Shown here in pieces: positions 1-64,000 of a stretch of 64,000 nucleotides of DNA. The notes under the pieces were generated by a model. The model had not been told where the DNA came from. It worked only from the letters and a program-made list of their open reading frames with translations, and did no database searches. The DNA comes from Candidatus Eisenbacteria bacterium (GTDB lineage: Bacteria; Eisenbacteria; RBG-16-71-46; CAIMUX01; JAHJDP01): the NCBI GenBank assembly GCA_018831195.1, contig JAHJDP010000061.1:1-64000 (forward strand), read 5' to 3'. Every line of letters starts with the position of its first letter. Position 1 is the first letter of the stretch. A program made the position numbers and the translations under genes.

Positions 1-139
1 AGGCATTCATTGAAAGCTATAACCAAGATTGGTTGATCGAGAAGTTGGGATTCCGCAGTCCCGCTCAGGCGCGCCGTGACCGCGCTCAAGCAGAGGCTGC
101 GTAAGGAATTCTTGTGTCCAAAGAACCGGGTGCGATACA
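1..139 (+). mobile_element. Right end of an IS3-family insertion sequence (partial)
   Basis: Only the 3' end of the element lies in the window. It consists of the C-terminus of an integrase-type transposase (3-104) and about 35 bases of terminal sequence. Around 113-139 the bases read GTGTCCAAAGAACCGGG and end in GATACA. Read from the other strand this starts TGTATCGCACCCGG and continues to TTGGACAC, which is the style of IS3-family terminal inverted repeats (TG...CA ends). Just past 139 an open frame without a start codon continues to 1546, so the element appears inserted into a host gene. The left end and the target duplication cannot be seen. Confidence 0.65.
3..104 (+). CDS. IS3-family transposase (integrase core), C-terminal fragment
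   Basis: The frame is open from the window edge to TAA at 102-104 and encodes 33 residues. It contains FIESYNQDWLIEKLGFRSPA, which matches the usual end of the IS3-type DDE integrase (Y-N-x-x-x-x-x-x-x-LG-[YF]-R-[ST]-P-A). The third catalytic residue of the DDE triad lies upstream of the window, so activity cannot be judged. The identification rests on this short tail and the adjoining terminal repeat-like sequence. Confidence 0.65.
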   Translation, partial: AFIESYNQDWLIEKLGFRSPAQARRDRAQAEAA

Positions 140-1546
140 CCGGGACTCTCCCTCTTTGGCTCCTGGTCCAGTCTAAATGATGAAGCCGGCGGGTTGCTCG
201 ATACGGGAAAATCAGCGGGTGGATCACTCACTTGGTACCGATCTCAAGGCGCCGGCATTCAATTGGGTTATCAGTTCCAAGAGGTGAAAGACAAGACAAG
301 GCACCAGACGGATATCGAGGCTTGGTGGAACATCGCCGGAGCCTCCACCCTTCGGCTACGAACGAGATTCCGCGAGGGGCCCGGTGGCTTGAATGAATAC
401 GCGGCCATGTTGGGATTCGATGTCATGTTCGGGTTTCCGGTCGCTCCTCGTGGGAATCTCGGCGGTATCCGCGGAAGGGTTTTTGACGCTCAACGGGAAA
501 ACCGCCCGGGTCTTGCGGGCGTAGTGGTGCGGGTCGATGAACATGCAACCGTCACTGGGGAGAATGGGGAATTCTCTGTTTCCGGACTATCGGCGGGTAG
601 GCACCTGGTGGATGCGGATCTCCGTACGATCGGCCTCAGCCGACTGATCATCGGTCAAACGCCGATTAGAGCAGAAGTTGTTGGTAATGAGAAGCTGCAT
701 CTCGACCTTGCCGTCAGCGATGCGGGTTCTGTTATCGGCGCCGTGATCGATGCTCATAGTGAAGCAGACACTACAAATGCTATCCAATGGGGAATGGAGG
801 GGACTCATCCGAATTTATCAGGAATACTGATTGAACTTTCAGATGAGAATACAAGGCGGGTCGCTCTTACCGATCGAAACGGCCGTTTTCGCTTTCAGCG
901 GGTCGCTCCCGGCGCTTGGCGGCTATGGATCGACGCTTCAAGTTTACCGAGTTTTCACCTATTTGATCAGTGCTCTTATGATGTAAATGTCGCTGCGGGG
1001 CAAACCGTGGAGGAAAATTTTCATGTTCGGCGTCAACAAAGGGACATCAAATTTTTGGCGAAGCAATCTATGTTGAGATTGGGGAGGGGGTTGGATCACG
1101 ATTCTGATTCAAAGGCGCATACAAACCATGATCGATCGTCTCCCAATAATAATTCTGAACAAGCTTTCGAGCAATCGGGAGAATCAAACCATGAATCTGA
1201 GCTTTCGATTCGGGATTCCAATAATCAGGAGAATAGTCCCTGGGCCGTAGCTGTTAAAGACGGCACCGCAAAGCTTCTGCTGGATGTTCGGGAAATATCT
1301 GTGGAATCGAATAAGGTTGTTCCTATTCGGGTCATGGCATGCGCCGGCGAATTCAAAGTAAATGTAACGAAATGGGTCAATTGGCATTCAAGCTCAATAT
1401 GGGTTGTGCGAATGATTGATGGAGAGCTCTATTCAGTCGGTACAGGTGTTGCAAGTGTAATTGCGGAACTCGATGGCATTCGCTCCGAGAGTGTCACCGT
1501 GATTGTCCAGGCCGGTAGTCGTGCCGAGATTCTCCCGGAACAGTGA
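140..1546 (+). pseudogene. Surface/outer-membrane protein with carboxypeptidase-regulatory-like domains, 5' end lost to an IS element
   Basis: The frame is open from position 80 to the stop at 1544-1546, but no convincing start codon or ribosome site precedes it. The first possible start (TTG at 194) lies inside sequence that already looks like a folded domain. The first 100 residues alternate polar and hydrophobic residues with many Tyr, Trp and Arg, as in the last strands of a beta-barrel. Two carboxypeptidase-regulatory-like (transthyretin-type) modules follow. One is marked by GGIRGRVFD and TGENGEFSVSGL, the other by TDRNGRFRFQRVAPG. The last 100 residues resemble a bacterial Ig-like (BIG2) domain, and before it sits a polar Ser/Asn/His-rich linker. 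The gene abuts the IS end at 139, so it is most simply a truncated remnant, though it could still be expressed from an IS-derived promoter. The exact family is not recognised. Confidence 0.6.
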
Positions 1547-1867
1547 AAGAAACCTCACCCAGACGATTTGAAATAAACCCGATTTGCGAGCCCCAAAGTA
1601 GAGTATTATCCATCCTGCAATAGCAAAATCGACCTAAGGAAATGATGACGACTTATGATCGTGCAGTATTGATCTTCCAATACAAATATCGCTCGTGATA
1701 CAAATGAGGCTGTCTTGTGGGGGTCAAGGGTTTGTGATATTCTGCCGAATGCGATATATACGGGTGGAAATTCCCGGCCGGCTGCTCTAGGCCGGTTATT
1801 CTCGTTAGAGAAATCCCAGTGCAACTGGTCAGCTTCAAATCTGAAAAGTGTGAGGAGTTAAAACATC
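1547..1867. other. Intergenic region, 321 bases
   Basis: No gene, RNA or clear terminator is visible. It is somewhat richer in A and T than the coding sequence around it. Short open frames on both strands have no ribosome site and no recognisable product. The promoter of the secreted protein starting at 1868 should lie here, but no -35/-10 pair stands out. Confidence 0.5.
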
Positions 1868-4528
1868 ATGAGATCAGCATCGAGTCGAATCTCCATCATA
1901 TGGATATTTACCCTGGCATTATGCTTGGGTATGGCCGCCATTGGGCAGGCCATCGCCTTTACCGTAGATCACACCTCTACAGATATTTGGGAGATCCCTG
2001 AAACGGCGATTGCACAAGCCAAAACGGATCTACATATCGCCTATGGGCATACATCGCATGGAAGCCAGTTGATTTCCGGGATGGGAACGAGTGGGGGCGC
2101 GCAACTCGACCTCTTTATGACGAATAATGGAGCGACACCGGGCCTCTATCTTTGGAATAATGGTGGAACCGGGGGCGCCCTGGATCTTAGGGACACGCCC
2201 TTCGTCGGAGCCAGTGATCTCGGGAATCCCGATCGGTATGCATGGGAAACAGCGACACGAAACTACCTGGTGGGCCATCCAGAATGTAACGTCATCATCT
2301 GGTCTTGGTGCGGTCAAGCCGAAACCACAATTGAGAATATTGATATCTATCTGAATCTCATGGAAGGTCTCATCGCCGATTATCCCAGCGTATACTTTGT
2401 CTTTATGACCGGGCATTTGACCGGAACCGGAATCGACGGGACCCTGAATATTGCAAATGAGCATATTAGAAACCACTGCATAACCCATAATAGAATTCTC
2501 TATGATTTCGCTGATATCGAAAGTTATGACCCCGATCGGCTGGTCAATTATATGGAGCTGCTGGCGAACGATAACTGCGATTACGACAGTGATAACAATG
2601 GCACTCGCGACAGAAACTGGGCCCTGGATTGGCAGGGGACGCACACTGAGGGAGTTGATTGGTGGGCGTCGGGGGCGGCGCATAGCCAAGATCTCAATGG
2701 CAATCTTAAGGGATATGCGGCCTGGTGGCTTTGGGCGATGCTCGCCGGATGGAACCAGTGCGTTCCGGCGCCCTCGAATTTGACGGCGGTGGCAGATCCA
2801 GTAGCTTCAGAAATCGAATTGAACTGGACCGATAATTCCGATGTTACCAATGAAGATAGCTTTATCATACAGCGGCAGGTCGATGGAGGCGGTTGGGACC
2901 TCAGCTACGATTCTGTTCAATCTGATGTCACAACCTATACAGATTCAGAGCTGGCGATCGGTACATATGATTACAAAGTGGTAGCCCATCGCGATGATGA
3001 CGGGAGTGGCGATCCGTGTGATTCACAGTCCTCAAACACGGCCACGGCTGAAATGACCGATCCAAACCTCCCAGCGGCGCCATCGAATTTGGAAGCGGTG
3101 GGGAATTCAGAATTCGGTTCGGTTTCGCTCACCTGGGTCGACAATGCCGTCAATGAAGACGGATTCATCATCCAGCGTCAAGTTGATGGTGGAGTTTGGA
3201 ACAATACCTATGATATCGCAGGAGAAGACGCTGAGAGCTATACCGATAATAACCACGAGGGAGATCCTCTTCCTTCCGGAACCTATACCTATCGGGTCAC
3301 AGCAACGAATTCCCATGGTAATTCCAGTCCATCTAATGAAGCCACCACTGTTATTTCATCGGAAGCTCCGGAAGCCCCAATGAACCTCATCTCTGAGATC
3401 ATCGGGTTCGCTATCGCTCTCAGCTGGACCGATAACAGTGATAATGAGGAAAGTTTTATCGTTGAGCGATCTGTTGATGGAAGCGAATTCAGTGAATTGG
3501 AGCCGCTGCCGGCGAACACGGAGGGATACATTGACGAGGACCTCCCTCCATTACACACCTATACTTATCGTGTCATGGCGCGGAATAACTTCGGCGATTC
3601 AGATTATTCAAACGAGGTTTCCGAGTATATCGCCGAAGAATCATATCAAATCGTATTGAAACAGGGTGTTGAAGGGTACGAGGGATGCCGCGATGCCTAT
3701 TTGGATGCGGGTAATCCAACATTTAACTATGGGGGCGATCAATATAATGATGTGAGGGACGATCCCAAATGTAACTTTATCATTTCATTTGAAATGCCTG
3801 AGGAAGTATTGGGAATGAGAATCCTCGAGGCCAAAATCGGATTTTATTGCTGGTCGATCAGTTCTTGGGAGGTGGACCAATATTTTACCCTCTGTCGCTT
3901 GACCGAATCGTGGGAAGAGGGTGCATCGGATGGAGCCTATGAGGAAGGGTGTGCCAGCTGGGTTGTCCGGAATGGGGAGGAAGTTTGGACGAATCCGGGG
4001 GGGACATTTGATCCAGTCGTTGTGGACAGTTCCTTGATTCCCAATGCCCCCTACTATCCTGAATTCAATGTTACCGATCTGGTTCAGGCATGGTCCAGCG
4101 GGACGACCGATAATGATGGACTGATCCTGATGAACAACACCGGTATTGTGACCGGGATCAAAGCAAGTGAGTACAGTGAGTACGGTCGGCCCTACCTCGA
4201 AATAACCTATTCCAGCCCCATCGCATCAGCCCCAACGGAGGAATCGAATCCCGGCCTGTCACTATTGCTCAATAGGCCGAATCCATTTTATGCAACGACA
4301 ACACTTCGCTTCCAGGTCACTGAGACCCGGGATCTCCAGCTGAATATCTATTCGCTCGAGGGGCGCCGCGTGGCGACTTTGGTGGATGGGCCGGTCATGC
4401 CGGGGCTTCATGAGATCGACTGGCGCGGTTTGGATTACCGGGGTCGGGTGCTCGCTCCCGGTGTCTATTTTGCGCGGCTGAAATCGGGTCCGGACGTACA
4501 TACAATGAAGCTGATATTGAGCCGGTGA
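1868..4528 (+). CDS. Secreted protein: unknown N-terminal domain, three FN3 domains, DNRLRE domain, FlgD-like C-terminal sorting-type domain
   Basis: The 886-residue protein starts with a signal peptide (basic start, hydrophobic IIWIFTLALCLGMAAIGQAIA). Residues about 35-300 form a domain I do not recognise, with striking motifs GHTSHGSQ, IIWSWCGQ, FMTGHLTG and AAHSQDLNG; it may be hydrolase-like. Three fibronectin type III domains follow (about 300-400, 400-500, 500-595), the first two sharing FIIQRQVDGG. Residues about 597-785 match the DNRLRE pattern of alternating strands in surface proteins (DAYLDAG near the start, GRPYLEITY at the end). The last 90 residues are FlgD Ig-like (LNRPNPF, IYSLEGRRVATL, GVYFARL) and end in KLILSR, as in type IX-like cargo. 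It is probably exported and anchored at the cell surface. The function of the first domain is unknown. Confidence 0.8.
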   Translation: MRSASSRISIIWIFTLALCLGMAAIGQAIAFTVDHTSTDIWEIPETAIAQAKTDLHIAYGHTSHGSQLISGMGTSGGAQLDLFMTNNGATPGLYLWNNGGTGGALDLRDTPFVGASDLGNPDRYAWETATRNYLVGHPECNVIIWSWCGQAETTIENIDIYLNLMEGLIADYPSVYFVFMTGHLTGTGIDGTLNIANEHIRNHCITHNRILYDFADIESYDPDRLVNYMELLANDNCDYDSDNNGTRDRNWALDWQGTHTEGVDWWASGAAHSQDLNGNLKGYAAWWLWAMLAGWNQCVPAPSNLTAVADPVASEIELNWTDNSDVTNEDSFIIQRQVDGGGWDLSYDSVQSDVTTYTDSELAIGTYDYKVVAHRDDDGSGDPCDSQSSNTATAEMTDPNLPAAPSNLEAVGNSEFGSVSLTWVDNAVNEDGFIIQRQVDGGVWNNTYDIAGEDAESYTDNNHEGDPLPSGTYTYRVTATNSHGNSSPSNEATTVISSEAPEAPMNLISEIIGFAIALSWTDNSDNEESFIVERSVDGSEFSELEPLPANTEGYIDEDLPPLHTYTYRVMARNNFGDSDYSNEVSEYIAEESYQIVLKQGVEGYEGCRDAYLDAGNPTFNYGGDQYNDVRDDPKCNFIISFEMPEEVLGMRILEAKIGFYCWSISSWEVDQYFTLCRLTESWEEGASDGAYEEGCASWVVRNGEEVWTNPGGTFDPVVVDSSLIPNAPYYPEFNVTDLVQAWSSGTTDNDGLILMNNTGIVTGIKASEYSEYGRPYLEITYSSPIASAPTEESNPGLSLLLNRPNPFYATTTLRFQVTETRDLQLNIYSLEGRRVATLVDGPVMPGLHEIDWRGLDYRGRVLAPGVYFARLKSGPDVHTMKLILSR

Positions 4529-4554
4529 TTTGAAGACGACCAGAAAAATGGTGT

Positions 4555-4580
4555 GGGGTCCCTTAAGTGCTGGGGACCCC
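4555..4580. terminator. Hairpin between convergent genes, likely bidirectional terminator
   Basis: GGGGTCCC (4555-4562) and GGGACCCC (4573-4580) form a perfect 8-bp stem with a 10-base loop. It lies in the 75-base gap between the stop of the secreted protein and the stop of the minus-strand kinase. AAGACG (4532-4537) and CGTCTT (4598-4603) could add an outer stem. No strong T run follows on either strand. Confidence 0.55.
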
Positions 4581-4603
4581 GCTGTCCAATGAACTGGCGT
4601 CTT

Positions 4604-7162
4604 TTAGGCCACCTGATCGATGTTTCTTCTCTGCGATGCCCATTTGTACAGGGTCTGTTCAAGTTCATTTGTATTGATCGGTTTGGCAATATAATCATCC
4701 ATACCAACCTTCAGGCATTCTTCCCGATCGCCTTTCATGGCATTGGCCGTCATGGCGATAATGGGAAGGTACCCGCCCTGGAGTCTTTCGCGTTGCCTGA
4801 TTAACCGGGTGGCTTCCAACCCACTCATAATTGGCATTTGGACATCCATCAGAACAATATCAAATGGCTCCAGAGCGGTTGTATCCACGGCGATCTGGCC
4901 GTTCTCAACTGTGATAACGAGGCAACCCATTCTTTCCAGGATTTTTTCCGCCATGAGGCGGTTGATAGCGTTGTCCTCAGCGAGCAAGACCTTGATTTTT
5001 GGCGTTCCTGAACCTGGAACGTAAGCCGGCTGTCCGGTTTGTTTTCGCTGATTCGGAGAGCCTGCCGCTTCATTTTGCAGACGGTAATCAACGGTGAAGT
5101 GAAACTTGCTGCCTTGATCCGGCCGGCTCTCGACCCAGATATCCCCCCCCAAAAGTACGGCCAGTTTATGGGAGATAGCCAATCCCAATCCCGTCCCACC
5201 ATATTCGCGTGTTGTCGATCCATCAACCTGCTCAAAGCTGTTGAAGATTCTATCAATTTTGTCTTCCGGTATGCCGATCCCTGTGTCGGAAACAGTGAAG
5301 AAGAGACGGGCCTTCTGCTCGGATTTCTGATCCAACTCGCATGTTATGGAGACCTCACCCTCATGGGTGAACTTAATTGCGTTTCCGCCAAGATTTATCA
5401 GGATTTGCCGCAGCCGCCCGGGATCACCGATAAGTTGATCGGGGACATCGGCTTGAATATTCCAATTGAGTGTTATCTTTTTCTCCTGGGCCTTTACAAC
5501 CAAGGGTTCCATGGCATTTACGATTGTCGTTCTCAAGTCGAATTCAATCTCATCAATATCAAGATGACCCGCCTCAATCTTGGAAAAATCAAGAATGTCA
5601 TTGATGAGACCGAGGAGATGGTCCGCCGACGCCTTAATGGCGTTTAGAAACTCCCGTTGTTCTTCATCCAATTCGGTGTCCAGGGCCAGATAGCTGTTGC
5701 CTATGATGCCGTTCATCGGTGTCCGAATCTCGTGACTCATATTGGCGAGGAACTCGCTCTTGGCCCTATTCGCCGCTTCAGCTTTATTGGTCAGAGCCTT
5801 CGCCTGGCGCAGGGCTTCCTCCAATTTCAATTTGGCGTCGGCAAGCTGACTGTTTCTCTCTCTCAGAGCGACACTCGCTGTCTCCTTTTGCTCAATCAAT
5901 GACTGAAGATTCTCGATCATCAAATTGAAGGCTTTGGCCAGAGTGCCGATTTCATCCTGTTTGGAGGCGATCTCTTCATCCATCGCCACGCTGAGATCAC
6001 CTTGGGCCACCTGTTTTGATTTTTCTTTCAGCAGCAGGATCGGCTTTGTAATGGAGACAGTGAAAAAATAGGCGATAAATGTCGTAATAATCAGGATGAC
6101 AATACAAATCTGGATGATATAGGTCTGTATTTGTACAAGGCCCTGGAGGAAGTCCTTGTGATATGCGCTGGCGCCGACAATCCAATCCCAGTCCGGCAGA
6201 TAAGTGAAAGCTGCCAGTTTGGGTTCCGCTTTGGAGTCTTCCTGGTTTTTCCAGTGATAGTAGAGTGTGCTGGTTTGCCCTGGTTTCAGTAGATGTGCCT
6301 TTTTGATAATTTCCTGTACGAAGAAACCGCCGTCGGCGTCTCGTGTGTTATTGATATTCTCCCCGTCACGAAGGTGGTTTTTTGAAACGACATAGTCGCC
6401 TTTGCTGTTAATGACCCAGATGTATCCATTCTGACCGATTCGCTGCTCGGCGATTTTGTTCTTGAGATCATCTTGCAGCTTTTGTTCGAGTTCCGCACTC
6501 TTAAATTCCGTGTCGTAGAGATTCGCACTTACAATAAGCTGGAGGGGTTCAAAATAGGTGATGGCCGATACTTTTTGGTTTACATCGGAAGAAAGAATCT
6601 CGGCGCGCTTGTCTTTTAAAGGGTCTTCCCATGTGTAATGTATGATGTGAATCTCACCGGGCGAGAGGGTGGGAAGCGCTGCCAGCACCGCGTCGGCATA
6701 CTGTTTCTGCGTTTCACCTGAAGTTAGCAAATTATGGTTCGTTTCCACACCATGCTCGCAAACGAAGCAACATCCCTTCATATCCCATAGGGAGATGTCG
6801 CCGCTATTGCCGATCCGGATTTGCGCGATCTTCTCGAACAGGGAGTGCTTCTCAGATGGCGTAAGAGCCATTGTCCTGTCCGCCATGCCGATTTCGAGCA
6901 TTTGGCAGACATTTTCCGTAACCGAACAGAGTCGCTGCTCAATCAGGGCTTCTTCCCGTTTTAGAACGCGATCCTTCTGCTCCACGTAGGATTGGGTCAT
7001 CTGATGCCAATCTCGTGAGATGATACGGAGATCATTTTCGATCGTCTCATAAGCGCGTGATTTGAAAGTCTTATAGCTTAATGTACCGAGAATCACTGTT
7101 GGCAATGTCATCAGCAGGAGGCAGAGACCGAGCAGCTTCCATTTGATGCTGAGGTCCGCCAT
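4604..7162 (-). CDS. Membrane-bound hybrid sensor histidine kinase (dCache-HAMP-HisKA-HATPase-REC)
   Basis: The predicted protein has 852 residues. The frame opens 43 codons earlier (7291), but the start at 7162 has a G-rich ribosome site just upstream and places the first membrane helix ([19 protein letters not shown]) at the N-terminus. A periplasmic double-Cache sensor region spans about residues 40-345, and a second helix ([19 protein letters not shown]) follows. Next come HAMP, a coiled coil, and HisKA with the phospho-acceptor His in NMSHEIRTP near residue 477. The ATPase domain shows DTGIGIP and [10 protein letters not shown]. The C-terminal receiver has its acidic site in AEDN and its phospho-Asp in LMDVQMP. 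No response regulator lies next to it, so it is an orphan hybrid kinase. The ligand cannot be read from sequence. Confidence 0.9.
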
Positions 7163-7658
7163 ACGGAATCCCCCGGGCTCGAGATCCCAGGGCTGCATGA
7201 TCTGATCACTTCTTGTCGGATCTGGTGTTGTGATGAACATCTCATTAATCCTTGGGGGTTGGATAAACCGGCTAACTGCCCCTGAACTCATAGTTTATAT
7301 AGTTATCGGTCCGGGCTCGGCGTTGCTTAGAATTGTTGATGCTCATTCAAGGTCATCCAAGATGATTAAATTTGCACAGAATAGAAACCCTAACTCATAG
7401 CAAACAAACAAGATAAGTGATTATTGGGTTGTAGGACCCGACATAATCTGATATTGACGGTCAGGATATGCAAAAAAGAACTTGTATTTTCCTTATTTAT
7501 GTCCGATAGTGAAACTAATAGTGAATTGGGTAGTGACTGATTGACAGAGGTGATTGTGTTGGTTTTCCCAGATTTCCATCCACTCTGCAGTATCTTCCCT
7601 CTTTTAATACCGCTGTTTACAGCAGGAACACTCTAAAAGGAATGCGAATCATAACGGA
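7163..7658. promoter_or_regulatory. AT-rich divergent intergenic region
   Basis: About 500 bases separate the divergent kinase and helicase genes. The composition is clearly AT-richer than the flanking genes, as expected for two promoters back to back and possibly a long helicase leader. A TTGACA occurs at 7541-7546, but no good -10 element sits at the right distance. No RNA gene or strong hairpin was found. Confidence 0.4.
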
Positions 7659-8840
7659 ATGAAACATTGGGAAATGGGGCTCAAAAAGGAGCTCCTTCAG
7701 AGTATATACGAGCTTGAATACGACCGGCCCACTCCGATCCAAACCCGAGCGATTCCCTTGGCCCTCGAGGGGAGGGACTTAATCTGTTCAGCCCAGACCG
7801 GGACGGGGAAGACCGCTGCCTTCGCCCTACCGATTCTCGATGATCTATCAAGGGGCAAGCCGTCCCAGCTCAGAGCCTTAATCGTGGTACCGACCCGGGA
7901 GTTGGCGATTCAGGTCGGTAAAAATTTCCAGGCTTTGGGCCGGTATCTCGATATCGTCACAGCCACAATTTATGGGGGCGTGCCGATTCAGGCGCAGGAA
8001 GTGCTGCTTCGACACGGCGCCGATATCATTGTCGCAACCCCAGGCCGTCTGAAAGATCATATCTGGCGCGGAAATATCGATTTTCGATATCTAAGGCACC
8101 TGGTTCTCGATGAGGCGGACCGGATGCTTGACATGGGCTTCATTCACGATATTCGAGAGATCGTCGAGCTCTTGCCGGTGGAACGCCAATCGATGCTCTT
8201 TTCAGCGACCCTCGATCAGGATATCCGCCGTCTTGCAAAGGATATCCTGAGAAATCCGGTTCGGATTGATGTTGCGCCCCCTTCGGTGACTCTCGATGAG
8301 GTCGACCAGTTTATTGTCCAGACCAGCCGGGCGCAGAAAAGATCGACTCTTGAGGACCTTCTCAGGGGCTGTTCGATGGAGAGAACGATTATTTTTGCGG
8401 GAACAAAGGTGGGCGCCTCGAGGCTAGCCGGCCGGTTAAGAGGTTTGGGCTATAGGGCTTCGGCCATCCATGGTGATAGGACCCAGGATGAACGGACCCG
8501 CACAATGGATGGTTTCAGAGCCGGCCGGATCGATATGCTGGTCGCCACGGATATCGCAGCCCGAGGAATCGATGTTGACGATGTCTCACATGTGGTGAAT
8601 TATGACCTTCCATTCTCGGCCAAGGATTACATCCACCGGATCGGCCGTACCGCCAGGGCGGGGCGCCGAGGGATGGCCATTTCTCTGGTCACGCCCGAAG
8701 ATCGCCGGGGGATTGAAGCCATAGAGCGGTTGATTTCAAAGAAGCTCTCCTGGCTGGGGGAGCCTGAACCGGCCGGATCCGGGGTTTCAGAGAGACCGGG
8801 CGGATCAGAAAGAAGACGCGACAAACGGCGCTTCAAGTGA
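7659..8840 (+). CDS. DEAD-box ATP-dependent RNA helicase
   Basis: The 393-residue protein carries the full DEAD-box set in order: Q motif ([10 protein letters not shown]), Walker [44 protein letters not shown], then [20 protein letters not shown] and [10 protein letters not shown]. This is the compact two-RecA core of the RhlE/CshA class, with a short basic tail (RRRDKRRFK) that may bind RNA. It unwinds short RNA duplexes, probably in ribosome assembly or mRNA turnover. A cold-shock protein gene lies 130 bases downstream on the same strand, which fits a role in cold adaptation. The ribosome site is weak (AAGGA 18 bases upstream, or CGGA directly adjacent), so a start at the sixth codon (MGLKKEL) is also possible. 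Confidence 0.92.
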
Positions 8841-8970
8841 TATACTATGGCCGGATGACAGTTTGCACTGTGTTCCTTGCAGTGCGACCCACGCGGGGGT
8901 TCCGCGAGAACAAAGAGTCGAGAGTACGGCGGCCCCGCACTCCGACGAAAACCAAAAATGGAGTACGGAC

Positions 8971-9189
8971 ATGCCAATAACAGGTACAGTAAAGTGGTTT
9001 AACGATGCCAAGGGTTTTGGCTTCATAACTCGTGATGACGGCGAAAAGGATGTTTTCGTTCATCACTCAGCAATTCAGGCGGCAGATGGCGGCTTCAAAT
9101 CTCTCGATGAGAACCAGAGGGTTGAGTTTGATGTCGTGCAGGGCCCCAAGGGTCCCGCGGCTGAAAACGTCGTGAAACTCGATAACTAA
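8971..9189 (+). CDS. Cold-shock protein (CspA family)
   Basis: This 72-residue single-domain CSD protein shows both nucleic-acid-binding motifs, RNP1 (KGFGFI) and RNP2 (VFVHHS), and the usual start TGTVKWFND. The frame is open from 8863, but GGAG at 8960-8963 is ideally placed for the ATG at 8971, and the product then has the standard family length. It binds single-stranded RNA or DNA and acts as an RNA chaperone. The 130-base leader after the helicase gene could be a structured cold-responsive 5' UTR; I see no clear cold-box. It may be co-transcribed with the helicase. Confidence 0.95.
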
Positions 9190-9219
9190 CGGGTAGCCGA
9201 ATAGAGCCTGGCTCAAGCG

Positions 9220-9249
9220 AGGCCCCTCTACTTAATTGTAGTGGGGCCT
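9220..9249 (+). terminator. Strong hairpin after the cold-shock gene
   Basis: AGGCCCCTCTAC (9220-9231) pairs with GTAGTGGGGCCT (9238-9249) over 12 positions with one mismatch, and the loop is TTAATT. It lies 30 bases after the cold-shock stop and 46 bases before the stop of a convergent gene, so it may serve both strands. The T run after it is poor. Confidence 0.6.
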
Positions 9250-9294
9250 TGCTGCTATACCGCCGGATGATCCTGCTGCCCTCAAGTTTACTTT

Positions 9295-10383
9295 TTATAT
9301 CGCAACTTGATGCTTCCCCAGGTCATTGCAGGTTATTGGAACGCCGCCACCCAAGCTGAAGAGCACTGTTGTGCCAACTATTGTATTGTTATTGAATAGA
9401 ACTGTTGGGATGGTATAGTTAATCAACAATTGAAAATCTGTTTCGGGAATGTTGCCCGCCTTGTTCCAAACAAGATTACCAGTAAACTCGATGCTGAAAT
9501 GCGGGTCTCCTACGGTCAAAGATTCATGAAGCCGAATTCGAGTCGCCCAGCGCCCTTCCTCATCTAGAAATAAATTATTTCTTATGGTTGCGGCGAAGTT
9601 GGTAACGGACAATCCCGAAAAACCAGCGCCTGATCCCACCCCAATAAAATGACAATCGATTATTGATATGAGACCGCCACCAGACCACAATGCCGATCCA
9701 GCTGCCCGAGATCCTGGGTGGATAACAAATTCGCATCCTTGAACAATACTCTCTTCATAATTATAAATGCTTGCTGAGCCACCGTTCCAATCAGCGTCGT
9801 TGTCTTCGAACTCGCAACCAATCATCTCGACTGTGGAAATATCCGTCAGGAAGACAGCGCCACCCCTGCCTGAAGAATCGTCCAATAAATAATTATCATG
9901 AAACCTGCAATCCAAAATTCTGGCCGAACCTCCGAGTCCCCTGCTCCACCAGGAAATAGCTCCACCGGCAATTTCCCCATATTCTTCCGGAGCGCCAGCC
10001 CCATTCCGAAGAGTGAAACCCTCTACCATGAGATCTTCAGCATCACCGCCTACCATGTAAATGATGCTCTTCTCCCGCCCATCAAATATCGCCGAGCCAT
10101 CCAAGATGGTGTTTTCTTTCCCGTCAGTACTTATAAAAGCGAGAGATTTGGCTTCAAGGGGGATGTGTTCGTAGTAGGTTCCAGGGCCTACAAGAATAGT
10201 ATCCCCTGAAGCAGCGATCTCGGCAACGGCACCGATCTGGTTTTCGGGCTGGGTTGGATTCCACTCCACCGTCCATGTGGCCGCTTCTGAATTGAAGGCG
10301 GCCCATAATCCCCATGTGACGAGGACAGCCGCGATTCCTGATCCGGCAGGTCGTTTTCGGTATATAGGTTTAAAGGAAATCAA
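9295..10383 (-). CDS. Secreted right-handed beta-helix (pectin-lyase-fold) protein, possibly truncated
   Basis: The 362-residue protein has an N-terminal hydrophobic segment (GIAAVLVTWGLWAAFNSEA) ending in a plausible signal-peptidase site, so it is probably exported. The body has the DUF1565/parallel beta-helix pattern: GDTILVGPGTYYEHI early on, then repeated turns such as DCRFHDN, GCEFEDND, DCHFIGV and NNNTIVG. A GAGG ribosome site precedes the start. Related proteins usually continue beyond the C-N-D motif into more coils and often a sorting domain. Here the frame stops 8 residues after CND, so the 3' end may be lost to a small frameshift. No enzymatic motif is evident; the fold suits polysaccharide binding or cleavage. 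Confidence 0.7.
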   Translation of the reverse strand: MISFKPIYRKRPAGSGIAAVLVTWGLWAAFNSEAATWTVEWNPTQPENQIGAVAEIAASGDTILVGPGTYYEHIPLEAKSLAFISTDGKENTILDGSAIFDGREKSIIYMVGGDAEDLMVEGFTLRNGAGAPEEYGEIAGGAISWWSRGLGGSARILDCRFHDNYLLDDSSGRGGAVFLTDISTVEMIGCEFEDNDADWNGGSASIYNYEESIVQGCEFVIHPGSRAAGSALWSGGGLISIIDCHFIGVGSGAGFSGLSVTNFAATIRNNLFLDEEGRWATRIRLHESLTVGDPHFSIEFTGNLVWNKAGNIPETDFQLLINYTIPTVLFNNNTIVGTTVLFSLGGGVPITCNDLGKHQVAI

Positions 10384-10772
10384 GTATTCCTCTTTCCTCG
10401 CTATCCTGATTCTCCCGTATGATCAAAATTAACGAACAAAGACAAGACGCCGAATTCTATTTTGATCCGCTTGATGCCCAACCACCAATTCAGAATAACA
10501 GGCAACCCCTGGCAGAGTTTCAATCATGCGATCTGAAGAAAGGATACGCCAATCCCGAAGGGGGTGCGAGGGGTGATTCAGGAGTTAAGCGGTTGCCGAT
10601 CGCAGATTATCATTGCTGGTCCAGGATGTTCACCGCGCCCGGTTTCCGGCGTTTTTATGTAAAAATCTGAAGAGGTCCCAGGTAGCTCTTCCGTTTGAAT
10701 GGAAATCGGCTCAAAATTCAATTTGCAGGTACCGAGTCGGTTTGGTGGTTCATACGCAGAGAGGGGACCAAG
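10384..10772. other. Intergenic region, 389 bases
   Basis: This gap separates the divergent beta-helix and Fe-S protein genes. Both promoters should be here, but none is clearly recognisable. Open frames of about 80-100 codons overlap here on both strands without ribosome sites or familiar motifs, and I do not count them as genes. Confidence 0.45.
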
Positions 10773-12098
10773 GTGGAACACGGTGGGGGGTGGCAATGGA
10801 ATTACAGCGATCCTATTTTCTGGGATCAGGCGGCCCATGAAGAGGAATGGCGGCGTGTAGCTGCATTGTGCCGAGAGTGCGGGCTCTGCCGGAAGCACTG
10901 CCCGGCCTTCGACGCGTTTTTCTCCAGTTCAGATCGGGATTCGAAAGCAACATCCGCCCCGGATTCAATATCCCTCGCGCAGAAAATGGCCGCTCTATGC
11001 ACCCTCTGTGGGAAATGTACGAACGAATGCCCCTATAAACCACCTCAAGAGAGGATGATTGATTTTGCGCTTCTCATGCTTCGAACCAAATTGATTCTAG
11101 CCGCCAAAGCAGGAATCGCGGCACCCGATCGGTTTTTGGGAAATTCCGATCTCATTGGAGCGATCGGCGGACTCACCGCGCCTTTATCAAATGCGATGAA
11201 TCGATGGAGAGTGGTCAGGCTCCTGCTTGAAAAGTCATTGCGGGTGCATAGAGACTGCCGGATTCCACGTTTTCACCGTCGAACCTTCGAGGGGTGGTTT
11301 CGAAAGAAAGAGCGGAGGATCAAACGGGCCACCTTGGGGCGGGGAGGGAAGGTCCTCTTGGCGCCGACCTGCTCCGTTAATTATTATTATCCGGAAATAG
11401 GCATCGCCGCCGTCCAGATTCTGCATCATCATGACATCCAGATCATCTGCCCGCCCGTCCGGTGCTGCGGCGGCGCCCATCTCGAAACGGGAAACAAAGA
11501 AGGTTTTGAGATGAATATGGAGGCGAATGTCACCGCGTTCCTGCCCTATGTAAAACGTGGTTATACAATTATAATGCCTCAACCTGCCTGTTGTTATACA
11601 ACGATCGAACGAACTCCATGGGTTCTCGAGACCGCGGATGCCCGGCGTGTCGCCGAAGCGACCATTGGACTCTGTGAATTCTTGCTGGGGCTCCGGGAAA
11701 AGGGTCTCTTGCGCACCGATTTCCCCCGGCCGGGTGGGCGGTTTCTCTACCACACTCCCTTCGCTCCAGAACAACATGAGGGGGGCATCGCCGGATGGGA
11801 GCTGCTTGCGCTCATACCCGGGGCCGACCTTCGAATCCTGAACAGCACCGTCGGATCGGGTCGTACTTGGGGTCAGAGGACGGATCGTTATCCGGCGTCC
11901 CGGCGATTCATGAAGGAATTCATCTTGGAGCTGGAGAGAAGCCCTGCGGAAGTGTTAGTTTCAGAAGATCTGCAGGCCGGAATCTCGCTTGATCTTCCGG
12001 AGGGGCTTCGGCCGCGGCATCCGATCGAGGTCCTTCGGGATGCTTACGGCTTGTCCCCGAAGGGAGACATTCCGTTCGCGAAAGGAAAAGGTGCATGA
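10773..12098 (+). CDS. Fe-S oxidoreductase with two 4Fe-4S motifs and CCG domains (GlpC/HdrB-like)
   Basis: I choose the GTG at 10773 (441 residues) because GAGAGGGG lies six bases upstream; an ATG at 10695 is also in frame. Two ferredoxin-type clusters lie near the N-terminus (CRECGLCRKHCP and CTLCGKCTNECP). Further on is a cysteine-rich CCG-like part with APTCSVNYYYP and PVRCCGGAHLETG, then QPACCYTT. In the second CCG unit the usual Cys residues are missing: YHTPFAPEQH replaces the typical YHTPCH, and STVGSGRTWG replaces the CCG-x-x-GTWG pattern. The family transfers electrons or reduces disulfides (glycerol-3-phosphate dehydrogenase GlpC, heterodisulfide reductase). The DUF3501 gene overlaps its stop, a recurring pair in bacterial genomes. 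Substrate and partner are unknown. Confidence 0.8.
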   Translation: MEHGGGWQWNYSDPIFWDQAAHEEEWRRVAALCRECGLCRKHCPAFDAFFSSSDRDSKATSAPDSISLAQKMAALCTLCGKCTNECPYKPPQERMIDFALLMLRTKLILAAKAGIAAPDRFLGNSDLIGAIGGLTAPLSNAMNRWRVVRLLLEKSLRVHRDCRIPRFHRRTFEGWFRKKERRIKRATLGRGGKVLLAPTCSVNYYYPEIGIAAVQILHHHDIQIICPPVRCCGGAHLETGNKEGFEMNMEANVTAFLPYVKRGYTIIMPQPACCYTTIERTPWVLETADARRVAEATIGLCEFLLGLREKGLLRTDFPRPGGRFLYHTPFAPEQHEGGIAGWELLALIPGADLRILNSTVGSGRTWGQRTDRYPASRRFMKEFILELERSPAEVLVSEDLQAGISLDLPEGLRPRHPIEVLRDAYGLSPKGDIPFAKGKGA

Positions 12099-12682
12099 TG
12101 CTGCCGATCACCTTGGACGATATCCTGAGTTTGGATGAGTACGAACAGGAAAGAAATGAACACCGGAAGGAAATGATCCGGCTGAAAGTTAAAAGACGGA
12201 TTTCGATTGAGGATGTCCTGACATTGGTCTTTGAGAATCGCAGCACCGTTCTTCACCAGATTCATGAAATGATCCGGGCGGAAAGGTTAATTGAATCGGA
12301 CGCGATCGCACGGGAATTGGAAGTGTATAACGAATTTGTCCCCAAGGAGAATCAACTATCGGGGACTCTTCTTTTTGAACTTCGCGATCTCAACAAGATG
12401 ACGGAGGATCTGGAACGCTTTCGAGGATTCGGCCAGGGTGTACACTTGTGGTTTGAAATTCCAGGGACTGACAGGATTCCGGCGGTGTTTGATTCAAGCC
12501 GGGATGAGGATGGGAAAATCCCCAGCGTTTATCATCTGTCATTTACTTTCACAAAAGAGCAGGCCGAGATCTTCTGTAAGTCCAGGCAGGAAGTGGTTCT
12601 GGTTTTGGAACATCCGGCTCTCAAGATGAGAACGGTTCTCAGTGAGGAACTCCGCGGCGAATTGATCGACGACCTATCCTGA
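12095..12682 (+). CDS. DUF3501 family protein
   Basis: The 195-residue protein begins in an ATGATG that overlaps the TGA of the Fe-S protein, so the two are translationally coupled. Features of the family are the start ITLDDILSLDEYEQER, the conserved FENRSTVLHQIHEM segment, and the C-terminal half VYHLSFTFTKEQAEIF. It has no signal peptide, membrane segment or cysteine pattern. The function is unknown. Frequent pairing with CCG-domain Fe-S proteins, and in other genomes with rubrerythrin, suggests a role in redox or oxidative-stress chemistry. Confidence 0.85.
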   Translation: MMLPITLDDILSLDEYEQERNEHRKEMIRLKVKRRISIEDVLTLVFENRSTVLHQIHEMIRAERLIESDAIARELEVYNEFVPKENQLSGTLLFELRDLNKMTEDLERFRGFGQGVHLWFEIPGTDRIPAVFDSSRDEDGKIPSVYHLSFTFTKEQAEIFCKSRQEVVLVLEHPALKMRTVLSEELRGELIDDLS

Positions 12683-12762
12683 GTTCAGGATCGCGCCTGA
12701 TAAAACCCATCACCGGTTATGGGGATGGAGGATCGTGTAGGACGGCGGAAAGGAGTGGCCGG

Positions 12763-14154
12763 ATGGAGAAGCAGGATCTTATTGTCATCGGCGGGGGCCC
12801 CGGCGGGTATGTCGCGGCGATTCAAGCCGCCAAACTCGGTTTGAAGACCGCCGTGGTTGAGGAAGATCAATTCGGGGGCGTCTGTGTCAATTGGGGCTGC
12901 ATCCCCACCAAGGCGCTCTTGCGCAATGCCGAGATCTATCAACTCATTTTGCGGGGAAAGGAATGGGGATTTCGGATTCCGGAATGCGATGTCGATTGGC
13001 CGGCCGTCATCAAGAGATCCCGGAGGATTGCCCGCCGGATGGCGACCGGCGTGGAATTTTTACTAAAGCAGAACAATGTCTCCATGATTCAGGGACGGGG
13101 GCGCTTGGCCGGGACCCGGGAGATAGAAGTGACAAAGCCTGACGGATCGACGGAGTCGATCGCGGCCGACGGCATTATATTGGCGACCGGAGCGCATGCG
13201 CGAAAACTGCCGGGTGTCGATTTTGATGGGGAACGCATCATCACCAGCAAAGAGGCGCTGGCCCTCGAGGAAGTGCCCAAACGCCTGCTGATCGTCGGCG
13301 CCGGCGCCATCGGCGTCGAGTTTGCACAGATCTACGGCGATTTCGGGAGTGAGATTACCATTGTCGAGATGCTGCCTGAGCTGTTGCCGGTTGAGGATGA
13401 GGAAATCTCACTGGAATTACGGCGCCTCTTTAAGAAACGGGGATGGAAAATCCACACCGGCACACAGGTGACCTCCCTGGTCCGCCGGGAGGATGAAGTG
13501 GTCTACCGGATGGAGAAGGAAGGAGTGGCGGGCGAGTTCACGGCTGATATGGCGCTGGTCGCTATTGGTGTTGAGGGAAATGTAAAAGATCTGGGTCTCG
13601 AAGCGGTGGGGATCCACACTGCGAAGGGGTTTATCAAAACGGGATCCTTCATGGAGACAGGCGTCCCGGGGATCTATGCTATCGGAGATGTCGCCGGGCC
13701 GCCTTGGCTGGCCCATGTCGCCTCGCATGAAGGGATCACGGCCGTCTTGCATTTCGCCGGGAAAGATCCGGAACCGGCGGATTCGAAATTCGTCCCGGCC
13801 TGTACCTATTGCCATCCGCCCGTCGCCAGCGTCGGGCTGACCGAGCGGCAAGCCGCGGAGCAGGGGATCAAGACACGGATCGGGCGTTTTCCCTTCCGGG
13901 CGAATGGACGATCCATCGCTCAAGGTGAGTCGGAGGGATTTATTAAACTGATCTTCAGCGAGGCGGATGAGAAGCTGATCGGCGCGCATATATTGGGACC
14001 CGAAGCGCCGGAATTGCTGGCTGAACTTGGACTGGCGGCGACAGCGGGGACCACGCGCCATGAGCTACTGGGAACGATTCACGCGCCCCCGACACTTTCC
14101 GAAGTAATTCATGAAGCGGCGGGAGAGGCCTTTGGTGAAGCGATCCATATTTAG
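12763..14154 (+). CDS. lpdA: Dihydrolipoamide dehydrogenase (E3)
   Basis: This 463-residue flavoprotein disulfide reductase shows an FAD-binding GGGPGGYVAAIQAAKLG, the redox-active disulfide CVNWGCIPTKAL, a NAD-binding IVGAGAIGVEFAQIY, a second FAD motif GIYAIGDVAGPP, and the C-terminal His-Glu pair in HAPPTLSEVIHEA. It reoxidises dihydrolipoyl groups of 2-oxoacid dehydrogenase complexes or the glycine cleavage system. A GGAAAGGAG ribosome site precedes the ATG. It is followed within 38 bases by lipB and then lipA, making a lipoate-centred operon, but no E1 or E2 genes are present here. Confidence 0.95.
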   Translation: MEKQDLIVIGGGPGGYVAAIQAAKLGLKTAVVEEDQFGGVCVNWGCIPTKALLRNAEIYQLILRGKEWGFRIPECDVDWPAVIKRSRRIARRMATGVEFLLKQNNVSMIQGRGRLAGTREIEVTKPDGSTESIAADGIILATGAHARKLPGVDFDGERIITSKEALALEEVPKRLLIVGAGAIGVEFAQIYGDFGSEITIVEMLPELLPVEDEEISLELRRLFKKRGWKIHTGTQVTSLVRREDEVVYRMEKEGVAGEFTADMALVAIGVEGNVKDLGLEAVGIHTAKGFIKTGSFMETGVPGIYAIGDVAGPPWLAHVASHEGITAVLHFAGKDPEPADSKFVPACTYCHPPVASVGLTERQAAEQGIKTRIGRFPFRANGRSIAQGESEGFIKLIFSEADEKLIGAHILGPEAPELLAELGLAATAGTTRHELLGTIHAPPTLSEVIHEAAGEAFGEAIHI

Positions 14155-14192
14155 AACCGCATATTTAAAAAAGTACAGAAGGACGCGGACTT

Positions 14193-14942
14193 GTGGCTGA
14201 CAATAGACGTTGGCAGGAGAACGATCCATATAGCGCGGGCGTTCGCGTTCCCGGTGCGCCGGTGCGCGTGGCGTTGATCCATGGGCTGTCTCCCTACCGG
14301 CCTCTTTGGGCGCTGCAAAAATCCCTCTGTGCCCAGCGGGAGAGGGGGGAATGCGAAGACACTCTTCTGCTCCTCGAACATGAACCGACGATCACCCTGG
14401 GTCGTTCAGCGCGGGAAGAGAACGTGAAAGAGGACCGCACCTTCCTGCGAAACGAGGGATTTGAGATCGTTAAAGTCGACCGCGGCGGGGATGTGACCTA
14501 CCATGGCCCGGGGCAGCTGACCGGATATTTTATATTCGATCTCAAGGAACTCCGCACCAATCTTCATCAGTTTATTGCGACCCTGGAGGAAGTCATGATC
14601 CGCACGGCGGCCTGCTATGGGATTCGAGGGGGTCGTGTGGAGGGGTTGACCGGTGTTTGGGTCGGCGATCGTAAGATAGGGGCCATTGGAGTCCATATCA
14701 GACGATGGATTTCGACGCATGGCATTGCCTTTAATGTTAAGACGGATCTTGAAGCCTTCTCACATATCGTCCCCTGCGGTCTCAGCGACCGGGGTGTCAC
14801 ATCCGTGGCCGATGCTTTTGAATCACCACCGGAACTCGATGAAGTCGCCGGCCGCATGATACCCATCGTGGGTGATCTCTTTCGCAGAGAACCCCACACG
14901 ATAGAGTTCGCTTCCTCGATCGAGGCGTGCCTGGACCTATAA
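14193..14942 (+). CDS. lipB: Octanoyl-[acyl-carrier-protein] transferase
   Basis: The 249-residue protein starts at GTG 14193, with AGAAGGA upstream. LipB hallmarks are RGGDVTYHGPGQLTGY, RKIGAIGVHIRRWISTHG with the catalytic Lys, and the catalytic Cys in PCGLSDRGVTS. It moves octanoyl groups from ACP to the lipoyl domains of E2 or GcvH proteins, after which LipA inserts sulfur. The first 25 residues are longer than in many homologues, so a later start is possible. It lies between lpdA and lipA in the same direction. Confidence 0.95.
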   Translation: MADNRRWQENDPYSAGVRVPGAPVRVALIHGLSPYRPLWALQKSLCAQRERGECEDTLLLLEHEPTITLGRSAREENVKEDRTFLRNEGFEIVKVDRGGDVTYHGPGQLTGYFIFDLKELRTNLHQFIATLEEVMIRTAACYGIRGGRVEGLTGVWVGDRKIGAIGVHIRRWISTHGIAFNVKTDLEAFSHIVPCGLSDRGVTSVADAFESPPELDEVAGRMIPIVGDLFRREPHTIEFASSIEACLDL

Positions 14943-14970
14943 GGGTGGATGGAAGGAGAAAGGAGAGTTG

Positions 14971-15852
14971 ATGGAGCGGAAACCGGGCGGGGAGAGCGCC
15001 AAGCCGCAACGCCGTCCCCCGTGGCTGAAGATTCGCCTTCCTGAAACGGGTGGATTTGCGAACACACGAAAAATCGTATCCAGCCGCCGACTGCACACGG
15101 TCTGCGAAGAAGCCCGGTGTCCCAACATCGGTGAATGTTGGAGCGCGGGAACGGCGACCTTTATCATTTTGGGTGACACCTGCACACGCGCTTGCCGGTT
15201 TTGCGCCGTCAAGACAGGCCGGCCCGGCCTTCCCGATCCCGGGGAACCGGCCCGTGTTGCGGAGGCCGTTCGCGAAATGGGAATTCACCATGCCGTGATC
15301 ACGAGTGTGACGCGGGATGATTGCGACGACGGCGGCGCAGGTCCCTTCGCCCTGACCGTACAGGCGATTCGAAAAATCAATAAGGAGTGCACCGTCGAGC
15401 TTCTCATCCCCGATTTCAAGGGAAACCCGGCGCTGCAGCAGATTGTCTTCGATGCAAAACCTGATGTGCTCGCGCACAATGTTGAAACGGTGCCCGCCCT
15501 ATATCACACCGTTCGTCCGCAGGCCGACTATCAGCGGTCGTTAACACTCCTCGAGAGGGCCGCGGCGGCGGGACTCGCCGCAAAGTCGGGCCTCATGCTG
15601 GGTCTTGGGGAGACGAAGGATCAGGTCGATGAGGTCCTGCGGGATCTGCGGGCCCATCGCTGCACGCTACTGACGCTGGGACAATACCTCCAGCCGACGA
15701 AGAGCCATCTTCCAGTAGAGCAATTCATCACGCCCGATGAATTTAAAGAATGGGATCAACGCGCCAAGGAGCTTGGGTTCCGGCATTGCGAGTCCGGCCC
15801 TCTCGTTCGTTCTTCCTATCACGCGGAACGGGCGATCAACCCATCCGGCTAA
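14971..15852 (+). CDS. lipA: Lipoyl synthase (radical SAM)
   Basis: I choose the ATG at 14971 (293 residues), five bases after GGAG; a TTG directly before it is also in frame. LipA carries two 4Fe-4S clusters, both visible: the auxiliary cluster cysteines at 45, 50 and 56 (CEEARCPNIGEC) and the radical-SAM motif CTRACRFC at 71-78. The C-terminal RSSYHAE provides the Ser that binds the auxiliary cluster. It inserts two sulfur atoms into protein-bound octanoyl groups. lpdA-lipB-lipA form a compact co-directional group. Confidence 0.97.
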   Translation: MERKPGGESAKPQRRPPWLKIRLPETGGFANTRKIVSSRRLHTVCEEARCPNIGECWSAGTATFIILGDTCTRACRFCAVKTGRPGLPDPGEPARVAEAVREMGIHHAVITSVTRDDCDDGGAGPFALTVQAIRKINKECTVELLIPDFKGNPALQQIVFDAKPDVLAHNVETVPALYHTVRPQADYQRSLTLLERAAAAGLAAKSGLMLGLGETKDQVDEVLRDLRAHRCTLLTLGQYLQPTKSHLPVEQFITPDEFKEWDQRAKELGFRHCESGPLVRSSYHAERAINPSG

Positions 15853-15902
15853 AGACACGCCCGCCTGAAGAAGCCCCACTTACTCAAAAAATACAATTCG
15901 AC

Positions 15903-15931
15903 TTGACGTCCGAACGCCTGTTCGGTAAGTT
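15903..15931 (+). promoter_or_regulatory. lexA promoter with nested LexA (SOS) box
   Basis: CGAACGCCTGTTCG at 15911-15924 is a perfect CGAAC-N4-GTTCG LexA box of the type first known from Gram-positive bacteria. It sits between TTGACG (15903-15908) and TAAGTT (15926-15931), which are 17 bases apart, so LexA bound here would block its own promoter. This marks autoregulation of the repressor gene starting at 15976. Confidence 0.88.
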
Positions 15932-15975
15932 GGTTTCGATGAGGTCAAATCTGTCCCCAGCCAGAGGAGGCGGTT

Positions 15976-16581
15976 ATGAAAGGGTTGAGCCCGCGGCAAC
16001 AGGATGTTCTCGAGATGATCCAGAGCACCGTTAGTACAGAGGGGCGTTTTCCATCGGTGCGGGAAATTGGGGCGTCGCTCGGAATTTCATCGCCGGCCAC
16101 CGTGAGCCAACACATCCGCGCTCTGCTGAAGAAAAAATTTCTGGAGCAGCGGGGGCGGCATTATGTCGTTCCCGATCATCTCCGCGACCATCGGGGCATC
16201 CCCGTTGTCGGGCGGGTCGCCGCCGGCGCTCCGATCACTTCCACGGAGCATGTCGAGGATTGGTTGAAGCTTGAATCGATGGCGAGCAAAGCGAGCGGTG
16301 AGACCTTCGCCGTCAAGGTGATGGGAGATAGTATGATTGATGACGGGATCCTTGAAGGGGATTTCGTCCTCGTTGATCCGGGGAGTGAAGCGGTCAACGG
16401 GGCCGTCGTCGTCGCTTATCTCGGTTCCGATCAAGAGGTGACCGTAAAGAGGTTCTATCGCCGCCCTGGCGGAGTGGAACTGCGGCCTGCCAATCCCGCC
16501 TACACCCCGCTGCAAATCAACGGGGGAGATGAACACTTTCGCCTGGCCGGACGGGTTGTCGGTCTGCTCCGGCGCCTTTAA
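15976..16581 (+). CDS. lexA: LexA repressor, SOS response regulator
   Basis: The 201-residue protein has an N-terminal winged helix (FPSVREIGASLGISSPATVSQHIRAL) and a C-terminal S24 autopeptidase. The cleavage bond is Ala83-Gly84 in VAAGAPI, and the catalytic pair is Ser119 in GDSM and Lys158 in VTVKRF, nearly the numbering of E. coli LexA. AGAGGAGG precedes the ATG. RecA filaments on damaged DNA trigger self-cleavage and derepression. A LexA box sits in its own promoter and another sits before the downstream mutagenesis genes, so lexA heads the SOS cassette. Confidence 0.97.
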   Translation: MKGLSPRQQDVLEMIQSTVSTEGRFPSVREIGASLGISSPATVSQHIRALLKKKFLEQRGRHYVVPDHLRDHRGIPVVGRVAAGAPITSTEHVEDWLKLESMASKASGETFAVKVMGDSMIDDGILEGDFVLVDPGSEAVNGAVVVAYLGSDQEVTVKRFYRRPGGVELRPANPAYTPLQINGGDEHFRLAGRVVGLLRRL

Positions 16582-16623
16582 TCGCCTCGCACCCATTCTG
16601 CGGCAGCGCCGATATTTCTGCTG

Positions 16624-16657
16624 GGAGGAATCTAGAAACTCCCTTAAGGGATTCTCC
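16624..16657 (+). terminator. Possible terminator after lexA
   Basis: GGAGGAATC (16624-16632) can pair with GATTCTCC (16650-16657), with one bulge, around an inner CCCTTAAGGG. It is followed by a moderately pyrimidine-rich stretch and lies between lexA and the second SOS promoter. Confidence 0.35.
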
Positions 16658-16721
16658 TAACCTCTTGTCATTCTGCAGATGAGAGCCCTCTTTTTTAAAT
16701 CCAACCAAATGATATTAAAGA

Positions 16722-16750
16722 TTGTGCAGCGAACGATCGTACGGTATTCT
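16722..16750 (+). promoter_or_regulatory. Second LexA-controlled promoter, for the mutagenesis operon
   Basis: CGAACGATCGTACG at 16730-16743 matches CGAAC-N4-GTTCG at nine of ten defined positions. It lies between TTGTGC (16722-16727) and TATTCT (16745-16750), 17 bases apart, the same geometry as in the lexA promoter. The transcript would begin just downstream and cover the 84-aa protein, the Y-family polymerase and dnaE2. Confidence 0.78.
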
Positions 16751-16805
16751 TGTTTTAGGGTTCAACAAGGCAAAGTTGAGGATCTCCAGCCGGGAGAGAT
16801 GGAGC

Positions 16806-17060
16806 ATGCATTGGGAACAGGTGAACGAAGCCGTCAAGGTTCGCGCTGATTTTCAGGGCGGCGCCATCAGCCCCTTATTGATTAAACGGGGGGAGAAGAC
16901 GGTTCGGGTTCGTGGGGTCAACACCCGCTGGATCGACACGCAGGGCCGTCACCGGCTCTGCTATTTCTCCGTCACCACCGACTCTGGAGATATCTATCAG
17001 CTCCGTTTTCACGGGGGAGAAATGACATGGCTGTTGGAGTACGTGATGTTCGAGGGGTAG
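16806..17060 (+). CDS. Small SOS-cassette protein of 84 residues, function unknown
   Basis: The frame is open from 16722, but that stretch is the LexA-controlled promoter, so the ATG at 16806 (GGGAGAG about ten bases upstream) is the credible start. The protein is basic at first and beta-rich, with RGEKTVRVRGVNTRWID, then CYFSVTTDSGDIYQLRF and a final W-L-L-E-Y. The spacing of R-G, R-W, Y-F, D-G and W loosely recalls DUF6504 proteins found near imuB/dnaE2 in actinobacteria, but this is only a by-eye impression. It overlaps the polymerase gene by 34 bases, so the two are translationally coupled. It occupies the place imuA holds in classical cassettes, yet is far too short to be ImuA. It could be an accessory factor for the polymerase pair. 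Confidence 0.7.
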   Translation: MHWEQVNEAVKVRADFQGGAISPLLIKRGEKTVRVRGVNTRWIDTQGRHRLCYFSVTTDSGDIYQLRFHGGEMTWLLEYVMFEG

Positions 17061-18295
17061 CAGGGGCGCCGGTCTGGCGTGATCATCCGGCCTATCTGCA
17101 TCTCGATATCGACGCCTTCTTCGCTTCGGTGGAGCAGGTGCGCAATCCCCGTCTGCGATCGCTGCCCGTCATCGTCGGCACGGGTGTCATCGCCAGTTGC
17201 TCCTATGAAGCGCGCCGTTATGGTCTGGCCGCCGGCATGCCTCTCTCGCAGGCGCAACGCCTCTGCCCCGAGGCGGTGGTCTTACCCGGCCACGCGCAGG
17301 TTTATCGCTGCTTTGCCGAGGAGCTCTTTGCCTTGACCGTCCAGCTTGGCCCCGCCGTAGAGACCTATCTTGATGAAGCCTATATCGACATCACCGGCAC
17401 CGGCTCTCTTCACGGCGATTTTCTGAAGGCTGGACAGTGGCTGCGCTTGGAAGCCCGCCGCCGGACCGGGTTGAATGTCTCCGTCGGGATCGGTTCCAGC
17501 CGAATGACGGCCAAGATGGTGACCCGGCGTGTGAAGCCGGACGGGATCGGTTTTCTCCCCCCCGGCGCTGTTTCTGATTTTATGGCGGCCTTGCCGGTCA
17601 CGGAGATCCCCGGTGTCGGTCATGCGACCGGCCGGATCCTCAAACGACTCGGCGTGCAGACGGTTGAGGATTTGCGCCGCCTTCCTGAACCGGCCTTGCG
17701 CGACTTGTTGGGGCCGGCGGCGAGGGTATTGCATCAACGCGCCTGGGGTCTCGATACGCGTCCCGTCAACCGCCGCGAGATTCCGGGAAGTATCCGCCGG
17801 GAGAGTTCCCTGGAAGAACCCACAATTGAAGAGGAGAAAATCGTGGGGATGCTTCACTATCTTTGTGAAAGGGCTCTTCTGGAGGTGCGCCGCCAAAGCC
17901 TCGCCGCCCGTCACTGCATGGTTTTTGTTAACTATGTCGACGGCCCCGGCGAGAAACGCCGCGTCCGTCTCGAGAGCCCCGTCTCATCGCAGGGGGTGGT
18001 CTTTCATGCCGCCCGAAAACTTTTGATGCCCCTGCTCAAACGGCGCGCCGCGGTGATGCATCTGGGATTGCAGCTCTCCGGTTTTGGGTCATGTCCCGGG
18101 GAGCAACAGAGTCTTCTGCCCTTGGAGGATGGGGATGATCCCGTTGAATCGATCGATCTGGATCGTTCCATCGATCGGGTTCGTGAACGATTCGGCTTCT
18201 CATCCTTGGTTCGGGGGCCTTCCCTGGAATTGATGGGACATCTGCCGCGCGACGCCCATGGTTATGTGCTTAGAACGCCCTGTTTGACCCGCTGA
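17027..18295 (+). CDS. dinB: Y-family translesion DNA polymerase (DinB/Pol IV-like) of the SOS cassette
   Basis: The 422-residue protein has GGGGGAG seven bases before its start. The catalytic carboxylates of Y-family polymerases are present: Asp27 in HLDIDAFFASVE and Asp116-Glu117 in YLDEAYID, with Phe32 as the likely steric gate. The order is palm/fingers, thumb with helix-hairpin-helix (TEIPGVGHATGRILKRLG), little finger, then a tail with QSLLPL at 361-366 that could bind the sliding clamp. ImuB proteins in comparable cassettes have lost these acidic residues, so this copy should be an active polymerase despite its ImuB-like position. It lies directly between the 84-aa gene (34-base overlap) and dnaE2 (2-base gap). 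Confidence 0.9.
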   Translation: MAVGVRDVRGVAGAPVWRDHPAYLHLDIDAFFASVEQVRNPRLRSLPVIVGTGVIASCSYEARRYGLAAGMPLSQAQRLCPEAVVLPGHAQVYRCFAEELFALTVQLGPAVETYLDEAYIDITGTGSLHGDFLKAGQWLRLEARRRTGLNVSVGIGSSRMTAKMVTRRVKPDGIGFLPPGAVSDFMAALPVTEIPGVGHATGRILKRLGVQTVEDLRRLPEPALRDLLGPAARVLHQRAWGLDTRPVNRREIPGSIRRESSLEEPTIEEEKIVGMLHYLCERALLEVRRQSLAARHCMVFVNYVDGPGEKRRVRLESPVSSQGVVFHAARKLLMPLLKRRAAVMHLGLQLSGFGSCPGEQQSLLPLEDGDDPVESIDLDRSIDRVRERFGFSSLVRGPSLELMGHLPRDAHGYVLRTPCLTR

Positions 18296-18297
18296 GT

Positions 18298-21200
18298 ATG
18301 AAATCCCCCGGCCCGCCATGGGTGCCTCTCCTGGTTCATTCCCACGGTTCCCTCATGTGGGGAACGCAATCACCCGAGCAGCTGATAAACCGGGCGGCAC
18401 TGGAAAGGATCCCCGGATTGGCGTTGACGGATCGGGACAATCTCTATCTCGCCGTTCCGGCCTTGAAGGCGGCGGCGGAGAGAAATGTTAAACTTCTGCT
18501 GGGAGCGGAGATCACAAGGCGGGAGGAAACGTCATCGGAGAGAAAGAGCGTGGTTGTCTATGCGCTCAATCTCGACGGATACGGGCGGTTGTGCCGCTTG
18601 ATCACAGAGCGGCAAACAGGACCCGACTTTCAGATAATCCCATCGCTTCTGCGAGCCGGCCTTTCAGAAGTGGGCGCGGGTTTGTTTGTGGCGACCGAGG
18701 ACGCCTCACTCCTCGAACGGCTGGCGGTTGAGTGCCCGGAGGATCGCTTGGGGGCGTTACTGGTCCGGAGCCCCGGCCGTTCGAGATGTCAGGAGTCCGC
18801 GTTGCGGGAAGCCGCCAAGCGCGGCGATCTTCCCCTTCTCGGGAGCGTGCAGATTACGGTGGCGGAACCGAGAGATCTTCACCTGCACAGACTGCTATGC
18901 GCCATACGCAAAAAGGAGATGGTCTCAAATATCACGGCGGATGATCAAGCCGGAGCCGGAACCGTCTGGCCCTCGCCGGAGGAGATGACCGAACTTTGGC
19001 AGGATGATCCGGGCGCCCTAGCCGGCAGCCGTGACCTGTTGGAGCGAAGCGAACTCACGATCCGCGATTTGACCTCCCGCGGGCCGATCTTTCCCACCCC
19101 ACCGGGATCAAGCCGGGAGAAATCGTATGATCAACTCTATAGGATCTGCCAGGTGGGGCTGAACCGGCGTTACCCGCAGATAACGCCGCGGGTGGTCCGG
19201 CGTCTTCATAGAGAATTGGAGATTATCCGCGAGCTCGGCTTCATCGATTATTTCCTGGTTGTGGGGCGGATTGTGGCCGAGGCGCAACGGCGGGGGATAC
19301 CAAATGTCGGCAGAGGGAGCGGGGCCGGTTCTATCGTCTCCTATGTCCTTGGGATAACCAATGTCGATCCTATACGTTATCGGCTTTACTTCGAGCGTTT
19401 TCTTCACAAACTGCGCCGTGATCTTCCCGATCTCGATATCGATTTCTGCTGGCGGCGGCGCGATGAAGTGATCCGTTGGGTCTATGAGACCTATGGGGCC
19501 GAGAGGGTCGCCATGATCTCGACCCACAACACCTTTCATCCTCGCAGCGCCTTTCGCGAGGCTGCCAAGGCCCTGGGCGTTCCCCACGGTGTTGTCAATC
19601 GCTTGTGCCGTTCCATTCCAAGGTGTTTCTTTTCCTCTGACGACGAGCCATCCGCCGCGCCGCCGCCTGCGCCGCAGAGCGCCGCGCCCCCCCGTTCGCT
19701 CATTGAAATGGTGCGGGCCGGTCCCCTGGGGCATCGAGTGCCCCTTGACGATCCCCCTTTCCCCGAAATATTTGCTCTCGCGGAACGGCTCCTCGGGATG
19801 CCGCGCCATCTCGGCCTCCACCCGGGCGGCATCGTGATCTCCGATCATGTCCCATTGGCCCACTATGTTCCCCTGCAACCGGCGGCCAAGGGGATCATCG
19901 TCACGCAATTCGAGATGCGCGCCATCGAGGAAGTCGGATTGGTGAAGATCGATCTTCTGGGAAATAGGGCCCTATCGACCATCGCGGAGACAGAAGAGAT
20001 CCTCCTCGGCGGGGGTCAAAAATTGAATTGGGATGCGATACCGCACGACGATCCCAACACAGGACGGATCCTCTCAATGGGACAATCGCTCGGATGTTTT
20101 CAGCTCGAGTCTCCGGGGATGCGGCAACTTCTCGTCATGACAAACGCCAAGAATCTCGAAGGGGCCCTGCATGCCCTGGCCCTCATCCGGCCCGGTCCAT
20201 CGGGATCCGGTATGAAAGAGGCCTTTATCCGCCGGGTGCGCGGGGAAGAACCAGTGTCGGTGCGGCATCCCCGGTTGGAATCTCTGCTCCTGTCGACACA
20301 CGGCGTCATGCTCTATGAAGAGGATGTCATGTCGGTGGCCGCCTGCATCGGAGGTTTCTCACTGGCTTTGGGCGATCTTCTGCGCCGGGCGATCGCCGTC
20401 GCAAGGGCCGGGGAGAAGGGTGACGAGCCGGCGGGAGAGGACCCATGGACCGGCCGGACCCTTAAGGGTCTCGAAGACGGATTTCTGCAGCGCGCCGTGA
20501 ATCAGGGCATCCCGGTTCAGATCGCCCGGGAGGTCTGGAAGGATCTGACACGCTTTGCGGCCTACGCCTTTTGTAGGGCGCATGCTGCGGGATACGCCGT
20601 CTTGGCCTATCGCAGCGCCTATTTAAAAGCCCACTTCCCCGGACCTTTTACAGCGGCTCTCTTTAACAATCACCAGGGGATGTATCCCCTTCGATCCCAT
20701 GTCGAGGAGGCGCGGCGTTGTGGCCTCCTCATCCGGCCTCCCTGTATCCATCGCAGTGAAGAAGGGTGGAAATGGGAAACCGACGCCCTCCGCTGCGGAT
20801 TGAATCGAATTCATAGGCTGACAGAGACGATGCGGGGAAGAATTCTGGAGGAACGGCGGAAGGAACCTTTTCGCTCGCTGGGGGATCTTTGGAGCCGGGT
20901 TCCGGCGACATTTCCCGAGATAGAGGCCCTTGTCCGCATTGGGGCGTTGGAAACGGTGCCCCCGGGCGACAGGCGATCGCATCTTTGGGAGCTTTATCGT
21001 CTTGCCCGGCGAACCCGCTCTTCTCACGCCGCCGCGGCCACGGCGGCTCCCACACTTTCCCTGCCCCCCCCCAAATCAGTGGCCGTCATGACAGAGATGG
21101 CGCCCCCCTCGCTGTGGGAAAGGTTATGCGACGAGATGGAGATTCTCGATATGGCGCTATCGGGCCATCCCATAGAAGTCCTTCGCCGGATGGGTGCTTT

Positions 21201-21600
21201 GGCGGACGCTTTGGCAAAGGCTTTGAGCGCCGCCCGGGGGAATGGAAGGGGGGCTTTCCGAGGCGGCCGGCCGGGGCGGCTGGATGACAGCCGCGATATC
21301 CCCAAGGGGGGGCGTTGCACGATGGCCGGGTGGATCGCCGCCATGCGGCGGGTTCAAACATCGCACGGCGACCCGATGCTCTTTGTCACGCTTGATGACG
21401 AATTCGGGCTTGTTGAATCTGTTGTTTGGCCCGGGCTCTACCACGAGGCGGTGCGGGCCTTGGGCGCCGGACGTCTCTGGCTGGTCTCCGGTATTGTTAA
21501 GGAACGTTACGGTGCTTACACATTAGAGATGGATGCGATTCACCCCATGCATGAGCTTTCAAAGGCGCTCCACAGAACGGACCCAATGAAAGCAAACTAA
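18298..21600 (+). CDS. dnaE2: Error-prone DNA polymerase III alpha subunit, DnaE2/ImuC type
   Basis: The 1100-residue C-family polymerase begins two bases after the Y-family polymerase stop without its own clear ribosome site, so it is probably translationally coupled. The catalytic aspartates are in PDLDIDF (380, 382), with a third acidic site in LVKIDLLGNRALSTI. GRGSGAGS, GLHPGGIVIS and CFQLESPGM are typical of the family. An OB fold is near the C-terminus (MAGWIAAMRRVQ, MLFVTLDDEFG). In the N-terminal PHP domain several expected metal ligands are changed: Leu12 and Trp21 replace His and Asp, and Arg46 replaces His in LTDRDNLY, although His14 and Glu71 remain. It is expected to carry out mutagenic translesion synthesis after SOS induction. 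Confidence 0.95.
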   Translation: MKSPGPPWVPLLVHSHGSLMWGTQSPEQLINRAALERIPGLALTDRDNLYLAVPALKAAAERNVKLLLGAEITRREETSSERKSVVVYALNLDGYGRLCRLITERQTGPDFQIIPSLLRAGLSEVGAGLFVATEDASLLERLAVECPEDRLGALLVRSPGRSRCQESALREAAKRGDLPLLGSVQITVAEPRDLHLHRLLCAIRKKEMVSNITADDQAGAGTVWPSPEEMTELWQDDPGALAGSRDLLERSELTIRDLTSRGPIFPTPPGSSREKSYDQLYRICQVGLNRRYPQITPRVVRRLHRELEIIRELGFIDYFLVVGRIVAEAQRRGIPNVGRGSGAGSIVSYVLGITNVDPIRYRLYFERFLHKLRRDLPDLDIDFCWRRRDEVIRWVYETYGAERVAMISTHNTFHPRSAFREAAKALGVPHGVVNRLCRSIPRCFFSSDDEPSAAPPPAPQSAAPPRSLIEMVRAGPLGHRVPLDDPPFPEIFALAERLLGMPRHLGLHPGGIVISDHVPLAHYVPLQPAAKGIIVTQFEMRAIEEVGLVKIDLLGNRALSTIAETEEILLGGGQKLNWDAIPHDDPNTGRILSMGQSLGCFQLESPGMRQLLVMTNAKNLEGALHALALIRPGPSGSGMKEAFIRRVRGEEPVSVRHPRLESLLLSTHGVMLYEEDVMSVAACIGGFSLALGDLLRRAIAVARAGEKGDEPAGEDPWTGRTLKGLEDGFLQRAVNQGIPVQIAREVWKDLTRFAAYAFCRAHAAGYAVLAYRSAYLKAHFPGPFTAALFNNHQGMYPLRSHVEEARRCGLLIRPPCIHRSEEGWKWETDALRCGLNRIHRLTETMRGRILEERRKEPFRSLGDLWSRVPATFPEIEALVRIGALETVPPGDRRSHLWELYRLARRTRSSHAAAATAAPTLSLPPPKSVAVMTEMAPPSLWERLCDEMEILDMALSGHPIEVLRRMGALADALAKALSAARGNGRGAFRGGRPGRLDDSRDIPKGGRCTMAGWIAAMRRVQTSHGDPMLFVTLDDEFGLVESVVWPGLYHEAVRALGAGRLWLVSGIVKERYGAYTLEMDAIHPMHELSKALHRTDPMKAN

Positions 21601-21634
21601 ACGAAATCAACCAAACGAACCAAACCAAACCAAT

Positions 21635-22687
21635 TTAGACAACAACAATTTCGCCCGCGCGACCCTCTTCCATCCGGCCGATCTGTGAAGCCTCGATACC
21701 TTCTTGCAGCAGGATCTTCAGAAGGGAGGGGGCGGAGGATTCAGAAACAGAAAAGAGAAGGCCACCCGATGTTTGGGGGTCGAAAAAGGCCAGCATGGGC
21801 CAATCATCCTTGTCCATCTCGGATTGTAGGAAGGATTTTAGATAAAGCTGGTTCGCCCGCAGTCCACCGGCGATTTGCCGGTCTTCAGCCATCTCCCGCG
21901 TGCCGGGAAGGATACGGACCGAAGAGGCCTCGACCACGGCGCGAAGGCCGCTTTGCTGGGCCATTTCATGAAGATGGCCGAGCAGTCCGAATCCGGTGAT
22001 ATCGGTCGCCGCGTGGGGATCGAAGGGGAGCGCGACCGTCAGCCCTTCCCTGTTCAACCGGCGCATGGAGCGGGTCATCAGGGCCAGCGATTCTTCCCCG
22101 AGTTTGCCGTTGCGCAGCCCCGTCGCGAGCAGGCCTGTACCGATCGGCTTTGTCAGAATAAGCCGGTCACCGGCTCTTGCTCCCGCCTTTGTTAAAATAC
22201 GCTGTGGATGGATCCGGCCCGTGACGGCGAGGCCGAAGAAAGGTTCCGGATTGCGCACCGTATGGCCGCCGAGAAGGGCGACGCCGGCTTCATCGAGAAC
22301 GTCCTGCGACCCCGACAGGATTTCGGCCAGGATATCGAGAGACAATAGATCCGTCGGAAAACCGACAATGTTCAAGGCGGTCAAGGGCTCGCCGCCCATG
22401 GCGTAGATGTCGCTCAATGAGTTGGCGGCGGCGATGGCGCCGTAGTCACGGGGGTCATCCACAACCGGGGTGAAATAATCGACCGTTTGTACAAGAGCCA
22501 GATCATCGCTGATTTTGTAGACACCCGCATCGTCGGCGGCGTTCATTCCTATTAAGACCGACGGATGGGACCGGGCCGCCCTCTGTGTCTTTGCCAGCAC
22601 GATCTCCAGAGCCTCCGGAGAAAGCTTGGCCGCTCAGCCGGCGCAGCTGGACATCTCGGTCAACCGCCGGATTTCCTCTCGACTCAT
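21635..22687 (-). CDS. selD: Selenide, water dikinase, a selenoprotein read through in-frame UGA
   Basis: The conventional open frame begins only at 22600, after the catalytic region. Extending upstream in the same frame to ATG 22687 gives MSREEIRRLTEMSSCAG, then UGA (22634-22636), then AAKLSPEALEIV. In SelD this site is the active-site Cys or Sec followed by a conserved Lys, so the UGA is almost certainly selenocysteine at residue 18 of a 350-residue protein. A GGAG ribosome site and AAAGG precede the ATG. Other SelD features are the metal/ATP motif GMNAADDAGVYK, NSLSDIYAMGG and DITGFGLLGHL. The enzyme makes selenophosphate from selenide and ATP, for selenocysteine or selenouridine. No other selenium genes lie nearby. 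Confidence 0.9.
22601..22636 (-). promoter_or_regulatory. Candidate bacterial SECIS element for selD
   Basis: On the minus strand, 12 bases after the UGA, TCTCC (22621-22617) pairs with GGAGA (22607-22603) around a 9-base loop GGAGGCTCT. A stem-loop at this distance is what SelB needs to recode UGA in bacteria. The loop contains AGGCTCT, similar in style to the AGGUCU loop of E. coli fdhF. The stem is short, so this is a plausible candidate, not a proven element. Confidence 0.5.
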
Positions 22688-22738
22688 CCTTTGTAACTCC
22701 TAACGTACATATCCAAATGTAAATGCCAAAGACTCAAG

Positions 22739-22778
22739 CCAGATTGGCCGTCTTTTAATAGACAGCCAATCTGGTTTT
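22739..22778 (+). terminator. Perfect 10-bp hairpin between selD and the secreted-protein gene
   Basis: CCAGATTGGC (22739-22748) pairs perfectly with GCCAATCTGG (22765-22774); inside, GTCT and AGAC can extend the stem. TTTT follows on the plus strand (22775-22778), whereas both flanking genes are on the minus strand, where the following sequence is only weakly T-rich. It probably ends the minus-strand transcript of the secreted-protein gene, but the polarity is odd. Confidence 0.5.
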
Positions 22779-22802
22779 AAAATGGCGATTCTTCGGCGGG
22801 AC

Positions 22803-25800
22803 TCAGCGTCCCAGTTTGAGCAATCGGACCGCCGGTTGATCACCGCACCCGCGGACCCTTGCCCAGTAAACGCCTTGGGCGACCTTCCTGCCGCTCTGAT
22901 CCCGGCCATCCCACATCACATTGAGCGGTGTGGGACCCGCGGACCATGCTTTGCGCCAGACGCGGCGCCCCTGAACATCATAAATCTCCACGGTCCGGCG
23001 GGATGATGCCGGCGGCAGGGTCATCGAGACCGATTTGGTAAAGGGACTCGGCGTCGCTTGGAAAGAGAGGCGGACCTGATAGGAGGCTATGAAGGGGCCC
23101 GCTTGCGGATCGACCCCCTGCGGCGTATCCATGAGGATCCAATAGGCATACGTTTCGCCGGGGAGGAGATCGGTATCCATCCATCCCATGATGCGGGCAT
23201 CGGGATCGAGCCAGCTCACATCCCCATAGAGCGTATAAGCGCCCGACCGGGGATCATCCGGATTGACGAGAGGTCCGCGTCTCGCAATGAGGAAGGAAGA
23301 GGGCGAAAGGTCGGCGGGCGCCTCCCATTGCAGGCGAAGGCCGCCGGGGTGCGCCTCGATCCCCGCTGAGGCGATGAGGACAGGGGTCGTCCCCGTTGTA
23401 TCGGGGATGCTGTCGCCTTGAAATGTCCAATCGGCCCGGCGGACATAGACATCCCATCCCAGGTCCCGTCGCGTGTCGGCAAAGACAAACCGGATCGAAT
23501 CGGCGTGCGCATCCACGGCGGGAGAGTACCGGAAGGCGCCCTCCCGCAGGGGCGTTACAAGGAAGGGTTCGCTCAGCGGCCGGCCGTCGGCTTCATAGGT
23601 GCGGCCCATGATCTTGGCCTGACCTTCGTAGTTGTCCCACCAGGTGACGATAAAGCGGCCGTCCTCATTCATGCTGACGCGCGGCCAGTGGGAGATGTCG
23701 GCCTGCGGGTTTTCGCTGACGATGAGCAGGGTGTCTTCGGGCGGGCGGGGGAGGGATTGGCCCGGCTTCCAACTCTCCTTCATGAAAGAGGGGGGTGTGT
23801 ATAAGCGGGCGTGCACGCCGATCGTGCCATAGGAGTTGTCATCCCAAACAATGACATAGCTGCCGGGACCGACGGCGACATCCGGGTGAGCTTGTACAAA
23901 ATTCTCTCCCTCATCTTCACCGCCGACAAGTTTGTTGGCCAGTGGGAGGTTATCCGCCGTCATGAAATACTCTTGAGCATAGATGTCGAGGCCGCCGTTG
24001 CGGCCATCCGTCCAAGCAACGACGATTTGGCCATAATCGGAAATGTCGGCGGCGGAGTAATACTGGCTGGCGGTGCGGGCGTTCAAATCCACAAGATTGA
24101 TGATGCCGCCGTAGGTCTCGAGACCTTCGGGGCTGTAACGCTGCATGAAGATATCCCCGCCTGAGCTGGTTGAGTTATCCTCCCATACCACGGCCATCAA
24201 ACCGGAGGATTCGTCGACAAGGGCGGTAGGCGTCGATTGCGGGCTGCTTGAAATCAGGGGAACGGCGAAGTTATTTCCGACGACTTCCCCGGCCGGGTCG
24301 AAGACCTGCGCCATGACCCGGCCGCGCCCCGTCTCGGTATTGATGAGCCAGGTAGCGAGGTAGTTCTTGGTCGGGGTTGCGGCAACACGCGGTGTGGCCA
24401 CAATGACGCTCGTGATATCCAGCGGATCCCCAAAGCGGCCCAAAGGTTCCGCGCTGATAAGGAAGGAGGGGCCGGAGGGACTTCCATTGGGATGGAGAAA
24501 ACGTCCGAAGAGGTTCGGATTACCGGTTTGCTGATCGACCCAAACGGCCATCCCCGAACCGTCATCTCTGAGGGCGACATCCGGGAAGAGCTGCGTCGCC
24601 CCCGGTTCGACATGCATGAGCCGGGTGGGGTATTCGGCGAGGTCGCCGGAGCTGTCCACCATCTTCATATAGGCGAGTCCGGCTCCGGAACGCTCATCAA
24701 CCCATACACTGGCATACCGTCCATCAGCGGCCGCGGTCGATGCCACACTCAATCCGACGACATTGCCGGGATTATCGACGGTGATGATATCGCTGGCGGG
24801 CGCTCCGCCGGCTTCAAAAATCCGAACCATCGGCAGCCAGTCGCTCTCTTGGAAGCCAAGCCAATTCACCATGAACGAGCCGTCGGGCTGGATCGATAGA
24901 TTGTTATAAAGCTCTTCGGCGCCCGCCGGAATCTCCTGCACGGCCGTCTTGCCGCCGAGCGGCGCGCCGACTATGGAATAATAGTTAAAGTAGAGCTCGC
25001 TCGCGCCGCCCGTCGTATCCTTCCAAAGGATCAGAAGGGATGAATCGGGCATCACCTCGACCGTCGGTTCGGACTGCTCACCCGTATCAGCCGCCAGGCG
25101 GACGCTGAAACCGATCGCTTCGAGTTGATCGGTGAATCTCCGAAACCAGATCTCATCATCGGCGCCGTTGGATCTTTCCTCCCAAGTCAAAATCCAACCG
25201 CCACCCGGGCAGGCGGCGATAGAGGGATTTCTCGCCGATTCCTCATCAACGAGGATTACATCATTGTCTCCGAGGGGCACGCCATCCGGGCTGACACGGC
25301 GTCCGAATAGAGAGTGGGCTTGGTAGCGGAAATCCCTGTAGACGAGCAAGGCTGTGCCGTCTTCCTGAACGGCGATGTCCAGATCGGTGGGGGAGCCGCC
25401 GCGCTCATTGGTGAGGATCGGAATGTTCTCACCCACAAGGGATGCGTCCTTCAAGATCCTCTGAGTGTAGACATTGGTATATTGCCGGACATCAATCCAA
25501 GCAACCCATCCTGAGGAATAGTCGGGAGAGAAGGCCATGACAGGGTTGAACTGATTGGCGAGCCGGTCATCATCGTTCAGCAGCTTAAGCTCGCTGATCG
25601 GTTCGCCCTCCTCCGTCATTTGGACAGCGAAAATATCCCTCTGCCCCCGGCGGGAATCGATCCAAACATAGAGGTACGAACTATCCGGCAGGCCGGCAAT
25701 GACAGGTGACCTGGCCTCGCCTGTTCCAAAGACCTCATCATTGAGCTGGTACTCGTCGGTTTCCGGCAGGGCGTAGCCGACGCTCCATACCAGCAGGATA

Positions 25801-25838
25801 AGGAAAGAGCAAAGGATGCAGAGTCTCGGGAATCGCAC
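22803..25838 (-). CDS. Large secreted protein with propeller-like repeats and a FlgD-like C-terminal sorting-type domain
   Basis: The frame opens at 25913, but GTG at 25838 has AAAGGAG eight bases upstream and directly begins the signal peptide VRFPRLCILCSFLILLVWSVGYA, giving 1011 residues. The body contains many repeats of about 50 residues with the pattern of V-x-W-x-D-x-R-x-G (for instance YVWIDSRRGQRDIFAV, GWVAWIDVRQY, SVWVDERSGAG, VAWTDGRNGGLDIYAQ), which suggests stacked beta-propeller blades. A fibronectin-like stretch follows. The last 85 residues form a FlgD Ig-like domain (ATPSPFTKS, IYDVQGRRVWRKAW, GVYWARVRG) ending in LLKLGR. It is likely exported and surface-attached through a type IX-like route. 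Ligand or enzymatic activity is unknown. Confidence 0.8.
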   Translation of the reverse strand: MRFPRLCILCSFLILLVWSVGYALPETDEYQLNDEVFGTGEARSPVIAGLPDSSYLYVWIDSRRGQRDIFAVQMTEEGEPISELKLLNDDDRLANQFNPVMAFSPDYSSGWVAWIDVRQYTNVYTQRILKDASLVGENIPILTNERGGSPTDLDIAVQEDGTALLVYRDFRYQAHSLFGRRVSPDGVPLGDNDVILVDEESARNPSIAACPGGGWILTWEERSNGADDEIWFRRFTDQLEAIGFSVRLAADTGEQSEPTVEVMPDSSLLILWKDTTGGASELYFNYYSIVGAPLGGKTAVQEIPAGAEELYNNLSIQPDGSFMVNWLGFQESDWLPMVRIFEAGGAPASDIITVDNPGNVVGLSVASTAAADGRYASVWVDERSGAGLAYMKMVDSSGDLAEYPTRLMHVEPGATQLFPDVALRDDGSGMAVWVDQQTGNPNLFGRFLHPNGSPSGPSFLISAEPLGRFGDPLDITSVIVATPRVAATPTKNYLATWLINTETGRGRVMAQVFDPAGEVVGNNFAVPLISSSPQSTPTALVDESSGLMAVVWEDNSTSSGGDIFMQRYSPEGLETYGGIINLVDLNARTASQYYSAADISDYGQIVVAWTDGRNGGLDIYAQEYFMTADNLPLANKLVGGEDEGENFVQAHPDVAVGPGSYVIVWDDNSYGTIGVHARLYTPPSFMKESWKPGQSLPRPPEDTLLIVSENPQADISHWPRVSMNEDGRFIVTWWDNYEGQAKIMGRTYEADGRPLSEPFLVTPLREGAFRYSPAVDAHADSIRFVFADTRRDLGWDVYVRRADWTFQGDSIPDTTGTTPVLIASAGIEAHPGGLRLQWEAPADLSPSSFLIARRGPLVNPDDPRSGAYTLYGDVSWLDPDARIMGWMDTDLLPGETYAYWILMDTPQGVDPQAGPFIASYQVRLSFQATPSPFTKSVSMTLPPASSRRTVEIYDVQGRRVWRKAWSAGPTPLNVMWDGRDQSGRKVAQGVYWARVRGCGDQPAVRLLKLGR

Positions 25839-25960
25839 GGCGGGACTCCTTTCTTTGGGGTGTGAGTCGAACCCCTTCTGAACCCCCGGCGGATGGGTGA
25901 AGGGCCCCATCACCTTTAGGTTAGGTCGCGTTCAGCACATTCGCAAGACTGAAAGCCGGA

Positions 25961-27397
25961 TTATTTCCGCGTCAGCCGGCTGAAGAAGAGCACGGCTAAG
26001 AACGACAGGACAAAAGCGGGGACCAGGGAATAAAGTTGCGACGAAAGGAGACTGTTGTCCCAGAGGATGACACTCACGAATCCGACCACCATCCCGGCCA
26101 AAACGCCGTTTCTCGTGGTCCCTTTCCACCAGAGAGAGAGCAGGAGGGCCGGACCGAAAGCCGCGCCCAATCCGCCCCAGGCGAAGAGCACCTTGTCAAA
26201 GATCGATCGCGGCAATTGGGAAAGGGCGATGGCGACAATCCCAACAATCAGCGTGATGAATCGTGAAACTTGGACCAAATGCTTCTGACTGGCTTTGGGT
26301 CGGATGGACTGATGATAGATATCTTCAGCCACCGCCGATGTGGTGACGAGGAGCTGGGAATCGGCCGTGGACATCATCGCCGCCAGGGCGCCGCAGATGA
26401 GGATACCCGCCAGCCATGCCGGGAAGACATCCATGGCCAGCGCCGGCATCATCTTTTCCGGATCATCGAAGGCCCCGCCGCCGTAGTACGCCAGGGCGAC
26501 CAATCCCATCATCACGGCTCCGCCATAGGCGAGGATAGCCCAGGTCAACGCAATCGTCCGGGCTTTAGGAACGCTCTTGTGGCTCCGGAGGCTCATGTAG
26601 CGCACCAAGAGATGCGGTTGCCCCAGATATCCCATGCCGACGCCGAAACCTCCGAGGATCCCGCTCAGGAGGCGCCAACCACTACGGCCGCCGGAGAGGG
26701 TCAGGAATTGCGGTTCCATCGCCGTAATCTTCGCGGCGCATCCGTCCCATCCGCCCAATCCTATAAAGGTCGCGAGGGGCAGGGCGACCAAAGTGAATAA
26801 CATGATCCAGCCCTGTATAAAATCAGTCCAGGCGACAGCGAAAAATCCGCCCATCAATGTATAAAAGACGATGATCGCCGCACCGACAAAAACACCACTG
26901 AGGTGGCTCCACCCGAATGTCTGCTGGAGTGACTTCCCGGCGGCGTCGAATTGCGCGCCGATATAAAACGCAAAACAGAAGGAGATGATCCCGGTGGCGA
27001 CAAGCCGGATCATGGGATCGTTCGTTCCAAATTTAAGTTCAAAGAAGCGGGGGAGAGTCAGAGCGCCCAATCTTTCACTTTCCCGGCGGAGACGGGAGGC
27101 GATAAGGAGCCAGGAAGCGGCGATCCCGCACACGCCGCCCACCGCGGTCCAAAAGGCGGGCTCCAATTTCCGGCCGGAGGGATCGCCGAGACCGCTGGCG
27201 TAGGCCAGGCCCGTGAGACCGAGAAGCATCCAGCCGCTTTCGCCCGAGGCCCGTTCTGAAAAGGCGACAACCCAGGGACCCAGGCGCCGGCCGGCGAGGA
27301 GGAAATCGGGCAATGTCTTTGTTTTGCGGGCGGAAAGGATGCCGACAACGAAAATGAGGAGCAGATAAACGACAAATCCAATGGCAACCGGTGTCAT
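25961..27397 (-). CDS. putP: Sodium/solute symporter, PutP (sodium/proline) type
   Basis: The 478-residue protein has about 13 hydrophobic helices, the size and layout of the SSS family. It starts with VAIGFVVYLLLIFVVGILSA, then the substrate/sodium region SERASGESGWMLLGLTG, and later GALAAMMSTADSQLLVTTSA, which carries the conserved Ser/Thr residues for sodium binding. SERASGESGWMLLGL is closest to proline permeases. It imports an amino acid, most likely proline, together with Na+ across the inner membrane. It lies upstream of the secreted-protein gene with a 122-base gap; no proline catabolic gene is in the window. Confidence 0.9.
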   Translation of the reverse strand: MTPVAIGFVVYLLLIFVVGILSARKTKTLPDFLLAGRRLGPWVVAFSERASGESGWMLLGLTGLAYASGLGDPSGRKLEPAFWTAVGGVCGIAASWLLIASRLRRESERLGALTLPRFFELKFGTNDPMIRLVATGIISFCFAFYIGAQFDAAGKSLQQTFGWSHLSGVFVGAAIIVFYTLMGGFFAVAWTDFIQGWIMLFTLVALPLATFIGLGGWDGCAAKITAMEPQFLTLSGGRSGWRLLSGILGGFGVGMGYLGQPHLLVRYMSLRSHKSVPKARTIALTWAILAYGGAVMMGLVALAYYGGGAFDDPEKMMPALAMDVFPAWLAGILICGALAAMMSTADSQLLVTTSAVAEDIYHQSIRPKASQKHLVQVSRFITLIVGIVAIALSQLPRSIFDKVLFAWGGLGAAFGPALLLSLWWKGTTRNGVLAGMVVGFVSVILWDNSLLSSQLYSLVPAFVLSFLAVLFFSRLTRK

Positions 27398-27518
27398 GGT
27401 TGTAAGTTTCCCTCCATCTCATCTTGGAAAAGACGGTTCAAATCTGCAGGAACCGTAACGAGAGGAGAGGGGTGGGTCAAGGTTGGGATTGCGGCGTGGG
27501 ATGATGATGCCTCAGCGG

Positions 27519-27551
27519 AAAAAGAATGGGGACGAAGCGTGTCGTCCCCAT
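27519..27551 (-). terminator. Rho-independent terminator of the first FN3 lipoprotein gene
   Basis: ATGGGGACGA and TCGTCCCCAT (27526-27535 and 27542-27551) form a perfect 10-bp stem with a 6-base loop. Read on the minus strand, a CTTTTT-rich stretch follows (27519-27525). It lies 51 bases downstream of the stop at 27603. Confidence 0.85.
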
Positions 27552-27602
27552 CAAGAAAGCTTTTGTTAAAGCTATTGGATCGTATGGAAGCAGCGCCCCG
27601 AT

Positions 27603-28133
27603 CTAATCCGAACCTCCACCATGAGGGTCCCTATCGTCATCTTCAGAATGACCCGGGCCACCGGATGGGGGAGAACTGCCCGGCCGGCTCCCGGCAGGGT
27701 CATGTTCCGTGGCGTCAACGGGACCTCCGTCCCAAATAAAGGCCAAGGGGGCCGTTCGCGAGCTTTCGAGTCCGGCGGCATTGATGGCCGTGATCCGGAA
27801 GGAATAGTCCGCTTGCTCCACCGGGTTGGGAAAAAGATAGGTTGTCCGCGAGATGGGTGCTGAGGTCAATTTGTCGTAGTAGAGGTTGCCGTTGGTTGAG
27901 ACGTAGACCAAATAACCCACGACATCCAGATCGGGACTCGGATTCCAACTCAGTTTCACTCCGGACGCCGTCGCCTTAGCGATCGTCAGTCCATAAGGAG
28001 CTACCGGCGGGGCGGGATCTTCAGGAACGGTGGGAGATGATGCCTCATCATTCCCGCAGCCGACCATGACGAGCAGAATCGCCGCTAGAACCAGGAGAGA
28101 AACAGAGAATTTGCCAAGTCGTGAGACCAACAT
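27603..28133 (-). CDS. Lipoprotein with one fibronectin type III domain and a polar His/Asp/Gly tail
   Basis: The 176-residue protein starts seven bases after GAGGAGG. The signal peptide ends in the lipobox VMVGC, so the mature protein begins Cys-Gly-Asn-Asp and is lipid-anchored. A Pro-rich linker leads into a single FN3 domain (residues about 45-140; GVKLSWNPSPDLDVVGYLVYV, then YSFRITAINAAGLES). The last 35 residues are low-complexity Gly, Ser, Pro, Asp and His (GHSEDDDRDPHGGGSD), which might bind metal or cell wall. It is clearly paralogous to the lipoprotein at 30241-30804. The function is unknown. Confidence 0.8.
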   Translation of the reverse strand: MLVSRLGKFSVSLLVLAAILLVMVGCGNDEASSPTVPEDPAPPVAPYGLTIAKATASGVKLSWNPSPDLDVVGYLVYVSTNGNLYYDKLTSAPISRTTYLFPNPVEQADYSFRITAINAAGLESSRTAPLAFIWDGGPVDATEHDPAGSRPGSSPPSGGPGHSEDDDRDPHGGGSD

Positions 28134-28367
28134 CTTTCGTCCTCCTCATCAAAGAATAAACCCGAATTCGCTACGCCTGCCCGCGCTCCAAACAAAAGGA
28201 AACTTGCCTGGCAGCCCCAAATATCGGGAATGGGGGGGCTGATCTTGAGTCGAATGATCGGATGTTCGCCGTCGAGGTGGAGAAAACCGGTGGGATCTCC
28301 TTTCGTAGCTGTTTGAGACACAGTAGAATAGCCTGATAACTCGGTACTCGAAGAGGAGAAACCGCTT

Positions 28368-28982
28368 GTGAGACTCCGAACCCTGGCCGGGGAGGGGTTT
28401 TCCCAGAATCTGATCAAGGGTTCACGGTTCTGCGGAATGGCCGCCCCGATCACCGATCCGTCCGATCTGGAAGCGATGATTGCGAGGGCCCGGGCCGACT
28501 GGCCACAGGCCAATCATCACACCTATGCTTATCGTCTCCGGGATGCCTCGGGCCAGATCCTCTATCGATCATCGGATGACGGGGAGCCGGGGGGGACCGC
28601 CGGGCGGCCGATCTATACGATTCTCGACTCACAAGAGCTGACCGGCGCCGGAATCGTGGTCAGCCGGATTTTTGGCGGCGTCAAATTGGGCACGGGGGGG
28701 CTTGTGAGGGCTTACGGCGGCACCGCTCGTGATGCGGTTCAGAACGCCGGAATCATAGAGCGCCCGATCTTTCTTCCCTTTCGCATCCGGTGCTCGACCG
28801 AGCAGCTGGGCTTGATCGAGGCCGGTCTTCATAGAAAAGGCTGGAATGTGCAAGCCCGGGCGGTTGAAGGAGCGTCGGCCTTTTTAACAATATCCCTGCC
28901 GGATGAAGAGAAGGAACCGCTCCAGGCCTGGTTGTCCGAGGTGACCTCCGGCCGGGGCGTGCTTGAGATGTTGCCGGATTGA
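28368..28982 (+). CDS. IMPACT (YigZ/UPF0029) family protein
   Basis: The 204-residue protein starts at GTG 28368 after GAGGAGA. Family signatures are KGSRFCGMAAPI, the HHTYAYRL stretch, SSDDGEPGGTAGRPI, and VSRIFGGVKLGTGGLVRAYG. The C-terminal third fits the small DUF1949-like alpha/beta domain. Members are cytoplasmic; bacterial YigZ is of uncertain function, and eukaryotic IMPACT regulates translation through GCN1. Its neighbours do not clarify its role; it stands alone on the plus strand, convergent with the NUDIX-pyrE pair. Confidence 0.9.
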   Translation: MRLRTLAGEGFSQNLIKGSRFCGMAAPITDPSDLEAMIARARADWPQANHHTYAYRLRDASGQILYRSSDDGEPGGTAGRPIYTILDSQELTGAGIVVSRIFGGVKLGTGGLVRAYGGTARDAVQNAGIIERPIFLPFRIRCSTEQLGLIEAGLHRKGWNVQARAVEGASAFLTISLPDEEKEPLQAWLSEVTSGRGVLEMLPD

Positions 28983-28998
28983 GGCTCTCTCCCGCGTT

Positions 28999-29463
28999 CT
29001 AGAAGCTCTCGGAAGGTGACGGGCGGATCCCGAAATGTCCGTCGCGAAAATCTTCCAGGATCTGTTGATGATCGAAGGCGAGCGAAGCGGGCAAATCGTC
29101 CAGAGAAAAGATCTCGGCCTTCTCCGCATCATCGGCGCCCTGGGGGCGTCCCTGCGCCCGGGCGGCGAAAATCGTCGAGATGACATGTCGGCGGGGATCT
29201 CTTGCGGGATCAGAATAGGTGTGGATCTGCCGGAGATGGGTGATCTTCAAACCGGTTTCTTCCAGCGCCTCCCGGGCGCAAGCCTCTTCGAGCGATTCGC
29301 CGACATCGACAAATCCGCCCGGCAAAGCCCACCCAAGCGGCTCAAAGCGCCGGTATACCAGAACAATCTTGCGGTATCCGATTTCAATCAGCGCGTCAAC
29401 CGTCGGCAGTGGAAAGGGAAAATCGCAGGTCACAAAACCACAAGACGGGCAATGAAATTCCAT
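28999..29463 (-). CDS. NUDIX hydrolase with N-terminal zinc-ribbon-like motif
   Basis: The start is the ATG at 29463, which shares one base with the pyrE stop (TGATG) and has GGGGGG upstream; this gives 154 residues. The NUDIX box reads GGFVDVGESLEEACAREALEETGL, with all catalytic Glu residues. The first residues FHCPSCGF carry a single CxxC, the remains of a zinc ribbon as in ADP-ribose or NADH pyrophosphatases. It hydrolyses a nucleoside diphosphate derivative; the exact substrate cannot be read. Coupling to pyrE suggests a nucleotide-pool role. Confidence 0.88.
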   Translation of the reverse strand: MEFHCPSCGFVTCDFPFPLPTVDALIEIGYRKIVLVYRRFEPLGWALPGGFVDVGESLEEACAREALEETGLKITHLRQIHTYSDPARDPRRHVISTIFAARAQGRPQGADDAEKAEIFSLDDLPASLAFDHQQILEDFRDGHFGIRPSPSESF

Positions 29464-30068
29464 CAGACCCCCTTTATCCATTCCGGATCTAGTAGATCGG
29501 AAATCCTGAAAAGGGGCGCAAACGGCAGGCCGGCGTCGGCCAGGGCCTGGGCGGCGCCCTGCTCCCGGTCCAAGATGGCCGTCGCGCCGACGATCACGGC
29601 CCCGGCTTCCCGAATCGGTTCCAGGACCTTAATGAGGCTGCCCCCGCTGGTCACGACATCGTCCAGTACCACCACCCGATCCCCGGATTCAAGGTTTCCC
29701 TCAACGGCGCGCCCCGTGCCGTGGTCTTTCGCCTTGGACCGTACCATAAAGGTTCGCAGCGGATGGCCCAGCTGATGGGATAGGAGGGCCATCGAGCCCG
29801 CCAGGGGATCGGCGCCGAGGGTCGGCCCGCCGGCCGCGTCGGGCTTCCAACGCTTCATAAGATCGAGAAGGAGGAAGGTCGCATAGTAGGCGCCCGCCGG
29901 ATGGGTTGTCGTCCGGCGAAGATCGACGTAGTAGTTGCTTTCCGCTCCTGATGCGAGAATAAAGCGCCCGGTCTTCAGCGATTGCCGGCGGATGACGTCC
30001 AGCAGGGAGGCCCTGGCTTCATCCACGGAAAGGGATCTTGGATTCCTGGAGTTGTTTGTCGAGGTCAT
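29463..30068 (-). CDS. pyrE: Orotate phosphoribosyltransferase
   Basis: The 201-residue protein carries the PRPP-binding motif VVVLDDVVTSGGSLIKVL and the orotate-binding start FILASGAESNYYVDLRR. It converts orotate and PRPP to orotidine 5'-phosphate in pyrimidine synthesis. GAP-LGADPLAGSMAL supplies the flexible-loop region. It is followed without a gap by the NUDIX gene. No other pyrimidine gene is in the window, and no attenuator or PyrR site is evident in the short leader. Confidence 0.93.
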   Translation of the reverse strand: MTSTNNSRNPRSLSVDEARASLLDVIRRQSLKTGRFILASGAESNYYVDLRRTTTHPAGAYYATFLLLDLMKRWKPDAAGGPTLGADPLAGSMALLSHQLGHPLRTFMVRSKAKDHGTGRAVEGNLESGDRVVVLDDVVTSGGSLIKVLEPIREAGAVIVGATAILDREQGAAQALADAGLPFAPLFRISDLLDPEWIKGV

Positions 30069-30140
30069 GTGCGCAGACTAGAAAAGGAGAAGCTCCCGGT
30101 CAAGGCAAGCTGCTTGTGGCCCAAAAGACGGAGGAAAGGG

Positions 30141-30168
30141 CGAAGCCCCGTGAGGGTACGGGGCTTCG
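30141..30168 (-). terminator. Perfect 11-bp hairpin, likely terminator of the second FN3 lipoprotein gene
   Basis: CGAAGCCCCGT and ACGGGGCTTCG (30141-30151, 30158-30168) pair without mismatch around GAGGGT. On the minus strand the following sequence is CCCTTTCCTCCGTCTTTT, moderately T-rich. It lies about 70 bases downstream of the lipoprotein stop and upstream of pyrE. Confidence 0.6.
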
Positions 30169-30240
30169 GTCGGCCCCCGGTGCCATGGGAGACAAGGCTC
30201 GGGGAGGGAGCCTGGCCGGGGGCGGGGGTTTCTGGTTCGC

Positions 30241-30804
30241 CTAGCGGTCGCCGGGGTCATGATCTCCATCTTCATGGTGCCCACCGGGAGTCTCTCCACC
30301 GACAGGGCCGCCGGGAGTCGGGTCACCACCGTCGCGGGGAGGGCGATCGGCATGGCCGTCATCACGAGAGCTTTCGAAGGGTCCGCCGTCCCATCGAATT
30401 CTGAAAGGCGATGAGCTTTCACTTTCAAATCCGAATCGGTTCACAGCGCTGACCTTGAAGTAATATTCCGTATCAGGTTTTGGATTGTTAAAGACATATG
30501 AAGAGCTTGTCACGGGTGTGCCGGTCAGTTTTACATAGGCATTGCTACGGCCTGGATCAGGATCGTAGGTATAAATCTCATAACCAATGACATCCAGATC
30601 CGGACTGCTCTCCCAATTCAACCGTAGGCCGTCTTCTGTAACCTTGACCAGTGTCAGGCCGGATGGGGTCGTGGGTGGAGCGGGGTCGGGAGCATTGGCT
30701 TGGGGAGATGCGCCATCATCATTTCCGCAGCCGGTTGCGGCCACTGTTAGGGCGGCGAATGTGATCAGAAGCGGAAAGAATCCGGCGTGGCGTGTGGATA
30801 ACAT
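30241..30804 (-). CDS. Second FN3-domain lipoprotein with His/Asp/Gly-rich tail
   Basis: An earlier frame opens at 30894, but GAGGAGG lies six bases upstream of the ATG at 30804 (187 residues; another ATG two codons earlier touches the ribosome site). The signal peptide ends in the lipobox AATGC, giving mature Cys-Gly-Asn-Asp as in its paralogue at 27603-28133. One FN3 domain follows (GLRLNWESSPDLDVIGYEIY, YYFKVSAVNRFGFES). The tail of about 45 residues is rich in Gly, Asp, His and Pro (GGHHEDGDHDPGDR). Both copies also share WDGGP just before the tail. The role is unknown; metal binding by the tail is possible. Confidence 0.8.
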   Translation of the reverse strand: MLSTRHAGFFPLLITFAALTVAATGCGNDDGASPQANAPDPAPPTTPSGLTLVKVTEDGLRLNWESSPDLDVIGYEIYTYDPDPGRSNAYVKLTGTPVTSSSYVFNNPKPDTEYYFKVSAVNRFGFESESSSPFRIRWDGGPFESSRDDGHADRPPRDGGDPTPGGPVGGETPGGHHEDGDHDPGDR

Positions 30805-31121
30805 ATTCATCCTCCTCAAAGGAATAGGGTGGGGATTATCGGACCCCAAAATCATTTTTGGTTTGGACGACCGATCACTCGTTAAGGCAAACACCGTGCC
30901 GATTTCCGGCCGATGACAGGTTCTTGCGCCTCATTTTCGTTGGGTGGCTGGAATGTCAGGATTGACTTCAAGTTATGAGGATTGGGATGATGATCGAATT
31001 CTCCCCGGCCGGAGATCGACCGGTGGCCCCGAGTGGAACCGAATGGCGGAATGCCATGGGAAGGGGTGGGAAGACTGCATATTGCATCGGCGATTCGGAT
31101 CATTTTGGATGGAGGAATCTT
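30805..31121. promoter_or_regulatory. Divergent intergenic region, 317 bases
   Basis: This gap separates the second FN3 lipoprotein (minus) and the M23 peptidase (plus). A longer frame for the M23 gene runs through part of it without a ribosome site. Two promoters are expected. TTGACT at 30962-30967 is a possible -35, but no convincing -10 follows. No RNA gene is seen. Confidence 0.35.
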
Positions 31122-33494
31122 ATGTGGAGGTCATGGCCAAGAAACCTGCTGAGCTGCAGCGCCGAGCGGCTTCTCCCGATCCTGTTCCTTCTCTTCACCT
31201 TTCAGAGCGTTTCAACCTCCGCGACCGATCCCGCGACCGATCCCGCACCGGAGCTCCAAGCGCCGAACTGGAATCCGCCACTGGATCTCCCACTGCTTCT
31301 GACCTCCACCTTTGGAGAGTATCGCGCGGGACATTTCCACGCCGGAATCGACCTCAGCACCGGGGGTGAGATCGGCGCTTCTGTGCGGGCCGTGGCCGCC
31401 GGCCGGATCGTACGCTTGCGCGCCTCGGGCTTGGGTTATGGCCGGGCGCTTTATCTCGAAACGGAATCCGGTTTTCTTGCCGTCTATGCCCATCTTCATC
31501 GTTTCTCCCCAAAAATCGAGAGCGTACTCATAGAGGCGCAGCGCCGCCGGGGGGAGTATGAGGCTGACATCAATCTTGATCGGGGGATTCCCGTCGATCG
31601 AGGGGAGATCATCGCCTGGTCCGGTGAGACAGGCGCCGGGCCACCCCACTTGCACTTTGAATTGCGCAAAGACGGGGTTCCCATAAATCCGCTTCTGTTG
31701 GGGATGACGGTCTCCGACCCGGATCCGCCGCAGCTTGTCTCGATCCGCCTGTTCTCTCTGGATTCGGGTGGGTCCATTGACGGATATCCGAGTCGTTTGA
31801 TCAAAATCCCATCGAAGGCCGAGATGCCTCCCATCCCGGTTTGGGGGGAAGTGGGGTTTCAACTTGAGATTTTGGACCGGGCGGGATCGGGCAGCGGACG
31901 GCTGGTTCCCCTCTCCCTCGAGATCAAGATTGTACATCCCTCCGCAGACGATCGGCTTCTGGCCCGCCGGTCTTTCAAGGAGGCCTCTTTTGAGCGGACG
32001 CGGGAGGTCGAGCGGGTTTTTCGCTCCGAAGCCGAAACAACACTTCCTGAAGTGAGAATGTTCCTGGAAGCTGAATCAAGGCCCGATCCGGCATGGGATG
32101 GGCTGTCGAGGGGGGTTCTCACCGCGGCGGGAGAGGATTCGGAGAGAATCGACATAGAGATTGAACTGACGGATGCGGCGGGCGGCGGGTCAACATACAG
32201 ACTCACTCTTATACAAAAGCGACCCTCCGGCTGGATAACATTTCTAGCGGATCCGAGGGACCCGGGCCGCTCCCTTCTCGGCGAGTGGAGCGGAGCCGTT
32301 CCACCCCGCCGGCTTCTTCTGCGGGATCCCCTGGAGGCATCTCATCCAATGGAGGCCTCGGCAGCGGCCGGTTCATGGTGGCGCTTGTCGCCTTCCGAAC
32401 TCACGGCGATGCCGGATGGGGAATGGCGTCTTGTAAGTTCCGATGACGGATGGGTTGAGGGTCCGGACCGGTGGCGGGAAAGAGAGGCTTGGTTCCCCTG
32501 GGCGGACGATCGTCAACCGGGCGGCGTCGCCCTCGAGCCTTCATCAGCCGGTCTCGTCATCTGGCTGGATCCCCCCGCAAAGATGGCGCAGCCTCCACGA
32601 TTGAGACTGCTTCCCACGCAGGGGGGTGGATCGCGGCGGCTTTTCCATCCGACGGCCGAGGGGCGCTGGTGGGCGGCATTGCCCCACGGGGAGTTGGCGG
32701 AGCTCATCGGTGGTCCGGAAGAATCGCCGGGAGCGCTTGAAATCGCCTGGGGGAAGCCCGGAAGCGAGGGTCTTCCCGTCGATTTGGCTGGTTTCATTCT
32801 GGTCGATCCAAAAGCCGCCGGCCATGGATTCCTGCCGGGGGCCTCGATTGAAATCGACTGGCCGGCTCAAGCTGTCTATGCGCCGGTCCTTTTGCGCCTC
32901 TCTGCGGAAGAGGCGCCTGAATCAATGCTATGGAGCAGCGGGGATCCCTTTCCCTCTGTTTCACTGCCGGTGAGGGGGCCTCTGCTCGATCTTCAGCCTT
33001 ATGATGAACCCCTCGCATCCACCCTGACCGCGAGGATGAGGCTTGAGGAAGGGGAGACGGAGACTGAGGTGGAGGCTTTTGGGATCTATCGAAAGGTTAT
33101 GAAGGATTGGAGGAAGGTCGATTCCCTGCATCTTCAGCCGGATGGTTCCCTGACGGCCGAGATCGACCATCTGGGCCTCCTGGCCATCCTGAAGGATACG
33201 GCGCCCCCATGGATTATGAGGCCGGATCCACCGGACGGGGCTCGATTGAAAGGCTCGCCGGCGCTTCTTAGGGTCAAGACCGCCGATGCCGGTCTGGGAT
33301 TCCGCCCGGAGGATGCGGACATGTGGCTGGATGGACGGCCGGTTCTCGCCCGTTACGACCCCGATGCCGACGCATTGCTCTGGGAACCCGAGGTGCTGCT
33401 CGGAGCAGGGCGGCATGTGTGGGTGGTGGCAGTGCGGGATCGGGCCGGCCTCGTATCAAAAAGGGAATTTTCATTCCTTGTGGAGGACCTCTAG
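31122..33494 (+). CDS. Secreted M23 (LytM/lysostaphin-type) metallopeptidase
   Basis: The ATG at 31122 has GGAGG about seven bases upstream and starts a signal peptide (WPRNLLSCSAERLLPILFLLF), giving 790 residues. Near the N-terminus lies the peptidase: zinc ligands in HFHAGIDL (His73, Asp77) and HLHFEL, with AVAAGRIV and LGYGRALYLE between. An insertion between AHLHRF and HLHF is longer than usual. The remaining 550 residues are beta-rich and resemble Ig-like domains, with a last unit starting PDPPDGARLKGSPALLRVK. It probably cleaves peptidoglycan cross-links or acts as a scaffold in the periplasm. No sorting-type C-terminus is present. Confidence 0.85.
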   Translation: MWRSWPRNLLSCSAERLLPILFLLFTFQSVSTSATDPATDPAPELQAPNWNPPLDLPLLLTSTFGEYRAGHFHAGIDLSTGGEIGASVRAVAAGRIVRLRASGLGYGRALYLETESGFLAVYAHLHRFSPKIESVLIEAQRRRGEYEADINLDRGIPVDRGEIIAWSGETGAGPPHLHFELRKDGVPINPLLLGMTVSDPDPPQLVSIRLFSLDSGGSIDGYPSRLIKIPSKAEMPPIPVWGEVGFQLEILDRAGSGSGRLVPLSLEIKIVHPSADDRLLARRSFKEASFERTREVERVFRSEAETTLPEVRMFLEAESRPDPAWDGLSRGVLTAAGEDSERIDIEIELTDAAGGGSTYRLTLIQKRPSGWITFLADPRDPGRSLLGEWSGAVPPRRLLLRDPLEASHPMEASAAAGSWWRLSPSELTAMPDGEWRLVSSDDGWVEGPDRWREREAWFPWADDRQPGGVALEPSSAGLVIWLDPPAKMAQPPRLRLLPTQGGGSRRLFHPTAEGRWWAALPHGELAELIGGPEESPGALEIAWGKPGSEGLPVDLAGFILVDPKAAGHGFLPGASIEIDWPAQAVYAPVLLRLSAEEAPESMLWSSGDPFPSVSLPVRGPLLDLQPYDEPLASTLTARMRLEEGETETEVEAFGIYRKVMKDWRKVDSLHLQPDGSLTAEIDHLGLLAILKDTAPPWIMRPDPPDGARLKGSPALLRVKTADAGLGFRPEDADMWLDGRPVLARYDPDADALLWEPEVLLGAGRHVWVVAVRDRAGLVSKREFSFLVEDL

Positions 33495-33526
33495 CTCGTC
33501 CAGGATATGGGGATGGAGGAAGGTAG

Positions 33527-34534
33527 ATGACAGCGGGTGAGAAGCCGAAGTCCAGCCATTCAACCCCGCGGCCGGGTGATTTGGGATGGCTCGAATTCGA
33601 AAAGCCGATTCTAGAACTCGAACGACGGATCGAAGATCTGCGGGCCTTCGCCAACCAGGAATCGATTGAAGTTTCAGATGAGCTTAAACGCCTTGAGAGA
33701 AAGGTCGATCGGCTTCGCAAAGATATCTATTCCTCGCTGACCCGGTGGCAGCGGGTTCAGTTGGCCCGGCATCCACGCCGGCCTTTTACATTGGATTATA
33801 TAAAACGGCTCTTTACGGATTTTGTTGAACTCCACGGCGATCGGCTTTTCCGGGATGATCGGGCGATTGTTTGCGGCTGGGCCCGCTTTCAAGGGGAACC
33901 GGTGATTGTGCTGGGGCAGCAGAAGGGGCGCAATATGAAGGAGAATCTCCTTTATAACTTCGGCATGCCCCACCCCGAAGGATATCGGAAAGCCCTCCGG
34001 CTGATGAAAATGGCCGCGAAATTCCGCATTCCGATTATTACGCTCATTGATACTCCGGGAGCCTACCCGGGTATCGGCGCGGAGGAAAGGGGGCAGGCGG
34101 AGGCGATTGCCCGGAATATTCTGGAGATGAGCCGTCTACCCGTACCGATCGTTTGCGCCATCATCGGAGAAGGCGGCAGCGGCGGCGCACTGGCCCTGGC
34201 GGTGGGGGATGAAATCCTAATGATGGAGAACGCCGTCTACTCCGTCATCACACCGGAGGGGTGTGCCGCCATCCTCTGGAAGGATCGAGCCCATGCGAAT
34301 AGAGCCGCTGAAGCCTTAAAGCTCACGGCCCCCGATCTCATGAAGTTTGGAATTATCGATGCCATTGTGCCGGAACCGCTTGGCGGGGCGCACCGCGACC
34401 CGGATGCAGTGGCCGCTGATCTCGGGCGGATGATCGCCGCATCTCTTTCCCGGTTGAAAGCCCTTGATCCCGAGACCCTTTTCCACAAACGCCAGGAGAA
34501 GTTTCTTGCCATGGGGGTCGTGGAGGAAGTTTGA
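33527..34534 (+). CDS. accA: Acetyl-CoA carboxylase, carboxyltransferase subunit alpha
   Basis: The 335-residue protein has GGAGG upstream of ATG 33527. Family features are the early FEKPILELERRIEDLR, ARHPRRPFTLDYI, FRDDRAIVCGWARF, and the crotonase-type active-site regions TLIDTPGAYPGIGAEERGQAEAIA and GEGGSGGALALAVGD. It forms the carboxyltransferase with AccD (not in the window) and makes malonyl-CoA for fatty acid synthesis. The next gene starts in its stop codon. Confidence 0.97.
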   Translation: MTAGEKPKSSHSTPRPGDLGWLEFEKPILELERRIEDLRAFANQESIEVSDELKRLERKVDRLRKDIYSSLTRWQRVQLARHPRRPFTLDYIKRLFTDFVELHGDRLFRDDRAIVCGWARFQGEPVIVLGQQKGRNMKENLLYNFGMPHPEGYRKALRLMKMAAKFRIPIITLIDTPGAYPGIGAEERGQAEAIARNILEMSRLPVPIVCAIIGEGGSGGALALAVGDEILMMENAVYSVITPEGCAAILWKDRAHANRAAEALKLTAPDLMKFGIIDAIVPEPLGGAHRDPDAVAADLGRMIAASLSRLKALDPETLFHKRQEKFLAMGVVEEV

Positions 34535-35550
34535 TGGCCCGGCCCCGAAGGGAACCGCGGAAGGATCCGCCGCCGTCCGGTGGAAGAGTGAGACCATGGA
34601 TGCGGCGCCTCCAAGATTGGCGCCTGCTTGTCTTGGGTTTTGTGGTTCTTTATTTCATCTATATCGACAACCTCATGAAGGTCCGGCCGGATCATGCCTT
34701 TCTCTCTCTTCTCATCGTGGCCCTGGTTTTAAAGAATGCCAAACGATTCCTATTGGATTGGTCGCCCTTCATTCTGCTCTGGATCGCTTATGATTTTATG
34801 AGGGGGGTGGCCGATGATAATGCCGGAAGGATTCATATCCTGGGACCATATCTTTTCGAACGGCGTCTTTTTGAGCCCCTCTGCGGGAGTCTCACGCCAA
34901 ATGATCTGCTTCTGCAGTTCCAGGCGGGGCTGGGGGACGCCCCCCTAAGACATGTGTTGGACAGCCTATCGAGCGGTTTCTATGCGATCCATATGGCCGC
35001 GCCGATCGTGCTGGCTTGGATATTTTGGAGTACGCTGAAGGATAGAGAGATATTCTACCGCTTTATGCTGACCCTATGCCTGACAACTTGGGTTTCCTAC
35101 GCTACCTATTTTCTATATCCGGCGGCTCCGCCATGGTATGTCCGGGATTTTGGTTTTGTACAACCACAGGCGGCCTTCAAGGGATCCGGCGCCGGAAATC
35201 TCCTGCATACCGATAAATGGATCGGCATTCCTCTCTTTGAGTCGGTTTACAAACATATGAATCCGAATAAATTCGCGGCCATCCCAAGCCTGCACAGCGC
35301 CTTCCCGCTTCTGATCTATATTTACGGCCTTAAAAAGTTCGGGCGGCGTGGAATCATCCTGGCCTTATACCCGCTGGGCGTTTGGTGGAGCGCTGTTTAC
35401 TTGGATCATCATTACGTCATTGATATCATCCTGGCGGTGCTCTATGTGGCCGCTTGTATGGTTGTCTCAGAAAAACTGATTTTCCCGGCGCTTTACGGGC
35501 GCAAAGGGATTTTCCGGAGGATACTCTGGAAGCAGGCGTCCCCTGATTAG
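34534..35550 (+). CDS. PAP2-superfamily membrane protein (Aur1/inositolphosphotransferase-like)
   Basis: The ATG at 34534 shares a base with the accA stop, with GGAGG eight bases upstream; the product has 338 residues. It has about six hydrophobic helices. PAP2-type residues are visible: an Arg-rich start, then SLHSAFPLLIYIYGL with the catalytic His, and YLDHHYVIDIILAVL with the second His. The arrangement FLYPAAPPWY before SLHS is typical of Aur1-like lipid phosphotransferases. It probably transfers or removes a phosphate headgroup of a lipid at the membrane. The coupling to accA suggests lipid metabolism; the substrate is unknown. Confidence 0.82.
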   Translation: MARPRREPRKDPPPSGGRVRPWMRRLQDWRLLVLGFVVLYFIYIDNLMKVRPDHAFLSLLIVALVLKNAKRFLLDWSPFILLWIAYDFMRGVADDNAGRIHILGPYLFERRLFEPLCGSLTPNDLLLQFQAGLGDAPLRHVLDSLSSGFYAIHMAAPIVLAWIFWSTLKDREIFYRFMLTLCLTTWVSYATYFLYPAAPPWYVRDFGFVQPQAAFKGSGAGNLLHTDKWIGIPLFESVYKHMNPNKFAAIPSLHSAFPLLIYIYGLKKFGRRGIILALYPLGVWWSAVYLDHHYVIDIILAVLYVAACMVVSEKLIFPALYGRKGIFRRILWKQASPD

Positions 35551-35564
35551 GAAAGGAGAATAGC

Positions 35565-36098
35565 ATGCCTTCCAAGGATGAGTTGGATGGGAATCTGGAA
35601 TGGCGCACCGATGCCGCTCTTCGCCGCAAAGAGGGACTCACAAAAAGAACGCTGCAGATTCCGGTGAGTGAAGTGCCGGCTCGCGCGCCGATCATCGTCG
35701 ATCCCGAGGCGACGGCCTTCGATGCCATCCTCAAGATGCAGGAGAATCATGTCGGTGCTGTTCTTGTACAAACGGAAGAAGGTGTCGGTATTCTTACCGA
35801 GAGGGATATCATCATGAAAATCCCGAGTAAGAAACGCCTCTTCAAGGATTGCGCTGTACGAGAAATCATGACGAAGAACGCTCTGACCCTGCACCGCGAT
35901 GATACGATCGCCTTTGCTCTGAACTATATGGCGATCGGCGGATACCGCCATATACCCGTCGTGAATGATAAGAACGAGCCGGTGGGACAGTTGTCCATCA
36001 AAGATATCCTGCGCTATATTGTTGAGTTTTTTCCGGAAGCCGTTATCAGTCTCCCCCCGAAGCCGCAGAAGGACAGTATTCCCCGCTATGGGGGCTAG
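35565..36098 (+). CDS. CBS-pair domain protein
   Basis: The 177-residue protein has AAAGGAG upstream of its ATG. Two CBS motifs fill residues about 40-160: the first with ATAFDAILKMQENHVGAVLV and GILTERDI, the second with DTIAFALNYMAIGGYRHIPVV and GQLSIKDILR. Such pairs bind adenosine nucleotides and sense energy state, usually regulating a partner. No enzyme domain is fused. Its 3' end overlaps the convergent ABC exporter gene by four bases. Confidence 0.92.
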   Translation: MPSKDELDGNLEWRTDAALRRKEGLTKRTLQIPVSEVPARAPIIVDPEATAFDAILKMQENHVGAVLVQTEEGVGILTERDIIMKIPSKKRLFKDCAVREIMTKNALTLHRDDTIAFALNYMAIGGYRHIPVVNDKNEPVGQLSIKDILRYIVEFFPEAVISLPPKPQKDSIPRYGG

Positions 36099-38098
36099 AC
36101 GCCCTGCCCGGGCGGCTGTTCTGATTCGAGAGGCTGGATGGAAGGGATATCATCAAACTGCATATCGTGGAGGCGTTTGTACAGGCCGCCTTCCTCCATC
36201 AGGGATGTGTGTGTCCCTGTTTGCGCCACCCGCCCCTGATCAATAACCAGAATCTTGTCGGCGCTCCTAATCGTCGATAAGCGATGGGCAATGACGATGG
36301 CGGTGCGATTTTTCAGAAGATGCGTGATGGCGTCTTGCACAAAACGCTCGCTCTCGGTATCGAGCGCGGAAGTGGCTTCGTCCAGAATGAGGATGGGTGG
36401 ATTTTTTAAGAGAGCCCGGGCGATCGAGAGGCGCTGCCTCTGGCCGACCGATAAACCGATTCCCCGTTCGCCGATCACGGTGTCATATCCTTCCGGCAGC
36501 TCAGTTATAAATTCATGAGCATGCGCGGCATGGCAGACATTCTCGATCTCTTCCCGGGCCGCCTCGTGACGCCCGAATGAAATATTCCTCAGAATCGAAT
36601 CGTGAAAGAGGACCGTTTCTTGGGTGACGAGGCCGAGCAGCCTGCGCAATTGCATTAAATCGACCTCGCGCAAATCGATTCCGTCGATGGTGAGACGCCC
36701 CTGAACAGGATCGTAGAATCGGGGGATCAGATCAACCAAGGTGGTCTTCCCGGCGCCGCTGGGACCGACGAGGGCGAGGACCTCGCCGCGGCGGATTTCC
36801 ATCGTGATGTTGTGCAGAACCGGTCTCTCCGGCTTGTAGGCGAAGGTCACATTCTCGTACCGGATCGAATCTTTAAAACTATGCAGCTGTTTTGGGTGGG
36901 AGGGCCGTTTGACCGAGGGTTCTTCATCCAAAATAAAAAAGATGCGGGTTGCCGCCGCCAGTCCCTGTTGAATACTCATGTTGACCTGGCTGAGGACCTT
37001 AATGGGCTGCATCATGCTGAGCATACCGACAAGGAAAAGGAGAAACCGGCCGGTCCCCCCCGCACCCGATTCAATGAGGGGTTTGCCGGCGACCCACAAG
37101 ATCGCCACCGCCACGGTGACGCCGAGGACCTCGGTCAGGGGGGAATGGAGGCTCCCCAGGCGGGTCATCCTTATCAACGTTCGCGCATAATCCTGTGTTT
37201 CCAGCCGGAAACGCCGGACGACCTCGCCTTCGAGATTGAAAGCTTTGACAATACGGACGCCCTGAAGACTTTCGGAAAGAATGGAAGTCATCCTCGCCAT
37301 TTTCTCCTGGCTGATGCGGCTGGCGCGGCGGAGATAGTGTCCGATCCGGTCGATGAGCCAAAGATTCGGTGGAAGCACCAATCCGGCGACGAGAAAAAGG
37401 CGCCAGGAGGCGAGGAGCACGGCCAACAGATAGGCGGCCAGGAGAAAAGACTGGCGGATAAGCTGGGCAAATCCGTTGGCGATGGCTCCCTTCACAAGTT
37501 CCACATCACTTGTGATGCGAGCGATCAGAAGTCCGGAGTGGGTCGAATCGAAGTAGTCCAGGCTGAGACGCTGGTAATGATCGTATAATTTGTTTCGAAT
37601 GTCGCGGATCACTAATTGTTCAACACGTACAATCAGATAACTCTGCGCATACAAGAACAGGTTTTTCAAAAGAAAAACAATGATGAGGGCGATACAAAAC
37701 CGGTGAAGCGTATCGATCCGGTCCCGGCCCCTGATCATTCCGTAAAATCGTCCGACGAGCTTATCGCGCAGCGACCCTCCAGAAGAGAAATTATCCGACA
37801 GACTGGGTTTGGGCTTCGCGGCGGCAACATCTTCGGAAAGGGGCGCTTGGGCCGCCGCTTCCACCGCGGGATCCGGGCCGATCTCAGTCGGGTCCTTTCC
37901 CGATAGGACGATCTCACTGAAGGGAACAATCATGGCGATCGAAAAGCCGCTGAAGGCGGCCAGCAGCAACATGAAAAAGACCGCAGCAATGAGATTTCCC
38001 AAATGAGGGCTGAGGAACCGCAGAAGACGGCCGTAGAGACGAAGGAATTCCAGCGGAGATAATTTCTCGGCGGGATGTTTCTGTTGGTTCCCCTTCAC
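36095..38098 (-). CDS. ABC exporter, fused permease and ATPase (MsbA-like)
   Basis: The 667-residue protein has six membrane helices followed by an ATP-binding domain with Walker A GPSGAGKTTL, Q-loop VTQETVLFHD, signature LSVGQRQRLSIARALL, Walker B ILILDEATSALD and AHRLST. Between helices 1 and 2 is an insertion of about 65 residues, rich in Ala, Pro and acidic residues, where MsbA has a short loop. It likely flips lipid A-core or another lipid-linked glycan across the inner membrane. Its stop overlaps the CBS gene, and its start overlaps the glycosyltransferase stop by four bases (38095-38098), so the minus-strand genes form an operon. Confidence 0.88.
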   Translation of the reverse strand: MKGNQQKHPAEKLSPLEFLRLYGRLLRFLSPHLGNLIAAVFFMLLLAAFSGFSIAMIVPFSEIVLSGKDPTEIGPDPAVEAAAQAPLSEDVAAAKPKPSLSDNFSSGGSLRDKLVGRFYGMIRGRDRIDTLHRFCIALIIVFLLKNLFLYAQSYLIVRVEQLVIRDIRNKLYDHYQRLSLDYFDSTHSGLLIARITSDVELVKGAIANGFAQLIRQSFLLAAYLLAVLLASWRLFLVAGLVLPPNLWLIDRIGHYLRRASRISQEKMARMTSILSESLQGVRIVKAFNLEGEVVRRFRLETQDYARTLIRMTRLGSLHSPLTEVLGVTVAVAILWVAGKPLIESGAGGTGRFLLFLVGMLSMMQPIKVLSQVNMSIQQGLAAATRIFFILDEEPSVKRPSHPKQLHSFKDSIRYENVTFAYKPERPVLHNITMEIRRGEVLALVGPSGAGKTTLVDLIPRFYDPVQGRLTIDGIDLREVDLMQLRRLLGLVTQETVLFHDSILRNISFGRHEAAREEIENVCHAAHAHEFITELPEGYDTVIGERGIGLSVGQRQRLSIARALLKNPPILILDEATSALDTESERFVQDAITHLLKNRTAIVIAHRLSTIRSADKILVIDQGRVAQTGTHTSLMEEGGLYKRLHDMQFDDIPSIQPLESEQPPGQGV

Positions 38099-39282
38099 CG
38101 GACGGCCCCTTCCGTATGGCGCGGGCGGGATCCGGTCTCGAGGACCGCATCCAGGATCTTTTCAAGGGCCCAGGCGACTTGAGCCTCCGGTTCAGAATTC
38201 AGAAGGGTCTCCGAAGGTTGATCGAGACGCGGGGAGAGTTCCTTTGGGAGAGAGGGCCAGGTTCCTCGATCCAGATGGCGCGCGGAGTTGGATCCCAAGA
38301 TGAGGATCTGGTGGTCGGCGCCGATCGGGGCGTACCGCCGGGGATCCGAGGAGCGGAAAATCGCTGTAACCGGCGTGCCGACCGCGGCGGAGAGATGCAT
38401 GACGCCGCTATCGCAACCGATGAACCGATCGACCTTGGCGAGAGTCTGGCCGAATTCCTTGATCGGCATGGGAGGAAGGGTGAAATAGGATCGATCGCCG
38501 GATTCCGGCCAGGCGGGAGCGTCAGGTCCCTGAGCGACCCAGAGATCAAATCCGCTGGAAGCCAATCCCTTCCCGAGCTCCTGGAAGGCGGGCAGACTCC
38601 AACCCTTCAATCCCCGGCCTCCCGTGTGGATGAGAAAACGGCGATGGCCGGCTCTCTGCCTGATCCGTTCGTCCATGGATCGCATGAGGGGCCCTTCACC
38701 GACGCTCAGGTTCAATGAAGGGGATTTCAAAATGGGAAGGCAACCGCGGATTAAGAGTGAGAGATCGAGGAGCTCCCTTACGGCGTGAAGCCCCTCATCG
38801 GGAAGGGGTAGGGAGTGGGTCAGGGCAGAGCGGCTCCTGGGATGGTCATAACCGATGCGCCGCCGGGCATGAGACCAGGCCAGGAGAAGAGAACCGCTGA
38901 AGGAGGTCGCCCCCGGGAAGGGTGTGCTGAGGGCGAGGTCCCAGGAGACGCGGCGGAGAGCGGCGAGTGTCCGCATCCCATCCTCGGGATTTAAAATCTC
39001 ATCAACTCGTGGATCGCCTTCCAAGATCGAACTGAATCGATCTCCGGCGACAAGGGTGATGCGGGCCCGCGGCGCGGCATACCGGAGGGTTTCCAGCAGG
39101 GGCATCATGAGAATGAGGTTTCCGAGACGGTTGTCGGGACGGAGAACCAGGATGTGGCTCAGATCATCCGGATCGATCTCCTGCTCGAGATGGGATACGG
39201 AACCGGTCAGTAGGAGACGGCTGAGAGGTCCCTGAAGCGACCCCTTGATCCAGCGGCGGCAACGCTTCCAGACCCTCGTCAT
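38095..39282 (-). CDS. Glycosyltransferase family 9 (heptosyltransferase-like)
   Basis: The frame opens at 39531, but ATG 39282 with AAAGGA upstream gives a standard 395-residue GT9. Features are ILVLRPDNRLGNLILMMPLLETLR at the N-terminus, FLIHTGGRGLKGWSL for the nucleotide-sugar domain, and FIGCDSGVMHLSAAVGTPVTAIF, a GT9 signature. It adds a sugar, probably heptose, to lipopolysaccharide core. The start at 39282 overlaps the upstream O-antigen ligase-like gene by 119 bases, which is unusual. It sits between that gene and the lipid exporter, consistent with envelope glycan synthesis. Confidence 0.85.
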   Translation of the reverse strand: MTRVWKRCRRWIKGSLQGPLSRLLLTGSVSHLEQEIDPDDLSHILVLRPDNRLGNLILMMPLLETLRYAAPRARITLVAGDRFSSILEGDPRVDEILNPEDGMRTLAALRRVSWDLALSTPFPGATSFSGSLLLAWSHARRRIGYDHPRSRSALTHSLPLPDEGLHAVRELLDLSLLIRGCLPILKSPSLNLSVGEGPLMRSMDERIRQRAGHRRFLIHTGGRGLKGWSLPAFQELGKGLASSGFDLWVAQGPDAPAWPESGDRSYFTLPPMPIKEFGQTLAKVDRFIGCDSGVMHLSAAVGTPVTAIFRSSDPRRYAPIGADHQILILGSNSARHLDRGTWPSLPKELSPRLDQPSETLLNSEPEAQVAWALEKILDAVLETGSRPRHTEGAVR

Positions 39283-40531
39283 CGATCCCGTCCTTTCGCT
39301 GGGCTGCATCCTGGGGATAACCCTTTGCGGACCAGACCGCGGTGATGCCCATCCCCAAGACAAACCATAGAGCCGCAACCGGCTCCTCGTCGGTAAAGTA
39401 GCATTGACCCCCGCCGGCCACAAGAAACCCCACGATGACGGCGAGACCACCCCATGCGAGGCCGCGAACACGCGCTGGGGCGGCGAGACCTTCCTTGAGA
39501 CCCCTCCAGAGCCGGATCCATAACCAGGCAAAGGCGACGAGACCCGCGATGCCGCTATGAACGGCTATGTTGAGGAGATCGTTGTGGGGATGAATGGTGC
39601 TCATATATCCCCCGGGTAATTTGTATAAGGGGAAATGTGTTTTATAGGCTCCAAGCCCGGCTCCGAAGATGGGAAAGTCGGCCCAGATTTTCAAGGCGGT
39701 CCGCCATAGCCGGATGCGCGGCAGATCCGAGAACTGGAGGAACCCCTGGGCCCGATCGGCGACCCCGGGAAGAAGAAGGGCCAAGCCGGCGAGGACGATC
39801 ATCGCGGCGAGACCGAGCAGGAATCGGCGCCGCCCCAGCCCCCAGAGGAGGACGCTCGAGCCGGCGAGAAAACCCACCCAGGCCGTGCGGGCCGCGGAGG
39901 TGAGCAGGCCGGCTCCGGAGGCGAGGGCTAGGAACCAAGCCCATCGACGGATCCGGCCGGGGGGGCCGTACAGCGCGAGACCCAGGGCGAGAAGGGTGGC
40001 GACAAGATGCACCCCACCATAGGTCAGGTGGCCGCCAAGATTGCCAATGGCGATATAAGTGCCGGCCGCTAAGGCTTCGAGCCCCTCGCCATGATAGAGA
40101 TCCATCCCGGAGAAGAACTGCCAGAGGCCATAGAGACCACTAAGTGCGGCCATGCCGAGGAAGACCCAAAGAGGCAGCCAGGGCCGGGGTGATCGGAGAA
40201 AGAGAAGGACAAAGAGGGGAAGGATCAAGACGGGAAGATCCCCGCGAAGACAGGTGAAGGAGCGATAGATATGCTGTGATGTGACGATCGCAAAGATCTG
40301 CACCGCAAAATAGAAGATCAGGACGGGGGCCAATCCGCCCAACGCGGGGCCGATATCCCGCGGGGGAGAGCCGCCCCATTTCCGGCGAAATATCGGACTC
40401 AGAATGAGACCGAGCAGACCTAACCCCAAAGATGTCTGTGCAATAGCGATTCCGGCGAAGCTGCCGATAGCAAAACCGATCAGGGGAATCGATGTCCAGT
40501 GAAATCCATGATCGGAGTGGGCCGTTTCCAT
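39164..40531 (-). CDS. O-antigen ligase/polymerase-like membrane protein (Wzy_C type)
   Basis: I choose the ATG at 40531, with GAGG six bases upstream, giving 455 residues. It has about 12 hydrophobic helices and a large periplasmic loop with FPIFGAGLGAYKTHFPLY and TIHPHNDLLNIAVHSGIAG, the family motif region with conserved Arg and His. Such proteins ligate O-antigen to lipid A-core or polymerise repeat units. The last 40 residues are hydrophilic and overlap the next gene in another frame. An Ala/Gly-rich middle is normal for this class. Context with GT9 and ABC exporter genes supports lipopolysaccharide or similar glycan assembly. Confidence 0.85.
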   Translation of the reverse strand: METAHSDHGFHWTSIPLIGFAIGSFAGIAIAQTSLGLGLLGLILSPIFRRKWGGSPPRDIGPALGGLAPVLIFYFAVQIFAIVTSQHIYRSFTCLRGDLPVLILPLFVLLFLRSPRPWLPLWVFLGMAALSGLYGLWQFFSGMDLYHGEGLEALAAGTYIAIGNLGGHLTYGGVHLVATLLALGLALYGPPGRIRRWAWFLALASGAGLLTSAARTAWVGFLAGSSVLLWGLGRRRFLLGLAAMIVLAGLALLLPGVADRAQGFLQFSDLPRIRLWRTALKIWADFPIFGAGLGAYKTHFPLYKLPGGYMSTIHPHNDLLNIAVHSGIAGLVAFAWLWIRLWRGLKEGLAAPARVRGLAWGGLAVIVGFLVAGGGQCYFTDEEPVAALWFVLGMGITAVWSAKGYPQDAAQRKDGIDDEGLEALPPLDQGVASGTSQPSPTDRFRIPSRAGDRSG

Positions 40532-40745
40532 CCTCATCCTCAGGTTTTCTCTCCCTAAGCGGCGGAAAGCCTTAAAAGGACCCCTCATTGACCCGTGGGG
40601 TATACCTTGATAACGTAAGTGGGTTCAGGCATTGCGGTTTGCGGCCGAATTCGAACCTATACCGATCCTGCATAAAGATTCTCTGTGCCGCAATGGCTGA
40701 TTGGACTCCGTCCTTGGGAGAGATCCAATGTGGAAAGGGGATGCC

Positions 40746-40925
40746 ATGCTTTCGAAAGAGCTTTTGGATATTCTGGTTTGTCCTAAATGTAAGGGCGAAC
40801 TGGAATATAAAAGATCGGATGACCAATTGATCTGTCACGCCTGCCGCCTCATTTATGCCGTCCGCGAGGATATCCCGATCATGCTCATCGATGAAGCGCA
40901 ACCCCTCGACGGATCATCGGAGTGA
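40746..40925 (+). CDS. Trm112-like small zinc-ribbon protein
   Basis: The ATG at 40746 follows AAAGGGG by six bases and gives 59 residues. It reads LLDILVCPKCKGELEY, then CHACRLIYAVREDIPIML, the Trm112/YcaR pattern with four zinc cysteines in two CxxC pairs. Members partner methyltransferases or glycosyltransferases and are often found by lipid A genes. Here it precedes the porU-like gene and follows, divergently, the O-antigen block. Confidence 0.92.
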   Translation: MLSKELLDILVCPKCKGELEYKRSDDQLICHACRLIYAVREDIPIMLIDEAQPLDGSSE

Positions 40926-41015
40926 CCTTTCCGCATGAAAAATAGATCTCGCTCGTCGCGTCCTGTTTTACAAGACTGCGGTGGGAGAAATGGACACATC
41001 ACATTGGGTGTCTCA

Positions 41016-44000
41016 ATGAAACGTCGATTCAAGCAGGGTCGGATTCTCTTTCTCGCTCTTTCGGCCATCCTGCTCCTAGCGGTGAAAGCGCCCCAGGAGG
41101 GATTTTCGAAAGAAGCTCGATCGATTGTGGAGGCGCGGACACAAATCCTGTCCCATGGCGACCGCTATCTTGATATTGTTTTGCAATTTCCGCAGGCGGT
41201 CATCGATACCGTTGATCAAGAGGGAGAAGATTTCCACCGGCCGACGCTGCCCGGATGGACGGTATCCGACCGGCTGGGGGAACCGGCGATTCCGAAGAAA
41301 ACATTCTATGTCGCGCTTCCGCCCGGCGGTGGGTACCAGATTGACTATTCTACTGAAAGAGAGGATCAACTCACGGGCATCAATATTCCCGAGGTTTCGA
41401 ATGTGGCCTCTTTGATTTCTTGGCGGGGTGCGGGCTCATCCGAGGCGCCGGTCGTGATCGGTGAACCTTATTGGATCCGCTACCAGAGAGTCCTGCCGGT
41501 AACCGTTTCGCTCTGGCGTGCGGACGGATTATCGCGATCGTTTCATGCGATCCGGCAGCTGCGTCTTACTGTTTCAATGGAAGGGGGCGATGCGGTTTCA
41601 GTGGGCCGCCATCCGGTGAGTTCCGTTGGTGGCGCCCCCGGGGTTTCTGTTCTCAATCCCATCGAAGGACGGATGTGGCTGGCCGCCCCGCAGAAGGGGC
41701 TGAAGAGCCGCACATCGAATATTTTCAGTCTCACGGCAAATCCATGGTTGAAGATGAAGAGCGCCAAGCGAGGGATTTATCGGATTACTCATGATGCCGC
41801 CGCCGAGGCGGGATTTCCCGTGGAAGAAGTGGACCTCTCCAGTCTCCGTTGCTTTGCCGGCGATCAATTGCCGATGGCGCAGGATTTGAATGTAGAAGTC
41901 GATTCCCTCCCCGTCGCAATGAAGGAATGCGCCATCTTGGTGGAAGACGGCGGCGTGATCGGGGTTTGGGAAGAGAATGATGCCGTTCTCTTTCTGGCTA
42001 ATGGACCCGATGGGTGGTATCAGGACCGCGGCGCGGAGAACCGCGGCATGGAGCATTATGCGCGGCATCCTTTATCGTCCTATGGCGCCTATTGGCTGAC
42101 ATGGGGAGGGCTTTTCGAGGGAGAGCCGGCCCGCATGGAGATGATTGAGGGAGATCCCGCCGGTGCGGCGGCGGGCGAAACGGCCGGGGCCCGCTTGCAC
42201 CTGGAACGGAATACTTTTTACGAGCCACGGCAGAGGGATCCGGACGCCACATGGGAGAAGTTCTGGTATCAGCAGGCGCTCAGCAGCGTTAACAATTTCG
42301 AATTCGAAATCTACTTCAATGCCCCCGGCGCTGTCGAAGGGGCGGCCGCCCGGGTCCGAGCGCGCTATTGGGGCGCCAATTATCGCGATACGAATACCCT
42401 TCCCGATCATGTCCTTGTGGCCCGGCTCAATGATGTCCTGGTCGATTCGGTGTCGTGGGAAGCTTATGATCGAAAGGATATCGATCGAACGGTCACCGGG
42501 CTAAAAGCGCGCCAGAATAGATGGCACTACTATCCCCCCTATCTAAATGATCCAAGTGATCCCACCCGATCCGACAAATCCAATCTGGCCTGGATCGATG
42601 TCGATTACCTCCAGGCATTGGAAGCGGTGGATGATTCCCTCGAATTCTTCGGCCCCACGGAGATCGGCGTTCACGCCTTCCGGCTCACCGGTTTTTCCTC
42701 ATCGGCGTCCCCGGCCATTTTTAATGCGACCGATCCCTGGAATCCCTATCAGATTTCGGGATCGTTGGAATCAAGCGGCGGCGGCCTAATGATCACCTTC
42801 GCCGATACCTCATCGGGGAGTACGGCTCCGCATTATGTCGCACTCGATCTCCAAGACAGCGCCACACCGATGGCTCTGGAAACGGTGAACCGGCAGGGAG
42901 ATTGGATCCGCGAGATGGAGGGGCCGGTCGATGCGATCATTATCACCTATCGTGGTTTTGTATCCGCCGCCGAAGATCTTGCTGATTACCACAGGCAGCA
43001 CTTTCCTGACCGTGATGATGCGGTGGTCGTGGTCAAGACGACCGATGAGATCTTCGATGAATTTTCCGCAGGCACAATGGATGTGGCGGCCATGCGGAAT
43101 TTTCTCGAATATGCCTATGTGCATTGGGTGGATCCGGCAAATGAAACGAGGCGTCCCCTTTATGTCACCTTCCTCGGTGACGCTTATTATGATCCCAGGG
43201 ATTATTTGAGAGAGGGCGGCGTTCTTCGAGTGCCGATTTACCTGGATTACTACGACTCTGCTTACGAATTCGATATTTATAATCCCCAGTATTCCTCAGA
43301 TGATTGGTTCGTCTTATTTGACGGCCCCTCTGACAACGGGCTCGACATGATCACGGGACGGCTGCCGGTGAGGGATCTGACTCAGGCGAATGCGCTTGTA
43401 CAAAAAGCAATTTCTTATGAGCAGGATGCGCCTCTCGATTGGTGGAAGACGCGTATCGGGCTGCTTGCCGATGATCGTTGCCAGGGCGTTGAGAGCGACA
43501 ACCTCGGTTTTGCGCATCTGCGCCAGACCGAACAGATCGCCGATTCAATTCTTCCACAATGTTTTCATCCGGACAGGATTTATCTTTATGAATATGGCTG
43601 GCCGTATGACGGCGGCGAATGCCGTTTCCCGACCAAGCCGGAGGCGACGGAGGATCTGCTTTCACTTATCGCCGATGGCATTCTGGTGATGAATTATACG
43701 GGCCATGGGAGCGAAGGGCAGCTCGCCGATGAGCGTCTTCTTGAAACCTCCTTGGTTTCTGCGCTGGATAATGACGATCGTCCCTTTCTCTTTGTCAATG
43801 CCTCCTGTTCGGTGGGCAAGCATGACATCCCGGGCTACGGTCTCGGCGAATCACTCGTTCTTCGGTCCACCGGTGGCGCGATCGCGATGTTCGCCGCCTC
43901 ATCCGTGGCCTCATCCGGCAGCAATGCTCAACTCAACAGAGCTCTCTTTAACCATATGTACCCAGACAAGTGTATAAGCGCGGTGCGGCCGGTCGGTGAA

Positions 44001-45161
44001 GCGGCGCGGCTCTCAAAATTGGAACAGGGTTCATCAGCCAACTCCAAACGCTATATTTTGCTCGGTGATCCCCTCATAACACTGGTTTCTCCACGCTATA
44101 AAATCGATCTCGAATGGATCGCGGCCGGGGACGCCGGACCGGATACCCTGATCCGCGGCGCCGCGGTGAGACTGGCTGGAGCGGTGAGGGATACAGCGGG
44201 TATCCTTTTAGACCAATTCAACGGATCGGTGAGTTTGCGCATCTATGATTCTGAAATCTCCCGCCATCCGAGCCTCTCTGTATATGATGATTACAATCTT
44301 CTCGGTGCGCCGATTTTCCGGGGGGATATGCCGGTATCCGGAGGGGAATTCATTCTAAATTTTATCGTTCCAAAATCTTTGCTTCTCGGCGACAGGGGCT
44401 GGGCAAAAGTTTTCGCCTATGCGCAGAATGGCGATGTCGACGCCGTCGGCTGCCGCTCGGAGATCTGGATCTCCGAAATTGAGGCGGCGCTGACGGATTC
44501 AGAGGGTCCTGAGATTGAATTAAGCTTGTCGTCGTCCGACAGCATCGCCATGCCGGGCGACGAATTTCATATTGCGCTCACAGATTCAAGCGGCATCAAT
44601 ATCACGGAACTGGTCGGCTCCCGTTCGGTCGTGCTCCGTTATAACGATTCGAGCGGGCGGCCCCTTGTGGTTGAGGATTTGGCCCAGCGCATCCATTTCA
44701 ATGGAAATGCGTCGCAGGCGGAAGTCACCACCACCATTCCAGCCTCTCTCCCGTCGGGCAGAACGTATACGGCTGTTCTGCGCGCTTCTGATAATCTCAA
44801 TAATCAATCTGAGGCCAGGCTTACTTTCCGCCTGATATCCGCCGGTGAGGAGCGTCTGACCCTGGGCCGTCTCTTCAATTTCCCCAATCCTTTCGAGGAT
44901 GGGACCGGTTTTTTCTTGGAAGTCGCCCGGGAGGTCAATGTGGAGATTTCTATCTATACGGCCAGAGGGCGACGGATACGGAAAATGGAATGGTGGAATG
45001 AGGACCCGGGGGTGCTGTCCGAAAAGGGACTTTATTGGGATGGGCGTGATGCCGATGGAGACCGTCTTGCCAACGGCATATACTTCTATAGGGTACGGAT
45101 TAATGATCCTCAAACGGGGGAATCGGTGACCCGAACGGAAAAATGTGCGGTTGTTAGATAG
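41016..45161 (+). CDS. porU: PorU-like peptidase C25 (gingipain-type) sortase with FlgD-like C-terminus
   Basis: The start at ATG 41016 begins a signal peptide (KQGRILFLALSAILLLAVK), giving 1381 residues; an in-frame ATG at 40935 is an alternative. After about 600 residues of beta-rich propeptide-like sequence comes the C25 caspase-fold domain, with the catalytic His897 in MNYTGHGSEGQ and Cys931 in NASCSVGKHD. Beta-rich domains follow, and the last 95 residues are FlgD-like (FNFPNPFEDG, IYTARGRRIRKM, GIYFYRVRIND), ending in EKCAVVR. PorU in Bacteroidota cleaves C-terminal signals from type IX cargo and attaches the proteins to a lipid glycan. The porV gene follows directly, as in Bacteroidota. 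The enzyme could alternatively be a secreted gingipain-like protease, but the porV neighbour and architecture favour PorU. Confidence 0.82.
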   Translation: MKRRFKQGRILFLALSAILLLAVKAPQEGFSKEARSIVEARTQILSHGDRYLDIVLQFPQAVIDTVDQEGEDFHRPTLPGWTVSDRLGEPAIPKKTFYVALPPGGGYQIDYSTEREDQLTGINIPEVSNVASLISWRGAGSSEAPVVIGEPYWIRYQRVLPVTVSLWRADGLSRSFHAIRQLRLTVSMEGGDAVSVGRHPVSSVGGAPGVSVLNPIEGRMWLAAPQKGLKSRTSNIFSLTANPWLKMKSAKRGIYRITHDAAAEAGFPVEEVDLSSLRCFAGDQLPMAQDLNVEVDSLPVAMKECAILVEDGGVIGVWEENDAVLFLANGPDGWYQDRGAENRGMEHYARHPLSSYGAYWLTWGGLFEGEPARMEMIEGDPAGAAAGETAGARLHLERNTFYEPRQRDPDATWEKFWYQQALSSVNNFEFEIYFNAPGAVEGAAARVRARYWGANYRDTNTLPDHVLVARLNDVLVDSVSWEAYDRKDIDRTVTGLKARQNRWHYYPPYLNDPSDPTRSDKSNLAWIDVDYLQALEAVDDSLEFFGPTEIGVHAFRLTGFSSSASPAIFNATDPWNPYQISGSLESSGGGLMITFADTSSGSTAPHYVALDLQDSATPMALETVNRQGDWIREMEGPVDAIIITYRGFVSAAEDLADYHRQHFPDRDDAVVVVKTTDEIFDEFSAGTMDVAAMRNFLEYAYVHWVDPANETRRPLYVTFLGDAYYDPRDYLREGGVLRVPIYLDYYDSAYEFDIYNPQYSSDDWFVLFDGPSDNGLDMITGRLPVRDLTQANALVQKAISYEQDAPLDWWKTRIGLLADDRCQGVESDNLGFAHLRQTEQIADSILPQCFHPDRIYLYEYGWPYDGGECRFPTKPEATEDLLSLIADGILVMNYTGHGSEGQLADERLLETSLVSALDNDDRPFLFVNASCSVGKHDIPGYGLGESLVLRSTGGAIAMFAASSVASSGSNAQLNRALFNHMYPDKCISAVRPVGEAARLSKLEQGSSANSKRYILLGDPLITLVSPRYKIDLEWIAAGDAGPDTLIRGAAVRLAGAVRDTAGILLDQFNGSVSLRIYDSEISRHPSLSVYDDYNLLGAPIFRGDMPVSGGEFILNFIVPKSLLLGDRGWAKVFAYAQNGDVDAVGCRSEIWISEIEAALTDSEGPEIELSLSSSDSIAMPGDEFHIALTDSSGINITELVGSRSVVLRYNDSSGRPLVVEDLAQRIHFNGNASQAEVTTTIPASLPSGRTYTAVLRASDNLNNQSEARLTFRLISAGEERLTLGRLFNFPNPFEDGTGFFLEVAREVNVEISIYTARGRRIRKMEWWNEDPGVLSEKGLYWDGRDADGDRLANGIYFYRVRINDPQTGESVTRTEKCAVVR

Positions 45162-45377
45162 AATGGGAGATAGATAGGGAAAGTATGGACCTGGATGCGG
45201 TCGATAGTGTTATGGAGGCGTGGGATGCTTGAGGACCCAGGCCGAATCCGCTAGATTCAGTGGCCGAGGCGGAAAATAAAAAATCGGCCGGATATCGATA
45301 GGGGGGTTTGATGTCGCGACCTGTGGCATCGTGAGAATCGCCGCGGTCCCTGTTGCGAAGAGTGGAGGTCGTTCAAT

Positions 45378-46358
45378 ATGAGAATGGTGAAATTGTGTCT
45401 CGTCTTGTTTCTTGGTTTGGTTCTCAGCGCGGCAATGGGGTGGCTGGAACCAGCACAAGGACAGGGAACCGCCGCAGCGGCCTCCTTGTTAATTACACCG
45501 GGCGCCCGGGCGGATGCGATGGGGAGAGCCCATTCCGCCGTTGTAAATGATGCCACGGCGAATTGGTGGAACCCAGCGGCCCTGGGAATGATGGAAGATC
45601 GGATCTTCAGCCTCATGCATACCCAGCTGGTGCCCGATTTGGCCGATGATGTCTACTACGAATATCTCGGTTATGCGCAGCACCTCAAAGGGTGGGGCGG
45701 CATCGGTTTTAATATTATTTTCCTGAGCTACGGTACATCCCCAGAGGTTGATGATTTTGGAAATCCAGGAGATGATTTTTATTCTTTTGAAGTGTCTCCC
45801 GGAGTGTCGGCCGGCATTCGTCTTGTTAAAGATCTCTATGGCGGGGTGAGCTTGAAATTTGTGCATGTCGATCTCGCGCCCGAGGGGGCCGGCGGTATTG
45901 AAGGAGAAGGCAAGGGGAATACCTTTGCCGCCGATCTGGGCCTACTCTACAGGCCGACCAACACACCGGTGAGCCTCTCGGCTGTTGTGCAAAATCTTGG
46001 ACCCAATATTGTTTTTCTCTCCAGTGACGACTCACAGCCGATCGGCCGAAACCTAAGGCTGGGATTGGGTCTTTATCTTATGGAAACAGAAGATATGGGA
46101 GTCTTGGCGTCATTCGACTTTAACAAATCGCTTGTCTATAGTAATGAGAAGCCGATTTATAATTGGGGTGCTGAATGGGCCTACCGCAACGTTCTCGCGT
46201 TGCGCGCCGGGTATATTCATGACAAGCAGGGTGAGATTATCGATCCGACCTTCGGATTCGGTCTGGCTTACCACAAATTCACTTTTGAATATGCCAGTGT
46301 TCCGCAAGCTGAAGGGCTGGACAGAGTCAGCAAGTTTTCCATCAATTACCGCTTCTAG
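45378..46358 (+). CDS. porV: PorV/PorQ family outer-membrane protein
   Basis: The 326-residue protein has GGAGG nine bases before its ATG and a signal peptide (CLVLFLGLVLSAAMGWLEPAQGQG). The start of the mature part, SLLITPGARADAMGRAHSAVVNDATANWWNPAAL, is the FadL-like PorV signature, with an N-terminal plug and a predicted 14-strand barrel of alternating residues ending in FSINYRF. In Bacteroidota PorV binds PorU and delivers cargo from the SprA translocon to it. It lies 216 bases after porU. The pair is unusual outside Bacteroidota. Confidence 0.88.
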   Translation: MRMVKLCLVLFLGLVLSAAMGWLEPAQGQGTAAAASLLITPGARADAMGRAHSAVVNDATANWWNPAALGMMEDRIFSLMHTQLVPDLADDVYYEYLGYAQHLKGWGGIGFNIIFLSYGTSPEVDDFGNPGDDFYSFEVSPGVSAGIRLVKDLYGGVSLKFVHVDLAPEGAGGIEGEGKGNTFAADLGLLYRPTNTPVSLSAVVQNLGPNIVFLSSDDSQPIGRNLRLGLGLYLMETEDMGVLASFDFNKSLVYSNEKPIYNWGAEWAYRNVLALRAGYIHDKQGEIIDPTFGFGLAYHKFTFEYASVPQAEGLDRVSKFSINYRF

Positions 46359-46414
46359 GTTCTTCGGCACGGGGAGGAATTGGAGGGAGCGGAGATTGAT
46401 TTTGGAGGAGCGCG

Positions 46415-49400
46415 TTGCGATTATTTCGAGCTTTTGGTGTCCTATTAGGGATTCTTTGCTTCATTCTTCCCCAGTCTATTCAATCGGGTCATAAGCCGAG
46501 GGGTGCCCCCATTCGGGCACTCCAGACGACATTCGGCGGATCCATTCCCCAAAACCCGCAGATGTTGCTTCCTGAACAGGGGAAAGCTCTTTTTGACAGA
46601 ATGAGGGAGTTTCCCGGCCTTCTTAAAAGTTCAGCGGGTGAAGATCCCTACGGTTATTTTAGCCGGGATCATTCCGTCAGGGATAAGCTTGAGGAGATCC
46701 GGAGGGGCGATTGGAAGGCTCTAAATCGGCGGATATCCAATCCGGATAAGAGAATTGAAATCGATACGGTTAATGTCGTCGCTTTGCGGATAGATTTTTT
46801 AAAGGATTCAGCCGGGAACGAATCGACCACAGCCGACGGCGGGTTTGATCTACGATCCGCAGCAGAGGCGAAAGTACCCGTCGATCCACCGCCGCATAAC
46901 AAGTCCTTCTTTGAATCTCATCTTGAAGCCCTGCGACGTTACTACTGGGCCCAATCCGGTCACAGTTTATGGATTGAATATGATGTCTTTCCAGCCGAAG
47001 AGGATTCAGCTTATCACCTTGATGATACGATAAATTACGGCCCCTGGGTCGTCAGCATCGATAATCCGGACCTTCTGACATTGGCGGAACGCTTCATCAA
47101 GGACGCGCTGGTCACAGCGGATACAACCGATGCCGATATCGATTTCAGCAAATACGACAGTTTCCTTCTTTTTCATGCGGGGCCGGATTTTCAGGGCGAC
47201 ATCAATTATGATACTTCCTATGATATTCCTTCATTCAATCTCTTCACCACGGAACCGATTGCTCTGGAAGACTCCACGGTCTTCGTTGACTTGATTATGG
47301 TGGTGCCCGAGACGGTATCACAGGATCGATTTATGGGCGCGCTCAACGGGGTCGTGACGCATGAGTTCGGCCATCAGTTGGGATTTCACGATTTATACAA
47401 TATTTGGACATTCCTGCCGGAAGTTGGAATGTTCAGTTTGATGGATTCCGGTGACAATACCTATGGTGTGCTGCCCGATCCCTATCAAAACAATGAACTT
47501 GTTTTTGTCCGGGGCGCGATCCCCTCGAGTGTGGATCCCTGGCATAAATATCTCTTTTTCCAGGGTGACGCCGAGGGCCCCGGGGTGAGCTTCCGGGAGC
47601 TTGAAAGTCCGGGCGAGGAATCCCTCGATGCGGTTTTGGCATCGAATGAGATACTCCTGTTACCACTGAATTTGGAGGAATGGTATTTCATTGAGAATCG
47701 ACCCTATGACCTGAATGGGGATGGCGCTGTGATCCTCCGCGCTGACTCGTTGACGGGGGTCATTCTTGGTCCCGATAGAGCTGAAGATTCGCCGGAAGAT
47801 ACCCTTGGTGCGCTTGAATATGATTATCTGCTGCCCGGCGGCGGCCTGCTGATTTGGCATATCGACTGGCAGGCGATCAACGACAATCTCAGATATCTTT
47901 ACGGCGGGATCAATATCTTTCACGATCACCGCGGAGTTCAGGTTGTAGAGGCTGATGGTATCCCGGACCTTGGCGATCTATACAGCCCCGAGTGGACGGG
48001 TGGTCCTTATGACTACTGGTATAAGGGAGGTTTTCACCTCTTTGGACCTGACACGGAACCCTCGACCGAGAGCAGCCACGGCACGCCGACCTTTATATCC
48101 ATGGACATTCTCGATCCGGCCGGCGTCACGATGCGCTTTCAATGGGAAAACGGCTGGACTCGTCCGCGGTGGCCCAAGGGCGTCGGCGGCTCATTGGGTT
48201 GGGGCGCTCTCGTCGCCCTTGATCTGGATCAGGATGGCGGCCCCCTGGATATCTTGGCCGGTGGGGATGGTCTTTTTGCCCTTACGGCCGACGGATTCAA
48301 TCTGGCACGCGTTATGGGTGCTGATGGCATCGGCCGCTGGGCCCTATCCGAAGGGCCTTTGTCCGGCGCTCTCGCCTGGAATCCCGATTTTGTTTGGCCT
48401 GACGGTGCCCGAGGGCTGCTGGCCTCAAACAGCCTCGGGGGACAACTGCATCTGTGGGATCTCGCTGAGAAGAGCCCGCGCTTCGTCTGGCCGGATTCTT
48501 TTGTTGCAGCTCAGGAACCTCATATGATCACCGGCTCGCCCGTGATTCTCGACTCGATCGTTGTCGTCGGTGGGGAAGATGGTCGAATCAGAGGTTTTTG
48601 TCCGGGTCTTGAGCAGGCTCTCCTGTGGCGGCTTGAACCAGGGGGAGGGCCGATTACCGCTTTGGGCGCGGGGGATCTGGATGAAGATGGAAGCACCGAA
48701 ATCTATTGGACAACAGAGAATGGACAAATCGGTGTCGCGCACGGATCACAAAACGCCTCCTTCGAGATTGCGGAGGGCTGGCCGGTTACGCCCGATCGCG
48801 AGAGAGGAATGGTTGATCTGATCGGTGCGGTGGCCCGTCCCGAGTATGGAGGGAAGGGTGATCCCGGGGGGCTTTGGGCCCTCGATTCGCGCGGCCGGCT
48901 CTACCGGTGGCCGATTGGGGCCGATGGCTCGAGGGTTGGGGAAGCGGGGGTCATTGATTTTGGTGAACCCCCCGCAGGATACCTGGCCATGGGTGATCTT
49001 GATGGCGATCAACAATTGGAACTCGTCATCCCCCTTGCTTCTGGAACGATCGCTGTTCGCGCTCTCGATGGAAGCCCTGAGAGCCATTTCCCACGCCAGA
49101 TCTGGTCCGCGGATGATGATATTCCCGGTCCTCTGCATGCCCCACCCTTGATTTTACCGCCGGCCGGTGACGATATCGGGCTGATTTTCCAACCCAGACC
49201 GCGGGGCGAACTCTCCGCCATCGGCGCTGATGGCCGGCAGGCGTGGGGATGGCCCCAAACACTGGGGTATGAAGTCACGGGCGCCCTGTGGGTTGGTGAC
49301 CTGGAGGGCGACGGAGATTTAGAGGTCGTCGTGGGAGATACAAGGGGCTGGATTACCCTCCTCGATGTCCCCCGAACGATCCCGGACAGCAGGAAGGGGG

Positions 49401-49768
49401 ACTGGTGTACCCCGGGAGGGAACGCCATGAGAACGCGCTTCGTCGATGATTCGCGCATCCCCATTCCGGAGGCCGCCGGCGATGACCTGGTGAGTGGACC
49501 CGCCAAAATCTACCCGAATCCGGTCAGGAGCGGACAAGCCACCCTTGATATCCCCCTGACACAACCGGCCCACATTAAACTCGAAGCGCTTGATGCGGAG
49601 GGACGCAAGGTGGAGTCCTGGGAATGGACGGCAGCGGGCGCTCCCGACGGGGAACGTCTTCCCTTCGATGTGACGAATCTTGCGCCGGGGTTCTACCTCT
49701 GTCGCATTCAGGTTGAAGGAGCGTCGGGGTCGTATTCCACGCTGAAGAAGTTGGCTGTGGTCCGTTGA
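46415..49768 (+). CDS. Secreted M6 (immune inhibitor A-type) metalloprotease with FG-GAP-like repeats and C-terminal sorting-type domain
   Basis: The 1117-residue protein starts at TTG 46415, four bases after GGAGGAG, and has a signal peptide (FGVLLGILCFILPQSIQSG). The zinc site is His316-Glu-Phe-Gly-His320 in the extended motif HExxHxxGxxD (HEFGHQLGFHD). Repeats in the second half read GDLDEDGSTEIYW, GDLDGDQQLELVIPL and GDLEGDGDLEVVVGD, as in FG-GAP-type calcium-binding beta-propellers. The last 80 residues are FlgD/type IX-like (KIYPNPVRSGQ, GFYLCRIQ) and end in KKLAVVR. It is a likely cargo of the PorU-PorV system encoded just upstream. Confidence 0.87.
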   Translation: MRLFRAFGVLLGILCFILPQSIQSGHKPRGAPIRALQTTFGGSIPQNPQMLLPEQGKALFDRMREFPGLLKSSAGEDPYGYFSRDHSVRDKLEEIRRGDWKALNRRISNPDKRIEIDTVNVVALRIDFLKDSAGNESTTADGGFDLRSAAEAKVPVDPPPHNKSFFESHLEALRRYYWAQSGHSLWIEYDVFPAEEDSAYHLDDTINYGPWVVSIDNPDLLTLAERFIKDALVTADTTDADIDFSKYDSFLLFHAGPDFQGDINYDTSYDIPSFNLFTTEPIALEDSTVFVDLIMVVPETVSQDRFMGALNGVVTHEFGHQLGFHDLYNIWTFLPEVGMFSLMDSGDNTYGVLPDPYQNNELVFVRGAIPSSVDPWHKYLFFQGDAEGPGVSFRELESPGEESLDAVLASNEILLLPLNLEEWYFIENRPYDLNGDGAVILRADSLTGVILGPDRAEDSPEDTLGALEYDYLLPGGGLLIWHIDWQAINDNLRYLYGGINIFHDHRGVQVVEADGIPDLGDLYSPEWTGGPYDYWYKGGFHLFGPDTEPSTESSHGTPTFISMDILDPAGVTMRFQWENGWTRPRWPKGVGGSLGWGALVALDLDQDGGPLDILAGGDGLFALTADGFNLARVMGADGIGRWALSEGPLSGALAWNPDFVWPDGARGLLASNSLGGQLHLWDLAEKSPRFVWPDSFVAAQEPHMITGSPVILDSIVVVGGEDGRIRGFCPGLEQALLWRLEPGGGPITALGAGDLDEDGSTEIYWTTENGQIGVAHGSQNASFEIAEGWPVTPDRERGMVDLIGAVARPEYGGKGDPGGLWALDSRGRLYRWPIGADGSRVGEAGVIDFGEPPAGYLAMGDLDGDQQLELVIPLASGTIAVRALDGSPESHFPRQIWSADDDIPGPLHAPPLILPPAGDDIGLIFQPRPRGELSAIGADGRQAWGWPQTLGYEVTGALWVGDLEGDGDLEVVVGDTRGWITLLDVPRTIPDSRKGDWCTPGGNAMRTRFVDDSRIPIPEAAGDDLVSGPAKIYPNPVRSGQATLDIPLTQPAHIKLEALDAEGRKVESWEWTAAGAPDGERLPFDVTNLAPGFYLCRIQVEGASGSYSTLKKLAVVR

Positions 49769-49804
49769 TATGAGTCCGCGGGCGGCTGAGAGAGGTATTG
49801 TCTC

Positions 49805-50623
49805 ATGAGGGAGCGATTGCAGAAGAGGGGGGCCGTAGGCGGATGTTCCTCATCCTCGCTCGTCGCTCTCATGCTCTTTTGCGCCCTCCTGCTTTCACCT
49901 ACGGCGTCGATAGCGGCTGAAGGCGCGGAGCAAAGCATCTGGATCCCTACAGGTCTTTATACCAGCCGCATGCTTGACCCATCGCCGCCGCTGGAGCTGA
50001 TGATGGGGAATGATGCAAAAGGTCTCGTTTCCGGGGATGAAGAACTTCAAGAACCCTCGCCGGCGCTGGCCGTTGCCCTGTCTGCTGTTATGCCGGGAGC
50101 CGGACAACTCTACTCGGGAAACAGAAGAGGGTTGATCTATTTCGCTGTTGAAGTGGCGGCGCTGATCGCGCACTTCTCCTACAGATCGGATGGGCATCGA
50201 AAGGAAGACCAGTTCAAAGACTTCGCCGATGCGCAATGGGATACGCTGCGGTACCGGGAGGGCTCGGGTATCGAGGGGTGTTCCTGGTCGGAGGAGTCGG
50301 ATTCGACCATCGTAGACCTCATGCAGAACCATAGGAACCGTTACTACGAACAGGTTGCGAGAGAGGAATATGCCTGCGGCTGGCGAGAGCCTTGGCAGCG
50401 TGATGACTATCGAGAATTGAGAGATGTCTCCAATTCTCTTCTCGGGAAAGCCAATACAGCCATGACAATCATCTTTCTCAATCACATTGTCAGCGCTGTG
50501 GATGCCTTTCGCATAGCGCGGTCGATGCGGATGGAGGTTGCGCCGCAAACGGAATTGCGAATGGATGTTGAAGGCGATTATCGAAGGCCGCGGGCCGTAT
50601 TCCGACTGGTTAGACATCTCTAG
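49805..50623 (+). CDS. Membrane protein with MPGAGQLYSG motif (DUF5683-like)
   Basis: The 272-residue protein has an N-terminal signal anchor (LVALMLFCALLLSPTASIA). The core reads ALSAVMPGAGQLYSGNRRGLIYF, followed by helices and a charged, Tyr-rich middle. MPGAGQLY resembles the DUF5683 signature of small outer-membrane-associated proteins in FCB bacteria. The C-terminal 60 residues contain a helix (AMTIIFLNHIVSAVDAFRIARS). It shares its layout with the next gene (GWGQKM, MIGVGIVNRLLSAIDAARSF), so the two are paralogous. The function is unknown; position suggests a role in the secretion locus. Confidence 0.65.
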   Translation: MRERLQKRGAVGGCSSSSLVALMLFCALLLSPTASIAAEGAEQSIWIPTGLYTSRMLDPSPPLELMMGNDAKGLVSGDEELQEPSPALAVALSAVMPGAGQLYSGNRRGLIYFAVEVAALIAHFSYRSDGHRKEDQFKDFADAQWDTLRYREGSGIEGCSWSEESDSTIVDLMQNHRNRYYEQVAREEYACGWREPWQRDDYRELRDVSNSLLGKANTAMTIIFLNHIVSAVDAFRIARSMRMEVAPQTELRMDVEGDYRRPRAVFRLVRHL

Positions 50624-50632
50624 GAGAGTTAT

Positions 50633-51394
50633 ATGAACCGCCGTATTTTAACAATATTAATGTTTCTGGCGATCTGTGGCGCTCCGGTGCTTTCCGCCTT
50701 GGCGCAAGCCTCCCCCTTTGAGAATGCTGATTTATCCCCGGCTCTCATCTTCAACTCACAGAGCGCCGGAAGCGCACCTTATCATGAAACCTCCCGAATG
50801 AAGGTTATCGCCGCCTCGATGGCGATACCGGGCTGGGGACAAAAGATGACGGGTCACAGCGGCAGGGCGGAGGCTTTTCTGGGCGCTGAAATTGGAATCT
50901 GGACCGCGTTTACCGTTTTTCAGGTACAAGGACACTTGCGGCGGAACAGCTATATCGATTATGCCGAGGTCATGGCCGGCGTTCAAAATGGTGATAACGC
51001 TTCAGAGGAGTATTATCGAAATGTCGGCCGCTATATGAGCACGGAAGATTATATGCAGGATGTCCAACGTGATGCGCGCGCCCGGTACCTCGACGACTTG
51101 GAGGCGCGGCGGGCCTATGTCGAAAACCATTCCATCCCCACCGACCGGAGATGGGAGTGGGAAAACCAAAGTGATCGCCATCGATACCGGGACAAACGTT
51201 CCGCAAGTATGAGCGCGTATCAGCGACGCACCTATATGATCGGGGTGGGTATCGTCAACCGCCTGCTCAGCGCCATAGATGCCGCACGTTCATTCCAGGC
51301 GCCTGGATCGAATCGGGGCCTTACGTTTCATTTGCAGCCGGATCCAGATAACCGGGGGCCGCTTCAATTCTGTGTGTCGATCCCCATTCCCTAG
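50633..51394 (+). CDS. Paralogous membrane protein with PGWGQKMTG motif (DUF5683-like)
   Basis: The 253-residue protein starts nine bases after its paralogue, with GGAGAG upstream. Signal peptide: ILTILMFLAICGAPVLSALA. The core ASMAIPGWGQKMTGHSGRAEAF mirrors the MPGAGQLYSG core of the preceding gene. The middle is polar, Arg/Tyr/Glu-rich and probably helical (YMSTEDYMQDVQRDARARYLDDLE), and a C-terminal helix closes it. Probably exported or membrane-anchored. Function unknown. Confidence 0.65.
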   Translation: MNRRILTILMFLAICGAPVLSALAQASPFENADLSPALIFNSQSAGSAPYHETSRMKVIAASMAIPGWGQKMTGHSGRAEAFLGAEIGIWTAFTVFQVQGHLRRNSYIDYAEVMAGVQNGDNASEEYYRNVGRYMSTEDYMQDVQRDARARYLDDLEARRAYVENHSIPTDRRWEWENQSDRHRYRDKRSASMSAYQRRTYMIGVGIVNRLLSAIDAARSFQAPGSNRGLTFHLQPDPDNRGPLQFCVSIPIP

Positions 51395-51424
51395 AGAGGT
51401 CTGCTTAGGGTCAGGGAAGATGAT

Positions 51425-52408
51425 TTGGTGTCTCTTATGATCTTTCGTCCGGTCCGATGGGCTTTCGTTGCGTTACGGATAATCATTCTATTTGCTCTAT
51501 GCTGTCTCCCTTCTGTATCCATCGCTGAAGAACAAATCGTTTCCGAGGTGGTACAATCTCTTCCTCTTCCCAACAGACTCCTTCTGCCGATTTCCCCGAC
51601 GTTGGATCCCCTTGGACGGGTGTTGATTATCGATGGCTCCAATGGGGCCATTTGGGTCATTGACCCGGAAAAGAGTCAGCCGTCGCAAACATTTCTTGCG
51701 TCCGGACAGGCCTCTCCTGTTCTGGAAAACCCGACAAAAATCTTTGCTGATTGGGGCCTGCATGTATATACATTAGATCCATCGCTCCAACGAATCTCCG
51801 TCTTTGATCTACAAGGACGGTTTGAAACATCATTTGATTTGGAAGCCGCTTTGACCGAGGCGGCGCACTCATCAGATGTGGAGTTCACAGATCTGGTAGT
51901 TGATAAAACAGGTTCTCTCGCTGTACTGGACCGTCTGGAGGGCCGGGTATTTATATTCGATCCAAATGGAAAACTGAACAGGGTACTCGGTGAAGACTTT
52001 ACGGGAGATGAACGGCTTATCGCGCCCACAAACCTGGAAATCGATCCGGTGGGAAATCTTTATGTGGCCGACCCACCCTCCGGACGTGTTTTGCAGATTG
52101 GCCGGCAAGGCAGCTTGCTGCGTATTTGGAAATTGCGTGATGAGGAACATCCACAATCCCGCCCTACCGAGCTTGCCTATTCAAGCGGCGTTCTTTGGGT
52201 TGCCGATCCTGGTGAGAGAAGGATGCTGGCGCTCTTCCCGGGAAAGGTGGATTCAGAGTCCCGTCAATTAAAGATGTTGCGGTTCGAGTGGCTGGACCGC
52301 ACCTCTCTGGAATTGGCCGGTATTGCGGATGGCCGTCTTTTAGTTCTGGATTCCCGGGGGCGACGGCTTCATCTCATTTCCGACCCATATTCTCAGACCG
52401 GCCGGTAG
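51425..52408 (+). CDS. Secreted six-bladed beta-propeller (NHL-like) protein
   Basis: The 327-residue protein can start at TTG 51425, GTG 51428 or ATG 51437; a weak GGGAAG site favours one of the first two. The signal peptide is FVALRIIILFALCCLPSVSIAEE. Repeats of about 45 residues follow the NHL pattern: PLGRVLIIDGSNGAIWVID, KTGSLAVLDRLEGRVFIFD, PVGNLYVADPPSGRVLQIG, SSGVLWVADPGERRMLALF. NHL propellers bind proteins or glycans; no catalytic motif is seen. The next gene, for the large outer-membrane protein, starts 9 bases after its stop, so it may be part of one complex. Confidence 0.75.
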   Translation: MVSLMIFRPVRWAFVALRIIILFALCCLPSVSIAEEQIVSEVVQSLPLPNRLLLPISPTLDPLGRVLIIDGSNGAIWVIDPEKSQPSQTFLASGQASPVLENPTKIFADWGLHVYTLDPSLQRISVFDLQGRFETSFDLEAALTEAAHSSDVEFTDLVVDKTGSLAVLDRLEGRVFIFDPNGKLNRVLGEDFTGDERLIAPTNLEIDPVGNLYVADPPSGRVLQIGRQGSLLRIWKLRDEEHPQSRPTELAYSSGVLWVADPGERRMLALFPGKVDSESRQLKMLRFEWLDRTSLELAGIADGRLLVLDSRGRRLHLISDPYSQTGR

Positions 52409-52416
52409 GGGGGCGG

Positions 52417-55400
52417 ATGCGTTGTTACATCCGCTGTCTGCTCTTTATTATCTTGGGGGTTTGTTTAACCTCCCGCCTGGATGCCGGTGACGCGCCCGCC
52501 AAACAGCAGGTGCACCGACCCGGCCACGCCGCAATGAGGCTTTGGATTGAGGCCGCTGCCGAGACATTATATTTACCGCATCATCATATTGAGCCGCATT
52601 CCCTCGCGATGGAGTGGATGGGCCGCCGTTGGCTGTGCGGTGATTCTCTTCGCCTGGAGCCGTCGCTGGGATTTCTCATTTTGCCATTTGCCGCACCCGC
52701 GGCTGATTCGGCTGTGATCGAATATAATTACTTGCCGATAGACCTTCCCGTTATGTATAGCCATCGGCGCATTGAGGAAAGTACCGGTGGGGAGGCGCCC
52801 AAGGTCGTGGAGGAGCGTAAGAGTCCCAGAAATGCGCAACCGGATACAAAACTTAATATTTCGGGGAGCAAAACATTCAGTGTAGAGATGGGTTCCCAGC
52901 AGGACCTCGCCGTAGATCAAACATTAGATCTAACCATAACGGGCCGCGTTTCCTCCAATGTGAAGGTGCAGGCCATCCTGACAGACCGCGAGACCCCTCT
53001 GCAGCCTGAGGGGACCACTCGCGAATTGGAGGATCTTGACAAGGTTTATCTTCGAATCGAGGCCCCGGATGCCCAATTGGATCTTGGCGACCTGGAAATC
53101 GAGGAATCGGGTCTACGCCTTGCTTCATTCCAACGCCAACTGGAGGGCGTGGATGGTCGTGTTCGAATAGGATCGCATGAAACTCATGCCGTCGGCGCGG
53201 TTTCCAGGGGCCGTTTTCGATCTCTTGAATTCTTCGGCGCGGAGGGCCGGCAAGGCCCCTATGCTCTTCTGGGTAGAGAGGAAGATGGCGTCATCGTCGC
53301 GGGAAGCGAAGTCGTGTGGCTGGACGGTCAGAAACTGCAGCGGGGAGAAACAGAGAGCTATATTATCGATTACAGCCTTGGTGAATTGACCTTTACAAGC
53401 CGCCACCCGATGTCTGAACGTTCTGAGATCGTCGTCGATTTCGAGGTGTCACTCGAGTCCTACCGGCGAAGCCTTTATTCTTTGGCCCTGCGGTCGGTGA
53501 TCCCCGGATCGCGTGGCCTCTGGAGAATACTCTACCTTCGAGAACAGGATGACCGCGCCCATCCCTTGGGCCTTGTTCTATCGGACGAAGAATCATCACT
53601 GCTCGAAGAGGTCGGGGATGGTATAGCACCGGGTCTTGATTCCGGGATTCAATATGTGGGTCCCTTGCACGGCGATTATGCGAAGGTGGAAGTGGACACT
53701 GTGTCCCAGGCGATATTCCGTTATATGGGCCCGGATAGCGGTTCCTATGTCGTTCATTTTGTCGAAGTAGGAGATGGAAGCGGTGATTACCTGGAAGCAC
53801 ATACCTATGGCGTTACCTATTATGTCTATGCCGGCGAGAATAAAGGGGATTATAAACCTGGCCGAGCGGTTCCTCGACCTGTAGCGCTCGAAGTGGGGGA
53901 TATTTCCCTGGTTTTGGAGCGGGGTCTAGCGCGGGTCGAGGCCGAAGGCGCATTTTCACGTTACGATCGAAATGCATTTTCAGACAAGGATGATGGTGAT
54001 AATGTCGATGGCGCCTATACAATAAATACAACATTGAAATCACCGATGCTGCGGATACTCGGGGGTGAGATCGGCCATTTTGAAACACGTCTGCGCGCCC
54101 GCCAGGTTGGCGACCGCTACCAAGCCCCGGGCCGCCTTCAATCCGGATTCTACGAAAAGGAATGGAATGCACCCTCCGGGACACTGAACGGCCGGGAGAG
54201 GGAACAGGGCGCTGAACTGCGTCTCGTAGCGACAGAGAAAGTTAACGTGGGAGCGGGCTGGGACCGGCTTGAATCTTGGTCCGGTTTTGAAGCACGGCGG
54301 CTGACGGCGGACTTTGCAATGGCCTCCTGGGCACGGCTTGAGGGGCGGATGACGCGTGTGGCTTCGGAAGACTCAATAGGTTTGAAAGGAGAACGGTCAA
54401 CCGAACGGATCCGTGTCGCGGATAAAAACGGGCGTCTTGATTTTACCTATCTGAGGGAAAATTCGACATGGGGAAAGGGCGCGACAGCCACCGGATACCA
54501 ATTCCGGGATCTTGATGCGACCGTTCGCCGGGGACAACCTGATCGTGGATTGAACCTGAGAGCCCGCATCAATTGGAGGCGCCATTGGGTATTGAATGGA
54601 GGCAAAGAGCAACGGGACAATGATGGTCTGACAACGGAACTGGAATCCGAATGGAGGGGGACTCCCTCTTTTCGAGCCGGAGCGCTTTTTGTAAGGCGTA
54701 AACTTCATTCCTACACGGAAAATCCCGGTCGAACAACCTATCTGGGCCAGTTGAATATTTCACAGTCATTATGGAATGGAGCCTGGACGACACAGTGGAG
54801 AACGGAGGCTACCTCACAGGCCGTAAAGATCCGGGATCAGATCATTACTTTTGTAGGAGAAAACCTAGGGCATTACGACGCATTGGGACGTTACATCGGC
54901 GTTGGGGACTACGAAGTCTTTTACAATGATCTAGGCGCCGAGGAACTCCAGTCGATTCTTGATGTCACGGGGAAATGGACGGCGGCTCCGGGCAAAAGAG
55001 TCAAGGAGCGCCGCCATCCAACCGGCAACCGATGGGTGAATGAAGCGGAGTGGTCTTTCTATCTGCGGACGCGTGTGGAAAGCCCGGAAAAGCTCACCAC
55101 CATCATCGCTGAGCCGGGCCGCTGGTGGGGGCGGCATGGGGAGGCTTCCAGTGGATCAGGCAATATCCGCTCGGATATCCGGTTGTTAACCAGGACACCG
55201 GAATTCTCCCCCACCATCCGTTGGGAGGGAAAGACAAGAATCAACAGAAGTCCCAATGGCATTGAGGAGAGAGAGCAGACAAAGACCCTGCAACTATCCG
55301 CGACGTCATCCCCGCATGACCGGCTGCGCCTTGAAGGCAAGCAAATGTGGACGGATGAGGAACGCCGGACATCGCTGGGAAGCTTTCAGGGGTTGTCCGA

Positions 55401-55782
55401 TACAGCCGGTTTAATCAAGAGGCGCACTGAACTGACGGCGGTTTACCGGGTCATTCGAATGATCCGACTGAGACTTCAGACAGCCGCAGTATCAGAAAGA
55501 GAGGAGACGATCACCAGAAGACACCTATGGGAATTGACGCCTGGTCTTGTCCTTAATTTGACCGGCGGCCGGGCCGAATTGCGCGTGAAGAGACTTTGGG
55601 CGACAGGCGATGAAACAACATCACGGATTTTCAATTTGGAGAAGCCGGGTTGGACGGTGCGCGCCACGGCTGATCTCCGTCTTCAAAAATACATTGACCT
55701 GAACTACTGGCTGGAAAGCCACCACCCGGATGAGGGAAAGGCTGTCGTCAGCAGCCGGGTTTCGGTACGGGCGATATTTTAA
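52417..55782 (+). CDS. Large predicted outer-membrane protein with SprA-style motifs (candidate type IX translocon)
   Basis: ATG 52417 follows GGGGGG and starts a signal peptide (CLLFIILGVCLTSRLDAG); the product has 1121 residues. An N-terminal domain of about 130 residues is followed by a long run of alternating polar/hydrophobic strands typical of a beta-barrel. Motifs recall SprA of Bacteroidota: VDQTLDLTITGRV and PLQPEGTTRELEDLDKVY, then LDGQKLQRGE with YIIDYSLGELTF, and later many Arg/Trp-rich strands to the last residues RVSVRAIF, an aromatic-ended beta-signal. SprA is usually more than twice as long, so this would be a short relative or only an analogue. It lies between the propeller gene and an Omp85 gene, 6 kb after porU-porV. 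The family assignment is tentative. Confidence 0.6.
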   Translation: MRCYIRCLLFIILGVCLTSRLDAGDAPAKQQVHRPGHAAMRLWIEAAAETLYLPHHHIEPHSLAMEWMGRRWLCGDSLRLEPSLGFLILPFAAPAADSAVIEYNYLPIDLPVMYSHRRIEESTGGEAPKVVEERKSPRNAQPDTKLNISGSKTFSVEMGSQQDLAVDQTLDLTITGRVSSNVKVQAILTDRETPLQPEGTTRELEDLDKVYLRIEAPDAQLDLGDLEIEESGLRLASFQRQLEGVDGRVRIGSHETHAVGAVSRGRFRSLEFFGAEGRQGPYALLGREEDGVIVAGSEVVWLDGQKLQRGETESYIIDYSLGELTFTSRHPMSERSEIVVDFEVSLESYRRSLYSLALRSVIPGSRGLWRILYLREQDDRAHPLGLVLSDEESSLLEEVGDGIAPGLDSGIQYVGPLHGDYAKVEVDTVSQAIFRYMGPDSGSYVVHFVEVGDGSGDYLEAHTYGVTYYVYAGENKGDYKPGRAVPRPVALEVGDISLVLERGLARVEAEGAFSRYDRNAFSDKDDGDNVDGAYTINTTLKSPMLRILGGEIGHFETRLRARQVGDRYQAPGRLQSGFYEKEWNAPSGTLNGREREQGAELRLVATEKVNVGAGWDRLESWSGFEARRLTADFAMASWARLEGRMTRVASEDSIGLKGERSTERIRVADKNGRLDFTYLRENSTWGKGATATGYQFRDLDATVRRGQPDRGLNLRARINWRRHWVLNGGKEQRDNDGLTTELESEWRGTPSFRAGALFVRRKLHSYTENPGRTTYLGQLNISQSLWNGAWTTQWRTEATSQAVKIRDQIITFVGENLGHYDALGRYIGVGDYEVFYNDLGAEELQSILDVTGKWTAAPGKRVKERRHPTGNRWVNEAEWSFYLRTRVESPEKLTTIIAEPGRWWGRHGEASSGSGNIRSDIRLLTRTPEFSPTIRWEGKTRINRSPNGIEEREQTKTLQLSATSSPHDRLRLEGKQMWTDEERRTSLGSFQGLSDTAGLIKRRTELTAVYRVIRMIRLRLQTAAVSEREETITRRHLWELTPGLVLNLTGGRAELRVKRLWATGDETTSRIFNLEKPGWTVRATADLRLQKYIDLNYWLESHHPDEGKAVVSSRVSVRAIF

Positions 55783-55789
55783 CAAATAT

Positions 55790-57565
55790 ATGATGATATA
55801 TTTTAAACATCAGCGTTGGGCGGGAATAGTGCGGGAGCTTTGTGCTATTATGCTCTTCATGCCTTTCTGGATCCTGCCGGTGACCGCGCAGAAATCACTT
55901 CCGACGAACATTGAGTTCGAGGGGGGCGATAACGACATCCGCAAAAAAATCCGGGATATTCTCTCCGTTCAAAGGGCCGGACCGTTTGATTCCAAGGAAG
56001 CTGTTAGCCGGAGAGAGGCTCTGCTTCATCTTATGGTCCGTGAGGGGTATTGGGGGGCTGAGATCAGAGGGCCCTGGACCGAAAATGATCAAGTGAATTG
56101 GCGTGTTGCACCCGGCCCGGTATGGTCGCTTACCGCTGTTCATATCGTGACGATCAAACCGGATTCACTGCCCATTGACTGGTTTCCAAGGAAAGATCGT
56201 ATCCGTCATGATTTGGAGCAGGTCTACCGCATCAAGAGCGAGGCCTTCCTTAAGTCTGCTGATGATCTCCTATCCTTCTGGGATGATCACGGCCACCCTT
56301 TTGCGTCGGTTTCTTTTGTTCAGCCCGTTATGAAGGATGGTCAGCTGTCGGTGACGCTCGAGGTTGACCCAGGTCCTCTGGTTTTTGTGAAAGAGGTTGA
56401 CTTTCGGGGGAGTCACCATACGCGTCCGGAATTTTTGAAGAGAGTGATACGGGCCTCTGCTGATCTCGACGAGCCATATGATGAGCGCCATTGGAAAAGG
56501 GGCACCGGCCGGCTTCAATCGCTGGGGCTTTTTGCGGGGATTTACGGCCCGCGTTTGGAACTGATCCCGGCGGAAGCGGCAGCCGGAAGCCTTTCCTCGC
56601 GGGTTGTCTATCAAATCGAAGCGGCCGCCTACAATCAATTCGAGGCGGTTGCCGGCTATTCGGGTCAGAACCGGACTCTGTCAGGAATTATACATATCAA
56701 CTTGGGAAATCTCTTCGGCACGGGTCGTTCCTTTGGCTTGATGTGGGAGCGCCGGGAAAAAGACCACACGGGTTTTAATCTGAGATATGACGAACCGTCC
56801 CTCTGGAAGCTTCCTTTACGGTGGTATGCCGAGGTAGCCCATTTTTTAGAGGATACTCTATATACCCGCACCGATTTTAAAAGCGCCGTCTCTTGGGAAA
56901 TGGACGATAATCTGTGGCTGGATGTCGGTTACCGGCATGAAAAAAATGTCGCTGCTGAATCGCTCGGTGGGAAAAACTCCCGATCCTCCTCTCTTTTTGG
57001 CCTGCGATGGGAGGGATTGGGGGGTGATCCCGATAGGGAAAAGGGACTCTCAGCCGGTTTATCCTATTCGACGGGAAAATCACAATCTTCCAGGGATGGT
57101 TTGGGGGAAGAGACGGTCCATGAGATCATGATGAAGGGTGAAGGCCGGCATCCCCTTCCTTTTTTGGGCGTCGGCCGTCTTTTGATTCAAAGTTCCAGCC
57201 GGATCCTCAAGAACCCGATTCCGATGTACGAGACCTATCTTATTGGGGGATCCCGGACGCTCCGAGGGTATCGTGAGGAAGCCTTTCGAGTTATCCGCTA
57301 TGGTGTCTTTCAGATGGAAGTGGGTCCGCGGTTGGGTCCCGGGGGGGCGCGATGGCTCGTTTTTCTGGACACGGCCATCATCTCTCCTTGGGCGAGGGAG
57401 GATGGGATCCTGGGCTCGAAAGGCCCTCTCGAGACACACGGATCCTACGGGATTGGGATCAGATCCCTTTCACGGCGGGGTCTGGTTTGTATAGACTATG
57501 GTGTGCCCTGGGGGGAAGATCCCACGGCGGGGCGCCTGCATCTCTCTTTTAATGCTCCCTTCTAG
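55790..57565 (+). CDS. Omp85-family outer-membrane assembly protein (TamA/BamA-like)
   Basis: I take the ATG at 55790 (591 residues), just after the stop of the preceding gene; an in-frame ATG at 55730 would overlap it, and none has a strong ribosome site. The signal peptide is LCAIMLFMPFWILPVTAQ. Two to three POTRA-like units lie in the first 270 residues (YWGAEIRGPW, PFASVSFVQP, VDFRGSHHTRPEFLKRVI), fewer than the five of BamA. A 16-strand barrel follows, with the loop-6 motif GGSRTLRGYREEAF near residue 505 and an aromatic C-terminal Phe. It probably inserts outer-membrane proteins, perhaps the adjacent 1121-aa protein. Confidence 0.85.
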   Translation: MMIYFKHQRWAGIVRELCAIMLFMPFWILPVTAQKSLPTNIEFEGGDNDIRKKIRDILSVQRAGPFDSKEAVSRREALLHLMVREGYWGAEIRGPWTENDQVNWRVAPGPVWSLTAVHIVTIKPDSLPIDWFPRKDRIRHDLEQVYRIKSEAFLKSADDLLSFWDDHGHPFASVSFVQPVMKDGQLSVTLEVDPGPLVFVKEVDFRGSHHTRPEFLKRVIRASADLDEPYDERHWKRGTGRLQSLGLFAGIYGPRLELIPAEAAAGSLSSRVVYQIEAAAYNQFEAVAGYSGQNRTLSGIIHINLGNLFGTGRSFGLMWERREKDHTGFNLRYDEPSLWKLPLRWYAEVAHFLEDTLYTRTDFKSAVSWEMDDNLWLDVGYRHEKNVAAESLGGKNSRSSSLFGLRWEGLGGDPDREKGLSAGLSYSTGKSQSSRDGLGEETVHEIMMKGEGRHPLPFLGVGRLLIQSSSRILKNPIPMYETYLIGGSRTLRGYREEAFRVIRYGVFQMEVGPRLGPGGARWLVFLDTAIISPWAREDGILGSKGPLETHGSYGIGIRSLSRRGLVCIDYGVPWGEDPTAGRLHLSFNAPF

Positions 57566-57670
57566 GACCGTTTTGGGTGCGGTAGTGGTAGAATGATGAA
57601 TCCGGTGAGGGCGAGATGACGCCGACCGCGTCATTCTGTGATGGAGCTGTAGACCGTCTGGAGGAATATG

Positions 57671-59428
57671 ATGAAGCCAAACAATATAGGGGTTCCTTGG
57701 CATCACGGTGTCATTCTTGCGGGAGCCGCCATTCTTGTGGTTTTTCTCGCTGCATGTGGCGGGGGTGGGAATGATCCCATTGTGATAAAGATGGAGGGGA
57801 AGGAAATTCCTCTATCTATTGTCATCAGTGAATTCAACCGCGTTAACGGGGACGAAAGTTATGACGGGGCGACGCCGGGTGAGCGGCTTGCCTTTGCGCA
57901 AACTCTGGCCCACAAGGAAGTTGTGCTGAGTGAAGCGCACAAAATGGTAAAGGGGCCGTCAAAAGTAGCGCAGGTACAAATCCGCCGTTATAAGGAACGC
58001 CGGATCCTGGGAGCCTTTTGGGGAAATGCGATGAGTGAGAATGCCATCTCCCCGGACTCCTTGGCGTTTTATCGAAATCTCTTCGGCCAAGAGAGGCTTA
58101 TCAGCCGGATTCAGGTCGGGACCACTGAATTGGCCCAGGAATTGATAGGGCGGATTCAAAATGGGGAGAGTTTCGAAAGCTTGGCGCGGGAATACTCCAG
58201 CGATACCGAGAGCCGGGACAGCGGTGGTCGCGTCGGCTGGATCCAATATGACAGCGATGGGTGGCAGGCGATGGCCCCTGTCATTTTTACAGAGATTCAG
58301 AAAGGTGAATTTTCAAGAATGCCCCTCTCAACCTTGACGGGCTATCACATTATACGCGTCGATGATATTCGTATGCGCGAGTCTTCACCAGAAAAGGAAA
58401 AGCAGTGGGAAGCCGCGGCCATCCAATTGTACAATCAGAATCTTCAGCGGAGCATTCGGGATAAGATGCTTCAATCCCGGAGTTTTCTCATGAATGATGA
58501 TGCGCTCCGTATTATTCGGCGCGGCTTCTACGCATTCTGGGATTCATTGAATGCAATTCAGACAACAGTAGGCGGAGTTGAATATAGGGAACTTGATCCG
58601 CCGGGGGACAAATATTTTAATTCGGAAGAACTTTCAACAACCCTGTTTACCTACACTAACAGAGGTTGGTCGATCGCAGATTTTCTGGAGTCGCTCAATT
58701 ACTGCGACTTGGAATTCTGGCCGAATAAATCTCCGACGGTGGAAGCAACGGCGCTCTATGTGAGAAGAAGAATGTTCCGCTGGTTCGCTGTTGAGGAATG
58801 CGAAGAGAGAGGCTGGGACAAGGATGCCTATGTTGTTGATGCCGTCGATCGGTACACCGAGAGAATGCTCCTCGATGATTATCACACGCAGGTTTTGGCC
58901 AAAGAGGTGGCGCCCACGGATGAGGAGATAAGGGTCTACTATGAGGCGCATAAAGCAGACTTTCTAAAACACGATATGGTTGATTTCGGCTGCATCCTCT
59001 ATCCCGCGGGGGAAAAGGAACGGGCGCAAAGGGCAACAGGCCGCCTCCGCCAGGGACACACCTGGGAAAGTGTCGGACAAGAGGAATCGGTCATTCTGCC
59101 GGATGTCCGCTTCATTCCGGCGACAGGATTGACGCAGGGGGATGCGTTCCCCGAATTCGCCCATGTGGCCAAGCAATTGGTCGATTCAGGAAAGCTGCCG
59201 CTGAATACCTATAGTGATCCGGTGGAGGTCGTCGGAACATGGGCTGTTTTCCGGGTCACCTCGCGGGTGCCGGGAGAACCGCTGGCATGGGAGGTGGCAA
59301 AGATCTTTACCACCAAGATGCTGGTAGATGAAGGTGTTGACCGGCTGCTGGCGACGAAATTGCCCCTCCTCTGCAAAGCATATAAATTGGAGATCAATGA
59401 GGAACCTCTCAAAGAAGCCGCTTCCTAA
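57671..59428 (+). CDS. PpiC/SurA-type peptidyl-prolyl isomerase lipoprotein
   Basis: The second ATG (57671) has GGAGG seven bases upstream; 585 residues. The lipobox is VFLAAC, giving a lipid-anchored protein with a Gly-rich start. A SurA_N-like helical region follows, then a parvulin domain (residues about 145-235; SFESLAREYSSDTESRDSGG, then GYHIIRVDD). The remaining 350 residues are largely helical and contain a second, weaker parvulin-like stretch (DFGCILYPAGEKERAQ). It would chaperone outer-membrane or secreted proteins in the periplasm, in line with the Omp85 gene 105 bases upstream. Its 3' end overlaps ligA by 20 bases, convergently. Confidence 0.85.
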   Translation: MKPNNIGVPWHHGVILAGAAILVVFLAACGGGGNDPIVIKMEGKEIPLSIVISEFNRVNGDESYDGATPGERLAFAQTLAHKEVVLSEAHKMVKGPSKVAQVQIRRYKERRILGAFWGNAMSENAISPDSLAFYRNLFGQERLISRIQVGTTELAQELIGRIQNGESFESLAREYSSDTESRDSGGRVGWIQYDSDGWQAMAPVIFTEIQKGEFSRMPLSTLTGYHIIRVDDIRMRESSPEKEKQWEAAAIQLYNQNLQRSIRDKMLQSRSFLMNDDALRIIRRGFYAFWDSLNAIQTTVGGVEYRELDPPGDKYFNSEELSTTLFTYTNRGWSIADFLESLNYCDLEFWPNKSPTVEATALYVRRRMFRWFAVEECEERGWDKDAYVVDAVDRYTERMLLDDYHTQVLAKEVAPTDEEIRVYYEAHKADFLKHDMVDFGCILYPAGEKERAQRATGRLRQGHTWESVGQEESVILPDVRFIPATGLTQGDAFPEFAHVAKQLVDSGKLPLNTYSDPVEVVGTWAVFRVTSRVPGEPLAWEVAKIFTTKMLVDEGVDRLLATKLPLLCKAYKLEINEEPLKEAAS

Positions 59429-61457
59429 CGGGGAGTCCGAGCATTTCTCTGAGATCGTCTTCAGAGCGCACCGAAAGGCCCAGATCATGGGCCTTTCGGA
59501 TTTTTGATCCCGGCTTCTCTCCGGCGAAAACAAAATCGGTTCGGGAACTCACGGTCGAGACAATACGCCCTCCCGCATTCTCGATGGCGGTTTTGGCCTC
59601 TTCCCGGGTCAATGTTGAAAGAGTTCCAGTCAAGACAACGGCTTTCCCTGAGAAGGGAGTGGCTTTCTCGTCTTTGCGCCCTTCGACAATCTTTGGTTTG
59701 ACACCGCGTTCATTGAGTCTCTTCAGATAGGCTAGGCTCCGATCATTGTTGAAGTAGTCATGAATACTGCTGGCCATCACCTTGCCGATATTTTCCAAGT
59801 CTTCGAGATCTTCCAACCCGGCCTTCTGGATCATTTTCAATGATTTATACTTTGCGGCCAATATCTTTGCTGCGCCGGCCCCGACATGGCGTATTCCTAA
59901 TGCAAAGAGAAAACGGTGAAGATCCGGCCGCCGGCTTTTCCGGATCGCTTCAACGAGATTCAGCGCCGATTTCTCTGCGAATCCAGGAAGTGACATCAGG
60001 TCGGCAGGATCGAGGATATAAAGATCGGATGCGTCATTGACAAGTCCGGCATCAACTAATTGATCAACAACCGCGGTACCGCACCCTTCAATATCCATCG
60101 CAGCACGGGAAGCGAAGTGAAGAATGCGACGTTTTCTCTGCGCGGGACAAAAATCGTTGGTGCAACGAACCGCGACTTCACCCTCTTCTCTTGAGAGAAG
60201 CTCCTTACAGATTGGACAATTCCTGGGAAAAGTGTAGGGCTTTTCCAATCCGCTTCTTCTATCGATGAGGACGCGCGTCACTTTGGGGATGATTTCACCC
60301 CCCTTTTCCACCGCAACGGTATCACCGACGCGGACATCGAGACGTTGAATCTCATCGGCATTGTGCAGCGATGCGCGATGTATCGTTGTACCGAGAAGCG
60401 CCACCGGTTCCAAATCGGCGACCGGCGTTACCGTTCCGGTCCGGCCAACCTGCAGTACGATATCCTTGATCCGCGTGATCGCCTCGCTCGTATCGAATTT
60501 GGCGGCAATGGCCCAGCGCGGCGATTTCGCCGTGAATCCCAACGATTGCTGGATATCCAAATGATCGATCTTGACGACCAGTCCATCGGTTTCATAGTCG
60601 AGTTTCTGCCGTTGGACATCCCAGTCACGCCAAAGACGGATGACCTCCTGAATCGATGCGGCGCGCTCAAGAAGCGGATTTACGGGAAAGCCGATGGACT
60701 TAAGCCAGAGCAAGCTTTCAATATGGCTGGCAAATCCGTGGTTGCCGGCCCCAACGAATGTATAAACGATGAGATCCATCGGGCGGCGTGCGGCCAGACT
60801 TGGATCGAGGAGTTTGAGAGTTCCCGCACAAGCGTTGCGTGGATTGGCAAAAGGCTTTTCCTGCCGTTGAAGGCGCTCGGCATTGAGGGTTTCGAAGGCC
60901 GAGCGGCGGAAAAAGACCTCCCCACGAACCTCGAGCTGCGGTGGGATGGCCGAATGTCCAGACCGAGATTGTGAGAGAACCAGGGGAAGGGAGCGGATGG
61001 TGCGGAGATTCTCGGTGACGTTATCACCTTGTGTGCCATCACCGCGGGTCACGCCGGTTTGAAAACGACCTTTATCGTAATGCAGCGCGATGCCGATACC
61101 GTCGATCTTCAATTCGATGGCGTAAGGACCCGGTTCCTGTTGTCCGAGAAACCGGCGAACCCTCACATCAAACTCGATGAGATCCCCTTCATTATAGGTA
61201 TTATTGAGGCTGAGCATCGGCACCGCATGCCGGATGGATTCAAAGCCTTCAAGGGGTTTGCCGCCGACCCTTTGAGTCGGACTCGAAGGATCGTACAGAT
61301 CCGGATTCTCCGATTCAAGGTGGATCAACTCATCCAGGAGGCGGTCGAACTCCCGGTCGCTGAGAATCGGCTGGTTTTCCACATAATAGAGCCGGTTGTG
61401 ATGGTGTATCTGTCGGCGGAGCTCTTCTAACCGCCTTCGGATTTCGGCGTCGGCCAT
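59409..61457 (-). CDS. ligA: NAD-dependent DNA ligase
   Basis: The 682-residue protein has the standard order: the Ia domain with YYVENQPILSDREFDRL, the adenylation Lys117 in ELKIDGIG, the OB fold, a four-Cys zinc finger (CPICKELL...CTNDFCPAQ), a helix-hairpin-helix region, and a C-terminal BRCT domain (VLTGTLSTLTREEAKTAIENAGG). It seals nicks in replication and repair, adenylated by NAD+. AAAGGGGA precedes the ATG. It overlaps the convergent PPIase gene by 20 bases at the 3' end. Confidence 0.97.
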   Translation of the reverse strand: MADAEIRRRLEELRRQIHHHNRLYYVENQPILSDREFDRLLDELIHLESENPDLYDPSSPTQRVGGKPLEGFESIRHAVPMLSLNNTYNEGDLIEFDVRVRRFLGQQEPGPYAIELKIDGIGIALHYDKGRFQTGVTRGDGTQGDNVTENLRTIRSLPLVLSQSRSGHSAIPPQLEVRGEVFFRRSAFETLNAERLQRQEKPFANPRNACAGTLKLLDPSLAARRPMDLIVYTFVGAGNHGFASHIESLLWLKSIGFPVNPLLERAASIQEVIRLWRDWDVQRQKLDYETDGLVVKIDHLDIQQSLGFTAKSPRWAIAAKFDTSEAITRIKDIVLQVGRTGTVTPVADLEPVALLGTTIHRASLHNADEIQRLDVRVGDTVAVEKGGEIIPKVTRVLIDRRSGLEKPYTFPRNCPICKELLSREEGEVAVRCTNDFCPAQRKRRILHFASRAAMDIEGCGTAVVDQLVDAGLVNDASDLYILDPADLMSLPGFAEKSALNLVEAIRKSRRPDLHRFLFALGIRHVGAGAAKILAAKYKSLKMIQKAGLEDLEDLENIGKVMASSIHDYFNNDRSLAYLKRLNERGVKPKIVEGRKDEKATPFSGKAVVLTGTLSTLTREEAKTAIENAGGRIVSTVSSRTDFVFAGEKPGSKIRKAHDLGLSVRSEDDLREMLGLPVRKRLL

Positions 61458-61593
61458 CGGATCGATCCCCTTTCTCCTCCAGTCCTGTTAGGATCGTAGA
61501 GGCGGGGGACCCAGAGGTGCAATCCTCACAAGGCACCGGTATTGAGGGAATCGGTCCGGTTCACTAGTCTCCAGGAGTCAGCGAAAGGGAGAT

Positions 61594-62346
61594 ATGAGAG
61601 CGCAGCGCGTCGTGATCATCATGCCGGCTCGGAATGAATCGCAGCGGATATCCAAAGTTTTGGAACAGCTTCGGGCGGCGTTGCCACAAGCGATGCCGGT
61701 CGTTATTGATGATGCTTCAGCGGATGACACGGCTGATGTTGCCCTCTCATTTGGCGCCCGCGTTCTTCATTTGCCGGTACATCTCGGTTATGGCGGGGCG
61801 CTGCAAACCGGGTACAGGTTCGCCGCCCGGTTGGGCGCCGATATCGTGATCCAGATGGATGCGGACGGCCAGCATGATCCGGTTTCGGGGCCCGACCTTC
61901 TGGAGCATCTGCTGGAGCAGCATTTGGATCTCGTCATCGGATCAAGATTTCACCCGGATGGCCCGAGTTACACTCTTTCACCGCTTCGGAAAATCGGGAT
62001 GGGGGCTCTGCGATGGATGGCCAAGCAGTTGCTGCACACGCCGATTTCGGATCCGACATCCGGGTATCAGGCCCTTTCGCGGCGGCTGGTCGATTTTTAT
62101 GCCGATTGGGAGGGATTCCCATCGGATGCCCCGGATGCCGATGTTCTCGTCTGGATTTCACGATGCGGGTTTCGGATCGGCGAGGTGCCTGTTATTATGC
62201 ATCCCCGAACCGGGGGTCATTCCATGCATGGGGGATTCGAGCCGATTATCTACGCGCTCAAAATGGGGTTGGCCCTGCCTCTGTCCGCCAGCCGGGCCAT
62301 CCGGCCTCAATCATCTGAAGATCCTAGGGGCGGAATCGCCGAGTGA
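61594..62346 (+). CDS. Glycosyltransferase family 2 (dolichol-phosphate mannosyltransferase-like)
   Basis: The 250-residue protein starts after GGGAG. GT-A motifs are VVIIMPARNESQRISKVLEQL, VVIDDASADDTADVAL and DIVIQMDADGQHDPV with the metal-binding DxD. No C-terminal membrane helices are present. It transfers a sugar from a nucleotide or to a lipid carrier. The DUF2304 gene follows immediately, an association seen for many such enzymes in envelope glycan loci. Confidence 0.9.
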   Translation: MRAQRVVIIMPARNESQRISKVLEQLRAALPQAMPVVIDDASADDTADVALSFGARVLHLPVHLGYGGALQTGYRFAARLGADIVIQMDADGQHDPVSGPDLLEHLLEQHLDLVIGSRFHPDGPSYTLSPLRKIGMGALRWMAKQLLHTPISDPTSGYQALSRRLVDFYADWEGFPSDAPDADVLVWISRCGFRIGEVPVIMHPRTGGHSMHGGFEPIIYALKMGLALPLSASRAIRPQSSEDPRGGIAE

Positions 62347-62362
62347 GGGGAGAGGAGTCGAA

Positions 62363-62731
62363 ATGGAGCCGCAAGCGCGCGTCTTCGTCATCCTGCTGAG
62401 TTTTTTAGTTGTTCTGGTTGTGGTACGCCAATTGCGGCGTTGGAATTTAGGGCTGGAAGTGTCGATTCTCTGGCTTTCCGTTGCCTTTGGGGGGCTCCTT
62501 CTCGCTGTGGCGCAGAAGCTGGCCGACCGCGTCTCCCATTGGATCGGTATACAATATCCACCGGCCCTCTTTTTTCTAATAAGTTTGGTCGGAGGGCTGT
62601 TCATCCTGCTTCGAATGTCATCCACCATGGCGAAGCTGGAACATCAGAATCAGAAGCTGGCGCAGGAGATCGCGATATTGAAACATGAAGTGGAATCCAG
62701 CGGGCGACAACCGGGGGGCAAAGTAGATTGA
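62363..62731 (+). CDS. DUF2304 family small membrane protein
   Basis: ATG 62363 follows AGGAG by seven bases; 122 residues. Three hydrophobic helices lie at the N-terminus (FVILLSFLVVLVVVRQL, LWLSVAFGGLLLAVAQ, ALFFLISLVGGLFILLRM), followed by a coiled-coil-prone tail (MAKLEHQNQKLAQEIAILKHEVE). This is the DUF2304 layout; members lie beside GT2 enzymes and may anchor or regulate them. Its stop overlaps the TTG start of the helicase gene. Confidence 0.85.
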   Translation: MEPQARVFVILLSFLVVLVVVRQLRRWNLGLEVSILWLSVAFGGLLLAVAQKLADRVSHWIGIQYPPALFFLISLVGGLFILLRMSSTMAKLEHQNQKLAQEIAILKHEVESSGRQPGGKVD

Positions 62732-64000
62732 AGAACCAACGCTTCATTCAAGAAGTTTTTCAAGAAAACGGTGTTTTGGCAAGAGTCATAAGTGGTTACG
62801 AATGGCGCCCGGAACAGACCCGACTCGCCCAACGGGTGATGGAGACTTTCGATCGGACTGGAATTCTCATTGCGGAAGCCCCGACCGGCATCGGGAAATC
62901 ACTGGCCTATTTGGTGCCGGCGGCGCAATGGGCCCTCAAGAATGGCCCGGTCATCGTTTCCTCATACACAAAGACCCTGCAGGACCAGATTATAAAAAAT
63001 GACGCACCCCTCCTTTCGCGGTTGGTCCATCCCGACCTGCGCGTTGCGGTTCTTAAGGGACGGGGGAATTATCTCTGCCGCCGAAGATGGGAAATCTTCC
63101 GGCAGGAGGAAGGGTCGTCATTGGATGGCCAGTACCTGATCCAGCGTTTGGAAGGATGGGTCAAGTTAACCGAGACGGGAGATCTGGCCGAGGTGGCCGA
63201 TCTGGGCCGGCGTGCCTATCGATCTCTCCGGCGGATCACCTCACATCCACGCTTTTGTCAAAACGGCGTCTGCACGCCCGAGACGGGATGCTTCTACAAT
63301 ACGGCCCGGCGGCGTGCCATGGATTCGCAGATTGTTGTCGTCAATCACAGTCTCCTTCTGGCTGATCTTGCCATCTCGGGTGAAATTCTTCCCGAATCGG
63401 AGGCCATCATTATCGATGAGGCCCATCACCTGGCGGATGTCGCCCGTCAGAGCCTTTCGATTCAGCTCAGCCGCCGCGAAACAGAAGAGGCGCTGAGAGA
63501 GGCGGGTGGACTGGGAGAGCCCGGGGCCACTGACGCCTTGCGCCGGTTGGTCCGCGATTTGGCCCCTCCGGTCCGGCGAACTGAATGGATGGGTTCCCTT
63601 CGCCGCATTGAAGAGGCCGTTCATCGATGCCATGAGCGCACCGACTTCATTTTCCGAGGTCCACAGGATCCGATCCCGGAGAATGGATTCCGGCGCCGCT
63701 ACCGCACGGCGGATGAATCTCCCCTGCCGGCCGCGGAGACGGAGGATCTTCTGGGCGGTTTGTCCGAGATTGGGAGGGGATTGAGCAATCTTTTGGAAAG
63801 CCTTGAGGAGCTGGCGCCCGCCGGCGAACGGGATAACGAGCAGTGGAATCGCGTCCGGACCGGTATTGAGGAAATACGGAATTCTGATGCCGCGCTCCGG
63901 CATCTTCTCTCTCCTGATGATCCCGGCCGGGTGTATGCCTACGATCATGCGCCCGAAACCGGGCTCGTGCTCAAATCGATACCGCTCGATATCGGTGAAG
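62728..64000 (+). CDS. dinG: DinG/XPD-type ATP-dependent DNA helicase, 3' part beyond the window
   Basis: The frame starts at TTG 62728, overlapping the DUF2304 stop, after a GGGGGG site; 424 codons are in the window and the gene is still open at the edge. Motifs: Walker A in EAPTGIGKSLAYLVPA, SSYTKTLQDQI, and Walker B with the DEAH box IIIDEAHHLADVA. An XPD-like Fe-S cluster is shown by four cysteines, one in GRGNYLCRRRW and three in RFCQNGVCTPETGCFYN. The helicase unwinds DNA with 5'-3' polarity in its family and handles R-loops or stalled forks. No LexA box lies before the operon here. It shares the strand and spacing with GT2-DUF2304 rather than the repair genes. Confidence 0.9.
   Translation, partial: MKNQRFIQEVFQENGVLARVISGYEWRPEQTRLAQRVMETFDRTGILIAEAPTGIGKSLAYLVPAAQWALKNGPVIVSSYTKTLQDQIIKNDAPLLSRLVHPDLRVAVLKGRGNYLCRRRWEIFRQEEGSSLDGQYLIQRLEGWVKLTETGDLAEVADLGRRAYRSLRRITSHPRFCQNGVCTPETGCFYNTARRRAMDSQIVVVNHSLLLADLAISGEILPESEAIIIDEAHHLADVARQSLSIQLSRRETEEALREAGGLGEPGATDALRRLVRDLAPPVRRTEWMGSLRRIEEAVHRCHERTDFIFRGPQDPIPENGFRRRYRTADESPLPAAETEDLLGGLSEIGRGLSNLLESLEELAPAGERDNEQWNRVRTGIEEIRNSDAALRHLLSPDDPGRVYAYDHAPETGLVLKSIPLDIGE

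Follow-up and report, generated by a model that had tools for sequence, protein, structure and literature searches.

Accounts of the type IX secretion system generally treat it as a machine of the Bacteroidota driven by a rotary motor. The locus studied here lies in the genome of an Eisenbacteria bacterium (5.24 Mb in 123 contigs, 99.3% complete), in a 64,000-nucleotide stretch of contig JAHJDP010000061.1 that is referred to below as the window. It raises the question of whether a run of genes outside the Bacteroidota encodes a type IX system, and how much of one. The original prediction, made from the window, was of a compact type IX-like machine. As a sortase and shuttle locus this prediction stood. 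A self-contained machine was ruled out: the translocon, SprA, is encoded on another contig, and the barrel protein in the window had been misidentified.

In 2016 type IX systems were found in Bacteroidetes only (PMC4793230), and their presence in other phyla of the FCB group has already been suspected (PMC11285876, PMC12611786), so the predicted setting outside the Bacteroidota, borne out by this genome, is not without precedent. No paper on type IX secretion in Eisenbacteria came up in a literature search whose coverage leaves out most subscription journals. What appears to be new is that the system is conserved across the phylum, that a second giant barrel stands beside an Omp85 gene, and that the standard motor seems to be absent. 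The last of these is the point of most interest.

Layout of the locus

Nine consecutive open reading frames, all on the plus strand and separated by short gaps, occupy positions 40935-59428, much as predicted. With genes named by their matches to Pfam and NCBIfam profiles, the order was PorU, a PorV-family protein, an M6-like protease, two DUF5683-like proteins, an NHL propeller, a giant barrel, an Omp85 protein and a lipoprotein peptidyl-prolyl isomerase (PPIase), after which the next gene, LigA, is on the minus strand. This order is not due to chance, since it recurs in many genomes and phyla.

PorU, PorV and SprA

The first gene (41016..45161) encodes a true PorU, the type IX sortase, with a C25 cysteine peptidase domain and its own C-terminal Ig-like domain. 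The protein scored 549 bits against the PorU equivalog model NF033707 (cut-off 420) in a full-length match spanning 1140 amino acids, and its best match in the PDB was the solved PorU of P. gingivalis (6za2, E 7.9e-55), with which the regions of the catalytic His and Cys align. These residues (His924 and Cys958, numbered in the open reading frame that starts at 40935) were invariant in 21 of 21 aligned sequences. The start at 41016 is plausible, as it corresponds to Met28 of the longer frame and is followed by a signal peptide.

The next gene (45378..46358) encodes a predicted outer-membrane shuttle of the PorV/PorQ family, which is probably PorV itself. It passed the PorV/PorQ subfamily model NF033709 with 180.5 bits (cut-off 90) and the Pfam model PF19572 for PorV with 40.6 bits, and it matched F. 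johnsoniae PorV in the PDB (6h3i_F, E 5e-9). Placement of a PorV directly after PorU was thus upheld at the level of the subfamily, but not at that of the stricter PorV equivalog, where the protein scored 108 bits against a cut-off of 250.

A true SprA was found on contig C32 (183970-188487), where it adjoins lptF and lptG. With 549.7 bits, the 2181-amino acid open reading frame was above the SprA model's cut-off of 200, and it matched the solved SprA in the PDB with an E-value of 5e-38. Judged by these profile and structure matches, the type IX reading of PorU and PorV is right, and it is stronger than could be argued from the window alone because a true SprA exists in the genome.

Search for a motor

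The system resembles those of Bacteroidota such as P. gingivalis and F. johnsoniae in having PorU, a member of the PorV family, SprA and many C-terminal sorting domains. It differs in the composition of the operon (PorU-PorV-M6-DUF5683x2-NHL-barrel-Omp85), in C-terminal domains that match FlgD_ig, in the second giant barrel, and in the motor, with no GldM or GldL detected in the genome and no GldN in the phylum. TIGRFAM and Pfam profiles had been used earlier to find type IX systems in Bacteroidetes (PMC4793230). Motor genes had been noted as missing from the window, and profile searches of the whole genome likewise gave no match to GldM and only noise for GldL (E 0.72), with no known motor carrier among the genomes searched. 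GldM was above cut-off in none of 30 genomes from other phyla, 29 of which contained SprA, and its model matched nowhere above its cut-off. GldN was found in 0 of 47 Eisenbacteria genomes and in 0 of 82 genomes from the phylum of locus L089, a phylum that includes KSB1 and Calditrichota genomes and no Bacteroidota, and its model matched in no genome searched. As the models were run without a positive control from the Bacteroidota, the absence of GldL, GldM and GldN is suggestive and not proof.

Four strong MotA/ExbB loci were present in the genome; they resemble ExbBDD-TonB, ExbBD-TonB, a TolQR-like pair accompanied by a TonB_C-like protein, and MotAB. A fifth match was weak and was given no assignment. 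A dedicated motor hidden among these homologs was considered and rejected, as the four strong loci have the look of these known systems and none of them adjoins the type IX genes.

It is a serious possibility, though one that falls a little short of probable, that this is a complete and ordinary type IX system in which the PorK/L/M/N motor is present and too diverged to be detected, so that nothing about it would be mechanistically new. PorV itself is diverged, and the motor models were run only on genomes that are not known to contain a motor; but in those same genomes SprA and PorU are above curated cut-offs while GldM, GldL and GldN gave nothing or noise, and Caldithrix abyssi has been reported to be without gliding machinery of the Bacteroidetes type (PMC5317091).

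A more tentative proposal, possible but on the doubtful side, is that the FCB phyla outside the Bacteroidota run type IX secretion without the PorL/M rotary motor. SprA, PorV and PorU would then be energised in some other way or by folding of the substrate, the second giant barrel and its own Omp85 insertase would take part, and GldKLMN would be a later addition in the Bacteroidota, shared with gliding. The drive from motor to translocon has been described for the Bacteroidota (PMC10994853, PMC12635249). A sortase, a shuttle, a translocon and many candidate cargo signals without detectable GldL, GldM or GldN would separate outer-membrane export from the known motor, and a motor-less set found across a phylum would let the origin of the motor be dated.

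The giant barrel and the adjacent Omp85

The protein of 1121 amino acids encoded at 52417..55782 had been predicted to be an SprA-style barrel. This was not supported: where the cut-off is 200, the SprA model gave the protein 15.5-17.5 bits, in a match of only about 50 positions, and the real SprA is the protein on C32, so the barrel was ruled out as SprA. It had almost no family match in Pfam or NCBIfam. Its AlphaFold2 model (pLDDT 81.7) has some 40 long strands beyond residue 144, and profile comparison with hhalign identified one module in common with SprA (83 columns, P 96.4). Searched with Foldseek, the model gave SprA as all four top PDB matches (E 5.6e-11 to 4.8e-8), but the TM-scores to the SprA chains were only 0.25-0.30, with an rmsd of 26-31 A. 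On the model and the profile comparisons, the protein is best described as a predicted giant SprA-like barrel that is distantly related to SprA and separate from it. Like the SprA/Sov translocon (PDB 6h3i, 8gl8) it is a predicted giant outer-membrane beta-barrel, carrying the 83-residue module and finding its best Foldseek matches there; unlike it, the barrel is 1121 rather than 2181 amino acids long, falls far below the model cut-off, has low TM-scores and is encoded by a separate gene.

Immediately upstream is an NHL-type beta-propeller with a signal peptide (51425..52408; PF01436, 36.6 bits). Downstream is a predicted Omp85 insertase (55790..57565, this start being preferred over 55730). 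Matches to PF01103 (37.5 bits) and to the POTRA model PF07244, together with an AlphaFold2 model (pLDDT 83.4) showing about three POTRA domains and a barrel, place it in the Omp85 superfamily with both parts present. Foldseek matched the model to BamA (E 7.9e-29) and TamA (4c00, E 4.3e-24). It thus resembles BamA and TamA in its POTRA domains and Omp85 barrel, and differs in having about three POTRAs, as TamA does, and not five, and in the position of its gene directly behind the giant barrel, which suggests an insertase dedicated to that barrel. The uncharacterised pair of giant barrel and Omp85, conserved across much of the FCB group, is now named.

Conservation across Eisenbacteria and other FCB phyla

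PorU was found in all 47 Eisenbacteria genomes, the giant barrel in 46 of them and SprA in 43; in the 26 high-quality genomes each of the three was present without exception. PorU and the barrel often shared a contig, at a distance of several kb. When public genomes were scanned with the barrel alignment, 122 relatives were obtained and 80 of them kept; the records carried the labels Eisenbacteria, Krumholzibacteriota, Zixibacteria, Latescibacterota, KSB1, Calditrichota, Marinimicrobia, Fermentibacteria, Gemmatimonadetes, TA06 and LCP-89.

A survey of gene neighbourhoods showed that the operon recurs in several FCB phyla beyond Eisenbacteria, and that its core of NHL, barrel and Omp85 occurs more widely, alone. 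The NHL gene came immediately before the barrel in 63 of the 70 loci and Omp85 followed it in 47 of 58, counted strictly; several of the misses were over-called starts. PorV and M6 were upstream in 26 of the 48 loci with enough sequence, under titles of Eisenbacteria, Krumholzibacteriota, Zixibacteria or TA06, or without a phylum. The Gemmatimonadetes locus L091 contained M6 and the DUF5683 pair, and its sequence did not extend far enough upstream to show more. A lone triad, in varied contexts, was seen in KSB1, Calditrichota, Marinimicrobia and Fermentibacteria. On the barrel tree, where the barrel of the window grouped with the Eisenbacteria rows, the operon label needed 4 changes, compared with 16.8 in shuffles. 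Of 30 genomes from other phyla that carry the barrel, 29 had SprA above cut-off.

Judging by gene order, co-occurrence and fold, the giant barrel may act together with the type IX translocon or alongside it, which we hold to be quite possible without quite favouring it. It is also quite conceivable, again without our leaning towards it, that the barrel and its Omp85 are unrelated to type IX secretion and form another outer-membrane channel, for glycans or lipids for example, which stands beside porU and porV in some phyla by chance. The lone triads in varied contexts would fit such a channel, as would the single 83-residue module and the low TM-scores; set against them are the near-perfect co-occurrence of the barrel with SprA, the fact that several phyla have the barrel joined to the PorU-PorV operon, with clustered inheritance, and the identity of its four best PDB matches as SprA chains.

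Remaining genes of the operon

The M6-like metalloprotease (46415..49768), with a HEFGH motif, FG-GAP repeats and a C-terminal sorting-like domain, is a probable cargo conserved in the operon. Orthologs were found in 39 sources, and HExxHxxGxx[DE] was kept in 22 of the 30 full-length ones. The protein resembles the family of T9SS-dependent, M6-like inactivated metalloproteases (NF052323) in its domain layout and sorting-like tail, which matched Por_Secre_tail weakly (E 2.9e-4). It differs in scoring 194.6 bits, under the family cut-off of 600, and in keeping an intact HExxH.

Two paralogous DUF5683-like proteins had been predicted. The pair (49805..50623, with a signal peptide, and 50633..51394) was conserved in the operon across loci, and the two grouped together in profile searches of the operons of other genomes; matches to PF18935 were under the cut-off for the first (E 1.4e-4) and weak for the second taken alone (E 0.18). 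The last gene (57668..59428) encodes a predicted lipoprotein with parvulin-type PPIase domains (Rotamase_2/_3; PrsA/SurA-like). It was recognised in only one other locus, and was rejected as a conserved chaperone of the operon; of the assembly chaperones that had been thought to be bundled with the machine, this one is a local feature outside the conserved core.

Cargo signals

At least 150 C-terminal domains of the FlgD_ig type were matched in the genome (150 of the 254 candidates scored). All 40 of the sampled domains ended within 25 residues of the stop codon, 31 of them within 15, and in most the end was formed by hydrophobic residues followed by a terminal Arg or Lys, as in PorU and the M6-like protein. 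One gene in the window (1868-4528) was above the cut-off of the sorting-domain model TIGR04183. Most of the domains were found by the FlgD_ig model and not by the Bacteroidota sorting model, which counts against the type IX reading. That PorU is an ordinary secreted C25 protease, the C-terminal domains generic Ig-like domains and the type IX system absent is very improbable: flagellar hook proteins also carry FlgD_ig-like domains and C25 proteases occur as cargo, but this explanation is already contradicted by the full-length match at equivalog level, by a solved PorU as the best PDB match, which places the protein outside the ordinary secreted protease families, and by the true SprA. The type IX reading also suggests what the numerous Ig-like domains at protein C-termini may do in these uncultured phyla.

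Proposed mechanism

Taken together, it is likely that the locus is the sortase and shuttle operon of a genuine type IX system with SprA encoded elsewhere, that NHL, barrel and Omp85 form a co-inherited unit of the FCB group, and that energy comes from another proton-driven pair or a diverged motor. The analysis shows which components and cargo signals are present and how they are conserved; the order of steps and the anchor are inferred. Cargo that has a signal peptide at its N-terminus and an Ig-like domain at its C-terminus would cross the inner membrane by Sec and exit through the SprA channel, after which PorV would take it over. By analogy with the Bacteroidota, PorU would cut off the C-terminal domain and anchor the protein at the surface. 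The probable role of Omp85 is to insert the giant barrel. Since GldL, GldM and GldN were not detected, energy is probably supplied by the ExbBD-TonB or the TolQR-like pair, or by a motor too diverged for the models.

The surface anchor may be LPS. Genes for msbA, a heptosyltransferase and an O-antigen ligase lie upstream of PorU; considered as a phylum-wide link between LPS and porU, they proved to be local and recurred only within the same order, the full set in one fetched region and the heptosyltransferase in two more.

Genes flanking PorU and SprA

Upstream of porU and divergent from it, on the minus strand of the window, were genes for an MsbA-like lipid A exporter, a heptosyltransferase, and an O-antigen ligase (36095-40588), the last with a Wzy_C match of 70.4 bits. 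In genome G001 (locus L228) the complete set was also found upstream of PorU, and G002 and G007 each have a heptosyltransferase there. All three genomes are from the same order as the window genome; none of these genes was seen in the remaining PorU upstream regions examined. The LPS export genes lptF and lptG adjoin the true SprA gene, which is on contig C32 of the window genome (183970-188487; locus L037, 11269-17814), with accC, pilT, and efp in the vicinity.

Additional C25 proteins and cargo candidates

A second long C25 protein of about 1400 aa (contig C12, 176641-179295) matched the PorU model over two distinct segments. Partial matches of this kind were repeated across many genomes of the phylum, and together these proteins may form a PorU2-like family. 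A region of contig C84 (5010-15775; locus L038) encodes a protein of 1428 aa that matched the SprA module weakly, and after it FlgD_ig proteins together with a C25 protease that resembles gingipains and bears its own C-terminal domain.

Elsewhere in the window, a DNRLRE-domain protein (1868-4528, plus strand) has a C-terminal sorting domain above the TIGR04183 cut-off, and a 1036-aa protein (22803-25913, minus strand) with a C-terminal FlgD_ig domain is probably cargo.

LigA (window 59409-61457, minus strand; also loci L083-L159) comes after the gene cluster in 24 sources. It is encoded on the cluster strand in nearly all sources and is inverted in the window and in locus L080.
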